Positions 1-64,000 of a stretch of DNA of 64,000 nucleotides are shown here, piece after piece. The stretch covers positions 124,001 to 188,000 of the forward strand of contig NZ_MWQN01000003.1 of assembly GCF_002024165.1 (NCBI RefSeq). Direction: 5' to 3'. Below the pieces are notes generated by a model that saw only the letters and a list, made by a program, of their open reading frames with translations, searched no databases and was not told the DNA's origin. The stretch is from Embleya scabrispora (GTDB lineage Bacteria; Actinomycetota; Actinomycetes; Streptomycetales; Streptomycetaceae). Position 1 is the first letter of the stretch; the number at the start of each line of letters is the position of its first letter. The position numbers and the translations under genes are program-made.

Positions 1-244
1 GGTGGTGTCGCGGGGTCCCAAGCTGGTCGGGTGGCACCGACGAGGTGGCGGGGGCCGACGTGGACGTGGTGCGCGGCCCAGGGGGCCAGTCCCGAAGTGC
101 CGTCGTCAGCACGGGGATGGACTCCGTGTCGCGGTCGATCTCGACCGTGGACGCCGCCGCGCCGACGGCGGCGTACACCGGGAGGATCAGCTCCGGCAGA
201 TCGGGCCCACGCCGACCCGAGACTGACCGCGGCCGGCAGCAGCA

Positions 245-448
245 ATGCCCGGGTCGTAGCCGCCGGTGTAGAGGACCATCGGCCGCTCGGTCGAGCGGTG
301 GCGCAGACTCAGGCGTTGCGCGAACGACCCCCGCTCGGGGTGTCGGTGGTCGGCGGTAGGTCGGCTCGAAGTAGCGGATGCCGGGGGCGGCGGGCCTCTC
401 GGCCACCACCCGCATGCCCGGTATCGCCGCGATCCGCTCCCGGATGTC
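245..448 (-). pseudogene. Remnant of S37-family secreted tripeptidyl aminopeptidase
   Basis: Two reading frames on this strand together give the N-terminal part of a Streptomyces S37 (PS-10) aminopeptidase. One frame reads DIRERIAAIPGM, then PGIRYFEPTYR. The next frame continues DHRHPERGSFAQRLSLRHR and then RPMVLYTGGYD. This matches the family layout, in which a mature start is followed by a Y-F-x-L-x-Y-x-Q-P-V-D-H-x-H-P stretch and then a V-F-Y-T-S-G-Y motif. A frameshift near position 357 separates the halves. I see no signal peptide, no Ser-Asp-His catalytic part and no single open frame, so it is a broken relic. The sequence from 1 to 245 gives no product I can name. Confidence 0.5.
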
Positions 449-554
449 GGCCCGGGCCGCTGTCGACCGCCGCGTGCGCCGCGGCGCGCCGAGCCGCCGC
501 CGGGCATGCCGTCCACACCGCGGGCCCGGCGGGTCGCGGGTTCGCGGGCGTTGT

Positions 555-815
555 CATGCATGGCGCGCAACCGGTCCATCCGACTGGGGTCCGAGTGGAC
601 CACTCGGTCGGGCCGGCTCGCGCCTACCATTTCGGCCGTGACCGACAAGCGCGGTGGGAGCGAGCGTATTGACCACCCTCCTTCGCCAGACTCCGCCACT
701 CCTGCCGACGTCGGCCGAAGTGATGCCGATGACGATCGAACTGCCGCCCGGCGACGCGGGCACGCCGCGCACAGGCACTCGGCCCGGTCTTCGGCTACAT
801 GCTGGAGCCGGCTGT
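555..815 (+). pseudogene. Decayed cupin gene with its promoter, copy of the gene at 28.0-28.5 kb
   Basis: The translation LTTLLRQTPPLLPTSAEVM followed by IELPPGDAGTP matches the intact cupin encoded at 28034-28438 on the other strand almost residue for residue. Just after GDAGTP the frame shifts, but the DNA still matches through the segment encoding PVFGYMLE before similarity stops. Similarity also extends upstream of the start, into the stretch containing AACCGGTCCATC and GAGTGGACCA, so promoter and gene were duplicated together. The histidine-rich metal motif and the rest of the barrel are lost. It cannot make a working cupin. Confidence 0.65.
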
Positions 816-937
816 GGACGCCGTCATCGTCCCCCGACAAGACCCGAACAAGACCTGAACAAGATCGGACACCCGAACGCACGCTGCCGGACCGGCACGC
901 GCGCCCGGGGCAGGCGTCCATGAACGAGGAGATCGAG

Positions 938-1528
938 GTGAACATGAAGGAACGCAACCAGCCATCGCAGGTCGAGGTCCGTCGACTGCTCGTCGCCGAC
1001 CTGTCCGCGTACCTGGAGGATGTGCGCGACGTATACCGGGCGGTGTTCTCCGCCCAACCCTGGAACGAGGACGAGGCGGCGGCCGAACGCTATGTGCGCC
1101 GGCTCGACGCCGACAAGGAGCGCGACGGGTTCACCATCGCCCTCGCCGAGGATGACAGCGGGGTGGTGGGATTCGCCGTCGCCTGGACGACACCCGCGGT
1201 GTTCCCCACCACTCGCGGCTATGCACGGGTCGAGACGATGGTGGGCGCCGGGCGTACGCAGGAGTGGCTGTGCGGTGCGCGGGAAGTGGACGAACTCGCG
1301 GTGCGCCCGGGCGTCCGAGGCTCGGGAGTGGGCCGGGCGCTGCTGAGCGCGGTCACCGACGACGCCCCGTCCGGGAGATGCTGGCTGCTGACGTCCGCGC
1401 ACATCGATGTGGCCGTCCGCTTCTACACACGCGCCGGATGGCACCGGCTCGGTACCGACGCTTCGGGGACCACGGTCTTCCTCTCACCTCGCCACCCGGC
1501 CTTCGACGCTTCCTCCGCACCCCGTTGA
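938..1528 (+). CDS. GNAT-family N-acetyltransferase
   Basis: Predicted acetyl-CoA-dependent acetyltransferase of about 196 residues; the substrate cannot be read from sequence. The GNAT core is visible: an N-terminal strand-helix region (VEVRRLLVADL), a central strand GFTIALAEDDSGVVGFAV, the acetyl-CoA pyrophosphate loop ELAVRPGVRGSGVGRALL (Q/RxxGxG/A type) and a C-terminal VRFYTRAGWHRLG segment typical of motif B. The GTG at 938 is preferred because GAGGAG lies about seven bases upstream; ATG at 944 or 920 are alternatives. The stop overlaps the TTG start of the next regulator (TTGA), so the two are probably cotranscribed and translationally coupled. Confidence 0.85.
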   Translation: MNMKERNQPSQVEVRRLLVADLSAYLEDVRDVYRAVFSAQPWNEDEAAAERYVRRLDADKERDGFTIALAEDDSGVVGFAVAWTTPAVFPTTRGYARVETMVGAGRTQEWLCGAREVDELAVRPGVRGSGVGRALLSAVTDDAPSGRCWLLTSAHIDVAVRFYTRAGWHRLGTDASGTTVFLSPRHPAFDASSAPR

Positions 1529-2997
1529 CGGCCTCGTCGAACCGGCGGCGCGGCCAAGCCCTGCCCCTCGCCGGGGTCGATCTCCATATCGAGCCCGTGC
1601 CACGTGGCGTCGGAGCCGGTCGCGCCGTGGAGGACGCGTTGCGCGAGGCCGTGCGGTCCGGTCGGCTGGCCGCGGGGACACGCCTACCGGGTTCGCGCAC
1701 GCTGGCCGCGGACCTGGGGCTGGCACGCGGAACGGTCGTCGGCGCGTACACCCAACTCGTTGCCGAGGGTTGGTTGACCGGATCACCCGGCTCCGGCACG
1801 CGCGTCGCGCACGTGAGTGCTCCCGAACCCTGCGACGCCGGCCACCATGCGAAATCCGCGCCGACCGAACGTCGTTGGCGGGCCGATCTACGCCCCGGCC
1901 GACCCGACTTCACGTCGTTCCCCCACAGGGCATGGACGACGAGTGTCCGCCGAGTCCTGAGTCGGATCGGGGCGGGAGACCTCGACTACGGCGACTTCGA
2001 GGGAACCGCGACGCTGCGTGCGAGCGTGGCCGCGCACGCCGCACGGACCAGGGGTGCGCGGGTCACCCCGGACGCGGTCGTGATCACCGCGGGCTTCACC
2101 CACGGGCTCGCAGTGCTGGCGCGCACACTGCACGGCCTGGGGGTACGGCACGCGGCGACCGAGGACCCGGGGCTCGCGCGGCATCGCGAACTGCTCACCG
2201 CGGCGGGCCTGGCCTGCGAACCGCTGCGCGTGGACGAGTTCGGCGCCGATCCGGCCGACCTCACCCCGCAGACGGGGGCCGCACTGCTCACACCGGCGCA
2301 CCAGCACCCCAGTGGCGTCGTGCTGTCGCCCGCACGACGCGGCGAGTTCGTCGCCTGGGCCGCACGCTGCGACGGCTTCCTGATCGAGGACGACTACGAC
2401 GGCGAGTTCCGCTACGACGGCAGACCGGTGGGGGCACTCCAGGCACTCGATCCCGAGCGGATCGTACTCGCCGGCAGCGTCAGCAAATCCCTCGCTCCGG
2501 GCCTGCGTCTGGGCTGGCTCGTCGTGCCGCCGACGCTGCGCGCCCCGGTGACCGCGGCAATGCGCGAGAACGGCGGCGGCGTGTCCGTGATCGAGCAACT
2601 GACGCTCGCCGACCTGGTCGCGCGAGGCGACTACGACCGGCACGTGCGCCGCGTGCGTACGGTATACAGGCGACGACGCGCCGAACTCGCCGATCGCGTC
2701 GGCGCGATCACCGGGCTCAGGCTCGTAGGCGCGGCAGCCGGTCTGCACGCGTTGTTGCCTCTGCCCTCCGCCGAGCACGAACGTCGACTGATCGCCGCCG
2801 GCGCATACGCGGGGCTGCGGTTGCACGGTCTACACAGCTCCGACTACCACCATCCCCCCGACCCCTCGGCCCCGGCCGCCCTCGTCCTGGGCTACGCCAC
2901 ACCGGCACCGCACGCCTGGGGACAGGCACTCGACCTGCTGGGCGAAGTGCTGGAGGCGGAGGAATGGCGGACGGGGGCGAGGGACACTCGACCATAG
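1525..2997 (+). CDS. MocR-type GntR/aminotransferase fusion regulator
   Basis: About 490 residues, normal for the MocR/PdxR family. The first ~75 residues form a GntR winged helix-turn-helix (VEDALREAVRSGRLAAGTRLP, then RTLAADLGLARGTVVGAY). The rest is a fold-type I aminotransferase domain that binds pyridoxal phosphate. The motif IEDDYDGEFRYDGRP and the PLP lysine in GSVSKSLAPGLRLGW are both present. Such proteins are transcription regulators that sense PLP or an amino-acid adduct and often control pyridoxine or amino-acid genes. The target here is unknown; the upstream acetyltransferase is the likely partner. The TTG start overlapping the previous stop is chosen because the N-terminus then fits the family and no better start exists upstream. 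Confidence 0.85.
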   Translation: MTASSNRRRGQALPLAGVDLHIEPVPRGVGAGRAVEDALREAVRSGRLAAGTRLPGSRTLAADLGLARGTVVGAYTQLVAEGWLTGSPGSGTRVAHVSAPEPCDAGHHAKSAPTERRWRADLRPGRPDFTSFPHRAWTTSVRRVLSRIGAGDLDYGDFEGTATLRASVAAHAARTRGARVTPDAVVITAGFTHGLAVLARTLHGLGVRHAATEDPGLARHRELLTAAGLACEPLRVDEFGADPADLTPQTGAALLTPAHQHPSGVVLSPARRGEFVAWAARCDGFLIEDDYDGEFRYDGRPVGALQALDPERIVLAGSVSKSLAPGLRLGWLVVPPTLRAPVTAAMRENGGGVSVIEQLTLADLVARGDYDRHVRRVRTVYRRRRAELADRVGAITGLRLVGAAAGLHALLPLPSAEHERRLIAAGAYAGLRLHGLHSSDYHHPPDPSAPAALVLGYATPAPHAWGQALDLLGEVLEAEEWRTGARDTRP

Positions 2998-3035
2998 ACC
3001 CCGCCCTGTGTGGTCCCTGGGACGTTGGGCGAAGT

Positions 3036-3200
3036 ATGGGGCGTTCGCGGTGGCGATGGATCGTTCCGCACGGGTCGTGGGAGGTGCTGGAGCCGTTGGT
3101 GCCGCCGTCGCGAGTGCGTGCGCCAGGTCGCGGGAGGGCGGACATCGACCACGAGGCGATGTTCACGGCGATCCTGTACGTCCTGGTGAGCGGGTCTCAA
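3036..3200 (+). pseudogene. IS5-like transposase N-terminal remnant
   Basis: A short stretch beginning at ATG 3036 reads HGSWEVLEPLVPPSRVRAPG and then ADIDHEAMFTAILYVLVSG, which is the usual start of IS5-group transposases (W-x-x-(I/L)-x-P-L-L-P, then a RAD-x-(R/E)-x-x-x-x-x-I-L-Y-V-L stretch). It ends abruptly after about 55 residues. The DDE catalytic part, terminal inverted repeats and a target duplication are not seen. It directly abuts a sigma-factor fragment, so it marks an old insertion followed by deletion. Confidence 0.6.
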
Positions 3201-3330
3201 CCTCACACCTCGTCACCCTCGCCTGCCGGCGCCACACCCGCCGCGTCGACCTGCGCGAGAACCTGCGCCAGGTCGCCGCGATCGGCCTGATCAAGGCCGT
3301 CGACGACTACCGGACCGGGCGCGGCGGTGG
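3191..3330 (+). pseudogene. SigB/SigF-family sigma factor fragment (region 2)
   Basis: The frame reads HLVTLACRRHTRRVDLREN, then LRQVAAIGLIKAVDDY. The second part matches sigma-70 region 2.2-2.3 of SigB-type factors; compare LVQVGTIGLIKAIDRFDP in the intact sigma factor at 15553-16422. No region 3 or 4 follows and no credible start precedes it. It appears fused end-to-end to the transposase remnant just upstream. Confidence 0.5.
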
Positions 3331-3600
3331 GGACGTCGGGCAGGCCGCGGCAGGCGGGGTCCGTCGTCGCGCTCGCACCGGGCCCGGATGGTCTCGCGCG
3401 CGTCGGCCGGCAGAAGCGGGCGGTCGTCCTCGACGGGGCGTGAACGCCGGTGACGGGGTGGCGACGCGAGCACGAGCCCGGCGGGAGACCCCGACGACGA
3501 CATCGAGATGGCCGTCGGCGCCCGCCGGGGGCACCCCGGCCTGCTCACTCCACGTCGCCACCCCGACAAGACCGCCCGCCTCCCACGGTCGCGACCGCCA
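3331..3600. other. No convincing gene
   Basis: This stretch lies between the sigma fragment and the cmtR-like gene. Frames on both strands are open but arginine/proline-rich, show no recognisable motif and lack ribosome binding sites. It is probably decayed sequence belonging to the scar upstream. Confidence 0.4.
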
Positions 3601-3604
3601 ATGA

Positions 3605-3646
3605 TTCACGATTTTCTGAATTCAGGATTCTCTGTATTGTCGGAGG
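3605..3646 (+). promoter_or_regulatory. Probable promoter/operator of the metal sensor gene
   Basis: An AT-rich island in very GC-rich DNA. It contains the exact palindrome CTGAATTCAG (3616-3625) and a -10-like TGTATT (3633-3638) only nine bases before the ATG. GGAGG abuts the ATG with no spacing, so the transcript may be leaderless or nearly so. The palindrome between likely promoter elements and the start fits autorepression by the ArsR-type product. Confidence 0.45.
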
Positions 3647-3982
3647 ATGCTGACCATCGCCCCGGAGGTCGAGGTGCTCGCGCGCTTCGGCCGTGCTCTC
3701 TCCGACCCCATCCGCTGCCGGCTGCTGCTCGCCCTGCGGGACGCCCCCGCCTATCCGTCCGACCTCGCAGACGACATCGGCGTCTCGCGGACCCGACTGT
3801 CGAACCATCTGGCCTGCCTGCGTGACTGCGGCCTGGTCGTCGCCGTCCCCGACGGCCGGCGTACCCGTTACGAACTGGCCGACCCCCGGCTCGGACACGC
3901 GCTGGACGACCTCCGCACCGCGGTCGTCGCCGTCGAGACCGACAAGACCTGCGTCGACGCCGAGGCGCGGGGCTGCTGCTGA
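3647..3982 (+). CDS. cmtR: CmtR-like Cd(II)/Pb(II)-sensing ArsR-family repressor
   Basis: A 111-residue winged-helix repressor that should leave DNA when it binds soft metal ions. It closely resembles M. tuberculosis CmtR: ALSDPIRCRLLLAL, DIGVSRTRLSNHLACLRDCG, then GRRTRYELADPRLGHAL. The three metal-binding cysteines of CmtR (Cys57, Cys61, Cys102) fall at exactly the same residue numbers here, in NHLACLRDCG and DKTCVD. The protein ends in RGCC, giving two further cysteines. The stop is followed at once by the transporter start at 3984, so the two form an operon. From family knowledge it senses Cd or Pb rather than As. Confidence 0.85.
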   Translation: MLTIAPEVEVLARFGRALSDPIRCRLLLALRDAPAYPSDLADDIGVSRTRLSNHLACLRDCGLVVAVPDGRRTRYELADPRLGHALDDLRTAVVAVETDKTCVDAEARGCC

Positions 3983-3983
3983 G

Positions 3984-4694
3984 ATGACCGCCATGTCCCT
4001 CGGACCGTCCCCGGCCCGCCGCGACGCGCTGACGAAACGAATACGGCTGCTGGTCGCCGCGACGATCACCTACAACGTGATCGAGGCCATCGTCGCCGTC
4101 ACCGCCGGCACCCTCGCCTCCTCCACCGCGCTGATCGGCTTCGGCCTCGACTCCGTCGTCGAGGTCTCCTCCGCCGCCGCGGTCGCCTGGCAGTTCTCCG
4201 CAACCGATCAGGGCATCCGCGAAGCCCGCGAGAAGCGCACCCTTCGGATCATCGCCGTCTCCTTCCTCGCCCTCGCCGCCTACGTCACCGTCGACGCCAT
4301 CCGAGCCCTGACCGGCACCGGGGAAGCCGAGCACTCCACCCCTGGCATCGTCATCGCCGCCCTCTCGCTCGCGATCATGCCGTTCCTGTCCGCTACCCAG
4401 CGCAAGGCCGGCCGCGAACTCGGCTCCGCGACCGCCGTCGCCGACTCCAAGCAGACCCTCCTCTGCACCTATCTCTCTGCCGTCCTCCTGGTCGGCCTCG
4501 TCGCCAACAGCCTGCTGGGCTGGTCCTGGGCCGACCCGATCGCCGCTCTCGTCATCGCCGCCGTCGCCGTCAAGGAAGGCCGTGAAGCCTGGCGCGGAGA
4601 CACCTGCTGCGGCCCCATCTCGACCCCCGGCGCACAAGCCGCCGCAGAAGCCGACGCCTGCGGCTGCAAGCCCGGTTGCACCTGCTGCAACTGA
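3984..4694 (+). CDS. Cation-diffusion-facilitator-like transporter with Cys-rich tail
   Basis: About 236 residues with several membrane helices (for example LLVAATITYNVIEAIVAVTAG, and TYLSAVLLVGLVANSLLGW). The GFGLDSVVEVSS motif and the later ATAVADSKQTLL motif hold the acidic and polar residues by which CDF-type proteins bind divalent metals in the membrane. The C-terminus ends CGCKPGCTCCN, a cysteine cluster suited to binding thiophilic metals, instead of the usual cytoplasmic CDF domain. Cotranscription with the CmtR-like sensor indicates metal efflux, probably Cd, Pb or Zn. ATG 3984 begins one base after the sensor stop; ATG 3993 is an alternative. Confidence 0.8.
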   Translation: MTAMSLGPSPARRDALTKRIRLLVAATITYNVIEAIVAVTAGTLASSTALIGFGLDSVVEVSSAAAVAWQFSATDQGIREAREKRTLRIIAVSFLALAAYVTVDAIRALTGTGEAEHSTPGIVIAALSLAIMPFLSATQRKAGRELGSATAVADSKQTLLCTYLSAVLLVGLVANSLLGWSWADPIAALVIAAVAVKEGREAWRGDTCCGPISTPGAQAAAEADACGCKPGCTCCN

Positions 4695-4744
4695 TCACCG
4701 ACCAGCCCCTCCCAAGACCGCGAAACCGGGGATGACCGCACGAG

Positions 4745-4930
4745 TTCATACTGATCCCCGTCCAGGATTCTGCGAATCCGCACGCTTCGCCCGAGACGCA
4801 CGGCCACCTCGTGCTCCCCGGCCACGGCGACGTCGTCGAGGTCACCCTCGGCCTGTTCGACCGGCCGACCGAGGACGAGCACCTCCCTCGCGCCTGGACC
4901 GCGATCGTCGATAGGACCCCCGCCCTGTGA
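4745..4930 (+). pseudogene. C-terminal fragment of an unidentified protein
   Basis: This frame reads like true protein near its end: GHLVLPGHGDVVEVTLGLFD, followed by EDEHLPRAWTAIVDRTPAL and a stop. No start codon with a ribosome binding site lies in frame upstream before a stop, so it looks like a truncated C-terminus. I do not recognise the family. Its stop overlaps the GTG of the next short frame (GTGA). Confidence 0.3.
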
Positions 4931-5043
4931 CCCGGTGTCGAAGCGTCCCGCTCGACACCGAACCGACCACCCTCGGGCACCGGTTCGTCGCCGCCGTGGC
5001 CGCAGGCCATGTCGCTCGGATCATCGGCCACGACTCGCGATAG
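4927..5043 (+). pseudogene. Short N-terminal fragment, unknown family
   Basis: GTG at 4927 overlaps the previous stop. The 38-residue product contains TEPTTLGHRFVAAVAAGHVA, which looks like the first helix of a small SnoaL-like or similar alpha/beta protein, then stops early. The stop/start overlap suggests a former two-gene operon, both genes now broken. Family assignment is a guess. Confidence 0.25.
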
Positions 5044-5162
5044 CCGGCGCAGCCCGGCACACAGGCCCGCGGTGCTCGGTGCTCGGTGCGCGGGTTCGGG
5101 GTTCACTCGAACGCGGCGCACGGTCTGCGGGCGCCTCGACCGAGCCGGTTCGGCCGTAGCGC

Positions 5163-5378
5163 ATGGCCGAACACAAGTCCGAAGATTCGTCGTCGTCGCT
5201 GCCCGACCGCCTCCAGCCTCTGCTGGACCACCAGTTCGCCTTCGAACGGGCCCACCTCGCGTGCCCGCACGCCGCCGGGACCGGCAACGACGACACTCTC
5301 AACCACTGCCGCGCCGAACGCCTACGGGCCATGCACGCGCTGCCTGTCGTCACCGGCTCCGTCCTTCGGCCTGTCTGA
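5163..5378 (+). CDS. Small hypothetical protein
   Basis: 71 residues beginning MAEHKSEDSSSSLPDRLQ; hydrophilic, with two cysteines and several histidines. No signal peptide, membrane segment or known motif, and no strong ribosome binding site. It sits among fragments and converges on the next leftward gene, so it may not be expressed. Confidence 0.3.
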   Translation: MAEHKSEDSSSSLPDRLQPLLDHQFAFERAHLACPHAAGTGNDDTLNHCRAERLRAMHALPVVTGSVLRPV

Positions 5379-5427
5379 CACCCCGGCAGACGGCGATTTC
5401 TTCGCTGAAGGGGTTCCCACCGGAGGG

Positions 5428-5877
5428 TCAGAAGCTCCAGCTGTAGAGGCCGCCTCCCGTGTCCAATGCGGACGCCGCGAGCCGGGCGAGTCCTCGCAGG
5501 ACCTCCGGCAGGTCGTCGTCGGTCATGTCGTCCCCCTCGGTCGCCCTGAGCCTCGCAGCCCAGCGATCCGCCAGTTCCGCCAACTCGGTGGGGCCGGCGT
5601 CGGCCAACGCCCGGATCAACCGTTGCGGCAGGGCGAACACCTCGACACCGTCGTTGAAGGGGCCGTAGACCCACTCCGGCCACCACGCGTGGAGGAGTTC
5701 GGGCGCCGGGAGGTCCGCGGAGGGCTCCGAGAAGTACATGTCCCACTCGGCTATGGCGCTGTCCGGCTCGATGAACCGGCAGGTCACGGACTCCGAGACC
5801 CGACCGGGTCCCGTGGGATGCGTCACGGCGGCGGTCTCGTCGTCCGGAGCGAGGAAGAACACTATGTCGCGGGCCAT
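5428..5877 (-). CDS. Conserved-looking hypothetical protein
   Basis: 149 residues if started at the ATG giving MARDIVFFLAPDDETAA. The sequence is acidic and soluble with well-balanced composition (CRFIEPDSAIAEWDMYFSEP; AWWPEWVYGPFNDGVEVFAL), which supports it as a real gene. I do not recognise the family; it resembles small actinobacterial immunity-like or SUKH-sized proteins only in size and acidity. A longer start upstream would add arginine-rich sequence that looks non-coding. Confidence 0.6.
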   Translation of the reverse strand: MARDIVFFLAPDDETAAVTHPTGPGRVSESVTCRFIEPDSAIAEWDMYFSEPSADLPAPELLHAWWPEWVYGPFNDGVEVFALPQRLIRALADAGPTELAELADRWAARLRATEGDDMTDDDLPEVLRGLARLAASALDTGGGLYSWSF

Positions 5878-5958
5878 CCCGACATGATGGCGTGCCCGAA
5901 TGGCCGAACAACGGCCGACGGCCCCGAAGCGGCGCCGGTTGACACCCATCTCGACCGG

Positions 5959-6420
5959 TCACACGAGGTCCTCCGGTGCCAGATCCGGGCGCAGGCGGCG
6001 CCAGGAGGGGTGGCGCCGCAGGCCCGCGCGGGTGCGGTGGCGTAGGCGACCTCGCCGACCGGACGCGGCAGGACCCACCGCGCGCCCACCACGGAGGGTT
6101 CGCGTTCGAACGGACACTCCGGCACCGCGGCGACCCGCAGCAGCTCGGCAAGGGCGGCCCGCTCGCGATCGCTCCGACCGGTGCCCACGCTGCCCAGGTA
6201 GCGCACCGGCCCGCGTGGAACTCCCCCACCGGCAACGCCCCCGGCAACCCCGACAACCGGCCACGGCCCGGCACCCAGCCACCGACGACCACGCCGGCGG
6301 TGCGCCGGTTCCGGAATTTGATCCAGCCCGGTGAACGCGCTCCGAGCCGGTACGGCGAAGCCAGGCGCTTGCAGACCAGGGCCCTCCAGGCGTGCCTCCC
6401 GCGCCGCGGCGCCGTGGCCC
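5959..6420 (-). pseudogene. Remnant of ATP-dependent DNA ligase C-terminal region
   Basis: Pieces in three frames reconstruct the end of a LigC/LigD-type ligase. In order: ALVCKRLASPYRLGARSPGW and IKFRNRRTAGVVVGGWVPG (adenylation-domain end and linker), YLGSVGTGRSDRERAALAEL with CPFEREPSVVGARWV (OB-fold), then HPSWRRLRPDLAPEDLV at the C-terminus. At least two frameshifts separate them. The N-terminal adenylation domain with its catalytic lysine is missing upstream. Such ligases act in Ku-dependent end joining; this copy cannot work. Confidence 0.65.
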
Positions 6421-6930
6421 AACGAACGCGGCCGACGCGCGCCACCGGCAACGCCGACTCGACACTCAACGTTGCGGCCCCCTCGCCACCTGCGCCGACC
6501 GCCGGGTCCGGACGATCGGCGACCGGCCCCGCCCGAAACCGTGTGGGCCGAAGTCACGTCGGTCGTCCGCCGGCGATGGTGACGTTCCTGCACGAGTGGA
6601 GCGGCGGGGGCGGGTTGCCGTCCGTCGTCGGGGTCGTCGTCGGGCCGCCGTCGAGAAGTCCGGTCGCCGCGGTCGCCCACCGCTTACCCGTACCTCGCCA
6701 CACCCGGGATCCACCGGTGTAGCAGTATGTGTGGGGCGCGGCGCACGAACCAGGCGGCGGTGAGGCCGACGGCGGCGCCCGCGGCGATGGAACAAGTACC
6801 GCTGGGGCCAGGCCACCCCTCCTCGACGCCGGCGGATCCACAATCGCTGCTCTCGCGAAGGAACGGGACGCCGGGAAGGCTCACAAAAAAGTAGAAGCCT
6901 GGAAAGCCGTCGACCGGTCGGTCTCCGGCC
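6421..6930. other. No convincing gene
   Basis: Between the ligase remnant and the toxin gene no frame has credible composition. One leftward frame near 6690-6830 has a short hydrophobic stretch (CSIAAGAAVGLTAAWFVRR) but lacks a start signal and homology I can name. The strand context suggests further decayed sequence. Confidence 0.35.
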
Positions 6931-7305
6931 TTATTCGGTCCAGGTTCTGAGTACCGCTGCGATGTCGGGAACGGTGCAGGTGTCCTTGCGGAGTTCGGTG
7001 ACCAGGGCGGTGATCTCCGCACGACCGAGCTTGGTGTCGATCCCGCAGGCGGTGAGGTAGCCGTGGGCAACCGCGACGGCCACCGTCATGTTCGAGCGCT
7101 CGAGCCAGGAGATCCGGCCCAGGGTCTGGCAAAGAGCTGCGGCACGGACGAACGGGCCGCTGTAGACCTCGCGGCCGGCGAGGACTGCGGCGTGGCGGGC
7201 GACGGCGGCGACGGGCAGGCCGTAGTCCTCGGGAGCCGGGTCGCGCTCCCCCGCCTCGCGGGCGACCTCCAAGATCCAGGCGAGGTCGACGCTCGGGTGG
7301 GTCAT
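6931..7305 (-). CDS. Fic/Doc-type toxin of a toxin-antitoxin pair
   Basis: A 124-residue protein of the type annotated in Streptomyces as 'Fic family toxin-antitoxin system, toxin component'. Typical segments are VDLAWILEVAREAG, VAAVARHAAVLAGREVY, RAAALCQTLGRISWLERSNM and AVAHGYLTACGI. The canonical Fic motif HPFxxGN is not present in recognisable form; the ERSN stretch occupies its approximate place, so AMP- or phosphotransferase activity is uncertain. ATG 7305 overlaps the antitoxin stop by four bases (ATGA), the normal antitoxin-first arrangement. Confidence 0.75.
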   Translation of the reverse strand: MTHPSVDLAWILEVAREAGERDPAPEDYGLPVAAVARHAAVLAGREVYSGPFVRAAALCQTLGRISWLERSNMTVAVAVAHGYLTACGIDTKLGRAEITALVTELRKDTCTVPDIAAVLRTWTE

Positions 7306-7517
7306 CGCTTCGCCGTCGCGAGGTCCTCGATGAGGTCGCCGTATCCGGTGATGACCTCCCGGGCACCTTCGAGGAAGCGTTCGCGCACGCCGTCGTTGTC
7401 GCGGCGAACGAGTTGCTCGATGTAGTCGTTGAGCGGCATGTGCCGCGTCTCGGCGGCCTGCCGGGCCATCTCGGCGGTCTCGTCGGTCATCCGCACGTTC
7501 ACCTGGGTCTTCGCCAT
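7302..7517 (-). CDS. Ribbon-helix-helix antitoxin
   Basis: 71 residues. The N-terminus AKTQVNVRMTDETAEMARQ is a classic ribbon-helix-helix DNA-binding strand and helix, followed by RHMPLNDYIEQLVRRDNDG and a C-terminal tail expected to wrap the toxin. It should neutralise the overlapping Fic-type toxin and repress its own promoter. The tandem 10-bp repeat just upstream (7526-7545) is the likely operator. No clear ribosome binding site precedes the ATG at 7517, so the transcript may be leaderless. Confidence 0.8.
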   Translation of the reverse strand: MAKTQVNVRMTDETAEMARQAAETRHMPLNDYIEQLVRRDNDGVRERFLEGAREVITGYGDLIEDLATAKR

Positions 7518-7525
7518 ATGCCGAA

Positions 7526-7545
7526 GATACCAGCTGATACCAGCA
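7526..7545 (-). promoter_or_regulatory. Tandem 10-bp operator upstream of the antitoxin
   Basis: On the plus strand GATACCAGC occurs twice with a 10-bp period (7526-7534 and 7536-7544), nine bases upstream of the antitoxin start. Direct repeats one helical turn apart are the normal binding pattern for ribbon-helix-helix dimers, and the site overlaps where a -10 element for the leftward operon would lie. Confidence 0.55.
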
Positions 7546-7563
7546 AGGTGGCGATCGAGTCGT

Positions 7564-7591
7564 GGCTGTTCGGGACATGTCCCGAACAGCC
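7564..7591. promoter_or_regulatory. Perfect 28-bp palindrome
   Basis: GGCTGTTCGGGACA followed immediately by its exact reverse complement. It lies in the gap between the leftward antitoxin gene and the rightward small secreted protein gene (start 7679). The absence of a loop argues against an RNA terminator and for a dimeric protein-binding site, regulating one or both divergent units. Confidence 0.5.
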
Positions 7592-7678
7592 GAAGTGCTG
7601 ACATCCGGCGGCCGTCGCCGACATGGTCGTCGCGGGGACGAGACATCGCCCCGGCCTTCGGACCACGAGGAGTCGTAC

Positions 7679-7978
7679 ATGAAACGCCTGCTTGCAAGTG
7701 TGGCCGTCACCCTCGCCATTGTCGGAGGGAGCCTCGTCGCCGGCGCGCCGGCGGTGTCCGCGGCACCCGTCGCCGATGCCGTGTCGGAGGTGACCGACGC
7801 ACACACGACGCGGAACCTTGCGGACATTCCGACGCCGTGGGTGGTGTACGGCCGGTATGCGTCCCTGTCCACGTGCAGGAGCATAGGAAGCAACGGAGAA
7901 CTGCACGGCCGGTGGCTGCGCTGGACCTGCTTCGACAACAGGCCCATCGATGTGCAGCTCTGGGTTCAATACAGCTGA
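7679..7978 (+). CDS. Small secreted protein, unknown function
   Basis: 99 residues. A Sec signal peptide is clear: MKRLLASVAVTLAIVGGSLV, with a probable AxA cleavage site near PAVSAAP. The mature part of about 70 residues holds two cysteines (STCRSIGS; RWTCFDNR), likely one disulfide bond, and ends VQLWVQYS. GAGGAG about seven bases upstream supports ATG 7679. Small two-cysteine exported proteins of this kind are common in Streptomyces and mostly uncharacterised. Confidence 0.7.
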   Translation: MKRLLASVAVTLAIVGGSLVAGAPAVSAAPVADAVSEVTDAHTTRNLADIPTPWVVYGRYASLSTCRSIGSNGELHGRWLRWTCFDNRPIDVQLWVQYS

Positions 7979-8089
7979 GCAACACGATCGAGAAGTCGCT
8001 CGGGCGGCCCCCGCGGCCGGATCGCGCCCCGCCGGGCGGGTCCGGCCGCGGGCATGTCGGTGAGTCGACGCGATCGCGCGCGGCGGTGG

Positions 8090-8682
8090 TCACCTGGCCG
8101 GCGGCGCCACCGCGCAACCCCTGCACCGGGCATTCGTCACCGCCTCGCTCGCCGCCGCCGAACACGCCCTCGAACGCGCCGACAACGCAGGCGGCCTGTC
8201 CGGCACCGGGCGGACCGCGGTGCACGACACGGCGACCCATCGCGGGGTCAGTACGGGCTCGATCGCCGCGAAGTTCTCATCCTGGGCGCCGACCACGAGC
8301 GTGAGCGTGCCGGCGACCGCGCCGACCACTCCCCCGAACACCGGCGCGTCCACCGCGCGACGCCCCGTCGCTCGCACGGCGGCGCGCGCGTCGGCGACGT
8401 CGATCGTCGAGCAGTCCACGAACACCGCCCCCACCGGCGCGGTGCCCAGGAGTCCGTCCGGGCCCTGGTAACAGTCGAGGACGTGCGTCCCGCCGGGCAG
8501 CACGGTGACCACCACGTCCGCGTCGGCTGCAGTCTCCGCAGGGAATCCGGCGACGCGCACGCTCTGGTCATGAGCCTGTCCGATACCTTGGAGCCGAGTC
8601 GACTCCGGTGACGGCGTGTCCGGCGGGCGACCAGGTTGGTAGCCATCGGACCGCCCGCGTTGCCCAGTTCGACGAATGCCAC
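8090..8682 (-). pseudogene. Decayed 3-hydroxyisobutyrate dehydrogenase (mmsB-like)
   Basis: The N-terminal NAD-binding motif survives in one frame (AFVELGNAGGPMATNLV, family GxGxMGxxMAxNL) and the core continues in another: DADVVVTVLPGGTHVLDCYQ, then VFVDCSTIDVADARAAV and AVDAPVFGGVVGAVAGTLT. The family's catalytic-loop DAPVSGG appears as DAPVFGG. A second shift near 8250 loses the C-terminal domain. The enzyme would oxidise 3-hydroxyisobutyrate in valine catabolism. The neighbouring hydrolase of the same pathway is also broken. Confidence 0.7.
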
Positions 8683-9310
8683 CGCGCTGGTGGATCACCT
8701 GGGCGCGGATACTCGCGGCGAGGTCGGGGCGGTCAGCGCCGCGCTGGATACCCGATACTCCCCCGTCCCAACTCGGCTTTGGAGTAATCGAGTTCGCGGG
8801 TACGGCGCGGGCTCGCCAGGGTTATCTCGAGTGCGGTCGGCGACTTCGCGCGGATCTGTTCGGCGGCCTGTTTCGCCGTCGGTTCGCCGATGTCCTCCAG
8901 GCGTTCGAGGATCTCCTCGACGCTGTCGCGCGTGTAGCACGCGTTGATCCAGGCGCGGCGCTCGGCGAGTTCGCCCGGGGGCGTCGGCTCGGTGAGGTGG
9001 GCGAGGACGTCGGGCGGTGTCCGAGTGGCCAATGCCTCGATCACCGCCTCCAGGTGACGTGAGGGGACGAAGCCGATGCCGGTCTCGGGGATGGCGATCG
9101 TCGAACGTTCGGTGACGATGCGCAGTGCCCCATGTGCGGAGATGCCGACCCCGCCGTCCATCACGATGCCGTCCATGACGGCGTCGTGGGTGGATGTCGC
9201 CGCTCGCGGTCAGTGCCGCGTCGATGCGGCGGACCATGTCGCGGGTGAAGCGCGCTGAGCGCCTTGGGCCGGTTCGGCGCGTTCCGGCCCAGTGCGCCCT
9301 GCCGGCGGGT
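8683..9310 (-). pseudogene. Decayed 3-hydroxyisobutyryl-CoA hydrolase (enoyl-CoA hydratase family)
   Basis: Fragments in three frames follow the order of the family: NRPKALSAL (N-terminus), DMVRRIDAALTAS, then DGIVMDGGVGISAHG and ALRIVTERSTIAIPETGIGF, the oxyanion-hole and active-site region. GIGFVP then joins directly to SRHLEAVIEALATRTP, showing an internal deletion. The C-terminus runs through KSPTALEITLASPRR and ends with LAASIRAQVI in a shifted frame. It would have acted just before the dehydrogenase at 8090-8682 in valine breakdown. Confidence 0.7.
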
Positions 9311-9639
9311 CGGGTTCGGAGGTGGGGTCGGCGGGTCGCTTCGATCAGGCCGCGCGCGACGCACGCGCATGACACGGAGATGTTCGGGATCGGCCGGCGG
9401 AGGCAAGTGCCGCGAGGGGAACGCGGGCAGGCATGGGGGCAGTTCCTCGGGGCCCTTGGCCGCCGCCGGAGCCGCGGGATCCGGTCGAACGCGGCCGCAG
9501 ACTCGCCCCCGGGCCGCAACGACGGCCGGGGGCGAGGCCGAGAATGCGATTCGGCAAACGTCCCGAACCGAGTCCCTTGTACCGCCACGCCTGTCGAGGA
9601 CCGGCGCGATGTTCGCCGGCAGCCCGGTGGAGACCGGCG
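9311..9639 (-). terminator. Non-coding stretch with a strong terminator hairpin at 9502-9536
   Basis: No convincing gene. At 9502-9516 and 9523-9536 lie complementary arms (CTCGCCCCCGGGCCG against CGGCCGGGGGCGAG, one bulged G) with a six-base loop. It sits downstream of the leftward adenosyltransferase gene and is a likely transcription terminator, although no T-run follows. Confidence 0.5.
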
Positions 9640-10233
9640 TCAGCGGTTACGGCCGGGACTCCACAGCACGTCACCGCGCCCGCCATCGTTGGCCGATCGC
9701 GCGAGAATGAACAGCAGGTCCGACAGACGGTTCAGATATCGGACGCACACCGGATTGACTGTCGCCGCCTCCCCGCCGGACAACTCCGCGTCCGCGTCGA
9801 CCAGCGCCCACGCCGAGCGTTCCGCTCGACGGGCGGCCGTCCGCGCCGTGTGCAGGAGCGCCGCGCCGGGCGCGCCGCCCGGCAGTACGAACGACCGCAA
9901 GGGCTCGAGTCGTTCGTTGAACGTGTCGCACAGACGCTCGAGGCGGGACACGTCCTCCTCACGGACCCGCAGGCGTTCGTCTCCGTCGCGGATCGGAGCG
10001 CACAGGTCCGCGCCGACGTCGAACAGGTCGTGCTGGATGCCTTCCAGGACGTTCCGCAACTCCGCGTCCAGGCAACCCAGTGCCAGCGCCACACCGATGG
10101 CGGCGTTGGTCTCGTCGGTGTCGGCGTAGGCGACGATCCGTGGATCGGTCTTGCGGACGCGGGAGTTGTCGCCCAACGCGGTCGTGCCCGCGTCTCCCGT
10201 GCGAGTGTAGATACGGCTCAGCACCACAGACAT
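9640..10233 (-). CDS. Cob(I)alamin adenosyltransferase, PduO type
   Basis: 197 residues. It transfers the adenosyl group of ATP to cob(I)alamin, making coenzyme B12. The PduO-family hallmarks are present: RIYTRTGDAGTTALGDNSRV near the N-terminus (ATP-binding TRTGDxGxT), YADTDETNAAIGVALAL, QHDLFDVGADLC, and FVLPGGAPGAALLHTARTAA followed by RRAERSAWAL, then PVCVRYLNRLSDLLFILAR near the C-terminus. ATG 10233 fits the family start. A cobalamin riboswitch lies directly upstream, so expression should fall when cobalamin is plentiful. Confidence 0.92.
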   Translation of the reverse strand: MSVVLSRIYTRTGDAGTTALGDNSRVRKTDPRIVAYADTDETNAAIGVALALGCLDAELRNVLEGIQHDLFDVGADLCAPIRDGDERLRVREEDVSRLERLCDTFNERLEPLRSFVLPGGAPGAALLHTARTAARRAERSAWALVDADAELSGGEAATVNPVCVRYLNRLSDLLFILARSANDGGRGDVLWSPGRNR

Positions 10234-10289
10234 GGCGAACCACCGGCCTCTCTCGGGGAAATCCGCCCCGGTTGTGTCGAGGTGGCGAC

Positions 10290-10450
10290 GACGTGAGTGT
10301 CCTGGCTCTCGGATCGACACTTCCCCCGGCCTTCCAACCCCGAAGCGGGGCCGTGGCCTTGACGGGAGTCGCTCCCCGATCACAGTGGCGGGACCGCACC
10401 GGAATTACACCGGTTTCCTCGGTTTCGCCGTCGCACAGCAGCCCATAGCA
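10290..10450 (-). promoter_or_regulatory. Cobalamin riboswitch (adenosylcobalamin-type aptamer)
   Basis: Reading leftward, the conserved order of the cobalamin aptamer is present: GAAACCGGTGTAATTCCGGT, then GCGGTCCCGCCACTGTGA (the GCCACTG box), GGGAGCGACTCCCGTCA, a hairpin GGCCCCGCTTCGGGG region, and a B12-box-like GAGAGCCAGGACACT near the 3' end. It ends about 57 bases before the start of the cobalamin adenosyltransferase gene, on the same strand. The sequestering stem that would hide the start was not worked out. Confidence 0.88.
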
Positions 10451-11449
10451 TGCCACGCGACCCTCGCAAGCGCCGGCCCCGAACGGGCCCCGCCATGGGC
10501 AAAACGCACTCCTACTCGACCAGGGCGGAGCGTCGCGGCATGGCCCCCTTGTCGACGAGCGGCTCCCGCTGTCGAGGAGAGGGGACTCACGACCTCACGC
10601 CGACGCACGCTGCGCGCCGTCGATCCCTCACGTGCTCGGACACACCAGCGGGCGCACCGGCGCCGGAACCGGAACCGGCGGCGAGCCCGAATGCCCACCG
10701 CCGGAGTGTCTCGTCTGCCCTCCCCGTCGTGGTCCGCGGGAAGGAGCCCCAGCGACCCGTACGTCGGGACGGTGCCGCCGTCGGCGTGCCCGCTCGGCCG
10801 CCGAGTCCCCCGGGTCGCCGTGCCACGGGCCCGGAAAGGCGCCTTGGGGACGGCGCGCCGATGCGCGCCGTCCCCGAAGGCGTTCCGAGTCGAACCGGCC
10901 TCGCCGGATTCGGCGGTCGGTCGGAAAAACGGGCCCCGGCCGACCGCGCCTTCCACCCGGGCGACGTGTGCGGCTCGCCGCCGTTGCCGATGAACGCCGC
11001 GAACCCAGGGAAGTCCCGCCCGGACGCGGCGTGGCACTCGGCGCCCCGCGGCGAACGCACCACAACTCGGCGGCCGTCGTGGGCTCGGGCACCGAACGCG
11101 CGAGGTCACGCACACCGACGCGGATCTCCGGACCCCCCGGACGGCTGATCTTCCTCCCGGGTCCACGCGACCGGCGGTGGGGGTCCGGGGCACCGGAGAG
11201 GTATCCGCATCCTCCCACGTGAGAACGATGCCGCTCGAGACCTCGCTTCCTACGCTCGTCGAACGGGAAGCGACGCGCCCGCACCCGGGGTTGCGACGTC
11301 GCCGGGACGCGCCGCGTGTGGACGCCGTGTTCCCGGCGAGACGGCGCGACGGCGAGACGGCGCAACGGCGCGACGGGCGGCGTCTTCGGGAGCGCACGAT
11401 CCGGTCGCTTCCCCGCCTGCACGACCGACATCGATCGAGAGGCAGACCC
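10451..11449. other. About 1 kb without a convincing gene
   Basis: Frames on both strands are open but arginine-, glycine- and proline-rich with no motifs or start signals. The stretch holds a strong hairpin (10840-10882) and a 16-bp tandem repeat at 11336-11380 (unit GCGAGACGGCGCGACG, about 2.6 copies). It may be spacer plus decayed sequence. Confidence 0.4.
10840..10882. terminator. Long hairpin, likely bidirectional terminator
   Basis: Left arm CGCCTTGGGGACGGCGCGC (10840-10858), four-base loop CGAT, right arm complementary over 19 pairs with one bulged G (10863-10882). No U-tract follows on either strand, usual for GC-rich actinomycetes. No recognised gene ends next to it, so its role is unclear. 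Confidence 0.4.
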
Positions 11450-12985
11450 GTGACCCTCCCTCCCCGGATCCCTTCCTCCGCGAAAGCCGCCGACGGCACC
11501 CGCGGCACACCCACCCGGCGCACCGTGCTGCGCGGATCACTGTCCGCCGCCGCAGTGGCGGGCACGGCCGGAGCGGCGGTCGTCGGCACCGCGCGGGCCG
11601 CGCACGCGAACGACGCGCCCCCGGGCGAGGCGGACCCCGCGGGCGACACGTCCATGACCCGGCACTGGCGCTCCAGGCTTGCCACGCTAGCCGGCCGACA
11701 CGAGGTCCCCGGCGCCGCGTTGGGCATTTTGGTCGGCGACCGGATCGTCAAGGTCGCCACCGGTCTGGCCAACGCCGACGACCGTATCGAGGCCACGCCC
11801 GACACGCTCTGGCAGATCGGCTCCATCACCAAGGTCTGGACCGCCACACTCGCCATGCGCCTGGTGGACGAGGGCTCAGTCGACCTCGACACGCCGGTCG
11901 TACGCTACCTGCCCGAGCTGCGCCTGCCCGACCCCGACCGCACCAGGCGCCTGACACTGCGTCACCTGCTCGCCCACACCAGCGGGATCGACGGCGACGT
12001 GCTCCCCGACACCGGGCGCGGCGACGACTGCCTGGAGCGGTTCACCGCCCTGCTCAAGGACGTTCCGGCGGTCCACCCACTGGGCCGCGCGTGCTCGTAC
12101 TGTAACGTCGGTCTGATCCTCACCGGCCGACTGATCGAACGCCGCACCGGTACGACCTGGGACGCCGCGCTGCGCGAACGTGTGATCCGGCCGTTGGGCC
12201 TGACTCGCAGCCACACGCTGCCGGAGGACGTGCTCGCGCATCGAGCCGCCGCCGGTCACACCTCCGGCCCGGACGGGCGGCCGCGCGTCGACCCGACGTG
12301 GATACCCCGCTCCTCGGGCCCGGCCGGCATCGTGTGCTCCAGCGTCGGCGACGTGCTCGCCTTCGTCCGCCTGCACCTGGACGACGGCCTCGGACCCGAC
12401 GGCACCCGACTGTTGTCGGCACGCGCCGCCGAGGAGATGCGTTCGTTCCGGACGGCCACGCCCAACACCCCGGACAACGGCGAAACCCGCGGCCTGGGAT
12501 GGGCCCGTTGGGATTGGAACGGCCGGGCGGTGTACGGCCACGACGGCAGGACCCAGGGGCAGTCGTCCTATCTCAGGGTGCTACCCGATGCCCGCATCGC
12601 GGTCGTTCTGCTCACCAACGGAGGCGACGCCCAGGCGCTGTACCACGACCTGTACCGGGAGGTCTTCACCGACCTCGCCGGCGTCGCGCCCCGCCCACCG
12701 CACACCCCCGACGGCACCAAACCACCGCACGACGCGGGAGGCTACCTGGGCCGATACCAACGCGTGGGAGTGCTCGAGGAAATCCTCGAACGCGGCGGTG
12801 CGCTGTTCCTGCGCCGGACCTTCACGGGAGGTACACCCGACGAGTTCGAACTCCACCCCGCCGGCCGGGACCTGTACGTCCACCGCTTGCCCGGCGTTCG
12901 CGACTGGGAACCGCTCAAGTGCTTCACACTGGACGGCACGCGATACGTATGCCAGAGCGACCGGGTCCTGCCACGGATTCCCTGA
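11450..12985 (+). CDS. Tat-exported serine hydrolase, beta-lactamase/DD-peptidase fold
   Basis: About 511 residues. The N-terminus carries a twin-arginine signal (TRRTVLRGSLSAAAVAGTAG, then AHAND). The class C beta-lactamase-type domain follows: catalytic SITK in WQIGSITKVWTATLAMRL, the YxN tyrosine in ACSYCNVGLIL, and an HxG-like third motif in VYGHDGRTQGQSSYLRVLP. A C-terminal beta domain of about 110 residues follows. Such proteins hydrolyse esters, amides or peptides outside the cell; true beta-lactamase activity is not implied. GTG 11450 is chosen because GAGAGG lies about eight bases upstream and the Tat motif follows. Confidence 0.85.
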   Translation: MTLPPRIPSSAKAADGTRGTPTRRTVLRGSLSAAAVAGTAGAAVVGTARAAHANDAPPGEADPAGDTSMTRHWRSRLATLAGRHEVPGAALGILVGDRIVKVATGLANADDRIEATPDTLWQIGSITKVWTATLAMRLVDEGSVDLDTPVVRYLPELRLPDPDRTRRLTLRHLLAHTSGIDGDVLPDTGRGDDCLERFTALLKDVPAVHPLGRACSYCNVGLILTGRLIERRTGTTWDAALRERVIRPLGLTRSHTLPEDVLAHRAAAGHTSGPDGRPRVDPTWIPRSSGPAGIVCSSVGDVLAFVRLHLDDGLGPDGTRLLSARAAEEMRSFRTATPNTPDNGETRGLGWARWDWNGRAVYGHDGRTQGQSSYLRVLPDARIAVVLLTNGGDAQALYHDLYREVFTDLAGVAPRPPHTPDGTKPPHDAGGYLGRYQRVGVLEEILERGGALFLRRTFTGGTPDEFELHPAGRDLYVHRLPGVRDWEPLKCFTLDGTRYVCQSDRVLPRIP

Positions 12986-13203
12986 CCCCGCGCACGGGAT
13001 GCCTGTCCATCAGGTCAACAAGGGTCCCGCTCGCGCCGGACGGCGCGGACGACCACCGTCCGAGCCGGGCGAAGACGCCGGGCTCGGGTATCGCGACGGT
13101 CACGGGGGTCATGTCTGTTATGTTCGAATGCTGCCCGGGAGGGTCATCCGACGCCGTCGTGACCGACCGCCGGGAATGCGGGCAATCAGGAACAGGGTGC
13201 CGT

Positions 13204-14436
13204 GTGAAGCCTCTTTCGAACGACGCGATCACGGCGGGTGGTCTGCTCCGGGCGAGTCGCCACGCCGTTCTGGAGGACCTTCCGGGGCTGATCGCCGCTC
13301 ATGCCCGGGCGCTGGGCCTGGCCCGCTCACTGATCTACCTCGTGGACGTGCAACAGCAGATTCTCCGCCTGGTCCCCGGCTCAGGGGAGCGCGCCGGGAC
13401 GGCGGACGTGGCTCCCGAGGCGGAGCTTCGCATCGATGCCACGCTGGCCGGCCGCGCCTTCCAGAGCGTCGAACTCGTCGAGTCGCCGGCAGGCGCCGAC
13501 GACGTCGAGTCCGGCGAAGCGCCCACCAGGCGTTTGTGGTTGCCTCTCGTCGACGGCGCCGAACGCCTGGGCGTCCTGGGCCTGGAAACCGACGAAGCCG
13601 GCGACGCCGTCCTGGACGAGGCGTGCGACCTCGCGCTCCTGGTGGGGTTGCTCCTCGTGAGCAAACGCGCCTACAGCGACACCTACGAACGCATGGTCCG
13701 CACCCGCCCGATGGGCCTGGCCGCGGAGATGCAGTGGACCCTGATGCCGCCCGGTTCCTTCGCCGGCACACGGGCCACCGTCAGCGCGGCCATGGAGCCC
13801 GCGTACGAGATGGGCGGCGACGCGTACGAGTACGCGGTCGACGGCAACACCGCCCACCTGGCCGTCTTCGACGCCATGGGCCACGACACCTCAGCCGGCC
13901 TCACCGTCGCCCTCGCCCTGGCCGGCTGCCGTAGCAGCCGCCGCCACGGCGTGGGCCTGGTCGAAACGAGCGAGGCGATCGAGGACGCACTCGTGGAACA
14001 GTTCGGCCGCAGCCGCTACGCCACCGCGGTCATCGCCGAACTCGACCTGCTCACCGGCGCCTTGACCTGGGTCAACCGCGGCCACCACCCACCGATCGTG
14101 ATCCGCAACGGCCAATGGGTCGCCACCCTGGAACGCCCGCCCGCCCACCCGATGGGCACCGAAATGGGCCTGCCGGTCAGGTTGTACGACGAGCAACTCG
14201 AACCCGGCGACTGGCTCCTGCTGTACACCGACGGCGTGACCGACGCGCGCAATCCCCGCGGGGAGACCTTCGGACTCGACCGGTTCGTCGACTTCGTCAT
14301 CCGCAACATAGCCGATGGCCTCCCTGCCCCCGAAACCCTGCGCAGGCTCATCCGAGCGATCCGCGAATACCACCACGACCGTCTCCGGGACGACGCCACC
14401 ATCCTGCTCCTGCAATGGCACGGTGCGAGCGCCTGA
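13204..14436 (+). CDS. GAF-like sensor with PP2C/SpoIIE-type phosphatase domain
   Basis: About 410 residues. The first ~165 form a GAF-like sensor (LSRASRHAVLEDLPG-type helix, LWLPLVDGAERLGVLGLETD). The rest is a SpoIIE/RsbU-type serine phosphatase: EMQWTLMPPG, AAMEPAYEMGGDAYEYAVDG with metal-binding GGD, AVFDAMGHDTSAGLTVALAL with DxxGH, WVNRGHHPPIVI and LLLYTDGVTDARN. From family knowledge it dephosphorylates an anti-anti-sigma (STAS) protein. It lies next to an RsbW-like kinase and a SigB-type sigma factor, so they may work together. GTG 13204 starts the conserved region; ATG 13111 is possible but would add a Cys/Gly-rich segment. Confidence 0.85.
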   Translation: MKPLSNDAITAGGLLRASRHAVLEDLPGLIAAHARALGLARSLIYLVDVQQQILRLVPGSGERAGTADVAPEAELRIDATLAGRAFQSVELVESPAGADDVESGEAPTRRLWLPLVDGAERLGVLGLETDEAGDAVLDEACDLALLVGLLLVSKRAYSDTYERMVRTRPMGLAAEMQWTLMPPGSFAGTRATVSAAMEPAYEMGGDAYEYAVDGNTAHLAVFDAMGHDTSAGLTVALALAGCRSSRRHGVGLVETSEAIEDALVEQFGRSRYATAVIAELDLLTGALTWVNRGHHPPIVIRNGQWVATLERPPAHPMGTEMGLPVRLYDEQLEPGDWLLLYTDGVTDARNPRGETFGLDRFVDFVIRNIADGLPAPETLRRLIRAIREYHHDRLRDDATILLLQWHGASA

Positions 14437-14488
14437 CCGCGCCGAGCCGGGTAACCCGCCGCCGCCGGCCGGCGCGCCCGCCGCAGGG

Positions 14489-15109
14489 TCAATCCCTGAC
14501 GAGGGCGCCCGGCAGCATCGCACGCGAACCCCCGCGCGCCCACGAGCAGACCGCGCGGGCCCGCCGCCGTACCGACGCCGGCAACCGAGGCGGCCGCACT
14601 CCTCGGCAGGCCGCAGCCCAGCCCGCCGTTCCCGCGCGGCATCCGCGGGCCAGGACCGCACGGATCGAGGCGGCTCCGCATCGGGCACGCGCCGGCGCCC
14701 GGGTGACGGCCTTCTCCGGAACGGGGCCCTCGATGTCGGCCCAGACGGTCTTGCCGCCCCGCCGCGCCCGAACGCCCCACTCGGCGGTGAGCGTGTCGAG
14801 GATGTGCAGCCCGAAGCCGCCCCCGCGTTCGAGGTCGGTGTCGCGCCGGGTCGGCACTCGGGGATCGGCGTCGGTGACCGACAACCGGATACCGCGTCGG
14901 GTCCGGCGCATGGCCAGGACCACGTCTCCGTGGGTGTGCAGCTGTGCGTTGGTCAACAGCTCCGACAGGACCAGAACCGTCACGGCCTCGCGGTCCCCGT
15001 CCCACCCCCAGTCGGTGAGGGTGGCTCCCGCAGCCGTACGGGCCCGGGCGCAAGCCCCGGTTTGTCGTGGCACACGCCACCTGACGAGGGAACGACGACG
15101 TCGAAGCAT
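14489..15109 (-). CDS. RsbW-like ATP-binding anti-sigma kinase
   Basis: About 206 residues with a histidine-kinase-like ATPase fold. The N box is LSELLTNAQLHTHGDVVLAM, the G1 box VTDADPRVP and the G2 box GGGFGLHILDTLTAEWGV, closing with GGKTVWADI. Streptomyces proteins of this type bind sigma factors or phosphorylate STAS anti-sigma antagonists. The last ~60 residues after DIEGPVPEKA are low-complexity and perhaps not needed. AGGAAGG just upstream supports ATG 15109. It converges with the phosphatase and is divergent from the sigma-factor gene. Confidence 0.82.
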   Translation of the reverse strand: MLRRRRSLVRWRVPRQTGACARARTAAGATLTDWGWDGDREAVTVLVLSELLTNAQLHTHGDVVLAMRRTRRGIRLSVTDADPRVPTRRDTDLERGGGFGLHILDTLTAEWGVRARRGGKTVWADIEGPVPEKAVTRAPARARCGAASIRAVLARGCRAGTAGWAAACRGVRPPRLPASVRRRARAVCSWARGGSRAMLPGALVRD

Positions 15110-15126
15110 GACCTTCCTCTCGGGTC

Positions 15127-15177
15127 CGTGGGCGGACGGTGCCGCGTTTCGGGTACGTGGGCGGACGGTGCCGCGTT
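15127..15177. repeat. Tandem 29-bp duplication upstream of the anti-sigma gene
   Basis: A 22-bp stretch beginning CGTGGGCGGACGGTGCCGCG is repeated exactly at 15127-15148 and 15156-15177, period 29 bp. It lies directly upstream of the leftward RsbW-like gene, in the 440-bp divergent gap, so it could be a doubled regulator site or a recent slippage duplication. Confidence 0.6.
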
Positions 15178-15552
15178 CCACTTCGGCACATGGGCACGGA
15201 ACGACTCGCTCGCCTCCCGGTCCGGGCTGGTCCTCGCGCGGCACCGGAGCGGGAGACCACGGATCCGCCACAGGGCCGTGACCTGCCCGTTCGTATGCCC
15301 TGGCCGATCCTGTTCCAGGGCCGACGCCGCTGTGCCCGCACGCCTGCCCGGCGACCCGCGCCTCAAGCGTCGTCCGATCGAGGGAATCGATATTCGACCC
15401 TCGCGAACCCGGCATAACGGACGGCGACCCCGGTGGCGCGGGGACGTGTCGCTGCCGTGGGAGCAAAATCCCACCCCCGATCGGGTGTACTCCCTTCGTG
15501 GCGGGGCACAATGCGGCGGCCCACAGCCGACCCCGAGCAGGAGGACGCCGAC

Positions 15553-16422
15553 ATGACCCGCACCCCCGCGACCGCCTTCCCGGCCCCCGAGGCGACCGTG
15601 ACCGCCGCCGAGGGCGGCGCGTTCGACGAGCTGCCGATCGTCGACGACCCCGGCAGCGTCTCGGCAGTCGACGCGCGGGCGATGTCGAAGGTCCTCTTCG
15701 ACCGGCTGCGGGTGTTGGAGGAGGGCACCCACGAGTACCAGTACGTGCGCAACACCCTGATCGAACTCAACATCCCCCTGGTGCGATTCGTCGCGGGGCG
15801 CTTCCGCTCGCGCCCGGAGACCGCGGAGGAGCTGGTCCAGGTCGGCACGATAGGCCTGATCAAGGCCATCGACCGGTTCGACCCCTCCTACGACGTCGAG
15901 TTCCCCACCTTCGCCGTCCCCACCATCTCCGGCGAGATCAAGCGCTTCTTCCGCGACACCTCCTGGGCCGTGCACGTCCCACGACGCCTGCAGGAACTGC
16001 GCCTGGAACTGGCCAGGGCCCGCGACGCGTTCGCCACCGAACACGACCGCGAACCCACCCCCGCCGAACTCGCCGACAGGCTCGGCATCGGCGTCGAGGA
16101 CGTCGTCGAGGGCCTCACCGCCGCCGCGGGCTACACGGCCGCCTCCCTCGACGCCCCCGCCGGCGACGACGGCCCCACCGAGATGCACTCCTCGCGCGCG
16201 TCGTTCGTCGACCCCGGCTACGACCTCGCCGAGAACCTGCACACGCTCAAGCCGCTGATCGCGGCCCTCCCGCAGCGCGACCGCGACATCCTGTCCATGC
16301 GCTTCGGCCAGGACCTGACCCAGTCCCAGATCGGCGAACGCCTGGGCATCTCCCAGATGCACGTCTCCCGCCTCCTGGCCCGCACCCTGACCCGACTGCG
16401 CACCCAACTTCTCGCCGACTGA
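15553..16422 (+). CDS. SigB/SigF/SigG-family RNA polymerase sigma factor
   Basis: 289 residues. Region 2 reads IELNIPLVRFVAGRFRSR, LVQVGTIGLIKAIDRFDPS and VPTISGEIKRFFRDT, then WAVHVPRRLQELRLELARAR. Region 3 includes REPTPAELADRLGI. Region 4 has LPQRDRDILSMRFGQDLTQS and IGERLGISQMHVSRLLARTL as the helix-turn-helix. This is the stress and development sigma class controlled by partner switching. AGGAGG about nine bases upstream supports ATG 15553. Upstream is an inverted repeat GTGGGA-GCAAAA-TCCCAC (15457-15474) followed by GGGTGTA, resembling a SigB-type -10, which suggests autoregulation. Confidence 0.92.
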   Translation: MTRTPATAFPAPEATVTAAEGGAFDELPIVDDPGSVSAVDARAMSKVLFDRLRVLEEGTHEYQYVRNTLIELNIPLVRFVAGRFRSRPETAEELVQVGTIGLIKAIDRFDPSYDVEFPTFAVPTISGEIKRFFRDTSWAVHVPRRLQELRLELARARDAFATEHDREPTPAELADRLGIGVEDVVEGLTAAAGYTAASLDAPAGDDGPTEMHSSRASFVDPGYDLAENLHTLKPLIAALPQRDRDILSMRFGQDLTQSQIGERLGISQMHVSRLLARTLTRLRTQLLAD

Positions 16423-16609
16423 AACCCGACCGAAGCGCGTGACCCCCGCGGAACGGCCGCGCCGCCGCATTCGCGACCGGGTGCGGCGGAGCGTCCCGCG
16501 CACCGCATCGGGCCGAGTCGTCCCGATGGAAACGGCATCACCACCCCACAGCCGATCAGTCCGCGGACGACCGACCCCCTCGGCCATCCCCATCGCCGGA
16601 AGGTTCCCC

Positions 16610-17827
16610 ATGAGCAGTCGGGAGAACACGCGACACCCGGACGGCGCCGACACCACCGCCCCGGGCGACGCACCGGCCCGCAAGCAGCGCCTGCGCCGGC
16701 GGCTGGAGCGCCTGCTGGGCATGGCGGCCACCGAAGGCAACGAGCTCGTACCGCTGCGCAACGGTGACGCGATCTTCCCCGCCATGCTCGAAGCGATACG
16801 CGGTGCCGAGCACACCATCGACATGATGACCTTCGTGTATTGGCGGGGGCGTATCGCCCGGGACTTCGCCGCCGCGCTCGCCGACCGGGCCGGGGCCGGT
16901 GTGCGGGTGCGGCTGCTCCTCGACGGCTTCGGCGCCAAGGAGATCGAACGAGACCTCCTCGACGTCATGGACGACGCCGGCGTACAGGTGGCCTGGTTCC
17001 GTAAGCCGTTGTGGCTGTCGCCGTTCAAACAGAACCACCGCTGCCATCGCAAGGCCCTCATCGTCGATGAGCACACCGCCTTCACCGGCGGCGTCGGGAT
17101 CGCCGAGGAATGGTGCGGGGACGCCCGCAACCCCGACGAGTGGCGCGACACCCACGTCAAGGTCCGAGGCCCGGCCGTGGACGGAATCGCCGCCGCGTTC
17201 GCGCAGAACTGGGCCGAATGCCACGACGAACTCTTCGACGACCGCGACCGCTTCACCGGACACGACCAGGTCGGGAACTCGATCGTCCAGGTCGTGCGCG
17301 GCTCGGCCGGCATCGGATGGCAGGACATGCAGACCCTCATCCGCGTCATGCTCACCTCGGCCGAGCAACGATTCCGCCTGGCCACCGCCTACTTCGCCCC
17401 GGACACCTACTTCGTCGACCTGCTGTGCGCCACCGCCCGCCGCGGAGTCGAGGTGGAAATCCTGCTCCCCGGCCCCCACACCGACCAACGCGCCTGCCAA
17501 CTCGCCGGCCAACACCACTACAGCAGGCTGCTCGACGCGGGCGTTTCCATCCGCCAGTACCAGCCGACCATGATGCATGCCAAGGTCATCACCGTGGACG
17601 GCGTGGCGTCGCTGATCGGCTCGACCAACTTCAACCGCCGCTCCATGGAACACGACGAGGAAGTCATGCTCGCCGTCCTGGACGAAGCGTTCACCGCGGA
17701 ACTGGACCGGGACTACGACGCGGACCTCGAACGCAGTGTGACCATCGACCCGGACCGCTGGCGACGCCGGCCCGCCGGGCAGCGCCTGCGGGAGGCGGCG
17801 GTCGTCCCCATCAGACGATTCCTGTAA
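16610..17827 (+). CDS. Phospholipase D-family enzyme, cardiolipin-synthase-like
   Basis: 405 residues with two HKD catalytic motifs: HRKALIVDE at the end of the first PLD domain and MHAKVITVDG in the second, each followed by the usual glycine/serine-asparagine part (FTGGVGIAEEW; LIGSTNFNRRS). It opens with VPLRNGDAIFPAMLEAIRGA and DMMTFVYWRGRIARDFAAAL, typical of bacterial cardiolipin synthases, which join phosphatidyl units at the membrane. No N-terminal membrane helices are seen, unlike classical ClsA, so a ClsB/C-like soluble form is likely. GGAAGG about eight bases upstream supports ATG 16610. Confidence 0.88.
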   Translation: MSSRENTRHPDGADTTAPGDAPARKQRLRRRLERLLGMAATEGNELVPLRNGDAIFPAMLEAIRGAEHTIDMMTFVYWRGRIARDFAAALADRAGAGVRVRLLLDGFGAKEIERDLLDVMDDAGVQVAWFRKPLWLSPFKQNHRCHRKALIVDEHTAFTGGVGIAEEWCGDARNPDEWRDTHVKVRGPAVDGIAAAFAQNWAECHDELFDDRDRFTGHDQVGNSIVQVVRGSAGIGWQDMQTLIRVMLTSAEQRFRLATAYFAPDTYFVDLLCATARRGVEVEILLPGPHTDQRACQLAGQHHYSRLLDAGVSIRQYQPTMMHAKVITVDGVASLIGSTNFNRRSMEHDEEVMLAVLDEAFTAELDRDYDADLERSVTIDPDRWRRRPAGQRLREAAVVPIRRFL

Positions 17828-17907
17828 GCACCCGAATCGATCGTCCCGGGGTGTCGGCGCCCTGATCAGGCTTCAGGTGGAGAACGCGAACGGTGGCCGA
17901 TGCGGCG

Positions 17908-19140
17908 TCAACCGCGGCCCTCGCCGCGGTAGAGCTCCAACTCGCCGTCCAGTTCGACCGCGACAGCGGTGACATAGCGGTCGCAGGTCGCCGGCGCGTC
18001 GATCAACAGCACCCCCGGCACCGGGTCCATGCCGCCGACCCGCCGGTGGGCCGGCGTCTCGCCGGTCCCCACCACAGAGATCCGCTTCACCTCGTTCTTC
18101 AGTCCGCGGATGGTGAGGTGGTCGCGCGGCGGGTCGAAGGCGAACACGTACAGCGTCCGGCGGTCCTTCGAGAGTGTGGTCGGGCCGTGGAAGTGACCGG
18201 AGGGGATTCCGCGTTCGGTGCCGTACACCGCCTCCTCGTTGCGGCGGATCCAGCGACCGAGGCCCTCGAGCCGGGATGCCTGCTCCGACGGAATCGTGCC
18301 GTCGGGGCGTGGACCGACGTCCAGGAGCAGGTTGCCGCCGGCCCCGATGGTCTCCACGAAAAGCTGGATCAGGAAGGAGAGCGGCTTGTGGTCCCGGTCC
18401 GCCTCCCGGTGGCCCCAGGAGTTGTTGATGGTGTAGCAGAGCTCCCATGGGCCCTCGGGCGGCGTGATCGGTGCGCCCTGCTCCGGGGTCGAGTAGTCCC
18501 CGTGGCCGAGGAGCCGACCGTTGAATACCGTGTCGGGCTTCATGGTGACCAGATCGGCATGCACCTCGTCCATCCGCCACAGCGGCTCCGGGATCTCCCA
18601 CTCGCCGTCGAACCACAGCAGGTCGGGCCGGTAGCCGGTGACAACCTCGCGCAACTGGTCCCGGTGGAACGTCAGGAAGCGGTCCCAGTTCTCCGGGGCC
18701 TCGACGGTCGGGGCGGCCCGGAGCTGCGCGAGGCTTCGGTAGGGGTAGTCGGGGTGGGACCAGTCGAGGTGGGAGAAGTACAGGCCGACCTTGAGGTCGT
18801 GACGACGGAGCGCCTCGGTGAAGGGCGCGACCAGGTCCCGACCGGCCGGAGTGCGCTCGACGACGTTCACATCGCTGTGGGCGGTCTTCCACAGGGCGAC
18901 GCCGTCGTGGTGCTTGGCGGTGAGCACCGCGTAGCGGGCGCCCGCCTTCTCGAAGAGTTCGGCCCATTCCTCGGCGTCGTACCGTGCGGCCGTGAACCTG
19001 CCGAGCTGCTGCATGTAACTCTCGTAGGAGACCTCGCCGTTGAAGAACGACCAGGATTCCGCGACTCCGTCGACGGCGTAGATGCCCCAGTGGACGAAGA
19101 TGCCGAGCTTGGCATCGGCGAACCAGGTCTGTGTGGTCAT
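17908..19140 (-). CDS. GH29 alpha-L-fucosidase, cytoplasmic
   Basis: 410 residues, no signal peptide. The GH29 barrel is clear: WFADAKLGIFVHWGIYAVDG, then AGARYAVLTAKHHDGVALW, VGLYFSHLDWSHPDYPY and PDLLWFDGEWEIPE, in which the Asp after WF is the expected nucleophile. A later GAGGNLLLDVGPRPDGTIP segment closes the barrel and a beta domain follows. It should release L-fucose from short oligosaccharides taken into the cell. It is divergent from an AraC regulator that probably controls it; the 71-bp gap holds an inverted repeat. Confidence 0.9.
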   Translation of the reverse strand: MTTQTWFADAKLGIFVHWGIYAVDGVAESWSFFNGEVSYESYMQQLGRFTAARYDAEEWAELFEKAGARYAVLTAKHHDGVALWKTAHSDVNVVERTPAGRDLVAPFTEALRRHDLKVGLYFSHLDWSHPDYPYRSLAQLRAAPTVEAPENWDRFLTFHRDQLREVVTGYRPDLLWFDGEWEIPEPLWRMDEVHADLVTMKPDTVFNGRLLGHGDYSTPEQGAPITPPEGPWELCYTINNSWGHREADRDHKPLSFLIQLFVETIGAGGNLLLDVGPRPDGTIPSEQASRLEGLGRWIRRNEEAVYGTERGIPSGHFHGPTTLSKDRRTLYVFAFDPPRDHLTIRGLKNEVKRISVVGTGETPAHRRVGGMDPVPGVLLIDAPATCDRYVTAVAVELDGELELYRGEGRG

Positions 19141-19158
19141 GGTTCAACATGCTAGGTG

Positions 19159-19178
19159 AATTTCAGCCTTCTGAAATT
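19159..19178. promoter_or_regulatory. Inverted repeat between fucosidase and AraC regulator
   Basis: AATTTCAG-CCTT-CTGAAATT, a perfect 8-bp inverted repeat with four-base spacer, AT-rich against its surroundings and between two divergent starts. A second, wider pair GGTGAA (19155) and TTCACC (19206) flanks it. It is a likely binding site of the AraC-type protein, controlling both genes. Confidence 0.5.
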
Positions 19179-19211
19179 GGTCTTGCTCACCCTCACTGGT
19201 ATCTTTTCACC

Positions 19212-19946
19212 ATGGAGATGCCGCCGACAGTCGTGAACGCCGGCGTGGGCCTGCACGGGATCAACTCCATGCGAGAGGTGTTCGTGCTGCCGCGCCACTG
19301 GCAGTTGCACCTCTATGGCTACAGCGCGCGCTACCGGGCGAACGGTGTCGACTACGACCTTCGCCCCGGCACTGTGAGCCTGGTGCCACCGGGGACCACG
19401 GTCGAGTACCACTACCAGGGGAGGTCCGAGCACCTGTACGTGCACTTCGAGATGCCCGGCCGCCGGGATCCCCTGGTCAGGGATGCCGGCGACGCGCTGG
19501 CGGTGCTCCGTGAACTCCTGCGGGACGCCGTGGCCTCGCACCCGGCCTCAGCGAGACGATCGGATGCATTGGTGTGGGCGGCGCTGTGGCGGGTGGCGGA
19601 CCTGGCCGGGACGTCGGCGGACGTGCGGCGGCATCCGACGGTGGAGGCCGTGACACGGCACATCGAGGCCCACCTCGCCGAACCTCTCGTGGTCGCCGAC
19701 CTGGCGCGCCTGGCCGGGGTTTCACACAACCACCTGACCAGGCTGTTTCGCGAGCAGGTCGGCGAGACGGTCGTAGGCCACATCGCCACCCGGCGGATGG
19801 CCCGAGCGCTGCATCTGCTGGAGGCTTCGACCCTGTCGGTGTCGGCGATCGCGGCCGCGGTGGGGATCCCGGATCTGCAGGCGTTCAACAAGGCTTGCCG
19901 TAAGACCCTCGGGGCCTCTCCCCGACGGCTTCGCGGTACTCCCTGA
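19212..19946 (+). CDS. AraC-family transcriptional regulator
   Basis: 244 residues. The N-terminal half is a cupin-like sugar-sensing domain (GVDYDLRPGTVSLVPPGTTV, EYHYQGRSEHLYVHFEMPG). The C-terminal half has two AraC helix-turn-helices: LVVADLARLAGVSHNHLTRL with FREQVGETVVGHIATRRM, then SVSAIAAAVGIPDLQAFNKA. It is divergent from the GH29 fucosidase and probably activates it in response to a sugar. ATG 19212 gives the conserved N-terminus; earlier in-frame codons would run into the shared promoter. Confidence 0.88.
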   Translation: MEMPPTVVNAGVGLHGINSMREVFVLPRHWQLHLYGYSARYRANGVDYDLRPGTVSLVPPGTTVEYHYQGRSEHLYVHFEMPGRRDPLVRDAGDALAVLRELLRDAVASHPASARRSDALVWAALWRVADLAGTSADVRRHPTVEAVTRHIEAHLAEPLVVADLARLAGVSHNHLTRLFREQVGETVVGHIATRRMARALHLLEASTLSVSAIAAAVGIPDLQAFNKACRKTLGASPRRLRGTP

Positions 19947-20024
19947 CCGACGGAGGCGGCGGGTTGCGGCCATTGGGGGGTTCCCCGGGGGACGCCCCCG
20001 GACGAGTAGGGCCCCGCGGCGGAG

Positions 20025-20047
20025 TACGGCCCGCATCGCGGGCCGTA
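20025..20047. terminator. Bidirectional terminator hairpin
   Basis: TACGGCCCGC-ATC-GCGGGCCGTA, ten perfect pairs with a three-base loop, in the 118-bp gap between two converging genes (AraC regulator and the large unknown protein). No T-run. Position and symmetry fit termination of both transcripts. Confidence 0.6.
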
Positions 20048-20064
20048 TCCGACCATCCTGTCGC

Positions 20065-21528
20065 TCAGTTCGCGTGCTTGACCCAGGCCGACTGCTCGTA
20101 GCCGCTGTCCACGTGGAAGACCTGCGGGCTTCCGAACGACCACCGGACGTGAATGGTCCACGTTCCCACGCCGAGGTTGATCCCCGCACACTCGAACTTC
20201 GCCGGCTGACCCGCCGCGTTCCATCGCTTGACGGCCTCGCGGCATGCCGCGACCAGTTCCGCGAAGTAGAGCGTCAGCTTGGCCGAGGAGGGTTTGACGC
20301 CCGTCTCCTGCCTCATGTGCTTGAGGCAGGCCATGTCCGTCTCCAACCCCGCGGTTTGCATCGAGAACGCCCTGGGAACCCAGGACGACCCGATCTTGAC
20401 CCAGGACATCGCGACGACTCCGTCGGGGCAGGCGATCTCGGGCGCGTCGAGGGAGTTGAGGGCGATGCAGGCATCTTCCCAGTGCGGGATGCTCAGCATC
20501 AGGTCGAACGCCTTCGACAACTGCGGGACCGTGCTGCCCTTCGCGGCCGCGTTCCGCAGCGCCTTCACGACATCCTTGTTGGCGGCGTGCGTGAGCACCC
20601 GGGTGAGGCCGGCCGCCGAATCGATCGTGCCGAGACAGATGATCCACGGGGTGCCGTAGAACTGGGTCATCGCGGTACAGGCCGTCTTGAGCGGCGGGGC
20701 TGCGGCGCCGAGCGGCTGCAGGCGCCGCAGGGTGTCGGCGTCGAGGTGGATGACGCTGCCGTACAGCTGCATCCGGGCCTGCTGTGCGGCGCTGCCGGCG
20801 CCCCCGACGACGGCCTCGATCGCACTGCGCTGCTGTGCCGCGGGCAGCGTGAAGTTCGTACACAGCGCCGCGTCCGCGTCGGCCCATACCGTTGCCAACG
20901 GTGTGCCGAGCACGACGCCCGCGGCCTTGCGGAACTTGACGACCGGCGCGGTCCACGCCGTCAGGAACGGGGTCAACGCCAAGGCGTCGACCTGTGCGAG
21001 GAGGTCGTCGACCTCCACCACCAGGACCTCCAGTTCGGTGCGGCTGTTCGTACACCACTGCTTGCGCGCCGCCAGCCAGGTCTCCACTTCGACGGCGCGG
21101 AGAAGGTACTGGTCGATCTCCTTGGTGAAACCGTCCAAGGCGTGGTCGAGAGCGACGACGATCGGCGTGGCGTAGAGGAATGCCTCCAGAGTGATCTTGA
21201 CCTGGTCGTTCGCCGCCGGGTGTACGTCCGCGTCGGTGAGTTGGGCGTACTTGACCTGCTCGGCGGCCTTGATCGCCACGCCGACGGAGTCTCCGAGCTG
21301 CGCGACGAGCGCCCCCAGCCCGCCGGGAAGCGCTTTGATCACCGCTTTGATCTGGTCGATCCACAGCCGGCGGCGTTCCGCCGGAACCTCCCCGAGTCGC
21401 ACGGTCAGGGCTTTGGTGGCGCCGGTCTCTTCCGACCAGGTCTTGATCCGCTGGTTGACCATGGCCTTGAGCAGCGACTCGAAAACGGCTTGCAGGTGCT
21501 CTTTGGTGGGCGGCACTACCGGTATCAC
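20065..21528 (-). CDS. Large protein of unknown family
   Basis: 487 residues starting at GTG 21528, chosen for a GGGGGAG ribosome binding site about five bases upstream. Composition is protein-like throughout, so the gene is real, but I do not recognise a family. It is mostly alpha-helical by appearance, with alanine/leucine-rich heptad-like stretches (LEVLVVEVDDLLAQVDALAL), no signal peptide and no membrane helix. The C-terminal ~90 residues look like a separate compact domain (WTIHVRWSFGSPQVFHVDSG ending SAWVKHAN). Nine or so cysteines are scattered. The convergent and divergent neighbours give no functional hint. Confidence 0.7.
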   Translation of the reverse strand: MIPVVPPTKEHLQAVFESLLKAMVNQRIKTWSEETGATKALTVRLGEVPAERRRLWIDQIKAVIKALPGGLGALVAQLGDSVGVAIKAAEQVKYAQLTDADVHPAANDQVKITLEAFLYATPIVVALDHALDGFTKEIDQYLLRAVEVETWLAARKQWCTNSRTELEVLVVEVDDLLAQVDALALTPFLTAWTAPVVKFRKAAGVVLGTPLATVWADADAALCTNFTLPAAQQRSAIEAVVGGAGSAAQQARMQLYGSVIHLDADTLRRLQPLGAAAPPLKTACTAMTQFYGTPWIICLGTIDSAAGLTRVLTHAANKDVVKALRNAAAKGSTVPQLSKAFDLMLSIPHWEDACIALNSLDAPEIACPDGVVAMSWVKIGSSWVPRAFSMQTAGLETDMACLKHMRQETGVKPSSAKLTLYFAELVAACREAVKRWNAAGQPAKFECAGINLGVGTWTIHVRWSFGSPQVFHVDSGYEQSAWVKHAN

Positions 21529-21968
21529 GAGGCTCCCCCCTCTGCGGCATCTCGAGGGCGCCACGCGGAACTTGGACAGTCCCCCGGCTCGCTGGACGTC
21601 GAGCGTGGGTGCGTGAGCGAAGAAGCCGCCCGCCCAGTATCGAACCTCGACCACTCGCGCCGCAGCTCCGACACGTGTCCGAGTACCGACCGATGGGGCC
21701 ACTTTGGCGGGCCGTTCGGATTGTGGTCCGGTGAGGCTTCGGGAGGGAGACGGTCGATCATGGGTCGGGATGGTGCGGTAGTCGCCGCTCGGGACGGCTT
21801 GTCGGCGGATAATCGTCCGGACGGGCCGAGTTGGCTCCCGTACGCGTTCGCGCCGGGCGCGTGTAGTACGTGGTTCGCGTCGAGGGGGCTGTCGTGCGCC
21901 GGTGCGGCAGGTCGTCTGGCTGCGGGACGGGGACGGGACCACGCGAGGTGGTCTCTGCTCCGCGAGAG
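21529..21968 (-). other. 440-bp gap upstream of the unknown protein gene
   Basis: No convincing gene. It contains the ribosome binding site of the 487-residue protein and must hold a promoter or read-through from the small gene at 21969-22223. Inverted-repeat-like GTACGCG/CGCGTGTAGTAC elements occur near 21839-21876, of unknown meaning. Confidence 0.35.
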
Positions 21969-22223
21969 CTACGGAATGAGCAGGGCCTTGCCCGCGATCG
22001 AGCGGGCCGCGAACAGCCGGTACTCGGCCCGCCCTTCGTCGTCCTCCTCGGCGGCGTCCACATCGACCGGCCCGTCGGCCACGCACCCACGCTCGACGAG
22101 CTCGGCCGCGAACGCGACCATGTTCGCCCGCGCCAAGGCATCGACGCCCGCGCTCTCGGACTCGCGCGAACCGGTCGCGGCCCCCACGGACATCGGCGTG
22201 GCCGCATTCGACTCTTCGGGCAT
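21969..22223 (-). CDS. Small acidic hypothetical protein
   Basis: 84 residues, rich in Glu, Asp and Ala. The C-terminal half (MVAFAAELVERGCVADGPVD, then EEDDEGRAEYRLFAARSIAG) has natural composition. AGGAGG about eight bases before ATG 22223 supports translation. No family recognised. It may be cotranscribed with the large unknown protein gene downstream. Confidence 0.5.
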   Translation of the reverse strand: MPEESNAATPMSVGAATGSRESESAGVDALARANMVAFAAELVERGCVADGPVDVDAAEEDDEGRAEYRLFAARSIAGKALLIP

Positions 22224-22407
22224 CGACTCGCCCCTCCTCGGATCACTGTCGTCGTCTTCGCCGCACACGATCCCATCGTGGCCGGCGCTCGGATCTCGCG
22301 GCGACCCTCGGCCTAGCGGTGACCACGGCCGGCGGCGCCATGCGGTGTGCACGACCTCGCCGCCGACCGTTTTCCGGTGCGTCGGTGCGCGGTGTGTCGG
22401 AACCCGC

Positions 22408-23217
22408 TCACGCGGGCGTTGCTCCCTCGGCTGCCGCGGTGGGCGCCCCGTCGTCCTCGTGTCGGTCGATCAGGACGGCGAAGGCGTCGAGGACACGTTG
22501 CAGGCCGAAGGAGTAGGCGTGGGCCGGGTCGTGGGCGCTTCCGTGTGCGGCGCCCGCGGCCGCGCCGACGCGGACGGCCGTGGGATAGGTCTTCTCGTCG
22601 AGCACCCGGGCCAGCAGCGGGGCGTTCAGCTCCCACCACTGTCGGTCGTTCATCGCGCTGTCGTTTCGTTCGGCGCGGGCGGCGGCGTCGGCGCGGGCGC
22701 ACGCCTGTACGAAGGTCAGCAGGTGGGTCAGGCAGTCGTCCATCTCGACGTCGTCCAGGCCCAGGCCGTCGAGTCCGGATAGTTCGTGCTCGTACTTCGC
22801 CATCTGCCCCGGCCCCAGCGGAGGTCGGATCGTGGAGACGGTCGCGGCCCACGGGTGGCGGGCGAACAGGGCGATGTTCTCGTCCGCGATGGCGGTGACG
22901 CGCCGGCGCCAGGGTTGTCGGGTGGTGTCGGAGCGGGGCATGCGGGTGTAAGCGGCGTCGAGCATGAGGTCGAGGAGCTCGGCCTTGCCGGGGACGTAGG
23001 TGTACAGGGTCATCGGCACCACGCCGAGGTCCTTGGCCACTCGGCGCATGGTCAGCGCCTCCAGACCCTCGGCGTCGGCGATGGTCGTGGCCGCCTCGAC
23101 CACCGCGTCGACACTCAGTCCCCGTCGTGGTCCTCGGCGACGGTCGGAGGAGGCGTCGCGCCACAGCAGGCGCAGGGTGTGGGCGGGGTCGCCCGAACCG
23201 GTTCGTTCCGTCGACAT
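22408..23217 (-). CDS. TetR-family repressor
   Basis: 269 residues. The helix-turn-helix lies at about residues 33-80: LSVDAVVEAATTIADAEGLE, then LTMRRVAKDLGVVPMTLYTY and VPGKAELLDLML. The C-terminal ligand domain resembles the TetR class that controls efflux or antibiotic-modifying enzymes. It is divergent from a VOC/glyoxalase-fold gene, and an inverted repeat in the shared promoter is the likely operator. AGAGGACG before ATG 23217 is the ribosome binding site. Confidence 0.88.
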   Translation of the reverse strand: MSTERTGSGDPAHTLRLLWRDASSDRRRGPRRGLSVDAVVEAATTIADAEGLEALTMRRVAKDLGVVPMTLYTYVPGKAELLDLMLDAAYTRMPRSDTTRQPWRRRVTAIADENIALFARHPWAATVSTIRPPLGPGQMAKYEHELSGLDGLGLDDVEMDDCLTHLLTFVQACARADAAARAERNDSAMNDRQWWELNAPLLARVLDEKTYPTAVRVGAAAGAAHGSAHDPAHAYSFGLQRVLDAFAVLIDRHEDDGAPTAAAEGATPA

Positions 23218-23238
23218 GGTCGTCCTCTCGCTTTTCAA

Positions 23239-23271
23239 CTCTGTACGATGTATATTGTACGCCGTACAGAG
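23239..23271. promoter_or_regulatory. TetR operator in divergent promoter
   Basis: CTCTGTACG (23239-23247) and its complement CGTACAGAG (23263-23271) flank an AT-rich 15-bp core containing TATATT. The site lies between the TetR gene (start 23217) and the VOC gene (start 23305), so one dimer pair could shut both promoters. Confidence 0.6.
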
Positions 23272-23304
23272 AAGTTGCTCGTCGTGTTCTCGGAGGCATC
23301 TTTC

Positions 23305-23694
23305 ATGAAGGTCACGTCCAGTGCCGTATCGCTCAACGTGGACGACGTCCCGGCGTCCGCCGGCTTCCTCGTCGAGCACTTCGGATTCCGCGAGGAGATG
23401 GCCGCCGACGGCTTCGCGTCCCTGACCCGCGACGACGCCGGGATGAACGTCGTCTTCCTGCGCCGGGGGTTGGAAAGCCTCCCGGCCGATCAGCGCGACG
23501 TGCACGCCACGGGATTGATCCTCGCCTTCGTCGTCGAGGACCTCGAAGGCGAACTGGCGCGCCTGCGCGCCGAAGGCGTCACGATCACGATGCCCCTGAC
23601 CGATGAGGAGTGGGGCGAGCGCGCCTTCCAGGTCCGCGACCCCAACGGAGTCATCGTGCAACTGGTCGACTGGAACGCCCCCACCACCGCCTGA
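23305..23694 (+). CDS. VOC-superfamily protein (glyoxalase/bleomycin-resistance fold)
   Basis: 129 residues forming the paired beta-alpha-beta-beta-beta units of the VOC fold: SSAVSLNVDDVPASAGFLVE, HFGFREEMAADGFASL, then a second unit ILAFVVEDLEGELARLRAEG and VRDPNGVIVQLVDWN. VOC proteins are dioxygenases, glyoxalases, epimerases or drug-binding resistance proteins; the activity is not readable here. GGAGG about nine bases upstream fits. Divergence from a TetR repressor with shared operator suggests induction by a small toxic molecule. Confidence 0.85.
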   Translation: MKVTSSAVSLNVDDVPASAGFLVEHFGFREEMAADGFASLTRDDAGMNVVFLRRGLESLPADQRDVHATGLILAFVVEDLEGELARLRAEGVTITMPLTDEEWGERAFQVRDPNGVIVQLVDWNAPTTA

Positions 23695-23895
23695 GCCGAG
23701 CAACTCGAGGCTGCGCCCGGCAGCAGAACGGATCCGGGGAGCGCGCATCGGTGTCTCCCACTTCCGTGGTAGGCGCGGCGACTCGAATCAACCCGGCACC
23801 GCAGGACGAACTTGACCCTGCGGTTGACGCTTCGGATCGATGCGCGGCCATAGCTTCGGTCTCGTAAGGAAATCCGCGAGAACGGGGTGAGACGG

Positions 23896-24381
23896 GTGAA
23901 GACGGTACGACACGAACGGTGGCGGGTGCCTGCGGTGTTGACGGCGACTGCCCTGCTGTCGTTGGGAGCGAGCATGGCGGGCACGGCCGAGGCGGCTTCG
24001 GGAGATGAGGTCGCCCAGGCGGCCGCGAAGACGGGCCGCAGCGACGCGTGCGGCCCGAAGGGGTGCGGGAGCGCGACGGTGACATGGGGAAGCACCCAGG
24101 TCACGAACGTGAGCATGTCGGTGAAGGACACGGCGTGCAACAGTCACACCGTCGGTATCCAATTGCAGGTGGAGGGGTTCGACGGGCACGCGTGGGGTGG
24201 CCCGGTCCACTGGCTTCCCAAGGGCTGGACCTGCAAGGACGGCTACAAGGGCTGGTATGGCCTGCACGCGAACATGGGGTGGAAGATCCGCTCGGTGAGA
24301 GCGGTGGTCTACGCGAAGAACGGTGGAGGCGAAAACCCCACCCTGTACGGGGGCAACAGGGCCGACAATCCCTACACGTAG
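23896..24381 (+). CDS. Secreted protein, unknown function
   Basis: About 161 residues. The N-terminus has a Sec signal (VPAVLTATALLSLGASMAGT, cleavage near AEAAS). The mature part has four cysteines (DACGPKGCGS; TACNSHT; WTCKDGY), suggesting two disulfides, and ends in GGENPTLYGGNRADNPYT. The composition is rich in Gly, Trp and Asn, typical of small exported beta proteins. I do not recognise a family. GTG 23896 is chosen for the GGGGTGAG upstream; GTG 23887 is equally possible. Confidence 0.7.
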   Translation: MKTVRHERWRVPAVLTATALLSLGASMAGTAEAASGDEVAQAAAKTGRSDACGPKGCGSATVTWGSTQVTNVSMSVKDTACNSHTVGIQLQVEGFDGHAWGGPVHWLPKGWTCKDGYKGWYGLHANMGWKIRSVRAVVYAKNGGGENPTLYGGNRADNPYT

Positions 24382-24589
24382 CCGTCGAGTTCGGTACTCG
24401 GGGACGATGGGCCCGTGGGGGATGTGCGCCGGCGAGGCGTCCCGCACGGGCCCAGGACTGACGTACCCCGGCCGTCGACGCTGATGATCCGCGCGCGCAG
24501 CGGATCCACCCGGGCGGAGAACACTGCGCCGGCCCGGCCGCCGAGTCGGAGCAGGCCCCCTGTGGGCCGTCATCGTCCGATATACCCGA

Positions 24590-24980
24590 TCAAAGGTCGC
24601 TGCCGGGCGGGATGGGCGTGGCCTGGTGGTAGTACATCCGCCATACCCCGGCTGCGCTCTGCTTGCGCCAGAGCGAGCTCCTTCGTGCCCGGTTTCCATC
24701 GAACGTGGTCTCGTAGGTGAGATGCACGAGTCCGGGGGCCAGTAGCGCGCCGACGAAGTTCGAGGGTTCGTAGCGCGGACCGCCCTCCGCCGCCCCCTTT
24801 CATCCGGGGCAACTCGGCAAGCATCTCTTCGTACGTCCATCGCCGTCCGGAAGCGCCGACCTCGACGAAGTCCGGGTCCAGCAGCGGCAGGGCAAGCGAG
24901 CGGGACGCGCGCACGTCGGGGTCCATCAGACGCAGTTCTGCGGCGATCGCTTCGCCGACCTCATCCATCTCTTCGCTCAC
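24590..24980 (-). pseudogene. DUF4440/SnoaL-like protein with one frameshift
   Basis: The N-terminal half (VGEAIAAELRLMDPDVRASR, LLDPDFVEVGASGRRW, TYEEMLAELPRM) and C-terminal half (YEPSNFVGALLAPGLVHLTY, FDGNRARRSSLWRK, GVWRMYYHQATPIPPGSDL) belong to one NTF2-fold protein of about 130 residues of the DUF4440 type. They lie in different frames, meeting in a G-rich run near 24793-24810. Total length is one base off a multiple of three, so a single insertion or deletion separates them. It is either a young pseudogene or a sequencing error in a homopolymer. GTG 24980 or ATG 24968 could be the start. Confidence 0.7.
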
Positions 24981-25132
24981 GCAGGCATTCTCGCTCGCGT
25001 GGCCACCAACTCCCCAACCGGGATCACCCGTCGGGCATCGCCGGCAGTCGGGTTTCTCGATGGCCATCGGTGCGGGGCCGGGCGCGGTGGTGGCCAGTCG
25101 TTCGCCGGACAGGGACCACAGGGTTCCCCACG

Positions 25133-25474
25133 TCACTTCTCGGGGTCGTGGCCCCAGTTCATCAGCGAGTATCGCCAGGTGGTCGTGGTGGTGTCGCCGG
25201 TGGGGCGTTGGGCCAGGTGTCTGTGGACATAGCCGGTGACCTTGCGCATGTGTCCGAGGTCGTCGGCGTCGAGTTCGGATTTCCCGGCGCGCAGCAGGGC
25301 CACGATGCGCCGGCCGGACGCATGCCCGATGCTCTCTCCGCCGTCCTTGTGCTGCCCGGCTCGACGCGACTCGTCGGTGGTGAGCCAACGCTCCAACTCG
25401 GACGCGGTCATGTTGACCGCGTCGTGGAAGTCTCGCAGGGTGTCCTCGCGGTCGCTGTCCGCTCGCTCGGCCAT
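25133..25474 (-). CDS. DUF3140-type protein
   Basis: 113 residues with the features of actinobacterial DUF3140 proteins: FHDAVNMTASELERWLTTDE, GHASGRRIVALLRAGKSELD, HMRKVTGYVHRHLAQRP and RYSLMNWGHDPEK. Function unknown; the family is often encoded next to a DUF2945 protein, as here. Its ATG overlaps the upstream stop (TGATG), indicating coupling. Confidence 0.85.
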   Translation of the reverse strand: MAERADSDREDTLRDFHDAVNMTASELERWLTTDESRRAGQHKDGGESIGHASGRRIVALLRAGKSELDADDLGHMRKVTGYVHRHLAQRPTGDTTTTTWRYSLMNWGHDPEK

Positions 25475-25707
25475 CAGCTCTTTCCTTTGCGCTTCACCCG
25501 CGTCAGGGCCTGGGGCTTGTGGACGGCCGTGCCACCGGACTTCTCGCTTTCGACCTCGTACTGCGGCTGCTGCGATGAGGCGTCGACCGTTCGCCCGGCC
25601 GCGCGTGTCCGTCGGGTGAGCTTGCGCTTGACGATGCCGATCGCGGTACTTCCGTGACTGCGCCAACTCACCCGATCACCCTTCGCGATTTTCGCGTGCC
25701 GTGCCAT
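25474..25707 (-). CDS. DUF2945 TUDOR-like small protein
   Basis: 77 residues, basic. KIAKGDRVSWRSHGSTAIGI followed by VKRKLT and YEVESEKSGGTAVHKPQAL matches the DUF2945 'hypervirulence-associated TUDOR' family, a small SH3-like barrel. Its role is not established. It forms a two-gene operon with the DUF3140 gene downstream. ATG 25707 is chosen as the conserved start; an upstream ATG would add a lysine/arginine-rich segment. Confidence 0.82.
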   Translation of the reverse strand: MARHAKIAKGDRVSWRSHGSTAIGIVKRKLTRRTRAAGRTVDASSQQPQYEVESEKSGGTAVHKPQALTRVKRKGKS

Positions 25708-26005
25708 GGCGTCCTTCTTTCTCGTGGCTCCCTCTCCTCTACCCATTCAGGGAGTTTTATGGATCTATCGCCATGCATTTCCACATCGTCGTGGTCACCT
25801 GGGCAACGCCGACCGGTCGATCGCCACCGGGAGTCCGTGACTGCTCGGCGCGGGGCGACGTTTCCCGCGTCGCCGGCGTGCGCGCGATTCGGATAGCCGG
25901 TCGATGGGTGGGCCATTAGCGTGATTCGCCGACTGTGATCATGCGGTGGCCGATGTGTCACCGACCCAGCGTGTCCGCGCCATGTGCGGTCAGAAACGGG
26001 GATTG

Positions 26006-26371
26006 ATGAGATCCGTTACGTCGGAACGCGGTTTTCGGTGGCAGTCCGCGAAGCTGCGACGGCGAGTAGGTGTGGCGGTCGCGTCCGGGGTGCTCCTGAC
26101 CGGTGGCGCGGTGGCGGTGGCTCCCGGCGCGTCGGCCGCATCGCACCCGTCGTGCGACACCGACTTCCGGGACCACACGGCGAAGATCTCCGGCAGCAAC
26201 GTTCGCCTGCGGGCCAAGCCGAGTACCGACTCCACCGTGCATCGACTGCTGCAGAAGGGCGCCACCGTCACGGTGTACTGCCAGAAGAACGCCGGCGAGG
26301 CGAACTGGTGGTACTACGTCAAGCACAACGCCAGTGGGGTCAAGGGCTGGGTATGGTGGGCCTACGTATAG
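26006..26371 (+). CDS. Secreted bacterial SH3-domain protein
   Basis: About 121 residues. A basic start is followed by a signal segment (VGVAVASGVLLTGGAVAVAP, cleavage near GASAAS). The mature part is one SH3b repeat: GSNVRLRAKPSTDSTVHRLL, QKGATVTVYCQKNAGE, WWYYVKHNASGVKGWVWWAYV. Two cysteines may bond. Such domains bind peptidoglycan or other wall parts, so it is probably a small envelope protein. ATG 26006 is preferred because the region upstream is not signal-like. Confidence 0.78.
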   Translation: MRSVTSERGFRWQSAKLRRRVGVAVASGVLLTGGAVAVAPGASAASHPSCDTDFRDHTAKISGSNVRLRAKPSTDSTVHRLLQKGATVTVYCQKNAGEANWWYYVKHNASGVKGWVWWAYV

Positions 26372-26521
26372 GTCCGGAAGCACGGTCGCGTTTCGTCATG
26401 GACCAGTGGTCGTCGATCGTGGCGAGTCGGGGCGTCGGTCGTGGGCGTTGGTCGGGCGGAGGCTCGAATGCGACATCGGCCGCCACTGTCCCGTCCGAAG
26501 CGGATGACCGATCATGGACGC

Positions 26522-26980
26522 ATGTGTTCCGTCCCCGACGCCGTCGCCTATCTCGTCGGCCGCTGGTCCATCGACCGCACCGTAATCGACGAACTCTCCG
26601 GCGCCCGGGGCTCGTTCATCGGCACCGCGGAGTTTCGGCGCGTCGGCGACGAGCTGCTCGAGGAGGAGTCCGGCGAGTTCGAGTGGGGTGGCGTGACCAA
26701 CCCCGCGAGCCGCAGTCACCGGCTTGTGCCGCGCGCCGACGGCACCGCCGACGTACTCTTCGCCGACGGCAGGCCGTTCCACGACCTCGACCTGCGTACC
26801 GGCCGCTGGAGTACCCGCCACCCCTGCGCAGCGGACTTCTACGACGGGGAGTTCACCGTCGTGTCCCCGGACGAATGGCACCTGCGGTGGCGGGTCTCGG
26901 GCCCGGCGAAGACGCAATTGCTGACCTCCGTCTACCGACGGATCCCCCCGGCCGGCCGGCCGCCGATCCCGGCCCCCTGA
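26522..26980 (+). CDS. DUF6314-type protein
   Basis: 152 residues. The pattern VPDAVAYLVGRWSIDRTVID, ARGSFIGTAEFRRVGDELLE, DLDLRTGRWSTRHPCAADFY and WHLRWRVSGPAKTQLLTSVY fits the DUF6314 family, a lipocalin-like beta-barrel of unknown role. No signal peptide. A terminator hairpin overlaps its stop codon. Confidence 0.75.
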   Translation: MCSVPDAVAYLVGRWSIDRTVIDELSGARGSFIGTAEFRRVGDELLEEESGEFEWGGVTNPASRSHRLVPRADGTADVLFADGRPFHDLDLRTGRWSTRHPCAADFYDGEFTVVSPDEWHLRWRVSGPAKTQLLTSVYRRIPPAGRPPIPAP

Positions 26981-26999
26981 CGAGCCGTGGTGGCTCGTC
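26979..26999 (+). terminator. Terminator at the DUF6314 gene end
   Basis: GACGAGCC-GTGGT-GGCTCGTC, eight perfect pairs, beginning inside the stop codon. The converging epimerase-like gene ends about 100 bp further on, so it may act in both directions. Confidence 0.5.
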
Positions 27000-27105
27000 G
27001 AGCGCCGCCGGTCGGCCGAGTGGCCGGGGCGCACGGTCCGGACATCGGTACCGCGGCTCGTTCTCTCGCGCCGCGATCACGCGCGTGCCGCGTGCCCCCG
27101 CCGAC

Positions 27106-27960
27106 TCACAGGGTGTCGAACCCCGACCGCCAGGACGGATGGGTCGGGATCCAGCCCCGGTGCTTGCGGGCGAGGTGGTTGTCCGCGCCTCGGGCCCAGG
27201 GGGCGTGCGGCACACCGGCCGCTGCGGCGGGCGGTGGCGCGCCCACCGCCCGAGCGAACGCCGGCACCCATTCGTCGGCGGTCGCAGGCTGGTCGTCGAC
27301 CACGTTGACCACGCCGCTCGGCCAGTGCAAGGCGGCCACCGCTGCGGCGGCGGCGTCGTCGACGTGGACAAAACTCGAGACGTCCGGGCCCCCGGGCAAC
27401 CGGCCCGCCCGCGCGTCGGCCGCCTTGATCCCGTCTGCCGCGAACCACGTACCCGGGCCGTAGAGCAGGCCGTAGCGCAGCACCACCCACCCGGGGAGCT
27501 CGCGGACCGCTCGTTCCAGGGCGATCACCCCTTCGATCGTGCCGCGTCGCGGTTCGACACTCGTGTCGTCCAGCGGCGTCGTCTCGTCGGCGGGCTCGTC
27601 TCCCGCCTCGTACACCCACGCGATGCTCTGCGCCACGATGCGTCGAACTCCCGCCGCCTGTGCGGCATCGACGAGATTGCGGGTGCCGACCACGCGCATC
27701 CTCGCGTTGGCCGCGAGGTCGACCGCGGACAGGTCGGTGAGTTGATGCATCACGACATCGGGCTCGGCCCGCCCCACCACACGGGTGAGCGCCTCACGAT
27801 CGAAGACGTCCGCGAACGCGACCTCGGCGCCGTGTGCCCGTAGATCGGCCGCGGCCTCCGGGCGGCGCGTCAGCGCGGTGACCCGGTGCCCCGCGCCGAC
27901 GAGCGCGGGGACGACCCGGCGGCCCAGGACGCCGGTCGAGCCGGCAACGAGAATATGCAT
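27106..27960 (-). CDS. NAD(P)-dependent epimerase/dehydratase-like (extended SDR) protein
   Basis: 284 residues. The Rossmann motif MHILVAGSTGVLGRRVVPAL (GxTGxxG) opens the protein. It continues with DVFDREALTRVVGRAEPDVV, MHQLTDLSA, and VLRYGLLYGPGTWFA, then FVHVDDAAAAAVAALHWPSG. The canonical YxxxK is not obvious at its usual site; AQSIAWVYEAGDEPADE stands there, so this may be an atypical SDR that binds NAD(P) without classical catalysis. Substrate unknown. The ATG at 27960 immediately precedes the glycine motif and is secure. The cupin gene lies upstream on the same strand with 73 bp between. Confidence 0.8.
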   Translation of the reverse strand: MHILVAGSTGVLGRRVVPALVGAGHRVTALTRRPEAAADLRAHGAEVAFADVFDREALTRVVGRAEPDVVMHQLTDLSAVDLAANARMRVVGTRNLVDAAQAAGVRRIVAQSIAWVYEAGDEPADETTPLDDTSVEPRRGTIEGVIALERAVRELPGWVVLRYGLLYGPGTWFAADGIKAADARAGRLPGGPDVSSFVHVDDAAAAAVAALHWPSGVVNVVDDQPATADEWVPAFARAVGAPPPAAAAGVPHAPWARGADNHLARKHRGWIPTHPSWRSGFDTL

Positions 27961-28033
27961 GTTCGGAACTTCGGCTTTCTGTCGGGGGGCGGGCCGAGGC
28001 TTCGGCGACCCGGCCGGTGTACGGGTTCGGCGG

Positions 28034-28438
28034 TTACTTCGTCGGTCGAGGCACCCGGCGATCGCGTCGCGCGAGCAGTTCCGCCGCGTCGACGAGGGTG
28101 AGCATGGGTTCGCCGGGGACACCGACCATGACCACCACGAACCGGCTCCACGCGTCGGTGAGATTGTTGCCCGCCTGGTAGTGGATGACGTCGCCGCCCG
28201 GTTCCCAGAACGCCTCGCCGGCGCGAATGACCCGCTCGGGTTCGCCTTCGAGTTCGAACACCATCTCGCCTTCGAGCATGTAGCCGAAGACCGGACCCGA
28301 GTGCCGATGGGGCGGCGTACCCGCGTCGCCGGGCGGCAACTCGACCGTCATGGTCATCACTTCGGCGGACGCCGGCAAAAACGGCGGAGTCTGGTGGAGA
28401 AGGGTGGTCAGTACGGTCCCACCGCGCTTTTCGATCAC
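28034..28438 (-). CDS. Single-domain cupin protein
   Basis: About 135 residues. The barrel motifs are VELPPGDAGTPPHRHSGPVF, then GYMLEGEMVFELEGEPERVI (cupin motif 1) and FWEPGGDVIHYQAGNN (motif 2). The histidines in PHRHSG and IHYQAG plus a glutamate would bind a metal. Such cupins are often small dioxygenases, isomerases or sensors; no specific role can be given. GTG 28438 is my preferred start; GTG 28468 or a CTG near LTTLLHQ are alternatives. A decayed copy, promoter included, lies at 555-815. Confidence 0.8.
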   Translation of the reverse strand: MIEKRGGTVLTTLLHQTPPFLPASAEVMTMTVELPPGDAGTPPHRHSGPVFGYMLEGEMVFELEGEPERVIRAGEAFWEPGGDVIHYQAGNNLTDAWSRFVVVMVGVPGEPMLTLVDAAELLARRDRRVPRPTK

Positions 28439-28468
28439 GACCGCAACGGTAGGCGTGGTCCGGTCCAC

Positions 28469-28747
28469 ACGAATGGTCCACTCGGAGTCGAATGCGATGG
28501 ACCGGTTACCCGGCGCGCCGCGGGCGTGTGCGCGGTGTCGTGTGTGCGCCGGCGCGCGACGGTGTCACCTGTAGGTGTGGTTTGGCCGCCGAGCGGCCGT
28601 GTGTTCGGGGTTGTGGGTGCTCTGCTGTTCGAGGCGATGCGCCGGGACCACTCGTGGTGTCCACGATCGGTCCGGCCTCGCCGTCCGCGGCCTGCCTCGC
28701 GGGGTGGGGCGTGGGGCCGGGCACCTCACGACGTAGGGGGTTTCGTC
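28469..28747. other. Divergent promoter region
   Basis: No gene. It carries the promoters of the leftward cupin and rightward secreted protein. Close to the cupin start is GTGGACCATTCG followed by GTGGACCGGACCAC, an inverted-repeat-like element also largely present upstream of the decayed copy near 590. A GGCCGCC-GA-GCGGCC hairpin-like element lies near 28585. Confidence 0.4.
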
Positions 28748-30469
28748 ATGTCAACGATGAGAAGGCGGCGGCGCACCGGACGCTTGACCGGCGTCGGGAT
28801 ATCCATCGCGGTGGCGGTCGCGGGTCTGACCGCACCGTTGGCCGCCGGCACCGCGCAGGCCGCACCCGGGACACCGGGTGTACCGCAGGCACCCGCGGCG
28901 ATCTTCGCCGAGGGCTTCGAGAACGGCCAGGGTGCGACGCCGACCCTGCTCACGAACTACACCGGCGGTCCGCCGGTGGGCGAGACGTACACCGCCGATC
29001 CGGCCTGGTTGACCGCGTGCAACGGCTGGATCACGTCGCCGGCCGCGTCGACCACGCCGCCCGTCGGCAGCGGATGTGTCCCGGGCGATTGGGCCCAGGT
29101 CAAGAACCTCGCGGGAGTACTCGGTCAGTGGTCGGGCGGTTCCTCGACCACGAACCACGCCGTGACGGCGTACACGGCGGGCAATCCCGGTGCCGGCAAA
29201 GTGCAGTTGGAGACAGTGACGCCGATTCCGTTGCCCGCCGGTCGGCGCTTCATCGCGTTCTCGGTCGACGTCGCCGAGGTCAACTGCTTCGCCAACCATT
29301 CCAAGTTCAGCTTCTACCTGCTCGACGGCAACGTGGCCACGCCCGCGTTCACGCGCCCGATCGAGGCGTGCGTGGATGCCACGACGACGATCGGCGGTGC
29401 CAAGGTCGGCACCTTCGTCAGCAACGGCGCCGTGCTGTTCTCCGGCGACCGGGCCGGCATCCGGTTGGTGAACGAGCAGCCGAGCGGCACCGGCAACGAC
29501 GTGGCCTTCGACAACGTCAGGCTCGTCGACGCGAGCCCGCAGGTCGACATCGGCTTCGCGCCGACGCCGGTGCTCACCGGCGGCACCTCGACCCTGACCT
29601 TCACGATCACGAACACGAACGAGCTGGGCGCCAAGCCCGGTTGGTCGTTCTCCGACACGCTGCCGGCCGGGCTCAAGGCGACCGGGGTGACCACCACGAC
29701 GTGTGATGCCGGTTCGGTCGTCGCCCCGGCGGGCGGGGGCACGGTCGACGTGTCCGGCAACCTGATCGCGGGTCAGGGGTCCTGCACGGCCCAGGTCCAG
29801 GTGACCTCGGCGGCGCGCGAGACGTACACGAACTGCGCGGCCGCTTTCACGAACGTCGTCGGGGTGAGCCTGCCCGGGTGCGCGAGCGTCGTGTTCGACA
29901 CGATGCGATTCGACGCGCACGCGTACGGCGCCGCGCTGAAGTCGCCGCTCGGGGGCATCGGCCCGATCGCCGCGTCCGATGTGACGTGCTCGAACGTCGC
30001 GGCGGTGGACACCGACAATGTCGCGACGGTATCGCTGGGCACCGTCGGCAACGCGGGCGTGGTCACCACGCGCGCGGAGGGCACGATCGACGCGAACGGC
30101 CTGCAACGGGCGAACGCGCGCGCCGAGACGGCCGGGGTGAACCTGCTCGGCGGGCTGGTCACCGCGGATGTCGTCGAGGCGGTCGCCACCGTGCAGGGTG
30201 ACGCCAACGGCGGTGCCACACCGAGCGGTTCGGTCACGTTGGCCAATCTGAGGGTGGCCGGGGTACCGGTGGTGAACCCGAACGTCAATGTGGACATCAC
30301 GATCCCGCTGGTGGCGACGGTGCGTGTGAACGAGCAGGTGGTCGACCCCGGTGGTCGGGGAATCACGGTCAACGCGCTGCGGATCACGCTGCTGTCCGGC
30401 GTGAGCGTCGTGGTTTCGCACGCACGGGTGGCGCTGACCCTGCCGGGAGCCACGTGCCCGACCGTATGA
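28748..30469 (+). CDS. Secreted DUF11/choice-of-anchor-P-like surface protein
   Basis: 573 residues. The signal peptide is GVGISIAVAVAGLTAPLAAG with cleavage near TAQAAP. Residues ~45-260 form a beta-rich adhesin-like domain (FSVDVAEVNCFANHSKFSFY; FDNVRLVDASPQVDIGF). A DUF11-type repeat follows (PTPVLTGGTSTLTFTITNTN, LGAKPGWSFSDTLPAGLKAT). The C-terminal ~190 residues (RFDAHAYGAALKSPLGGIGP, then SDVTCSNVAAVDTDNVATVS) match the choice-of-anchor P domain. No LPxTG or obvious anchor helix is seen, so it is probably released or loosely bound. AGGGGG about seven bases upstream supports ATG 28748. Confidence 0.82.
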   Translation: MSTMRRRRRTGRLTGVGISIAVAVAGLTAPLAAGTAQAAPGTPGVPQAPAAIFAEGFENGQGATPTLLTNYTGGPPVGETYTADPAWLTACNGWITSPAASTTPPVGSGCVPGDWAQVKNLAGVLGQWSGGSSTTNHAVTAYTAGNPGAGKVQLETVTPIPLPAGRRFIAFSVDVAEVNCFANHSKFSFYLLDGNVATPAFTRPIEACVDATTTIGGAKVGTFVSNGAVLFSGDRAGIRLVNEQPSGTGNDVAFDNVRLVDASPQVDIGFAPTPVLTGGTSTLTFTITNTNELGAKPGWSFSDTLPAGLKATGVTTTTCDAGSVVAPAGGGTVDVSGNLIAGQGSCTAQVQVTSAARETYTNCAAAFTNVVGVSLPGCASVVFDTMRFDAHAYGAALKSPLGGIGPIAASDVTCSNVAAVDTDNVATVSLGTVGNAGVVTTRAEGTIDANGLQRANARAETAGVNLLGGLVTADVVEAVATVQGDANGGATPSGSVTLANLRVAGVPVVNPNVNVDITIPLVATVRVNEQVVDPGGRGITVNALRITLLSGVSVVVSHARVALTLPGATCPTV

Positions 30470-30488
30470 CATAGGGGCGACGAGACCG

Positions 30489-30518
30489 GACGCGGCGGCC
30501 GTTCACGGCCGCCGCGTC
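30489..30518 (+). terminator. Strong terminator after the secreted protein gene
   Basis: GACGCGGCGGCCGT-TC-ACGGCCGCCGCGTC, fourteen perfect pairs, 19 bases after the stop. No T-run, as usual in this genome. Confidence 0.7.
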
Positions 30519-30641
30519 CTGCGCGTCGGTCGACATTCGTCACCACGACGGACCAATCCGCGCGCCGAACCGCTCCGAAGATCCCGTGAAGGAGACCGAG
30601 GCGACGGCGCCGCGGTCCCGACGCGAGGGGCGATCGCATCG

Positions 30642-31970
30642 ATGTTCGACACCGTCTCCACCTCCGGGAGCCATCCACCCGCACGCTGTGGCGCGCGCAT
30701 GGGCCGGGTGGCGGTGGTGGGTTCAGGGGTGGCCGGTCTCACCGCCGCGTACGAGTTGTCCCGGGCGGGCGTCGACGTCGAACTGTTCGAGGCCGACGGG
30801 CGCCTGGGCGGCCACGCGCACACCCGGACGGTCGTGGAACCCGACGGCCGGGTCTCGGCGCTCGACACCGGCTTCCTGGTGCACAACGAGCGGACCTACC
30901 CGCACCTGATGCGACTGTTCGCGGAGCTCGGAGTCCGCACCCGGGACAGCGACATGAGCATGTCCGTGCACTGCGACGGGTGCGGCCTCGAATACGCGGG
31001 CGCCCGCGGCCCGCTCGGGCTGCTCGGCCGGCCCGATGTCGTGCTGCGTGGCAGGTATCTGCGGCTTCTCGCCGAAGTACCACGCTTCCACCGGGCGGCC
31101 CGCCGCCTGCTCGCCGACCCCGCGGCGGGTGATCCCACCCTCCGCGAGTTCCTCGCGTCCGAGCGGTTCTCGCCCTACTTCGTGCACCACTTCATCACCC
31201 CGGTGGTCGCGGCCGTGTGGTCCTGCGCCCCCGACCTGGCCGGCGACTACCCCGCGCGCTACCTCTTCGTCTTTCTCGCCAACCACGGCATGCTCGGCGT
31301 GCGCGGCTCACCGACCTGGCGCACGGTCGTCGGGGGCTCCCGCACGTACGTCGACAAGATCGCCGAGCACCTCACCACCGTGCACCGCTCTGCCCCGGTC
31401 CGGGCGGTGCGCCGCCACAGCGACGGCGTCACGGTGATCACCGACGACGGACACGGCACCGCGGCCGACGCCGTCGTCGTCGCCACCCACGCCGACCAGG
31501 CCCTACGGCTGCTCGCGGACCCCACCGCGGTCGAGCGGGAGATCCTCGGCGCCTTCACCTACTCGCGCAACCCCACGGTGCTGCACCGCGATTCCACCGT
31601 CCTGCCGCGCGCGCGATCGGCCCGCGGCTCCTGGAACTACCGCATGCCGCACTGCACCGCTCCCTCCGATCGGGTGCGGGTCAGCTACCACCTCAACCGG
31701 CTGTTGAACCTGGAAAACACCGGCGACTACCTGGTCACCCTCAACGAGGACCCGCGGCACCCGATCCCCGAACATCTGGTGCTCTCCCGCACCGTGTACG
31801 AGCATCCCATCTACACCGCACGCACCGTCGCCGCCCAGCGTCGCCTGCCCGAACTCGCCGGCGGGCGTACCGCGTTCGCCGGCGCGTACCACGGCTGGGG
31901 ATTCCACGAGGACGGCTGCCGCTCCGGCGTCGAGGCGGCCGGATCACTGCTGGGAGTGAGCGCACCGTGA
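30642..31970 (+). CDS. FAD-dependent amine-oxidase-like oxidoreductase (Rv0449c-like)
   Basis: About 442 residues, or 423 if started at ATG 30699. The dinucleotide motif is VAVVGSGVAGLTAAYELSRA, with a following GRLGGHAHTRTV loop, typical of NAD(P)/FAD amine-oxidase-like proteins. Later TWRTVVGGSRTYVDKIAEHL, ADAVVVATHADQALRLL and TAFAGAYHGWGFHEDGCRSG close the FAD site. It starts a four-gene operon in the order of M. tuberculosis Rv0449c-Rv0446c, linked there to unusual fatty acids. GTGA overlap with the next gene indicates coupling. No clear ribosome binding site resolves the start. Confidence 0.85.
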   Translation: MFDTVSTSGSHPPARCGARMGRVAVVGSGVAGLTAAYELSRAGVDVELFEADGRLGGHAHTRTVVEPDGRVSALDTGFLVHNERTYPHLMRLFAELGVRTRDSDMSMSVHCDGCGLEYAGARGPLGLLGRPDVVLRGRYLRLLAEVPRFHRAARRLLADPAAGDPTLREFLASERFSPYFVHHFITPVVAAVWSCAPDLAGDYPARYLFVFLANHGMLGVRGSPTWRTVVGGSRTYVDKIAEHLTTVHRSAPVRAVRRHSDGVTVITDDGHGTAADAVVVATHADQALRLLADPTAVEREILGAFTYSRNPTVLHRDSTVLPRARSARGSWNYRMPHCTAPSDRVRVSYHLNRLLNLENTGDYLVTLNEDPRHPIPEHLVLSRTVYEHPIYTARTVAAQRRLPELAGGRTAFAGAYHGWGFHEDGCRSGVEAAGSLLGVSAP

Positions 31971-32749
31971 ACATCCTGCCCGGCCCCTGGGGCGCCGTGC
32001 TCTACGACACCCGCATCACCCACGTGCGCACCACACCCCGGCGATACGCCTTCCACCACCGCGGATACCTGTGGCTGATCGACCCGGACCGGCCTCCGGC
32101 GGTGCCCCGAGCGCTGCGACCCCTGGCGCGATTTCGGCCGGGCGACCACATCCAGGACGCCGCCCACCCGGGGCTGACGATCCGACAGGACCTGGCGCGC
32201 TACCTGGCCACGCAGGGCGTGCGGCTGGGCACCGGCACGGTGTCGATGCTCACCCAGGCGCGTTCCCTGGGATATGTCTTCAACCCGTTGACCGTGTACT
32301 GGTGCCGCGACGACCAGGGCCGTCCGCTGTGCACGGTCGCCGAGGTACACAACACCCACGGTGGCCGGCACCGCTACCTCCTGCGCCCGGACCCCGCGGG
32401 CCGGGCCCGAGCCGCCAAGGATTTTCCCGTCTCGCCGTTCTTCCCGGTCGACGGCCACTACCGGTTGGTCCTGCCGGAGCCGGACGGGCGCCTGGACCTG
32501 ACCGTCCACCTCGAGCGCGCCGGCGGTCGGGCCTTCACCGCCACCGTCCACGGCACCGGTCGACCCGCGGGCACCGTCGCCCTGCTGCGTGCCGCGCTCA
32601 CCCACCCGTTCGCCACCTGGGCCGTGAGCCTGCACATTCGCTACCGGGGCGTGCGCCTGTGGCTGCGCGGCCTTCCCGTCCATCCCCGACCCGGCTCCGA
32701 CCCATCGGCCGTGAACCCTACGCCCCGCGAAGGAGTGCCCGTCCCGTGA
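31967..32749 (+). CDS. DUF1365 protein
   Basis: 260 residues: YDTRITHVRTTPRRYAFHHR, then GYLWLIDPDR, GYVFNPLTVYWCRDDQGRPL and AEVHNTHGGRHRYLLRP are DUF1365 hallmarks (F-x-Y/H-x-x-Y near the start, FNPxxVYxC in the middle). Its function is unknown, but the gene is nearly always beside an FAD oxidoreductase and a CFA-synthase-like methyltransferase, as here. GTG 31967 overlaps the previous stop and the next GTG overlaps its own stop, so the three genes are tightly coupled. Confidence 0.88.
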   Translation: MNILPGPWGAVLYDTRITHVRTTPRRYAFHHRGYLWLIDPDRPPAVPRALRPLARFRPGDHIQDAAHPGLTIRQDLARYLATQGVRLGTGTVSMLTQARSLGYVFNPLTVYWCRDDQGRPLCTVAEVHNTHGGRHRYLLRPDPAGRARAAKDFPVSPFFPVDGHYRLVLPEPDGRLDLTVHLERAGGRAFTATVHGTGRPAGTVALLRAALTHPFATWAVSLHIRYRGVRLWLRGLPVHPRPGSDPSAVNPTPREGVPVP

Positions 32750-34020
32750 CCACACAGGCCTCGCCGACGCCTGTCGTCCACCCCGGCCGTTGGCCCGACG
32801 TCGCCCGCGTACCGCACGCTCCGCTGCGCGCGGCCGTCGTCGAACGCCTCCTGGACCGTGTCGCCACCCGCCGTGCCCTGCGCGTCGAGGGTCCCGACGG
32901 CCGTGTCCGGCGCCCGGCACCGCCCGGCGCGCCGGTCCTGCGTCTGCACCGTCCGCGCGCGTTCGCGCACCGCGTCGGCGAGAGCGGCCTGATCGGCTTC
33001 GGCGAGGCCTACCAGGCCGGCGACTGGGACAGCCCCGGCCTCGTCGCCCTCCTCACCGCGCTCGCCACCGACCCGCAGACCCTCGTACCGGGATTCGCGC
33101 AGCGGCTGAGGCGCCTGCACGTTCGCCGGCCGCCACGCGAGGACCTGCCCACCGCCGCGAACGCCAGACGCAACATCCACCGCCACTACGACCTCTCCAA
33201 CGAGCTGTTCGCCCTGTTCCTCGACCCGACGATGACCTACTCCTCGGCGCTCTTCCCGACCGGTTCCGACGGCAAGCCGATGGCCGGCTTCGCGGGGTTG
33301 CCGGCCGCACAACACCGCAAGATCGACCGCTTGCTCGACCTCGCGCACGTCGGCCCCGACACCCGGGTGCTGGAGATCGGCACCGGCTGGGGCGAGCTCG
33401 CGATACGCGCCGCGGCCCGCGGCGCCCGAGTGGTCAGCCTGACCCTCTCCGAAGAGCAACTCGCCCTGGCCCGGCGGCGGATCGCCGACGCCGGCCGGCA
33501 ACACCGGGCCGAGGTCCGACTCTGCGACTACCGCGAGGCCGAGGGTACCTACGACGCCGTGGTCAGCGTCGAGATGATCGAGGCCGTCGGCAGGCCGTTC
33601 TGGCCCGAGTACTTCACCACCCTCGACCGTCGACTGGCACCCGGCGGCCGGGTTGCCCTCCAGGCGATCACCATGCCGCATGAGCGGATGCTCGCCGCCG
33701 CGGATACCCACACGTGGATCCTCAAGTACATCTTCCCGGGGGGCCTGATCCCGTCCGTGCGGGCGATCGTGGAGAGCGCCGCCCACCACACCGGGCTGCG
33801 GGTGGCGAGCGTCCAGGCGTACGGCCCGCACTACGCCGAGACCCTGCGGCTGTGGCGCGAGCGCTTCACCGCACACGCGCGCGACGTCGCCGCCCTCGGC
33901 TTCGACGAGGTCTTCCGCCGCACCTGGGAGCTGTACCTCGCCTACTCGGAGGCCGGGTTCCGCAGCGGCTACCTGGACGTCCACCAACTGCTGCTGACCC
34001 GCGAGGAGTCGACGACATGA
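32746..34020 (+). CDS. Cyclopropane-fatty-acid-synthase-family methyltransferase
   Basis: 424 residues. SAM-dependent lipid methyltransferase: RRNIHRHYDLSNELFALFLD, then MTYSSALF (the YDxSNxF/Y...TYSCA region of CFA synthases), SAM motif VLEIGTGWGELAIRAAARGA, and VEMIEAVGRPFWPEYF. From homology with M. tuberculosis UfaA1 (Rv0447c) it may methylate or cyclopropanate the double bond of a phospholipid acyl chain, possibly making 10-methyl-branched acids with the FAD oxidoreductase. AAGGAG about ten bases upstream and a GTGA overlap support the start. Confidence 0.9.
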   Translation: MTTQASPTPVVHPGRWPDVARVPHAPLRAAVVERLLDRVATRRALRVEGPDGRVRRPAPPGAPVLRLHRPRAFAHRVGESGLIGFGEAYQAGDWDSPGLVALLTALATDPQTLVPGFAQRLRRLHVRRPPREDLPTAANARRNIHRHYDLSNELFALFLDPTMTYSSALFPTGSDGKPMAGFAGLPAAQHRKIDRLLDLAHVGPDTRVLEIGTGWGELAIRAAARGARVVSLTLSEEQLALARRRIADAGRQHRAEVRLCDYREAEGTYDAVVSVEMIEAVGRPFWPEYFTTLDRRLAPGGRVALQAITMPHERMLAAADTHTWILKYIFPGGLIPSVRAIVESAAHHTGLRVASVQAYGPHYAETLRLWRERFTAHARDVAALGFDEVFRRTWELYLAYSEAGFRSGYLDVHQLLLTREESTT

Positions 34021-34119
34021 ACCCACGGCGCTCGGCGACGTGCCGACGCCTCGACCGGGCGAATCGTCCACGCCGTCCGGCTGTCGAGTTCTCGCCACCC
34101 GTCGATACGAGGAGCCACC

Positions 34120-34965
34120 ATGAACGAGGCAGCCTTCTTCGCCAACCTCGTCATCACCGCCGCGGTCGCCCTCGGCGTATTCCTCGCCGCGTTCGTCGTC
34201 GGTGCGCGCACCGGGCGACACCGCGGTGTGGATGTCGCCTGGGGGTTGGCGTTCGTCGCCGTGGCGGTCACCGGGTACGTCCTGTCCGACGGGCACGGGG
34301 ACCCGACGCGTCGAGGACTGGCCACCGTGCTGGTCGTGCTGTGGGGGACTCGATTGTCCGCGCACATCTGGTGGCGGTCCAGGGGCGCGCCGGAGGATCG
34401 TCGCTACGCCCGCATGCTCTCGCGGGCCCCGGAGGGCCCGGCCCGTACCCGATACGCGCTGCGGATGGTCTACCTGCTCCAAGCCGGCATCGTGTGGTTC
34501 GTTTCGCTGCCCATCCAGGCGGCGCAGTACCTTCCGTCCGCGCCCGGCGCGCTCGCCTGGGCGGGTGGGGCCCTGTGGGCGGTCGGCCTGTTCTTCGAGG
34601 CGGTGGGAGACCGCCAGCTCGCGCGGTTCAAGTCCGACCCGGCCAACCGGGATCGGATCATGGACCGCGGCCTGTGGCGCTACACGCGCCATCCGAATTA
34701 TTTCGGCGACGCCTGTGTGTGGTGGGGTCTGTTCCTGCTCGTCGCCGACACGGCCGTCGGTTGGGCTTTCGTCCTCGGTCCGCTGTTGATGACCTACCTG
34801 CTCGCATTCGGCAGCGGCAAGCCGATGCTCGAGCGGCAACTGAGTGCGGAGCGCCCCGGTTGGGCCGAATACGCCGACCGCACGAGCGGCTTCCTGCCGC
34901 TGCCGCCCCGCCGCGCTCCGACCACCACAACGCCCTCGAAGCGGCGGCGGCGATCCTCTCGATGA
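34120..34965 (+). CDS. DUF1295 membrane protein, steroid-5-alpha-reductase-like
   Basis: 281 residues with six or so membrane helices (LVITAAVALGVFLAAFVVGA; GLATVLVVLWGTRLSAHIWW; MVYLLQAGIVWFVSLPIQA). The C-terminal RGLWRYTRHPNYFGDACVWW is the signature of DUF1295/isoprenylcysteine-methyltransferase-like reductases. GAGGAG just upstream supports ATG 34120, 99 bp after the CFA gene. It is the fourth gene of the operon matching Rv0449c-Rv0446c. A reductase acting on a lipid product is plausible but not shown. Confidence 0.87.
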   Translation: MNEAAFFANLVITAAVALGVFLAAFVVGARTGRHRGVDVAWGLAFVAVAVTGYVLSDGHGDPTRRGLATVLVVLWGTRLSAHIWWRSRGAPEDRRYARMLSRAPEGPARTRYALRMVYLLQAGIVWFVSLPIQAAQYLPSAPGALAWAGGALWAVGLFFEAVGDRQLARFKSDPANRDRIMDRGLWRYTRHPNYFGDACVWWGLFLLVADTAVGWAFVLGPLLMTYLLAFGSGKPMLERQLSAERPGWAEYADRTSGFLPLPPRRAPTTTTPSKRRRRSSR

Positions 34966-34997
34966 GTTCGGCCGCCATGGTGGGGCTCGGCCTCCGT

Positions 34998-35690
34998 TCA
35001 AGGCGTCCTGGGCGTGTTCGGCCTGGTCCAGCCGGGCCTGACGAGTCCGGACTCGTACGCGGCGACGACCAGTTGGGGTCGGTCCCGGGCGCCGAGCTTG
35101 GCCAGAATCCGGCTCACGTGGGTCTTCACGGTGAGCGGGCTGACGACCAGGCCCTCGGCGATCTCCTGGTTGGACAGACCACCCGCGACAAGGCCCAGAA
35201 CCTCGCGCTCGCGGTCGGTGAGGGCGGCCAGATCGCTCTGATGGGCCGCGTGGTCGGGGCGGCTGAGCAGCTGGTTGATCACGAAGGCGGTGGCGGAGGA
35301 GGAGAGCAGTGCCTCCCCCTGCGCCACGGCCCGGATGGCGACGAGGAGTTCGGCCGGCCTGGTGTCCTTGGCGAGAAAACCGTTCGCACCGGCCCGGAGG
35401 GCCTCCAGAACGTTCTCCGTGGTCTCGAAGGTGGTGAGCACCAGCACCCGGACGCCCGCCAGGTCCTCGTCGGCGGCGATCAGGCGGGTGGCCTCGATCC
35501 CGTCCATCTCGGGCATGCGCAGATCCATCAGGACGACGTCCGCCCGGTTGGCACGGGCGAGTTCGACGGCCTCTCGCCCGTTGGAGGCCTCACCGACCAC
35601 GGTCATGCCTTCCGCGGTGTCGACCAGCACCGCAAGCGCGCCGCGCACCAGTACCTGGTCGTCGGCGACTACCACTCGTATGGCGTCCAC
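34998..35690 (-). CDS. NarL/LuxR-family response regulator
   Basis: 230 residues. The receiver domain has DD in VVVADDQVLVRGALAVLVD, the phospho-Asp in VVLMDLRMPEMDG, Thr in VLVLTTFETTENV and Lys in GFLAKDTRP. The LuxR helix-turn-helix is LTDREREVLGLVAGGLSNQE, IAEGLVVSPLTVKTHVSRIL. The partner kinase lies immediately upstream on the same strand. The GTG at 35690 gives the conserved start. Targets unknown; the MMPL exporter next upstream is a good candidate. Confidence 0.92.
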   Translation of the reverse strand: MDAIRVVVADDQVLVRGALAVLVDTAEGMTVVGEASNGREAVELARANRADVVLMDLRMPEMDGIEATRLIAADEDLAGVRVLVLTTFETTENVLEALRAGANGFLAKDTRPAELLVAIRAVAQGEALLSSSATAFVINQLLSRPDHAAHQSDLAALTDREREVLGLVAGGLSNQEIAEGLVVSPLTVKTHVSRILAKLGARDRPQLVVAAYESGLVRPGWTRPNTPRTP

Positions 35691-35741
35691 GCTGTGCCTC
35701 TCCTCGGTTGTTCGGCGCGGCCGACGACGGGCGCCGGTGCG

Positions 35742-36986
35742 TCATCGGGCGGCCGGCGATCCGGCCTGCGCCATGGCGGCGGCCGGCGGGTACCGCTCGT
35801 GGTCGGGCAGAGGCAGAACGGCCATCACCTCGAACCCGCCGTCGGGGCGGTCGGCCGCGGTGAGTCGCCCGCCGACGCTGTGCGCCCGCTCGGTCATGCC
35901 CAGCAGGCCGAAGCCCGCACCCTCATCCGCCCGGCGGCGGACGCGGCCCACCCCGTCGTCCCGGACGACCACGCCGACCTGCCCATGGCCGTATTCGATC
36001 CGGACCAGCACTCTACGGGCCCCGGCGTGCTTGACGACGTTGGTCAGCGCTTCCTGAATGATCCGAAAGGCCGTCACGTCGTGTCCGGCCGGCAGCGGCG
36101 GAGCCGACCCCACCACGTCCACGTCGACCCGGGCGCCGGTGGCCGTGACCATGTCGATCAGTTCCCCGAGCCGGGCCAGCCCCGGCAACGGCCCCCGGGA
36201 GGCCGGGCCGTGCCCGCGCAGTACGGCGAGGGTGGCGCGCAGGTCGGCGACGCCGGACCGGGAGATATCGGTGATGGTGTCCATGGTGCTGCGCAGCAGT
36301 CCGCGCGTCCGTGCGTCCAACTCGGCGTCCCGGCCCAGCAGGTGGGCGGCCACAGAGGCCTGGACATTGATCGCCGCGATGCTGTGGGCAAGCACGTCGT
36401 GCAAGTCGCGCGCGATCCGTATGCGCTCCTCGTCGAGCAGCCGCTCGGCCTCCTCGGCCCGGTGGACCTCCTCGCGTGCGAGCCGCTCGACCACCTCGGC
36501 CCGGTACGCCTGTTGATAGCGGACGGCTTCCCCCAGCGCGAGCGCCAGCACGACCATCATCACCCCGTCGAGTACGTCCGAGAAGTGCATCTGGGGTTCG
36601 GTGCCCACCAGCATGACCTGCACCAGGACGGCGACCACGGCACCGACCTTCACCGAGCGGCGCCGCTCACCCACCGCGGCCACCGTGTAGAGCGCGATCA
36701 ATACCGCGACCACAGGTGGTTCGTCCGCGTAGCCGCGCAGTTGGAAGACCGCCACACAGGCGAGATTGACGACCAGGACCGGCAACGGAAACCGCCGGCG
36801 GACCGCCAGTGCCCCGGTCATCAGCCCGACCACGACGAGTGCGAGCGCGTCGGGCCCGCGGACTGCGCCGGCCGTGCCGTCCGACAGCGCGAGGGCGATG
36901 GCCGCGTAGGCGAGCAGTACTGCGGCCAAGGCGATGTCGCGCAGCCGGAAGGCTCCGCGCAGTAGACCGGTCCAGTCGGTGGTCAT
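35742..36986 (-). CDS. NarL-type sensor histidine kinase
   Basis: 414 residues. Several membrane helices occupy the N-terminal ~150 residues (DIALAAVLLAYAAIALALSD; VVAVLIALYTVAAVGERR). A coiled linker leads to the HisKA_3 box RIARDLHDVLAHSIAAINVQ with the phospho-His, then the ATPase domain with N box IIQEALTNVVKHAGARRVLV, DDGVGR and GFGLLGMTERAHSVGGRL. It signals to the response regulator encoded 51 bp downstream. Stimulus unknown. ATG 36986 is the first start in good sequence. Confidence 0.92.
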   Translation of the reverse strand: MTTDWTGLLRGAFRLRDIALAAVLLAYAAIALALSDGTAGAVRGPDALALVVVGLMTGALAVRRRFPLPVLVVNLACVAVFQLRGYADEPPVVAVLIALYTVAAVGERRRSVKVGAVVAVLVQVMLVGTEPQMHFSDVLDGVMMVVLALALGEAVRYQQAYRAEVVERLAREEVHRAEEAERLLDEERIRIARDLHDVLAHSIAAINVQASVAAHLLGRDAELDARTRGLLRSTMDTITDISRSGVADLRATLAVLRGHGPASRGPLPGLARLGELIDMVTATGARVDVDVVGSAPPLPAGHDVTAFRIIQEALTNVVKHAGARRVLVRIEYGHGQVGVVVRDDGVGRVRRRADEGAGFGLLGMTERAHSVGGRLTAADRPDGGFEVMAVLPLPDHERYPPAAAMAQAGSPAAR

Positions 36987-37080
36987 CGTCTCTTCCGTCC
37001 GTCGGCGGTTCCGGTTGCTTGGCGCGCGCGGGTGGTGTGGTGCTTCGGGTGGTGCGGATCGCTCGGAGATGTGTGTCTTC

Positions 37081-37119
37081 GGCGCTCGAAGGCGACACCG
37101 GAGTACGCCTTCGAGCGCC
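37081..37119. terminator. Intrinsic terminator between MMPL and kinase genes
   Basis: GGCGCTCGAAGGCG (37081-37094) pairs perfectly with CGCCTTCGAGCGCC (37106-37119) across an 11-base loop. Read rightward it is followed by ATTTTG; read leftward it sits 15 bp after the MMPL stop. It should separate the MMPL transcript from the kinase operon. Confidence 0.7.
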
Positions 37120-37133
37120 ATTTTGATTCCCGA

Positions 37134-39356
37134 TCAGTTCCGGAGCGCCCGTTCCCGGCCGATCGGCACCGACGCCTGCCCGTCGGCGTCCTCGGGATCC
37201 GTATGCCGGCCGAGGGCGCTCGGCCACCACAATCTCGAGCCGAGCCGGAGGCCGACGGCCGGGACCAGGATCGAACGGACCAGCAAAGTGTCCAACAGGA
37301 CGCCGAAGGCAACCAGGAAGCCCAGTTCGGCCATGGGCACCAATGGCAGCGTCGCAAGCACGGCGAACGTCGCAGCGAGCACCACGCCCGCCGAGGTGAT
37401 CACACCCCCGGTCGCGGAGAGGCTGCCCAGGATGCCCCGGCGGGTGCCGTGCAGGAGGGACTCCTCACGGGCGCGGTGCATCAGGAAGATGTTGTAGTCG
37501 ACGCCGAGGGCGACCAGGAAGAGGAATCCCAACAGGGGAAGGCCCGGGTCGATGCCCTTGAAGCCGAAGATGTGCTCGAACACCAGCGTGGAGGCACCGA
37601 TGGCGGCGGCGAAGGAGACCACGACCGTAAGGATGAGCACCACAGGCGCCGCCACGGCTCGTAGCAGCGCGCCGAGGATCAGGGTGATGACCACCAGCAC
37701 CAGCGGAATGACGATCTTCTCGTCGCGGGCCGATGTCGTCGCGGTATCCAGGTTCTGCGCGCTCGGACCGCCGACGGCCGCCGCCGGTTCGACCTTGTCG
37801 ACCGCCGCGCGCAGAGCCTTGAGGGTCCGCCGCTCGGCCGGGCTGTCCGGGGCGTCCTTGGGGAACACGGTGATCTCGGCATACTCGGCGCCGGACCGCC
37901 CTGGAACGACCTGACTGACGCCCTTGACAGCCTCGGCCGCCTCGAGCACGGCGTCCTTCTTGGCGGTCGGTGCGATGACGGTGATCGGCTGACCGCCGAT
38001 GTGCGGGAAATGTCGGGTGACCAGGGTGAAACCGCTGACGGATTCGGGTGTCTTGACGAACTGGTCCTGGCTGCGCAGGGAACCGGGACCGCCGAGCAGC
38101 CCGAGCGCGACCGCGCCGAGGAAGACGACCGAGCCGAAGGCCGCGAGGCCCTTGCGACGGTCGATCCACGCGCCCAACCTGTCCCAGCGAGCCTGCCCGG
38201 CGACGGCGCCGGTGACGCCGGCGGGCAGCACCTTGGGCACCTTGGGCCAGAACACCCAGCGCCCGAGCACCAGCAGCAGGGCGGGGAACAGGGTCAGCAT
38301 CGCGATCAGCGCGCAGGCGACGCCGACGGCGCCGACCGGGCCCAGGCCGCTGGTGCTGTTGAGGTCGGCGGCGAGCAGGCACAGAAGGCCGGCCGCGACG
38401 GTGCCGGCAGAGGCGATGATGGCCGGCCCCGCGCTGCGCAGCGCGACCGACATGGCCCGATTGGTGTCGGCTTCGGTTTGGAGGACTTCCCGGTATCGGG
38501 CGACGATGAGCAGCGCGTAGTCGGTACCGACGCCGAAGACCAGGATCACCAGGACCGCGGCGCTCTGCTCGTTGACGACCACGCCGAAGTTCTTGGCCAG
38601 CAGATGGACGGCGGCCATCGAGATCAGGGCGGCGCACCCGACGGCAAGCAGCGGAAGCAGCCAGAGCACCGGGCTCCGGTAGATGAGGATGAGCAGGACG
38701 GTCACCACGATCACGGTGGTGATCATCAGTTTCGCGTCGATGCCGTCGAAGACCGCGTCGATGTCGCCCTCGATGGCGCCCGGGCCGGTGACCTTGGCCT
38801 CCAGGCCGGCCGGCCGATCCTCCAAAAGCTTGCGCAGCGCGGGCAGGTACGCGGAAGGCTCCCCGGACGCCGTGCCGACCGAGTGGGCGAACAGCAGGGC
38901 CTTGCCGTCCCTGGAGTCCTGGACCCGGCTGGACGAACCGGTGGTCTTGTCGCCGTCGGCGCCGACGGTATGCGGGCCGTTCTCGCCGGCCGGGATGCTC
39001 GGAGGAGCGCTGTCGGTGGGTGGGCCGGGGTATTTCCGATCGAGGACGGCAAGGTGGCGTTCGGCCGTGGTGCGGTCGTCGGCGGTGATGCCCGCGGCCC
39101 GGTAGTAGACCACGACGAAGTCGTTGACCCCGCCGCCGGGGAGTTTTTCCTCCAGTGCGGCGACCGTGGTGGACTCGGCCCCGGAAGGCAGATAGTCGAC
39201 GACCTTGTCGGACTTGACCTTGTCCAGGCCGGCGGCGAACGGTGCCAGTACGGCGACTGCCGCCACCCACAGGCCGATGACCGCCCACGGGATCACTCGA
39301 CCGATCGCCCGGCCACCGCCCCCACGCCTCGCAGGCTGCTCTTTCCCTCGCGCCAT
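37134..39356 (-). CDS. MMPL-family (RND-type) membrane transporter
   Basis: 740 residues, two repeats each with an extracytoplasmic domain and a helix bundle. N-terminal VIPWAVIGLWVAAVAVLAPF starts helix 1. Helices 2-6 include TVIVVTVLLILIYRSPVLWL and LVILVFGVGTDYALLIVARY, the conserved GxxxDYxxF/L motif of MMPL proteins; the second copy is LFLVALGVDYNIFLMHRARE. These use proton flow to export lipids, siderophores or antibiotics. AGGAGAG upstream of ATG 39356 fits. Divergent from no intact gene; regulation by the adjacent two-component pair is possible. Confidence 0.9.
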   Translation of the reverse strand: MARGKEQPARRGGGGRAIGRVIPWAVIGLWVAAVAVLAPFAAGLDKVKSDKVVDYLPSGAESTTVAALEEKLPGGGVNDFVVVYYRAAGITADDRTTAERHLAVLDRKYPGPPTDSAPPSIPAGENGPHTVGADGDKTTGSSSRVQDSRDGKALLFAHSVGTASGEPSAYLPALRKLLEDRPAGLEAKVTGPGAIEGDIDAVFDGIDAKLMITTVIVVTVLLILIYRSPVLWLLPLLAVGCAALISMAAVHLLAKNFGVVVNEQSAAVLVILVFGVGTDYALLIVARYREVLQTEADTNRAMSVALRSAGPAIIASAGTVAAGLLCLLAADLNSTSGLGPVGAVGVACALIAMLTLFPALLLVLGRWVFWPKVPKVLPAGVTGAVAGQARWDRLGAWIDRRKGLAAFGSVVFLGAVALGLLGGPGSLRSQDQFVKTPESVSGFTLVTRHFPHIGGQPITVIAPTAKKDAVLEAAEAVKGVSQVVPGRSGAEYAEITVFPKDAPDSPAERRTLKALRAAVDKVEPAAAVGGPSAQNLDTATTSARDEKIVIPLVLVVITLILGALLRAVAAPVVLILTVVVSFAAAIGASTLVFEHIFGFKGIDPGLPLLGFLFLVALGVDYNIFLMHRAREESLLHGTRRGILGSLSATGGVITSAGVVLAATFAVLATLPLVPMAELGFLVAFGVLLDTLLVRSILVPAVGLRLGSRLWWPSALGRHTDPEDADGQASVPIGRERALRN

Positions 39357-39599
39357 GAAATCCCAACTCTCCTGTACGACAACCTGCTTGATGATCGAAA
39401 CGCCCGGACTCACGGGTCGGGCGGGGCCGCGCCGGGCCGAGCACCAGATTCCCGAACCGAGGTCGGTGGAGCGTCGGCCCCGGGATGGCACCTCGCGGTA
39501 CTCCCAGGGGACTACGACGAAGTGGGTGGTACAGCCGGGTCAGTAGCGCTGACGAAGCCGGGACTGCCCGGAACCACCAGGCCGGCCGGGTGGCAAGGC

Positions 39600-39770
39600 T
39601 CCGCAAGCGTGGCATCGGCGTCGCGGATCGGGGCGGAGTCGGCGGGGCACACCCGCGAGGCGGGGTTCGCGTTCCGAGCCGTGCTCGCCGACAGCGCGTA
39701 CGGCGATCAGGACGGCTTCCGCTGCGAACTCGCCGACGCCGGGCTGCCGTTCGTGATGGCGTTGTTGACT
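39600..39770 (+). pseudogene. IS701-like transposase fragment
   Basis: The frame reads REAGFAFRAVLADSAYGDQD, GFRCELADAGLPFVMALL, the DDE-domain core of IS701/IS4-group transposases (V-x-A-D-x-x-Y-G). Nothing recognisable lies before or after, and similarity stops at the junction with the next fragment. It is a scar of an insertion element. Confidence 0.65.
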
Positions 39771-39771
39771 C

Positions 39772-40089
39772 TTGTTCGCGTTCGCGCAACCGACCGTGCC
39801 GACACGGCTCTTGCAGGTTCCCGCTGGAGTGGTCCCCGGTGTCGTCGCCGTACGCCTGCGCACCGTCGAGGAACTCGTCCACGGATGGGACCTCGCCCGG
39901 GCAACCGGGCGGCGCCTGCGGATCCCCGACGACGTCGTCGAGCGGGAACTGGCGTTCACCCGCGACGCACTCGCCGACATCCCGACCGGCCGCGCACCGT
40001 TCGCGCCCCCACGACCGTGCCCCGAACACGCCCCGCCCCTCGATCGACTCGCCGCTCTCCTCGGCCGCTCGGTCGACCCGACCCGCTGA
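39772..40089 (+). pseudogene. C-terminal half of a TIGR03086-type metal-binding protein
   Basis: The sequence VAVRLRTVEELVHGWDLARA, then PDDVVERELAFTRDALADIP and PLDRLAALLGRSVDP is the C-terminal half of the TIGR03086 (maleylpyruvate-isomerase-like, DinB-fold) family; HGWDL carries a metal-ligand histidine. The N-terminal half with the other histidines is missing and the fragment abuts the transposase remnant, so the gene was cut by that element. An in-frame ATG exists at 39772 but comes from the junction. Confidence 0.65.
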
Positions 40090-40249
40090 CCACCGTCGGC
40101 CCGGGAAAGACCGGATATCCGAGGACGGGCCCATACCGGCGCGCGACACCGGATCCGGTCCGCGACGGCCTCCGACGTGTTGGTGCCTGCCGGGCGCCAT
40201 CCCTCTCGTCTCCCGTTCGTCGGGGCCGGCCGGCTGCCAGACTGGGGCG

Positions 40250-41550
40250 GTGACTACGGCGAAATCGGCGGCATCGCAGGGGCTTTCGGCGTCGAGGCTG
40301 GGCAGGAAGTTCACGCTGCTGTGGTCGGCCTCCTCGGTCTCCGCCGTGGGTGACGGCATGCGGGACGCGGCCCTGCCCCTGTTGGCCGCCACGGTGTCGT
40401 CGTCACCGAGCGCCGTGGCGTTGGTGACGGTGGCCGGAACGCTGCCCTGGCTGATGATGTCCTTGGTGGGGGTGCCCTGGCCGACCGGTTCGACCGGCGG
40501 CGCCTGATGTGGCAGGTCGACCTGGTGCGCGCCGCGGTGGTCCTGGGCTTCGCCGCGTGGGTGCTGCTCGCGAGCCCGCCGTTGGTGGTGCCGGCCCTGC
40601 TGGCCTTCGTACTCGGATGCGGCGAGACGGTCTTCGTCAACGCGTCCACGTCCGCCCTGCCGGATGTGGTGCGGCCCGAGCAACTCGAGGCCGCCAACGG
40701 TCGTCTGGAGGGCGGTCTCATCGTCGGCGGACACTTCGTCGGCCCGCTGCTGGGCTCCGCCCTGTTCGTCGTCGGCGCGGGGTACCCGTTCGCCGTGGAC
40801 GGCGTCTCCTTCGTCCTGGCCGCCGCCCTGGTGGCCGCGTTGGGTCGGTCGAGCGCGAGCACGCCGTCACCTCGTCGCCCGGTGGCGGCGGACATCCGCG
40901 AGGGCGTTCGCTGGACCTGGACGCACCGCGGGATCCGGCTGCTGGCCATCGTGGCCGCGGTGGCGTCGATGGCCTTCTATCTGGCGGTCACCATGCTGGT
41001 GCTGCTGTTGACGAAGACCCTGGGGGCGTCGCCCGTGGCGTACGGCATGGTGTTGGCCTCGGGTGCCGTCGGCGGAGCGTTGGCCGGCGTCACCTCGGGC
41101 CGGCTGCGCAACCGCCTCGGCCTGACGGCCAGAATCGGTCTGTCCTTCTTCCTGATGGGCGCCTCACTGCTGGGTCTGGGGGTCGGCTCGTCCGTGGCCT
41201 TGGCGGCCGTCCTGTACGCCGCGGCCAGTTTCGGTGTGGTGACCTGGAACGTGCAGGTGGTCTCCCTCCGGCAACGGGTCGTACCGCGTCGGCTTCTCGG
41301 TCGGGTGAACAGCTGCTACCTGTTGCTGAGCCGTCTGGGAATCCTGGTCGGCGCCGGGCTCAGCGGCTGGCTCGGTTCCGCGTTCTCCGTGCGCGCTCCC
41401 GCCGTTCTCGGCGGTGTCGTCCTGCTCGCGTCCCTCGTCGTGGTCCCCGGGTTGGCGAGTCTCGAGGCGGTTCGAAGCCGACCCGCCGGACTCGACGTCG
41501 CAGCCGACCCGGATCCGGATCCGGTCGACGATCCGACGCTCCCCCGGTGA
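40250..41550 (+). pseudogene. MFS transporter with one frameshift
   Basis: The N-terminal piece (GRKFTLLWSASSVSAVGDGM, DAALPLLAATVSSSPSAVAL, VTVAGTLPWLMMSLVG) and the following frame (MWQVDLVRAAVVLGFAAWVL onward, to about residue 430) form one 12-helix MFS exporter. The joint should read GALADRFDRRRLMWQ, the usual loop 2-3 motif, but the G run at 40468-40472 is one G short for that reading. A one-base change would restore about 432 residues. It is either a recent mutation or a homopolymer sequencing error. The gene lies beside the peptide cluster and could be its exporter. GTG 40250 is the apparent start. Confidence 0.8.
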
Positions 41551-41602
41551 CCGGGCACCGCTTTCCGCGGGGCCGCGCGACTCCCACGGCGCCCGTCCAC
41601 GC

Positions 41603-43396
41603 TCACCGAACGACCGCGTACGCCTGTTGCCCACGCGGACTCGCCGCCGCCAACACGCCGCCGTGCGAGTCCGGGCCCGTGGCACACACCTTGCCCAGGG
41701 TCATCGGCGCGACCGTCCGCACCTCGTGGCCGCGCCGGCGAAGCTCGGTCAGGGCGGCCGGATCGAACCCGTCCTGCTCCACGACCGCGGCCAGCGGCCG
41801 CGCCCGACGGGGCGTGAACGAGCTCGGAACGTGATCGGTGTGGAAGGTCGCCGCTTCCACCGCCTGCTGGGGGCTCATGCCGAAGTCGACGTGGTTGACG
41901 AAGAAGTTCAGGGTCCACTGGTCCTGTTGGTCGCCCCCGGGCGTGCCGAAGGCCAGGTAGGGCGCGCCGTCCCGGAGCGCCAAGGTCGGACTGAGCGTCG
42001 TACGGGGCCGTTTGCCGGGAGCGACGGAGTTGTTGTGCCCCTCGTCCAACCAGGCCATCTGGCCTCGGGTGCCCAGCGGGAATCCGAGACCGGGGACCAC
42101 CGGGGAGCTCTTGAGCCACCCGCCACTGGGGGTGGCGACCACCATGTTGCCGTCGCGATCGGTCGCGCTCACGCAGCACGTGTCGCCCTTCGCCGCCGTT
42201 TGCTGCAGGACGGTCGGGATGCCGTCGGCCAACTGCCGCAGCCAGTCCGGGTCGCCGGAGGAGGCGGACACGTCCAGTACCGGGGGAATCCACGGTTTCC
42301 GACCGTCGGGCGAGCCGGGGCGCAGGACATCGGAGGCCTCGGGTCCGATCAGGGTCCGGCGGGCCGCCGCGTAGACGGGGTCGAGGAGGCCGGCCAGCGG
42401 CACGTCGGCGTGCTCCGGGTCGCCGTACCACGCCTCCCGGTCCGCGAAGGCCAGCTTGGCGGACTCGATCACGGTGTGCACGTGGTCCGCGCTCCCGAAG
42501 CCCATCGCGTCGATGTCGAAGCCCTCCAGCAGGGCCAGTTGCTGGAGGAAGACCGGACCTTGGGACCAGGGGCCCGCCTTGTGCACGCTGTGACCGCGGT
42601 AGTCGAGGGCCACGGTGGCTTCGACGGGTACCCGCCAGCCGGCCAGGTCGTCACCGGTGAGCAGGCCGCCGTTGTGCCGGCCGGTGGAGTCGATCGGCTC
42701 CTCGGTCGCCATGAACCGGTCGACGGCCTCGGCGACGAATCCCTCGTAGAAGGCCGAGATCGCGGCGTCCGCCTGTGCCTCGCGCGTTCGTCCGGTCGCG
42801 GCCTCGGCGAGGATGCGGCGATACGTCCGGGCCAGCGCCGGATTGCGCATCCGGGCGCCGGGCGCGGGAGCTGCGCCGTGGTGCAGATAGGTACGGCCGG
42901 ACTCGGTCCACTCGTCGCGGAAGAGTGGCGCCATCACCTCGATCATCGCGGCGGTTTTGGGCAGCAGCGGATATCCGTCCTCGGCGTAGCCGATCGCGGG
43001 CTCCAGCACGTCCTGTACCGTCAGCCGGCCGAAGTCGCGCAGCAGGCGCATCCAGGCGCCGAAGGCCCCGGGTACGGTGGCCGCCAGCAGTCCGGAGCCG
43101 GGGATCACCGCCAGCCCGCGCCGGCGAAACGCCTCGGGCGTCGCCCGCCGCGGCATCGGACCCTGTCCGCAGACGACCCGGGTGGACCCGGTCGCCGCGT
43201 CGTAGACCATGATCGGGACGTCTCCGCCGGGGCCGTTGAGATGCGGCTCCACCACCTGGATGACCAGGGCCGCGGCGGTGGCGGCGTCGAACGCGTTCCC
43301 GCCGCGGTCGAACATCGCCACGCCCGCCGCCGAAGCGAGCCAGTGTGTGGAGGAGACCGCGCACGCGGTGCCGTGCAGTTCCGGACGATGCAGCAC
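41603..43396 (-). CDS. Gamma-glutamyltransferase-type hydrolase, LmbA-like
   Basis: 597 residues, Ntn-hydrolase fold as one precursor. The autoprocessing Thr is retained in AKGDTCCVSATDRDGNMVV (GGT equivalent TTHxSVxD), followed by SGGWLKSSPVVPGLGFPLG and TLSPTLALRDGAPYLAFGTP. No signal peptide, unlike true GGTs. In 4-alkyl-L-proline pathways LmbA-type enzymes cut a C-C bond to remove an oxalyl-type two-carbon piece from the ring-cleavage product. Five neighbours of that pathway lie upstream in the same operon, which is why I assign this role. GGAAGGACG about nine bases before GTG 43396 is the ribosome binding site. Confidence 0.82.
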   Translation of the reverse strand: MLHRPELHGTACAVSSTHWLASAAGVAMFDRGGNAFDAATAAALVIQVVEPHLNGPGGDVPIMVYDAATGSTRVVCGQGPMPRRATPEAFRRRGLAVIPGSGLLAATVPGAFGAWMRLLRDFGRLTVQDVLEPAIGYAEDGYPLLPKTAAMIEVMAPLFRDEWTESGRTYLHHGAAPAPGARMRNPALARTYRRILAEAATGRTREAQADAAISAFYEGFVAEAVDRFMATEEPIDSTGRHNGGLLTGDDLAGWRVPVEATVALDYRGHSVHKAGPWSQGPVFLQQLALLEGFDIDAMGFGSADHVHTVIESAKLAFADREAWYGDPEHADVPLAGLLDPVYAAARRTLIGPEASDVLRPGSPDGRKPWIPPVLDVSASSGDPDWLRQLADGIPTVLQQTAAKGDTCCVSATDRDGNMVVATPSGGWLKSSPVVPGLGFPLGTRGQMAWLDEGHNNSVAPGKRPRTTLSPTLALRDGAPYLAFGTPGGDQQDQWTLNFFVNHVDFGMSPQQAVEAATFHTDHVPSSFTPRRARPLAAVVEQDGFDPAALTELRRRGHEVRTVAPMTLGKVCATGPDSHGGVLAAASPRGQQAYAVVR

Positions 43397-43419
43397 GAGA
43401 CGTCCTTCCGAGGGGTCGG

Positions 43420-44298
43420 TCAAGGGGATTCGACGGGGACCGCGAGGTGTCCGGAGGCGACCGGTGTCACCCGGCCGGTCACGCTGCCTCGCACCACGAG
43501 GCCGTTCTCGACCGTCACCGTGCACTCGAGCAGTGCGGGGCGGCCCGCCTCGGCTCCCTGGCGGACCGTGTATCCGTGCTCGCCGTTCGTGGCGGGCAGT
43601 CGGCCGGCGACGATCAGCCACCCGCCCAGGGCCATGGCCACCGGTCCGCAGGCGGGGTCCTCGGGGATGCCGAAGCCTGGGGCGAACAGCCGGGCCCGGG
43701 CGAGGCGATCGGCCGGGTCCCAGGTGAACAGGCACAGAGCCGGCAGCGCGATGTCGCGCATGTGCGCGTAGTCGGGTCGGGCCCGGGCGATCGCGTCGGC
43801 GCGGACCGGGAGCACCGCGAAGCCCCCGCCGAAGCCCGCCAGTCGCGGCCCGCCGTCGCCGTCCGCATCGGCGAGGTCGGCCTCGGTCAGCTTCACCGCG
43901 TCGAGCAGTGGTCGCCGATCCAGCGGCTCGCCGCGCACCGGCCCGGTCGCGTGGAGGGTGGCGCGGTCGGCCCGCGCCGCGAGCACCTGGCGTCCGGTGC
44001 CACATTCCTGCACCAGGCGGCCGGGGGGAACGCGGCCCAACCGAGCCAGCGTGGCGGCGGTCCCCACGCCGGAATGCGCGCCGTGCGGTGATTCGGCGTC
44101 CGGGCCGAAGACGCGTACCCGGTAGGACGCGTGGGGCGAGGTCGCGGGGAGGACGAAGGCGGTTTCCGCGGCGCCGAGTTCCGCCGCGACGCACCGCATC
44201 ACGGCGGTCGAGAGTCCCGTCGCGTCGGGGACCACGGCCAGGGCGCTGCCCGTGAAGGGACGGTCGGTGAACATGTTGACGAGCTCGTAGCCGATCAT
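43420..44298 (-). CDS. PhzF-family isomerase, LmbX-like
   Basis: 292 residues of the PhzF/diaminopimelate-epimerase fold: MIGYELVNMFTDRPFTGSAL at the start, FGPDAESPHGAHSGVGTAAT around the active site, and FAPGFGIPEDPACGPVAMAL in the second half (the G-x-x-E-D-P-A-x-G motif). LmbX-type enzymes isomerise a double bond of the 4-alkylproline precursor after the LmbA step. Its ATG overlaps the stop of the F420 reductase gene (ATGA), and the LmbA-like gene follows after 23 bp. Confidence 0.83.
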   Translation of the reverse strand: MIGYELVNMFTDRPFTGSALAVVPDATGLSTAVMRCVAAELGAAETAFVLPATSPHASYRVRVFGPDAESPHGAHSGVGTAATLARLGRVPPGRLVQECGTGRQVLAARADRATLHATGPVRGEPLDRRPLLDAVKLTEADLADADGDGGPRLAGFGGGFAVLPVRADAIARARPDYAHMRDIALPALCLFTWDPADRLARARLFAPGFGIPEDPACGPVAMALGGWLIVAGRLPATNGEHGYTVRQGAEAGRPALLECTVTVENGLVVRGSVTGRVTPVASGHLAVPVESP

Positions 44299-45197
44299 CG
44301 TGTGCCCGTCGACGTGAAGAGCTTGCCGGCGATCCGCTCGACGACCTCGGGGCTGCCCTGGTAGGGGAAGTCGGCTCGGGGCCAATGGACGACCAGGTCG
44401 GTGAAGCCGATGTCCGCGAACAGCCCGCAGGCGTCCTCGTAGGCGTCCACCGCATCGATCACGCCGGTGATCATCGCGCCGGTGACGACCAGGCGGCGCA
44501 CTGTCGAGGGGTCGCGGCCGATGTCCGCGCACGCCGCGTCGAAGGCTTGCGTCTGTGTGCGAAGGTTCGCGATCGCCGATGCGTAGCCGCTCGGTTCACC
44601 CCAGCCGGGGTCGCCGGCCGTCACCCAGATGTCGGCGTGGCGGGCCGCCAGCCGGATGCCTCGGGGGCCGGTCGCGGCGATGGCCAGGGGCAGGCGTGGG
44701 CGCTGGACACAGCCCGGCACCATGAAGGCGCCGTGGGCTTCGAACCAGGCACCCCGGTGGTCGGTCACCCGTCGGCGCAGCAGCAGGTCGATCATTTCGA
44801 CGAACTCCGCGAAACGGTCGTGGCGTTCGGCCGGGGACGGGGGTGTGTGGCCCAGCACCCGGTCGTCGTGGCCGCCGGCGCCGGCGCCGAGTCCGCAGAT
44901 CAGCCGGCCGTCCGAGATGTCGTCGAGGGTCATCAATTCCTTGGCGAAGGTCACCGGGTGCCGGTAGGACGGGCCGGCGACCATCGTCCCGAGTCCGATC
45001 CGGGAGGTGGCCTCGGCCGCGGCCGCCAGCGTGGGGACGGCGCCGAACCAGGGCTTTTCGCGGAACCATCGCCACATCAGGTGGTCGTAGGTCCACGCGT
45101 GGTCGAAGCCGAGTTCCTCGGCGTGCGTCCACAGTCGGCGCGCGTGCGACCAGCGCTGCTCGGGCAGCAGGATGACCCCGTGCCGCATGGTGCTCAC
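44295..45197 (-). CDS. F420-dependent LLM-class reductase, LmbY-like
   Basis: 300 residues of the luciferase-like monooxygenase class: FDHAWTYDHLMWRWFREKPW, then TSRIGLGTMVAGPSYRHPVT, GRLICGLGAGAGGHD and PLAIAATGPRGIRLAARHAD. In the 4-alkylproline pathway LmbY-type enzymes use reduced F420 to reduce the side-chain/ring imine or double bonds. GTG 45197 overlaps the previous stop (GTGA) and is preferred to ATG 45188. The next gene overlaps it too, showing tight coupling. Confidence 0.84.
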   Translation of the reverse strand: MSTMRHGVILLPEQRWSHARRLWTHAEELGFDHAWTYDHLMWRWFREKPWFGAVPTLAAAAEATSRIGLGTMVAGPSYRHPVTFAKELMTLDDISDGRLICGLGAGAGGHDDRVLGHTPPSPAERHDRFAEFVEMIDLLLRRRVTDHRGAWFEAHGAFMVPGCVQRPRLPLAIAATGPRGIRLAARHADIWVTAGDPGWGEPSGYASAIANLRTQTQAFDAACADIGRDPSTVRRLVVTGAMITGVIDAVDAYEDACGLFADIGFTDLVVHWPRADFPYQGSPEVVERIAGKLFTSTGTR

Positions 45198-46159
45198 GAG
45201 GCGGTCATCTCCTTGGCCACCCGGGACGCGGAGAAGCCTGCGGCCAGACCGGCGACGCGAAAGAGCGAGGGGGTCAGATCCTCCTCGCACTCCACGATGT
45301 CGGGGTGTCGCATCTCCGCCGATGTCGCGTCTCGGCTCTCGGGCGATCCCGGGTACAGGCCGTTCGTGGCGAGGTCCATCACGATGGCCTTGTTGCGCCG
45401 CAGCAATTGCGCCAGGATCTCCTGCCGCGTGGTCGGCGCCCGCAGGGTCAGGAAGTAGCAGTCGAAGATCCCCTCCCACATGCGGGGCTGGTTGGCGTCG
45501 CGTTGCGCGACCGACTGCTGGAGCAGCGACCTGCCGCCCTCCACCAGTTTGGCCGCGACTCCCAGGTGGATGCGGTGGCTCAACTCGACCTGTCGGACCA
45601 GCCGTTCCCGCTCGGAGTCGACCACGGCCGGCAGTCTCCGGCCGCGGAACAGGCTTCGTACCGGCGGGTAGTCCGGCGCCCAGGTACCGCTGAAGGTGCT
45701 GTGCAGCCGATGCATGCTCGGTCGGATGTCCGCGTTGTAGATGGCGCTGTTGCACGAGCCCGTGTACAGCAGCATCCCGCAGTACGCCCGCACGTATTCC
45801 GTCACGGCGACCGAGGCGGCCTCGCGGTCCTTCGGGTTCGAGGACAGTCGCGACAGCTCGTCCGCCAGCAGGCGCCAGATCACGAAGGAGACGTGATGGC
45901 CGATGATCCAGCGAAACCAGAACAGTTGCCCCAGGCGGCTGTCGTCGACGGGTGGGGTGATCCCGAAGCCCTCCTTGGCCCGGGCCAGAAAGTCCAGGCA
46001 CGCGTCGTCGAGGTCGGCTCCGTCGCGACCGCCGCGGTCGGGCGCGGCGATGTTCGGCGCCGGCATCGTCAGCGGTTCCAGGCCGTAGGGGTAGTCGCCG
46101 AAGTCCCAGCCGTCGGTGCCGGGCAGGGAGAGTGCGGCGACGGCCGACGGGCGCCTCAT
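45194..46159 (-). CDS. Haem-dependent L-tyrosine 3-hydroxylase, LmbB2-like
   Basis: 321 residues, all-alpha in appearance, with FWFRWIIGHHVSFVIWRLLA, YVRAYCGMLLYTGSCNSAIY, ADIRPSMHRLHSTFSGTW and CYFLTLRAPTTRQEI. This layout matches LmbB2/SibU/HrmE-type tyrosine hydroxylases, which use haem and H2O2 to make L-DOPA, first step of the 4-alkylproline pathway. The paired histidines in IIGHH are candidates for haem ligation. Start ATG 46159 overlaps the stop of the LmbB1-like gene (ATGA). Assignment rests on family recall plus the complete pathway context. Confidence 0.82.
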   Translation of the reverse strand: MRRPSAVAALSLPGTDGWDFGDYPYGLEPLTMPAPNIAAPDRGGRDGADLDDACLDFLARAKEGFGITPPVDDSRLGQLFWFRWIIGHHVSFVIWRLLADELSRLSSNPKDREAASVAVTEYVRAYCGMLLYTGSCNSAIYNADIRPSMHRLHSTFSGTWAPDYPPVRSLFRGRRLPAVVDSERERLVRQVELSHRIHLGVAAKLVEGGRSLLQQSVAQRDANQPRMWEGIFDCYFLTLRAPTTRQEILAQLLRRNKAIVMDLATNGLYPGSPESRDATSAEMRHPDIVECEEDLTPSLFRVAGLAAGFSASRVAKEMTAS

Positions 46160-46635
46160 GCGTTTTCCCCCACTGCTCCCCCGATGCAGGTGAACTCGAA
46201 TTCCAGGCCGTTCACGTCGAGACAGTAGAAACTCTGGGTGCCCTGCGCGTCGGTCACGATCTCGGTGGGTTGCTCCGGGTCGACGAACGCGTAGCGGTGT
46301 GAACCGGAGAGTTCCAACCAACGGCTTCGCCAGGTACGCAGTTCGGCGGGCGTTTCGACGGCCAGGCACACGTGTTGGAAACGCGGTGCGTCCGGCGCGG
46401 CCCGGCGCTCGGCGGGAGTGCCGCGTTCGAAGAGATGGAAGTGCGCGGCCCCGACGGCCAGTTCGGCCATCCGCACGACGCCGGGCAGGCGGGATACGGT
46501 CAGGTCCGAGAATACGTCCGTCGCCCAGGTCAGCCGGCCGCCGAAGAAGTCCTCGTACCATGAAATCGAGTTGTCGAGATTGTCCGTCTGCACCGCGATG
46601 TGGTGCAGGACGGGCACCGATTCGAGATCGGGCAT
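46156..46635 (-). CDS. L-DOPA 2,3-dioxygenase, LmbB1-like VOC protein
   Basis: 159 residues of the VOC fold, the class used by LmbB1/SibV for extradiol cleavage of L-DOPA at the 2,3 bond. Metal-ligand candidates are His in PVLHHIAVQTDNLDN, His in PRFQHVCLAVETP and Glu in NGLEFEFTCIGG. Ring opening lets the chain cyclise to a pyrroline ring, giving the proline skeleton. GGAGGGG upstream supports ATG 46635. Stop/start overlap with the hydroxylase gene indicates the two steps are made together. Confidence 0.82.
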   Translation of the reverse strand: MPDLESVPVLHHIAVQTDNLDNSISWYEDFFGGRLTWATDVFSDLTVSRLPGVVRMAELAVGAAHFHLFERGTPAERRAAPDAPRFQHVCLAVETPAELRTWRSRWLELSGSHRYAFVDPEQPTEIVTDAQGTQSFYCLDVNGLEFEFTCIGGAVGENA

Positions 46636-46694
46636 ACGAATCCCCTCCGGTGGCCGGCGGCCCGCGTCGGCCCGGTTCCGACATCCTGCGTGGC

Positions 46695-47693
46695 TCAGAG
46701 CCTTTCGAGTTCGAAGATGACCTCGCCGACGGCGATGTCGATCGAATTTTTACTCCTGAGCCGCCAACCGCCTTCCTCGAAAACGGATTCCCAGTCGCGC
46801 ACGGTCGGAATGAAGGTGCCCATCATGTCGTGCGCGACCTCGAATCCCAGCGCGAAGATCGGCAGATCACGGTCGGCGACTCCCTCGCTGCGGGTGGCGT
46901 CACCCAGCAGGAATCTGCGCGCCCGCGGGAACAGGGTGCGCAGCCGGCGAAGGTTCTCGATGCACCGTTGCCGGGGCCAGAAGTCGTGCCCCATCATGAA
47001 ACAGGTCAGGAGTTCGACCTCTTCGAACGCCGGAACCGGGGCCATCGTCAGCACGTCGGCCTGCACGAACGTCATCCGGTCGGCAAGGCCGGCCGCGGCC
47101 GCCGCGGCGGTTGCCATCCGTACGGCCGGCTGGGCGATGTCGATGCCCACGGCCCGGGTACCCGGATGGCGGCCGAGGAGTTGCATGAGTCGCTCGCCGC
47201 TGCCGCAGCCCAGGTCGGCGACGACGTGGAAGTCGAAGTCCAGTCCCTGCACCGTCCGCCAGAACCAGGGGTCGTAGCAGAACTCGCTGATCTCCCGGCA
47301 CGCGAAGGCGATGGCGGCGCTGTCGCGCGGGCAGAAATTCCCTACCCGGTTCTCGGTACGCACGACCTCGGGCGCCCGCCGGAACAGGTCGGCACTTCCC
47401 CTGGTGAGCCAGTGAAAGAACGATTTGTTTCGGTATGCCTCGGAGAAGTGGACGCCCGGTAATATCTTGAACTCTTCGCGCTCGACGATCTCGACCGCCG
47501 ACAGTGCCCGAAAGAGGCCGAGAACGGAAACGGTGTCGAGTCCCCGTTCGGCCGCGAAACTCTGCACGTCGAGCGTTCCCTGCGTGTGTAACTCGTCGAA
47601 CATACCGAGTTCCCAGGCGGCACCGATGGCCGAAGCCGCCACCGCAGAATTATATATGTGGGTTATCGCTTTTTCGCTGTCGCCCGGCGTCAC
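46695..47693 (-). CDS. SAM-dependent C-methyltransferase, LmbW-like
   Basis: About 332 residues. An N-terminal helical domain (ITHIYNSAVAASAIGAAWEL, GLFRALSAVEIVEREEF) precedes the SAM fold: VVADLGCGSGERLMQLLGRH, GTRAVGIDIAQPAVRMATAA. In lincomycin and hormaomycin pathways LmbW-type enzymes methylate the side chain, giving a three-carbon rather than two-carbon chain. It heads the leftward operon. GTG 47693 is chosen because GAGAGGGG lies six bases upstream; GTG 47699 is also in frame. A role as O-methyltransferase cannot be excluded on sequence alone. Confidence 0.7.
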   Translation of the reverse strand: MTPGDSEKAITHIYNSAVAASAIGAAWELGMFDELHTQGTLDVQSFAAERGLDTVSVLGLFRALSAVEIVEREEFKILPGVHFSEAYRNKSFFHWLTRGSADLFRRAPEVVRTENRVGNFCPRDSAAIAFACREISEFCYDPWFWRTVQGLDFDFHVVADLGCGSGERLMQLLGRHPGTRAVGIDIAQPAVRMATAAAAAAGLADRMTFVQADVLTMAPVPAFEEVELLTCFMMGHDFWPRQRCIENLRRLRTLFPRARRFLLGDATRSEGVADRDLPIFALGFEVAHDMMGTFIPTVRDWESVFEEGGWRLRSKNSIDIAVGEVIFELERL

Positions 47694-47989
47694 ATCCACC
47701 CCTCTCACGCAAAATGGTGAGAAACAAAAATTTACGACAGGCGACATTTAATATCCATGATCACGATCGGATAACGCAAGTGACGTGCGTCACATCGACG
47801 CCGTGTTGACAGGGCGACCGCACCGACGGCAGGTTCACCATGACCACACCTGGACGACCAGGGCCGCCGACCACTCGGCACGCCGGGACGGCGGCTTGGA
47901 TTCATGTCACCCGCCTGCCTCGCGGCCTCCCTGGATAGGGCTTGGCGCGACCGCCGGACCGGAATGCGGCAGAGTGACTGGAGTTCACG
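47694..47989. promoter_or_regulatory. AT-rich divergent promoter region of the peptide cluster
   Basis: About 300 bp between the leftward 4-alkylproline operon and the rightward NRPS operon, markedly AT-rich near 47700-47780. It contains the near-palindrome GTGACGTGCGTCAC (47780-47793), a -35-like TTGACA near 47806 and several A/T tracts. Both operons must start here, so it is the likely control point of the whole cluster. Confidence 0.6.
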
Positions 47990-49096
47990 TTGTCCGATTC
48001 GTCAGCAGACATACCTTTATTAGGAAATTCTTCCGTCTCGTCGTATACCGAGTGGGATCCACTCGAAGAAGTAATTGTCGGGATAGTCGACGACGCCACG
48101 TTTCCGCCGTGGCACGCATCCCTGGAACCGGTCATCCCGGCGCACCAGCACGAGACCTTCCGCCGCCGCGGCGGGCAACCGTTTCCCGCGGAGCTGATCG
48201 CCGCGGCCCGCAGGGAACTCGACGAGTTCGTGCACATCCTCGAAGCCGAGGGGGTGACGGTCCGACGCCCCGAGCCGGTCGCGCAGCGCACGCCCTACGC
48301 CACGCGCGACTGGACCAGCACCGGTCTGTACGCGGCCATGCCGCGGGACTGTCTCCTGGTGGTGGGCGAGGACGTCATCGAGTGCCCGATGGCCTGGCGC
48401 TCCCGGTACTACGAAACCCTCGCCTACCGGCCGCTCCTGAAGGAGTACTTCCGGTCCGGCGCCCGGTGGAGCGCCGGACCCAAGCCGGAACTTCCCGACG
48501 AACTATACGACTTGACCTGGACCGAGCCGGCCGAGGGGATGCCGACCCGGCTGATCGTGACCGAGTTCGAGCCGACCTTCGACGCGGCCGACTTCCTGCG
48601 GCTCGGGCGCGACATCGTCGCGCAGAAGAGCAACGTCACGAACGAGTTCGGCATCGACTGGCTGCGCCGCCATCTCGGTGATCGATACCGGATCCACGTC
48701 CTCGAGTTCGACGACACGCACCCCATGCACATCGACGCCACGCTGGCCCCGCTGGCTCCCGGGAAGCTGCTCGTGCACCCCGAGCGGGTGTCGAAGGTGC
48801 CCGCGATCTTCAAGGGCTGGGACGTGATGCGCGCCCCCCGGCCGGTGATTCCCGACAGTCACCCGCTCTACCTGACCAGCAAGTGGATCAACATGAACGT
48901 CCTGATGCTGGACGAGAACCGCGTCGTGGTCGAACGCGACGACGAGCCGATGATCTCCGGGATGAAGGAGTGGGGCTTCACCCCCATTCCGTGCAGCTTC
49001 CGCAACTTCAACAGTTTCGGTGGCTCCTTCCACTGCGCCACCCTCGACGTGCGACGCAGCGGCGGACTCGACTCCTATCTCGACCACCCCGGCTGA
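47990..49096 (+). CDS. L-arginine:amine amidinotransferase (GATM-like)
   Basis: 368 residues, strikingly like vertebrate [81 protein letters not shown] (Asp), [16 protein letters not shown] (His) and [16 protein letters not shown] (catalytic Cys). It should move the amidino group of arginine to an amine, making a guanidino amino acid. It begins the rightward operon; the NRPS follows after 50 bp. TTG 47990 has GGAG upstream. Codons 10 and 11 are both TTA, very rare here, so translation may depend on the bldA tRNA. Confidence 0.9.
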
Positions 49097-49146
49097 CCCA
49101 CCGCAGGGAGCACCTCGCCAAGCGTCGTCTCGATCTGGAGTGTGAG

Positions 49147-52100
49147 ATGTCGGACCGCAGCGCCGGACGTATCGAGCTCATGGCAGGGCAGCGGGGCCTG
49201 TGGTACGCCCATCGATTCGACCCCGAGAGCCCGATCCTCAACGAGGGCGAGTATCTCGACATCGACGGCTCCCTCGACATCGGCCTGTTCGAGGAGGCGT
49301 TGCGGCAGACCGTGTCCGAGGCGGAGACCCTGCGGCTGAGATTCCTCGAGGACGAGGACGGGCTCCGCCAGGAGGTCGACCCGGACCTCGAACATCGCCT
49401 GCACGTCGTCGACGTGAGCGCGGACCGGGACCCGCACCGGTCCGCGCTGGAGTGGATGAGTGCCGATCTGGCCCGCCCGCGCGACCTCGAACGCGGACCG
49501 CTCGTCACGTTCGCGCTCTTCAAGCTGCACGATCGGCGTTTCCTCTGGTACCAGGGCTGCCACCACATCGTGAACGACGGATTCGGCTTTCCCCTGGTGG
49601 TCGCCCGCGTCGCCGAGCTCTACACCGCCCTGTTCGAGGGCGGCTCGGCCGACGGCGAACCCTTCGAGTCCGTGCAGGTCCTCGTCGACGCCGATGCGGC
49701 GTACCGCGCCTCCCCCGCGTTCGACGAGGACCGCCGGTACTGGCTGGACCTGCTGGCGGACCGGCCCCGCCCGGTGTCCCTGGCCGGCGGGGCGGTGCGG
49801 GGACCGGCCCGCGCGCGCCGGCGCGAGACGAGGAGCCTGGACCCCGCGGCGGCCGACCGACTCCGGTCCGCCTGCCGCGGCTTCGGAACCAACCTGGCCG
49901 GCCTCGCGGTCGCGGCCACCGCGCTCTTCGCCGCCCGGGCCACGGGCGAGACGGACGTGGTCATCGGCTTCGCCGTACCCGGCCGCGGCCCCGGCATCGA
50001 GCAGTCGATTCCCGGAGTCGTGGCCAACGTGGTCCCCATCCGCCTGTCGGTGCATCCCGAGACGACCCTGGCGGACCTGTTGGACCGAAGCCTTGTCCAG
50101 GTCCTGGAGGCGATGCGCCACCAGCGATACCGCTACGAGGACATCCGCCACGACCTCGGCCTGGCCCCGGGGGAGGTGCCCTGGGCGGTCTCCCTGAACG
50201 TCATGCCGTTCGACTACCGAGCCACTCTCGCCGGCCGGCCCTTCGTCGCCCACAACCTCGCCACCGGGCCCTTCGAGGAGATCTCCCTGAACCTGTGGGA
50301 CATCTCGCGCGACGGCAGTCTGCAACTGGCCGTCGACACCGACCCCGACCGGTTCGACGAGCGCACGCACGCCGGCTGCGCGCGCCTGCTCGACGAAGCG
50401 CTCGACCGCGTCGTCGACACGCCGGGCGACACCCCGCTGGGCCGAATCGACGTGCTGCCGGCCGACGTTCGGCGGCTGCTCCTGACCCGGTGGAACCCGC
50501 CGTCCGCACCGCTCCCCCCGCGCACCCTGTCCGAGCTGCTCGCCGAACAGGCCCTGCGCACCCCGGAGCGGACCGCGCTGGTGTACGGGGACACCTCCTT
50601 GACGTATGCCGAACTCCGGGCCCGGGCGGCGCGGCTGGCCCGCGTGCTCACCGAGCGAGACGTCGGACCCGAGCGGTTCGTGGCCGTACTGCTGCCCCGC
50701 ACTCCGGCGGGCGTGGTGGCCTTCCTGGCCATCCTCACCGCCGGAGGCGCCTACGTGCCGATCGATCCCGGGTACCCGCCGGAGCGCGTCGCGTACATGC
50801 TCGACGACGCGCGACCGGCACTGGTGGTGACGACGGCGGACCTGGCGCGGGGACTTCCACCCGGCTGGACCGGGCCACGGTGTCTGGTGGTGGACGAGGT
50901 CACCGGCGCCGCCGATCCGACGCCCCTCGCCGAGTCACGCGACGCACCCGCGCCCGACCTCCTCCCGACGCATCCGGCGTACGTGATCTACACCTCGGGG
51001 TCGACCGGACGTCCCAAGGGAGTGGTGATCGAACACCGGTCGATCGCCCGGTACGTGGCGCACGCCGTCCAGGCGTACGGCGTGGGCGAGCAGGACCGTG
51101 TCCTGGCGGCGTACGCCTTCACCTTCGACGGTTCCATGCTCGAACTGTGGGTCTCCCTGGCCACCGGGGCGCGGATCGTGCTGGCCGACGACGACCAACG
51201 GCTCGACGCCGAAGCCCTGCAACGGCTGATGGCCGCCCACCGGGTCACCGTCGCGCATCTGTCCCCGGCCCTGATGCATCTGCTGCGGCCCGACGAACTG
51301 CCCGCGCTGCGCACGGTGTCCGCCGGCGGCGAGCGCGTGCCGGCAACGCTCGTGGACCAGTGGGCCGCGGACGGACGAGAGTTCTGGAACGGATACGGAC
51401 CCACCGAGACCACCGTCGACGCCGCGCAGAAACTGTGTGTCGCGCCCTCCGACGGCCGATCGCCGCCCATCGGCCCACCGGTCGCCCACGCCACGGCGTA
51501 CGTGCTGGACGCCGGTCTGCACCTGCTGCCCCCGGGCACCGTCGGCGAGCTCTACATCGCCGGCCCCGGCCTGGCCCGGGGCTATCTGCGGCGCCCCGGC
51601 CTCACCGCCGAGCGCTTCGTCCCCAACCCCTTCGGTGCGCCCGGATCGCGGATGTACCGTACCGGGGACCTGGTGCGCTGGACATCGGACGGTGATCTGG
51701 ACTTCGTCGGGCGCGCGGACCGCCAGGTCAAGATCCGCGGCTTCCGGATCGAGCCGGGCGAGGTGCAGGCCGCCCTGGCCCGGTGCGTCGGCGTCGCCGC
51801 CGCGCTCGCCGTGGTGCGCGAGGACCCCGGCACCGACAAGCGCCTGGTCGGCTACCTGGTACCCGCGGCGGGAACGCGGCCGGACATCGCCGCGATCCGT
51901 GCGCAGGTGGCCGGCTTCCTGCCCGACTACATGGTGCCCGCCGCCTTCGTCGTGCTGGACGCGCTGCCGTTGACCACCGCGGGGAAGGTGGACGAGCGCG
52001 CCCTGCCCGCACCTTCCCGCCAGGCCCCGAGCGGCGGACGCGAGCCCGGGACACCCGCGGAGAAGGCGCTGTGCGCGATCTTCGCCGAGGTGTTGGGCCT

Positions 52101-55100
52101 GACCTCGGTCGGCGTCGACGACAGCTTCTTCGCGCTGGGCGGCCACTCCCTGTCGGCGACGCGCCTGCTCACCCGGATCCGGACCGTGCTCGGCCGGGAG
52201 ACGGGCATTCGGACCGTGTACGAGGCACCGACCGTCGCGGCACTGGCCGCCCGGCTCGGCACGGCCGGCCCGGCACGGCCCCAGCTGGTCCCGGCTGTGC
52301 GGCCCGACCGGATCCCGCTGTCGTTCGCCCAGTCCCGACTGTGGTTCCTTCGACAATTCCAGGGGCCGATCGCCACATACAACGAGGGCATGGGGCTGCG
52401 TCTGCTCGGTGCCTTGGACGTCGCCGCCCTGCGCGCCGCGCTGCGCGACCTGGTGGGCCGGCACGAGGTACTGCGTACCGTGTTCCCGGCCGACGACGGC
52501 CATCCCTATCAGCACGTGCTCTCCGCCGACTCGGTCGACCTCGACCTGCCCGTGGTGCCGATCGACCCGGCCGACCTGGCACAGGACCTGGCCCGGGCCA
52601 CCCGGCGGGCGTTCGACCTGGAGTCGGAGATCCCGCTGCGCGCGCGGTTGGTCGCCCTGTCGCCCAGGGAACACGTCCTGTTGCTGGTGATGCACCACAT
52701 CGCCGGCGACGCCTGGTCGTTGCGTCCGCTGTTGGCCGATCTGGGCCGGGCATACACCGACCGCGCCGCCGGACGGGACCCCGACTGGGCGCCGCTCCCG
52801 GTCCAGTACGCCGACTACACCCTGTGGCAGCGGAACCGGCTCGGCTCGGCGGCGGATCCGGACAGTGTCCACGCCCGACAACTGGCCTACTGGCGGCGGG
52901 CCCTGGCCGAACTGCCGCAGGAGATCGGCCTCCCGTCGGACCGGCCCAGGCCCGCCCTGCCCTCCTACGCGGGCGACTCGGTTCCGCTGGAGATCCCGGC
53001 GCACGTGCACCTGGGGCTGGTGAACCTGGCCCGGGCACACGACGCGAGCACGTTCATGGTGCTCCAGGCCGTGCTGGCCGTGCTGCTGTCCAAGCTCGGA
53101 GCCGGCGACGACGTCCCCATCGGCGCGCCGGTGGCCGGACGTCTGGACGACGCGCTGGAGGACCTGGTGGGGTTCTTCACCAACACCCTCGTGGTGCGTA
53201 CGGACCTGTCGGGAGATCCGACCTTCACCGAGCTGCTCGCCCGGGTGCGGGAAACCTGCCTGGACGCCTACGCCCACCAGGACGTCCCCTTCGAACTGCT
53301 GGTCGGCGACCTGGCGGTGGAGCGTTCCCTGGCCCGGCATCCCCTGTTCCAGGTGGCGCTCGTGCTGCGCAACACGCGCTCGGGCGAACTGGTGCTGCCC
53401 GGCATCGAGGTGCGCCACGAGTCGGTGTGGACCGGCCTGTCCCCGTTCGACCTGGTGGTGGAGTTCGACGACGAGTCCGACGGGTCGCGGGGCCCCACCG
53501 GGCTGAGCGGCGCCCTGCTCTTCGGCACCGACCTGTTCGACCGGAGCACGGCGTTGTCCATCGCGGACCGGCTGCGGCGCCTGCTCGCACAGGTGGTGAG
53601 CGAGCCCACCCGCCGGATCGGCGCGTTCGAACCGTGGGCGCCCGGCGAGCGCGAGCGGGTGGTGCGGGACTGGAACGACACGGATCACCCGGTGATCGCG
53701 GCCACGCTGCCGGCCCTGTTCGAGTCCCGGGTCGAGCAGGGCCCCGAGCGCACGGCGGTCACCGCGCCCGACGGGAGCATGACGTACCGCGAGTTCAACG
53801 CCCGGGTGAACCGGCTGGCGAGGCTGCTGGTGGCCGCCGGGGTGGGGCCCGAATCCGTGGTCGCCCTGGCCGTGCCGCGCTCGCTCGACCTGGTGGCGGC
53901 GGTGTGGGCGGTGCTCAAGGCGGGTGCGGCGTACCTGCCGCTGGATCCGCAGTATCCGCCCGAGCGGATCGCCTTCCTCCTCGACGACGTCCGGCCGGCC
54001 CTGCTGCTGACCACCGTGCGCACGAGTGCGGAACTGCCGCCCGGCGTCCCGCGCCTGCTCCTGGACGACCCGCGGACCGGCGCCGCGGCGGCGGCCGAGT
54101 CGGCCGACGACCTGCGCGACGACGAACGGACCGGGCCGTTGTCGGCGCTGCACCCGGCGTATGTGATCCACACGTCCGGCTCCACCGGCAGGCCCAAGGG
54201 CGTCACCATGGGTACGGGTGCGATGGTGAACCTGGTGCAGGCACACGCCCGGTGGGTCCGGCGGGAGCGGACGGGCATCGGCGGCCCGGTGGCGCAGTTC
54301 GCGGCGATCAGCTTCGACGTCTCGGCCTGGGAGATCATCGAGACCCTCACCTCCGGCAGGCACCTGGTCGTCCCCGACGACGAGGTCCGGCGCGACCCGG
54401 CGGCGTTCACCAGATGGCTGGACAAGCACGAGGTGGAGCAGTTCTGCGCGCCGAACGTGATGGTGGAGGCGGTGTGCGAGGCGGCCCTGACCCAGGGGTT
54501 GGCGCTGCCGGCACTGCGCGACATCGGACAGGGCGGCGAGGTGCTGCGACTGACCCCCGGGGTCCGGGAGTTCCTGTCCGCGCGGCCGAAGGTGCGGCTG
54601 CACAATCTGTACGGCCCCACCGAGACGCATCTGGTGACCGCCTTCTCGCTGCCGGCGGACCTGACGCACTGGGAGTCCTCGACCGCGCCGCTGGGAACGC
54701 CGATCTGGAACACCCGGACGTACGTGCTGGATCGGACCCTGCGGCCGGTTCCGCCGGGGGTGACCGGTGAGTTGTACATCGCCGGCGCGGCCCTGGCCCG
54801 CGGGTACTGGAATCGTCCCGGTCTGACCGCCGACCGGTTCGTGCCGAACCCCTTCGACGGCCCCGGCGAGCGCATGTACCGCACCGGCGACCTGGTGCGC
54901 TGGTCCGGCGACGGTCGGCTGGACTATGTGGGCCGCGTCGACGATCAGGTCAAGGTGCGCGGGTTTCGGATCGAGCCCGGAGAGGTGGAAGCGGTGCTCG
55001 GCCGGCACCCGGACGTCGACCGGGTCGCGGTCGTCGTGCGCGAGGACCGGGCGGGAGAGAAGCGGCTGGTCGCCTACGTCGTGCCGGCCGCGGGCACCCG

Positions 55101-55566
55101 TCCGGACCCGGTCGTGCTGCGCCGCTTCGTGGCCGAGTCGGTGCCGGACTTCCTGGTGCCCACCGCCGTGCTGATCCTGGCCGACCTGCCGCTGACCGTG
55201 AGCGGCAAGGTCCATCGCCGGGCGCTGCCCGCCCCGGACTTCGCGCAGTTCGCCTCGACCCGGGCACCGGCCACGCCGGAAGAGGAGGCCCTGTGCGCGC
55301 TGTTCGCGGACGTACTGCGACTGGAGCGGGTCGGACCGGACGACTCCTTCTTCGACTTCGGCGGTCATTCGCTCCTGGCCACCCGACTGACGAGCCGGAT
55401 CAGGACCGTGCTGGGCATCGACGTCGAGGTGGGCGCGGTGTTCGAGGCGCCGACGCCGGCGGCGCTGGCCGCCCGGATCAAGGGCACGAAACGTTCGCGC
55501 CGGCCGGCGTTGCGGCGGATGCCCCGCCCGGGGCCCGCGGCCGAGGAACGGAGCGACGGCTCGTGA
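49147..55566 (+). CDS. NRPS, two modules: C-A-T-C-A-T
   Basis: 2139 residues. Domains: C1 ~1-440 (HHIVNDG at ~139), A1 ~450-950 (core [11 protein letters not shown] ~617, YGPTETT, YRTGDLV), T1 with [10 protein letters not shown] (Ser ~1000), C2 ~1045-1490 (HHIAGDA, Ala replacing the usual Gly), A2 ~1500-2020 (core ~1676, YGPTETH), T2 with [10 protein letters not shown] (~2072). No epimerisation domain. C1 at the N-terminus resembles EntF/DhbF-type C domains that take an acyl group from a separate carrier, fitting the free A-T protein at 61370. Specificity residues by eye: A1 D-G-L-H-V-A-G-V-D, A2 D-V-A-F-I-Q-L-L-V; neither matches a code I can name. Confidence 0.95.
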
Positions 55567-55600
55567 TCGACTCGGACCGCACCCACCTGGGGTACCGCTG

Positions 55601-58600
55601 ATGATTCCGCTGTCGTACGCGCAACACCGGATCTGGTTCCTCAACAAGCTGGACGACGGGACGGGCTACCGCATCCCGTTGGTGTACCGACTCGTCGGGG
55701 AGCCGGACGTGGCGGCGCTGCGGGCCGCGTTCACCGATGTCCTGGCCAGACACGAGAGCCTGCGCACGGTCTTTCCCGAGTCCGACGGCGCCCCCCGCCA
55801 AGTGGTCCTGGAGGACTCCGCGGCCTGGCCGGTCCTGGCGGTCGAACGCATTCGGCCGTCGGAACTGCCCGAGGTCCTTCGAGCCGCGGGAGCGCACGTC
55901 TTCGACCTCACCACCGAAGCGCCCGTGCGGTTCGCCCTGTTCTCGCTCGGACCGGACGAGCACGTCCTGCTGATCCTGCTGCACCACATAGCGGCGGACG
56001 GCTGGTCGCGGGAACCACTCCTGCGCGACCTGGCGACCGCCTATGGGGCGCGGTGCGCGGGGCGGGCGCCGGGCTGGGATCCGCTGCCGGTCCAGTACAT
56101 CGACTACACCCTGTGGCAGCGTGAACTGCTCGGCGACGAGGCTGATCCGAACAGTCTGATCAGCGAGCAACTGGCCTACTGGCGCGACGCCTTGGCCGGC
56201 ATCCCGGAAAATCTGTCGCTGCCCGCGGACCGGCCTCGGCCGGCCGCGGCCTCCCATCGCGGCGAGACGATCCCGATGCTGATCGCACCGCGCACGCACC
56301 TGGCCCTGATCGAGCTGGCCAGACAGGAGCGGGTCAGTCTCTTCATGGTGTTGCAGGCCGGGCTCGCCGCCCTGTTGACCCGGCTGGGCGCCGGCACCGA
56401 CATCCCCATCGGCTCGGCCGTCGCCGGCCGGTCCGACGAGGCGATGGACGATCTGGTGGGGATGTGCGTCAACACGCTGGTGCTGCGCACCGACACCGCC
56501 GGTAATCCGTCGTTCCGGCAACTCCTGGCCCGGGTACGGGAGACGGACCTGGCGGCGTACGCACGTCAGGACGTGCCGTTCGAACGGCTCGTCGACGTGC
56601 TCGCCCCCTCCCGCTCGGCGGCGTGGAACCCGCTGTTCCAGGTCATGCTCGTCCTGGAGGACCGCACCCCGAACCTCCCGTACCTCCCGGGCCTGCCGGC
56701 CACCGAGGAACCGATCGACAACCCGGACTCGAAAGTCGACCTGTCGCTCCACCTGCGGGAGCGGCAGACCGACGACGGCAGCCCCGACGGCCTGGAAGGC
56801 GGCCTGGAGTTCGCTCGCGACCTGTTCGACTCGATCACCGCCGAACACATGGTCGAACGGCTGGAGTCGGTGCTCGCGGCCATGGCCGCGGACCCGGACC
56901 GCTCCATCGGCGACGTGGAGATTCTCCGGCCCGGTGAGCGCGGCGCCCTCCTCGGCGCGTGCCGCCCGACCCCGGCTCGAACCCGGGAGCAGTTGCTCCC
57001 CGGGCTCTTCGAGGCGCAGGTGGCGCGTACTCCGGAGGCGACGGCACTGATCGCCGGGCAGGCACGGACGACCTACCGGGCGCTGAACGCGCGGGCCGAC
57101 CGGCTGGCCCGATGGCTGACCGGCCGGGGTATCGGCGCCGAGGACATCGTGGCGCTGCTGCTGCCCCGCTCCGTCGACGCGGTCGTCGCCATGCTCGGCG
57201 TGCTCAAGGCCGGCGCCGCGTACCTGCCGGTGGACCCGGATTACCCGGCCGCCCGGATCGCCTTCATGCTCACGGACTCGGCGCCCACGCTGCTCATCAC
57301 CACGGAGAGCGCGGCCGGTCCGGCCTGGGCGGGCCCCGTCCCCGTTCTGGACATCGCCGCCTGGCAGCACGAGGCGGCGGATATGCCGCCCGAAGCGGGA
57401 CCGGCCCGCAGCGCGCGAGCCGGTGTGCCGCACGAGGCGAACGCCGCCTATGTGATCTACACCTCCGGTTCCACCGGCCGCCCCAAGGGCGTGGTGGTGG
57501 AACACCGTTCCCTGGCCGCCTATGTGGAACAGGCACGGGCGGCGTATGCGAGTGCGGCCGGGTCGAGCCTGGTCCATACCTCGCTGTCCTTCGACCTGAC
57601 GGTGACCGCCCTGTACACCCCGCTGGTGAGCGGCGGGCACGTGCGGTTGGGCGAGTTGGCCGGGCCCCACACCGGCCCGCTCCGCCCCTCCCTCCTGGAC
57701 GTCACGCCGAGCCATCTCGACCTGATGGCGGCGATGCCGGTGGATCCGTCGCCGACCCGATGCCTGCTGATCGGCGGTGAGGCGTTGCGCGGGCAGTCGC
57801 TGGCCGGGTGGCGGGAGCAACACCCGGACGTCGTGGTCCACAACCTCTACGGCCCCACCGAGGCGACCGTGGACTGTGCCCGGTTCCGGCTCGACCCGGG
57901 CGATCCCACACCGCCCGGACCGGTCCCCATCGGCCGCCCCCACGACGGCCTGGGCATGTACGTCCTGGACGAGCGGCTGCGCCCGGTGCCGAGCGGCGTC
58001 GCGGGCGAACTGTACGTGGCGGGTCCGGCCCTCGCGCGAGGCTATGCGGGCCGGTTCGCGCTGACGGCCGAGCGTTTCGTGGCGGATCCGTTCGGCCGGG
58101 CCGGTAGCCGGATGTATCGCACCGGTGATCTGGTCCGCCTGCGCTCCGACGGCGAACTCGAATACGTCGGGCGGGCGGACCACCAGATCAAGTTGCGCGG
58201 CCACCGCATCGAGTTGGGCGAAGTGGAGGCCGCGCTGCTGGCCCTGCCCGGGATCTCCCGGTGCGCGGTCGTGGTCCACGAGCGTTCTTCCGACGACAGA
58301 CGCCTGATCGGGTATGTCGTCCCGACCGGTCCGGTCGCGAGCGTGAGCCCGGCAGCCGTCCGGGCGGCCCTCGCCGACGCACTGCCCGCGCCGATGGTCC
58401 CCTCGGCCGTCGTGGTCCTTGCCCAACTGCCGGTCACACCACACGGCAAGCTCGACCGCGCCGCTCTTCCGCCGCCGGAGACCGACGCACCGGTGGGTGA
58501 CCGGCGGGTGCCGCGCACCCCGGCGGAGGTGTCGCTGTGCCAGGTGTTCGCCGAGGTGATCGGCGTCGACACGGTCGGCATCGACGACGGATTCTTCGAG

Positions 58601-59482
58601 CTGGGCGGGCACTCGCTGCTCATGCCGCGGCTGCTCACCCGGGCCAGGGAAGCCCTGGGGCTGGAACTGACCCTGAAGCAGTTGTTCGTGCGACCCACCG
58701 TGGCGCAGCTGCTCCGGGACCAGCCCGCGACGGCGGACCTGCTCGGTCCGCTGATCCGCCTACGCGGCGGAACGGGTCGGCCGCTGTGGTGCATCCATCC
58801 GGGGAGTGGCCTGGGCTGGAGTTACGCGGGCCTGCTGCCGTACATTCCGGCCCGACACCCGGTGTACGCCCTCCAGGCGCGCGGCCTCGACGGCTCCACC
58901 GCCCTGGCCGGCAGTTTCCCCGAGCTCGTCGAGGACTACTGCGCGCGGATCGTCGACATTCAACCGAACGGGCCCTATCTGCTTGCCGGTTGGTCCTTCG
59001 GCGGAGCCGCGGCCCATGCCGTCGCGGTCCGACTGCGCGCGTCGGGGCACGCGGTCGCTCTGCTCGCCGCCATCGACGCCTGGCCGGCGGGCGCCCATAC
59101 CGATCGCGACACCGAAGAGCCCTCCGACGTCCGGCTGGTGGCCTTCGACGGCGGGGAGGCGATGGCGGCCCTGGACGAGGAGTCGGTGGCCGCGCTGCTG
59201 CGGGCCACCGGCAACAACATCCGCCTCCTGCGGGATCCGGGCATCGTCCCGGAGTTCTTCGACGGCTCGCTGCTGCTCTTCGAGGCCGCGCCCGGCGGCC
59301 GGGAAACGCGGGCCGGGCAACGGTGGCGGTCCTGCGTCGGCGGGGACATCGCGGTGGTGCCGGTGGACAGCGAGCACCTGCGGATGATGCGCCCCGCGGC
59401 GCTGCGCGTGATCGGACCGGTCCTCGCCCGGGCGTTGCGATCGACGACGCCCCTGTCGCCGGCGATCAAGGAGCGGATCTGA
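55601..59482 (+). CDS. NRPS terminal module: C-A-T-TE
   Basis: 1293 residues. C3 ~1-440 ([18 protein letters not shown] at ~128), A3 ~450-960 ([11 protein letters not shown] ~620, YGPTEAT, YRTGDLV), T3 with [13 protein letters not shown] (Ser ~1003), then a thioesterase with GWSFGG (Ser ~1132) and the His in VDSEHLRMM. The A3 substrate pocket by eye is D-L-T-D-L-G-L-V-D; the D-L-T opening recalls Asx-type pockets but the rest does not. The TE ends the line by hydrolysis or cyclisation, so no reductive release. It follows the first NRPS after 34 bp in one operon. Confidence 0.95.
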
Positions 59483-59483
59483 C

Positions 59484-61343
59484 ATGTGCGGCATCACCGG
59501 GTCCATGGTCCTGCGCAACGCCCGACCGACGACGGCCGAGGTACTGGAGCGGATGAGCGATACGTTGACGCACCGCGGCCCGGACGCGGCGGGCACCCTG
59601 ATCCAGGACGGCGTGGCGCTGGCCTGCCGCCGGCTGAGTCTGGTCGACCTCGCCGGCGGCGGGCAGCCGATGTCCAACGAGGACGGCAGCGTCACGATGG
59701 TGTGCAACGGCGAGATCTTCAACCACGTCGAGCTGCGCGCCCTGTTGCTCGCCCGGGGCCACCGGTTCGGGTCGTCCTGCGACGTCGAGGTGATCCTGCA
59801 CCTCTACGAGGACGAGGGGCCCGAGCTGTTGGCGCGACTCAACGGCCAGTTCGCGTTCGCGATCCACGACCGGCGCAGGCGACAGCTGTTCCTCGCGCGC
59901 GACCACGCCGGGATCGCTCCTCTGTACTACACGGACACCGGCGAGCACTTCGTCTTCGGATCGGAGATCAAGTCGATCCTGGAACACCCCGGTGTACCGC
60001 GCGACGTGGACCTCACCGGTCTGGACCAGGTCCTCACGTTCCCCGGGCTGGTGAGTCCGCGCACCATGTTCCGCGGCATCGAGAGCGTGCGCAACGGCCA
60101 CTACCTGATCGTGCGGGACGGTGTCGTCACCGACCGGTGCTACTGGGCCCTGGACTACCCCCGCGACGAGGTCGCGCACCGGCCCGACGAGTTCTACCCG
60201 GAACACCTGCGTGAACTGCTCACCCGGGCCGTTCGGCTCCGGATGCGAGCCGACGTCGAGGTCGGTTTCTATCTCAGCGGCGGCCTCGACTCCTCGCTGA
60301 TCGGCGCGCTGGCGTCGCAATCGGGACCCCCCGCCCACTCCTTCTCCATCACCTTCCCCGACGCGGCCATCGACGAGTCCGGATATCAGCGCCTGATGGC
60401 GACCAAGGTGGGGTCCGTGCACCACGAGGCGGTGTTCACGGAGCAGGACACCGTCGCCGAACTCCAGCGCATGGTGCGCCATGCCGAGTGCCCGGTGAAG
60501 GAGACCTACAACACCTGCTCGCTGGTCCTGTCGGCGCTCGCGCGAGAACACGGCGTCAAGGCGATCCTGACCGGCGAGGGGGCCGACGAACTCTTCGGCG
60601 GGTATCCCGGGTACCGGTTCGACGCGGGCGGGCGCGGCCCGGTGGTGTCGGGCGATCCGCTGGAGGACGCCTTCGAGGACGACCTTCGGGCCCGGCTGTG
60701 GGGCGACCCGGACCTCTTCTACGAGCGCCGGTACCACGCGTGGCGGGACGCGAAGGTCGAGCTCTACTCCGCGCAGGCCCGGGCCGCCTTCGAGGAGTTC
60801 GACTGTCTGCACCACCCGGTCGTCGACCACGAGCGCCTGGTGGGCAGGCCGCGGCTCAGTCAGCGCTCCTATCTGGACTTCACCCTGCGACTGTCGGACC
60901 ACCTGTTGACCGACCACGGGGACCGGATGGCCCTGGCCAATTCCGTGGAGGCCCGCTACCCGTTCCTCGATCGCGCCGTGCTCGATTTCGCCACGCGGAT
61001 TCCCAACCGGCTCAAGGTGGGCCCGCGGGGCGAGAAGCTCGTGCTGAAACAGGCCGCGGAGGGACTGGTCCCGCCGGAGATCATCCGCCGGGAGAAGTAC
61101 GGGTTCCGCGCGCCCGCGAGCCCTCGGCTGCTCCGGCGCAACGTCGAATGGGTCGACGACCTGCTGTCCCCGGCGCGCATCGCCCGTCAGGGCTACTTCG
61201 ATCCGGCGGTCGTGGAGCGGTTGCGCTCGCGCAGCCTGGACGCGGCCTTCGACCTGCATCCGCACCTGGACGACGATCTGTTGCTGGTCGTCCTGACGTT
61301 CGGAATTCTGCTGGACACCTTCAACCTTCCCGGTCACGTGTGA
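59484..61343 (+). CDS. Class B asparagine synthetase-like amidotransferase
   Basis: 619 residues, usual for AsnB. It begins MCGITG so Cys2 is the glutaminase nucleophile after Met removal. N-terminal Ntn domain: DTLTHRGPDAAG, CRRLSLVDLAGGGQPMSNED, FNHVELRALLLARGH. The synthetase domain holds the PP-loop YLSGGLDSSLIGALASQS and ILTGEGADELFGGYPGYRF. It should use glutamine and ATP to aminate a carboxylate. In an NRPS cluster it probably modifies a building block or the peptide rather than making free asparagine. ATG 59484 follows the NRPS stop by one base. Confidence 0.9.
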   Translation: MCGITGSMVLRNARPTTAEVLERMSDTLTHRGPDAAGTLIQDGVALACRRLSLVDLAGGGQPMSNEDGSVTMVCNGEIFNHVELRALLLARGHRFGSSCDVEVILHLYEDEGPELLARLNGQFAFAIHDRRRRQLFLARDHAGIAPLYYTDTGEHFVFGSEIKSILEHPGVPRDVDLTGLDQVLTFPGLVSPRTMFRGIESVRNGHYLIVRDGVVTDRCYWALDYPRDEVAHRPDEFYPEHLRELLTRAVRLRMRADVEVGFYLSGGLDSSLIGALASQSGPPAHSFSITFPDAAIDESGYQRLMATKVGSVHHEAVFTEQDTVAELQRMVRHAECPVKETYNTCSLVLSALAREHGVKAILTGEGADELFGGYPGYRFDAGGRGPVVSGDPLEDAFEDDLRARLWGDPDLFYERRYHAWRDAKVELYSAQARAAFEEFDCLHHPVVDHERLVGRPRLSQRSYLDFTLRLSDHLLTDHGDRMALANSVEARYPFLDRAVLDFATRIPNRLKVGPRGEKLVLKQAAEGLVPPEIIRREKYGFRAPASPRLLRRNVEWVDDLLSPARIARQGYFDPAVVERLRSRSLDAAFDLHPHLDDDLLLVVLTFGILLDTFNLPGHV

Positions 61344-61369
61344 ACGCGGGTCGAGCAAAGGAAACCGCA

Positions 61370-63202
61370 ATGGCGTTCGAACCGATCCAGTCGCTTGTCG
61401 CCCGCGCGATCGACCGCTTCCCCGACCGAGTCGCCGTACAGACCGCGCACGGCTCGCTGCGCTATCGCGAACTGGACCAACGCGTCGACGCCGTCGCGGC
61501 CGAGCTGTATCGGTGCGGAGCACGCCGCGCCTCCGTCGTCGCGGTCCTCGCCGGCGACCGGGCCGAGCTGACCGCGGCCCTGCTCGCCGTCCTGCGGCTG
61601 GGCGGTGTGGTGGTCCCCCTCGACGTGGGCACCCGGCCGGATCGGCTGGGCTGGATGCTGCGCGAGGCGGACCCCGATCTCCTGGTCGTCGGCGCCGACG
61701 ACGGCGACCTCGCGAAGGACGTGCGCGATATGTGCGACCGGGCCGGCCTGGTCGATCTCGGCACGGTCAAGGACCGGCCCGGGAACGACTACCCGCCCCA
61801 CGTGCCGGCGCCGGACGATCCCTGCTACCTGTTCTTCACCTCCGGCTCCACCGGCCGGCCCAAGGGGATCCTCGGCCGGCTGAGCGCGGTGGACCACTAC
61901 ATCCGCTGGGAGGCGGAGCTGCTCGGCGCCGGTCCCCGATGGCGGGTGGGCCAGCTGATCTCGCCCGCGTTCGACGCCGTGCTGCGCGACCTGCTCCTGC
62001 CGTTGAGCGTGGGCGCGACGGTATGCGTGCCGGCCGAGGACGTCCGGCTCGACCCGGTCGCCCTGTGCCGGTGGCTGGACCGGGAACGGATCGATCTGAT
62101 CCACTGCGTGCCCTCGGTCTTTCGCGCCCTGGCGGGCGCGATCGACACGGTCCGGCCGGGGTTCGAGGCACTGAAGTGCGTGGCCCTGTCCGGTGAGCGC
62201 GTGCTGCCCGCCGACGCCGCCGGCTGGTTCGACCGCTTCGGCGAGCGGATCCGGCTGCTGAACCTCTACGGGCCCTCGGAAACCACCATGACGAAGACCT
62301 TCCACTTCGTCACCGCCGCCGACGCGCGGAGCAGGTCCGTCCCGATCGGACGCCCGATGCCCGACACCGTCGTCCTGCTGCTCGACGAACGCGGCCGGGA
62401 GGTACCACCGGGGCGGGTCGGCGAGGTTCACCTGCGTACGGCCTACCGCAGCCTCGGGTACCACCGCAGGCCGCAGGAGACCGAACGCGCCTTCATCGCC
62501 GACCCCACCCGGCCCGGCGGCGGCGAAGTCGTCTACCGGACCGGGGACTTCGCGCGCCTGCTGCCCGACGGCACGCTCGACTTCCTCGGCCGCCGGGACC
62601 GACAGGTCAAGGTCGGCGGCGTGCGGGTGGAGCTGGACGGGGTTGAGCAGCTCCTGCGCGAGGACCCGTCGGTCGCCGAGGCGGCCGTCGTGTCGGTCGA
62701 GCCGGACGACGCCCCGCCGTACCTGTGCGCGTTCGTCGAGACCGGCACGGGGACGGACTCCGAGGAACTTCGCACTCGACTGGGCGAGCATCTGCGCGCA
62801 CACCTGCCGGACGGCGCGATCCCGGCGGTGATCGTGCCGCTGGAGCTCATTCCGCGCACCATCAGCGGCAAGATCGACCGCAAGGCGCTCACCGTGCCCG
62901 TGCGGTCCCCCGCCCGACCCGACGCGGACGCCGTCGCACCGCGCACAGCCACCGAACGCACGATCGCCGGGATCTGGGCGCGTACGCTGCCGGCCCCGGT
63001 CGACGACGTGCGCACCCGGTTCTTCGACGTGGGCACCTCGCTGGCCGTGATCTCGGTGCTGGCGCGGCTGACGGAGGAGTTCGGAGTGTCCGTCCCGCTG
63101 GCGGACTTCCTGGCGAACCAGACGATCGAGGGCCTGTCGAACCTGGTCGAGCGCTTGCTGCTCGCCGACGACGACGCCGACGACGACCTCTTCGGGAGCT
63201 GA
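61370..63202 (+). CDS. Free-standing adenylation-carrier (A-T) didomain
   Basis: 610 residues. The A domain has [16 protein letters not shown] (~157), LNLYGPSETTMTKTF, VYRTGDFARLL and TISGKIDRKAL; the carrier follows with FFDVGTSLAVISVLARL, the phosphopantetheine Ser being in GTS (~554). The acidic tail ends DDDADDDLFGS. It can charge its own carrier and pass the acyl group to a C domain or a tailoring enzyme; the EntF-like first C domain is the obvious acceptor. Pocket by eye: D-A-R-H-A-S-L-M-T, not a known code. AAAGGA upstream supports ATG 61370. Confidence 0.9.
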   Translation: MAFEPIQSLVARAIDRFPDRVAVQTAHGSLRYRELDQRVDAVAAELYRCGARRASVVAVLAGDRAELTAALLAVLRLGGVVVPLDVGTRPDRLGWMLREADPDLLVVGADDGDLAKDVRDMCDRAGLVDLGTVKDRPGNDYPPHVPAPDDPCYLFFTSGSTGRPKGILGRLSAVDHYIRWEAELLGAGPRWRVGQLISPAFDAVLRDLLLPLSVGATVCVPAEDVRLDPVALCRWLDRERIDLIHCVPSVFRALAGAIDTVRPGFEALKCVALSGERVLPADAAGWFDRFGERIRLLNLYGPSETTMTKTFHFVTAADARSRSVPIGRPMPDTVVLLLDERGREVPPGRVGEVHLRTAYRSLGYHRRPQETERAFIADPTRPGGGEVVYRTGDFARLLPDGTLDFLGRRDRQVKVGGVRVELDGVEQLLREDPSVAEAAVVSVEPDDAPPYLCAFVETGTGTDSEELRTRLGEHLRAHLPDGAIPAVIVPLELIPRTISGKIDRKALTVPVRSPARPDADAVAPRTATERTIAGIWARTLPAPVDDVRTRFFDVGTSLAVISVLARLTEEFGVSVPLADFLANQTIEGLSNLVERLLLADDDADDDLFGS

Positions 63203-63203
63203 C

Positions 63204-64000
63204 ATGACCGACCAGCCGCTGGACGCCGAGCGGATCGAGTCCGTCGAACGCCGGGTGCGGACGGCCGTGTTGGACCAGGACGGCGTCCTCGACTGCGCCG
63301 TCGTGTTCAACGAGGCCGACCCCGCGGCGGCCGGCGCCCGCGCCTGTGTCCGGTGCGGGATCAGCGCCGCGTACCCGGGACTGCGCTTCGATTCGGACGG
63401 GGTCTGTTCGCTGTGCGCGCGCTACGCCGCCCATCGATCGGCGATGCACGCCTACTTCCGTGACCCGCGGGAACTGGCGCCGCGGCTGCGCGAGGCCGCG
63501 CGAGGGCGCGGATCGCACTACGACTGCCTGCTGCTGTTCAGTGGCGGCAAGGACAGCACGTATGTGCTCTACCAGCTCGTGGAACTGGGTCTGCGCGTAA
63601 TGACCTTCACCTTCGACAACGGGTTCATCTCGCGGACCGCGCTGCGCAACGTCGAGAGCGTCACCGCCGAACTGGGCATCGAACACGTCACCGCCACCCA
63701 CGCCGACCAGAAGCGGATCTTCCTGAACTCGCTCCAGGAGCACAAGAGCGTGTGCAACGGGTGCTTCCGCTCCCTCCTGGACCTGAGCACCGAACTCGCG
63801 CACCGGCGCGACATCCCCACGGTGGTCACCGGGCTCTCCCGCGGCCAGATCATGGACGAGCGGCTGTCCTGGTTCCACGAGCAGGGCATCTTCGACGTGG
63901 CCGAGATCGAGGAGAAGCTGCGGCTGGGCCGGGAGGTGTACCACCGGGCCGCGGGCACGGTCGACGCCGCCGCGGTGAACGCGGTCCAGGTCGTCGACTA
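63204..64000 (+). CDS. PP-loop ATP pyrophosphatase, N-acetyl-sugar-amidotransferase-like (partial)
   Basis: The first ~265 residues are present; the gene runs off the window. It has an N-terminal segment with a CVRCG...CSLC zinc-finger-like pair, then the PP-loop LLLFSGGKDSTYVLYQLVEL, and a later CNGCFRSLLDL. This is the WbpG/ExsB-like group that adenylates a carbonyl or carboxyl and adds nitrogen or sulfur, usually with a glutamine amidotransferase partner. In sugar pathways it aminates a sugar; in an NRPS operon it may make an amide, amidine or thioamide. It directly follows the A-T gene. Confidence 0.8.
   Translation, partial: MTDQPLDAERIESVERRVRTAVLDQDGVLDCAVVFNEADPAAAGARACVRCGISAAYPGLRFDSDGVCSLCARYAAHRSAMHAYFRDPRELAPRLREAARGRGSHYDCLLLFSGGKDSTYVLYQLVELGLRVMTFTFDNGFISRTALRNVESVTAELGIEHVTATHADQKRIFLNSLQEHKSVCNGCFRSLLDLSTELAHRRDIPTVVTGLSRGQIMDERLSWFHEQGIFDVAEIEEKLRLGREVYHRAAGTVDAAAVNAVQVVD

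Follow-up and report, generated by a model that had tools for sequence, protein, structure and literature searches.

The window analysed in this study is a stretch of 64,000 nucleotides from the soil actinomycete Embleya scabrispora (contig NZ_MWQN01000003.1, positions 124,001 to 188,000). It holds a leftward operon of six 4-alkylproline (APD) genes, with intergenic gaps of -4 to 59 bases, and a rightward operon of an amidinotransferase and nonribosomal peptide synthetases (NRPSs), both where the first-pass annotation had placed them (Table 1). All the genes named in that annotation are present, but it missed the exporter and the last 3.6 kb: read from the window's own genome, the cluster continues to 67607 and gains a racemase-family gene and an acyl-CoA dehydrogenase. 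The MFS exporter upstream belongs to the cluster, and its homologues occupy the same position in the E. scabrispora comparison genome and in NRRL WC-3742. A scan for promoters and terminators between the two operons found nothing.

Table 1. Genes of the cluster, with positions counted from the first base of the window.
Feature	Position	Strand	Evidence or remark
MFS exporter	about 40358-41550	+	frame split in window; 397-aa one-frame homologue in E. scabrispora comparison genome
LmbA-like gamma-glutamyltranspeptidase (GGT) homologue, 597 aa from GTG	41603-43396	-	Pfam G_glu_transpept
LmbX-like isomerase, PhzF fold	43420-44298	-	family searches
LmbY-like F420-dependent reductase, luciferase-like (LLM class)	44295-45197	-	family searches
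LmbB2-like heme-dependent L-tyrosine 3-hydroxylase	45194-46159	-	PDB 7kqr 6e-75, 8r2s 5e-74
LmbB1-like extradiol dioxygenase, VOC fold	46156-46635	-	Pfam Glyoxalase
LmbW-like C-methyltransferase	46695-47747	-	family searches, recurrence near B2
GATM-type L-arginine:amine amidinotransferase	47990-49096	+	HsvA, SxtG, human AGAT matches
NRPS1, C-A1-T-C-A2-T	49147-55566	+	codes A1 DGLHSGGVDK, A2 DVWCGGLLVK
NRPS2, C-A3-T-TE	55601-59482	+	code A3 DLTDLGLVDK
Glutamine-hydrolysing asparagine synthetase (AsnB) homologue	59484-61343	+	long form only
Stand-alone A-T didomain (A4)	61370-63202	+	code DARHASLMTK; long form only
PP-loop protein: WbuX-type domain in A-subdomain remnant, then E-like domain	63204-65663	+	passes window end (64000)
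Racemase-family gene	65701-66456		outside window, after PP-loop gene
Acyl-CoA dehydrogenase	66453-67607		outside window, after racemase-family gene

A core of the six APD genes, the amidinotransferase, C-A-T-C-A-T and C-A-T-TE is present in seven genomes. The long form, found in both Embleya genomes, S. sp. 13-12-16 and NRRL WC-3742, has five extra genes, namely AsnB, the A-T didomain, the WbuX-type protein, the racemase and the acyl-CoA dehydrogenase; the short form was found in S. chumphonensis, Nocardiopsis ansamitocini and one further genome. The gene order was identical in the E. scabrispora comparison genome, NRRL WC-3742, S. chumphonensis, Nocardiopsis and one further genome, with B1 of the comparison genome and of Nocardiopsis missed by the gene caller and recovered with tblastn. 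This recurrence in other genera indicates that the arrangement is not due to chance. B2 relatives were found at 57 loci of named genomes; a VOC (B1) relative lay no more than 10 kb from B2 in 55 of them, and all six APD genes plus the amidinotransferase fell within that distance in 5. Neither the recurrence in seven genomes nor the two forms had been recorded in the earlier annotation.

In excerpts of PMC4780272, the APD pathway of lincomycin (lmb) is described with enzymes of the types W, B1, B2, Y, X and A, and all six are common to both clusters, so a propylproline-type unit would be expected. The complete set had been claimed before and was borne out, all six families being identified, B2 by its match to solved structures and the GGT homologue by its Asp-Thr pair. 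Placement of the hydroxylase outside the LmbB2 family had been named beforehand as grounds for refutation; its best solved match was a heme-dependent L-tyrosine hydroxylase (E = 6e-75). The LmbB1, LmbW, LmbX and LmbY relatives, which lie in one operon, were assigned by fold family and company (operon spacing, recurrence near B2) rather than by alignment to lmb proteins, and the LmbB1 type proposed for the VOC gene agreed in the two features compared, the VOC fold and the company of B2. The GGT homologue (6e-114 to its Pfam family for the 572-aa form) carries the autoproteolysis pair Asp405-Thr406, which was kept in all six family members aligned. For LmbA-type GGT homologues, a role in C-C bond cleavage and an Asp-Thr autoproteolysis site are described in part of PMC5519988, and the homologue here is predicted to be the C-C bond cleavage enzyme. 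In the proposed pathway, B2 would hydroxylate tyrosine at position 3, B1 would cleave the ring, W would perform C-methylation, GGT would break the C-C bond, and X and Y would carry out isomerisation and F420 reduction. Since W, X and Y are all present, we expect a three-carbon chain, that is, 4-propyl-L-proline or a less reduced relative.

The claim of a GATM-type amidinotransferase was upheld by the catalytic residues. The protein matched HsvA (2e-128), SxtG (2e-124) and human AGAT (1e-116), and in alignments to these three the catalytic Asp, His and Cys are all kept; Met302 is also kept, and Asn300 is changed to His. The sequence family and catalytic residues are the same as in these enzymes, whereas the context here is an NRPS with alkylproline. 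Four genomes that gave no B2 match (G308, G159, G181 and G282) contain relatives with 74-77% identity, next to desaturase, carbamoyltransferase, NRPS or housekeeping genes; when the acceptor was guessed from these neighbours, no clear substrate emerged. We believe that the enzyme would use arginine as amidino donor and an amine as acceptor and that the resulting guanidino amino acid would most likely be loaded by A1.

The A domains were labelled A1 and A2 in NRPS1, A3 in NRPS2 and A4 in the stand-alone A-T. In all six genomes read, the A2 code was DVWC[GS]GLLVK, with a single variable position, and the A1 code was nearly invariant (D[GA]LH[ST]G[GA]V[DE]K, 6/6); the A3 code was variable. A2 clustered with the same-position A domains of APD clusters without an amidinotransferase (support 0.886), and the support for its deeper grouping with pyrrolobenzodiazepine (PBD)-like and proline-like A domains was only 0.484. 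The loci used as PBD reference were taken to be PBD clusters. The motif YGP[TS]ETH was common to A2, proline-like and presumed PBD A domains, and A1, A3 and A4 have ETT or EAT. Position 278 of A2 is ambiguous, being Cys by alignment and Phe when anchored on the nearby Pro. From the nearly invariant code and the grouping with alkylproline-type domains, alkylproline was assigned to A2 (module 2); module 1 (A1) is the likeliest guanidino site. We know of no code that resembles that of A4. The presumed PBD code as read here, VMY[TA]VMLA, agrees only partly with the SibD code VMFYTALV printed in part of PMC5730197, so code identity was not relied on there. Nearest solved structures were uninformative on specificity, as linear gramicidin synthetase was the best solved match of all four A domains alike, and the long loop was dropped as a mark of A2 because A4 has one too (28 and 27 residues vs. 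21 and 23).

The earlier claim of a thioesterase-terminated NRPS agrees with the three extension modules followed by a TE, and the domain scan found no reductase domain in the NRPS. In the short form, the starter C domain is intact, yet there is no separate carrier to feed C1. Another reading is that the amidinotransferase makes guanidinoacetate or some other guanidino acid with which the first C domain caps the peptide, A1 loading an ordinary amino acid. C1 keeps HHxxxDG in all five genomes read and needs a donor, and the Met302 kept here is that of the glycine-using human AGAT. However, the short form showed neither a ligase nor a carrier that could supply such an acid, and in the long form the natural donor is the A-T didomain. 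We consider this cap unlikely and prefer the loading of the guanidino amino acid by A1.

The "PP-loop enzyme" of the first-pass annotation does contain a PP-loop, but its composite nature had been overlooked: a WbuX-type amidotransferase domain, with SGGKDS and Cys pairs, sits inside an A-domain remnant, and a decayed epimerase-like domain of the C/E type comes after it. Over the PP-loop part of both proteins scanned, no NCBIfam model scored better than WbuX (TIGR03573), which matched along almost its full length (2.5e-30 and 8.4e-24), the former match scoring 106.1 bits, under the NCBIfam cut-off of 203.2. The best Pfam matches were QueC in the window protein and ThiI in the G555 relative, and the NCBIfam LarE and ThiI models also matched weakly, as might be expected if the domain inserted sulfur to give a thioamide instead of nitrogen to give an amidine or amide. 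We think sulfur insertion quite improbable, since WbuX remains the best NCBIfam model, no sulfur-carrier or desulfurase gene was found among the cluster genes scanned, and the glutamine-hydrolysing AsnB adjoins the PP-loop system.

Interrupted A domains are known with methyltransferase, oxidase and ketoreductase insertions, commonly at a8-a9. An alignment with two complete examples places the insertion here between a8 and a9 as well, whereas the insert is a WbuX-type PP-loop amidotransferase and the A core is lost in the window. Because Pfam on the segment alone gave no AMP-binding_C in the A-subdomain pieces, the A-subdomain claim is drawn from the two-example alignment and, weakly, from a profile match between the remnant and the A subdomain of the A-T (5e-4, probability 30%). 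Pfam gave no AMP-binding match for a functional A core in the window protein; the G574 and G555 proteins, with the same insertion, have the AMP-binding core. Two unrelated actinobacterial NRPSs carry this insertion in complete A domains with asparagine-like codes, which suggests that an amide is converted to an amidine on the assembly line. No paper joining PP-loop, nonribosomal peptide and amidine was found in the open-access literature, and a term search for "amidotransferase" found it absent from the A-domain papers PMC11355689 and PMC11253843 and the NRPS recombination paper PMC8097286. We tentatively speculated that A-embedded WbuX-type amidotransferases may convert a carrier-bound asparagine side chain to an amidine and that the split Embleya version may cap a guanidino-alkylproline peptide, possibly giving an undescribed product class with both guanidine and amidine.

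A 27.5 kb block shares 97.9% DNA identity with the E. scabrispora comparison genome, and beyond it there was zero match in the flanks compared. That the window holds a decaying, non-functional copy is very improbable. The exporter frame is split and the epimerase-like domain has, by eye, HE where HH is expected, but the biosynthetic frames are open, with 95.6-99% protein identity to the comparison genome, and the C, T and TE motifs are kept, save Ala for Gly in the second C domain (HHIAGDA). A siderophore, taken up and exported by the FecCD/SIP operon and ABC exporters that adjoin the cluster in the window's genome (68669-78071), is scarcely credible and was rejected because conservation of the cluster does not extend to the uptake operon: identity to the comparison genome ends at about 67672 and the next 31 kb are unmatched against the 10.4 kb compared there, the sole match beside the cluster in that genome is to the ABC ATPase (31%), no window uptake protein is the best match of a cluster-adjoining gene in NRRL WC-3742, and no classical chelating group is predicted.

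Lincosamide clusters are marked by amino-octose genes and a stand-alone LmbC-type A domain, PBD clusters by a two-module NRPS, reductive release and anthranilate supply, and hormaomycin clusters by genes for nitrocyclopropyl and chloropyrrole units alongside a long NRPS. These marks had been reported as absent, and this was confirmed among the cluster genes scanned, with no amino-sugar, nitrocyclopropyl or chloropyrrole genes. Lincomycin uses the stand-alone LmbC-type A domain, whereas here alkylproline is assigned to the modular A2 of a peptide with putative thioesterase release. PBD clusters (anthramycin, sibiromycin, tomaymycin) have in common the APD genes, a modular alkylproline A domain and, in the presumed loci, the ETH motif; unlike them, this cluster has three extension modules with a TE and an amidinotransferase. 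Hormaomycin is likewise an NRPS peptide containing an APD residue, and to our knowledge the hrm cluster has no amidinotransferase. The LmbX homologue present here is absent from the hormaomycin producer, according to excerpts of PMC4780272. The closest B2 proteins outside the family (53-59%) belong to APD clusters of S. catenulae, S. huiliensis, S. sp. S465 and S. antibioticus; an A2 counterpart occurs in the three read, and no amidinotransferase or X was found in the stretches read (that of S. huiliensis being a contig of only 9.5 kb). No product, and no paper combining alkylproline with a guanidino NRPS, was found in the open-access literature among the matches listed, and within that scope the earlier word "undescribed" stands. 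The cluster is conserved and apparently unstudied, and we infer the structure and activity of its product from the genes.

In this study, we believe with moderate confidence that this orphan NRPS cluster directs a small basic peptide of a guanidino residue, alkylproline and a third residue X3, with an extra carrier-bound unit in the long form. A2 would load alkylproline, A3 would load the lineage-specific third residue, and the TE would release the chain. In the long form, the products of the five extra genes would together make the extra unit, probably derived from Asp/Asn and bearing an amidine, and deliver it to the first C domain.

Tyrosine-derived alkylproline is known from three families, lincosamides, PBDs and hormaomycin, as listed in part of PMC4780272. 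A fourth family, in Embleya, Streptomyces and Nocardiopsis, in which alkylproline is combined with guanidine chemistry, would offer the search for new products a clear target with named strains available for cultivation, and the natural split into long and short forms is a built-in experiment on the role of the five extra genes. If it is true that amidotransferase-bearing A domains make carrier-bound amidines, NRPS prediction and engineering would gain a tailoring domain of a new type.

The genome containing the window measures 10.96 Mb. Genes were checked with a frame-composition gene caller, an ORF list, Pfam and NCBIfam. The leftward set of six 4-alkyl-L-proline (APD) genes proposed in the first-pass annotation was present, encoding a gamma-glutamyltranspeptidase homologue (GGT) and PhzF/LmbX-, F420-LLM/LmbY-, LmbB2-, VOC/LmbB1- and methyltransferase/LmbW-type proteins, and the same checks recovered the proposed rightward operon of amidinotransferase, NRPS1 (C-A1-T-C-A2-T), NRPS2 (C-A3-T-TE), AsnB, a stand-alone A-T didomain (A4) and a PP-loop protein. 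The LmbB2-type protein (B2) had no Pfam family at E <= 0.001, and its suggested hydroxylase family was borne out by matches to 7kqr (6e-75) and 8r2s (5e-74), both heme-dependent L-tyrosine hydroxylases. The GGT has 597 residues if counted from the likely GTG start, and its Asp405-Thr406 pair, kept in 6/6 family members aligned, sits at the site described for LmbA-like enzymes in an excerpt of PMC5519988.

Matches to the LmbB2-type protein came from 33 of the 391 genomes in the order (E <= 0.001; own genome counted, several matches weak), and 57 loci in named genomes were detected when an alignment of 15 of these proteins served as the query. Neighbours were taken as tblastn matches at E <= 1e-6 within 10 kb of B2, and the counts are lower bounds because contig ends cut some loci. 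The LmbB1-type gene (B1) lay near B2 in at least 55 loci and all six APD genes in at least five, namely those of E. scabrispora DSM 41855, S. chumphonensis KK1-2, S. sp. 13-12-16, NRRL WC-3742 and Nocardiopsis ansamitocini; only these same five of the 57 had the amidinotransferase near B2. A further genome, G234, also has the set, which brings the total to seven, the window's counted. Sister APD clusters of S. catenulae, S. huiliensis, S. sp. S465 and S. antibioticus (L105, L107, L108, L109) carry B2, B1, other APD relatives and NRPSs, with no amidinotransferase in the stretches read.

The amidinotransferase had no Pfam family and no NCBIfam family above cut-off. Its closest solved relatives were HsvA, SxtG and human AGAT, and alignment to them showed the catalytic residues Asp, His and Cys to be conserved; Met302 of AGAT is also kept and Asn300 is replaced by His (numbering from an excerpt of PMC3684758). 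Matches of any strength occurred in 130/391 genomes of the order, so its presence alone is common. Seven of the 130 have it at >= 74% identity: the window's genome, G234 and G226 with APD genes, and G308, G159, G181 and G282 without a B2 match, and thus this close subfamily is not confined to alkylproline clusters. In three genomes of the same family (G116, G103, G297), B2, B1 and GGT lie about 40 kb from an amidinotransferase of 63-65% identity (L051, L053, L054 with L094, L095, L071), possibly forming one large cluster.

Reading past 64000 showed that the cluster continues outside the window, with two genes following the PP-loop gene (table). The LmbB2-like protein is 96% identical to its counterpart in E. 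scabrispora DSM 41855, and the whole cluster shows 97.9% DNA identity over 27,385 aligned bases, spanning 40173-67672. In the E. scabrispora stretch compared, about 5.4 kb precede this block and 10.4 kb follow it; window 67601-99000 had no match in that stretch, and of 20001-40300 only 128 bases (40173-40300) matched. In NRRL WC-3742 the acyl-CoA dehydrogenase is likewise the last gene in the conserved order. Given the end of identity and this gene order, we did not count the MMPL gene (left) and the FecCD/SIP uptake operon (right) as part of the cluster. The latter is a siderophore uptake/export set adjoining the cluster, without conservation alongside it. Two extra genes in NRRL WC-3742 suggest further tailoring there.

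Features in and around the cluster and in related loci
Feature	Position	Strand	Remark
MFS exporter	40358-41550		two frames vs one in E. scabrispora, through either a genuine break or a sequencing error
PP-loop gene	end at 65663		downstream sequence
Asp/Glu/hydantoin racemase-family gene	after PP-loop gene		Pfam
Acyl-CoA dehydrogenase gene	after racemase-family gene, end at 67607		Pfam
FecCD permeases, SIP reductase, periplasmic binding protein, ABC transporters	68669-78071 (L009:9669-19071)		outside window
Cupin/JmjC-type protein and short-chain dehydrogenase, NRRL WC-3742	L170:5357-7038	-	between exporter and GGT
NRPS2, Nocardiopsis	L174:14175-18110	-	thioesterase active-site motif differs (GHSMGA)
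A-[WbuX]-T protein, G574	L185:11604-14489	-	961 aa; complete A domain; insert WbuX-type by alignment only
A-[WbuX]-T-C-A-T-TE protein, G555	L183:10731-18707	+	2658 aa; complete A domain

To obtain the A-domain codes, 74 segments from 38 of 59 stretches searched were aligned, with a GrsA segment as ruler. The A2 code was DVWC[GS]GLLVK in 6/6 genomes read (E. scabrispora not read separately), position 278 being ambiguous between Cys and Phe. In the FastTree phylogeny, A2 joined the A domains that occupy the equivalent place in the clusters of S. catenulae, S. antibioticus and S465 (support 0.886), clusters which have APD genes and no amidinotransferase; next out was one Actinoplanes domain (0.995), and beyond it, with weak support (0.484), came proline-like domains and A domains adjoining APD genes in presumed PBD loci. 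Modular APD-activating domains fall among modular proline domains, according to excerpts of PMC3874040 and PMC5730197. A2, the proline-like and the presumed-PBD domains share YGP[TS]ETH, where A1 has YGPTETT, A3 YGPTEAT and A4 YGPSETT. A longer loop after position 278 was rejected as a mark of A2 (21, 28, 23 and 27 residues in A1 to A4).

The A1 code was D[GA]LH[ST]G[GA]V[DE]K in 6/6 genomes read and the A4 code DARHASLMTK in 3/3 long forms read; A3 codes vary, starting DLTD, DLTK, DLSE, DLSQ or DQNC. Because the amidinotransferase, A1 and A2 are constant while A3 varies, the guanidino residue is placed by parsimony at A1. HHxxxDG is intact in the first C domain of 5/5 genomes with readable sequence there. 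The Nocardiopsis A3 code differs as well as its thioesterase motif, and these sequences suggest that release or the third residue may differ from other members.

The PP-loop protein was matched strongly in four of eleven genomes searched (the window's, E. scabrispora, S. sp. 13-12-16 and NRRL WC-3742); the tally of 10/11 for all matches arises because weak ones, mostly to the C/E-type part, are included. Within the genus, two of four genomes have the PP-loop domain, the window's counted. In all four strong-match genomes, the long form of the cluster, AsnB, A-T, PP-loop protein, racemase and acyl-CoA dehydrogenase follow NRPS2 (spread over two contigs in S. sp. 13-12-16). None of these five was seen after NRPS2 in the short form, that of S. 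chumphonensis, G234 and N. ansamitocini, where the amidinotransferase and NRPS1 are separated by a gene of 68-69 residues that is MbtH-like on visual inspection.

Acetamidino sugars have been linked with WbuX/PseA-type proteins. In the PP-loop protein, the match of residues 46-344 is to WbuX, an N-acetyl sugar amidotransferase (2.5e-30, below the NCBIfam cut-off). With hhalign, residues 387-428 matched the adjacent A-T in its C-terminal A subdomain, at E 5e-4 and a probability of 30%, and Pfam did not recognize these residues alone. Residues 449-619 match E/C domains, with HE where HH is expected (by eye). The PP-loop part found two further relatives among 396 genomes of the phylum (E <= 1e-25), within two unrelated NRPS proteins of the actinobacterial genomes G574 and G555, and a second search started from one of them returned the same two only, among 198 genomes at 1e-40. 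By alignment, the WbuX-type insert lies between a8 and a9 of the A domain, a site that hosts known methyltransferase, oxidase and ketoreductase inserts (excerpts of PMC11355689 and PMC8097286). The G555 stretch has two acyl-CoA dehydrogenase-like genes (one confirmed by Pfam), the window cluster one. The A-domain codes, by eye, were DLTKIGEVAK in G574 and DLTKVGEVGK in G555, which we take to be close to the asparagine code. WbuX-type chemistry acting on asparagine would give a side-chain amidine. In Embleya the PP-loop protein has lost the A core, and the A-T encoded next to it is a protein of its own whose code differs, so carrying the asparagine idea over is a guess; the AsnB and Asp/Glu-racemase-family genes help it.

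The papers searched held no described product for the cluster. The cluster is real and conserved. The parts of its pathway are of already known kinds, and their combination is a new variation on them. The feature most surprising to a specialist is the built-in amidotransferase.
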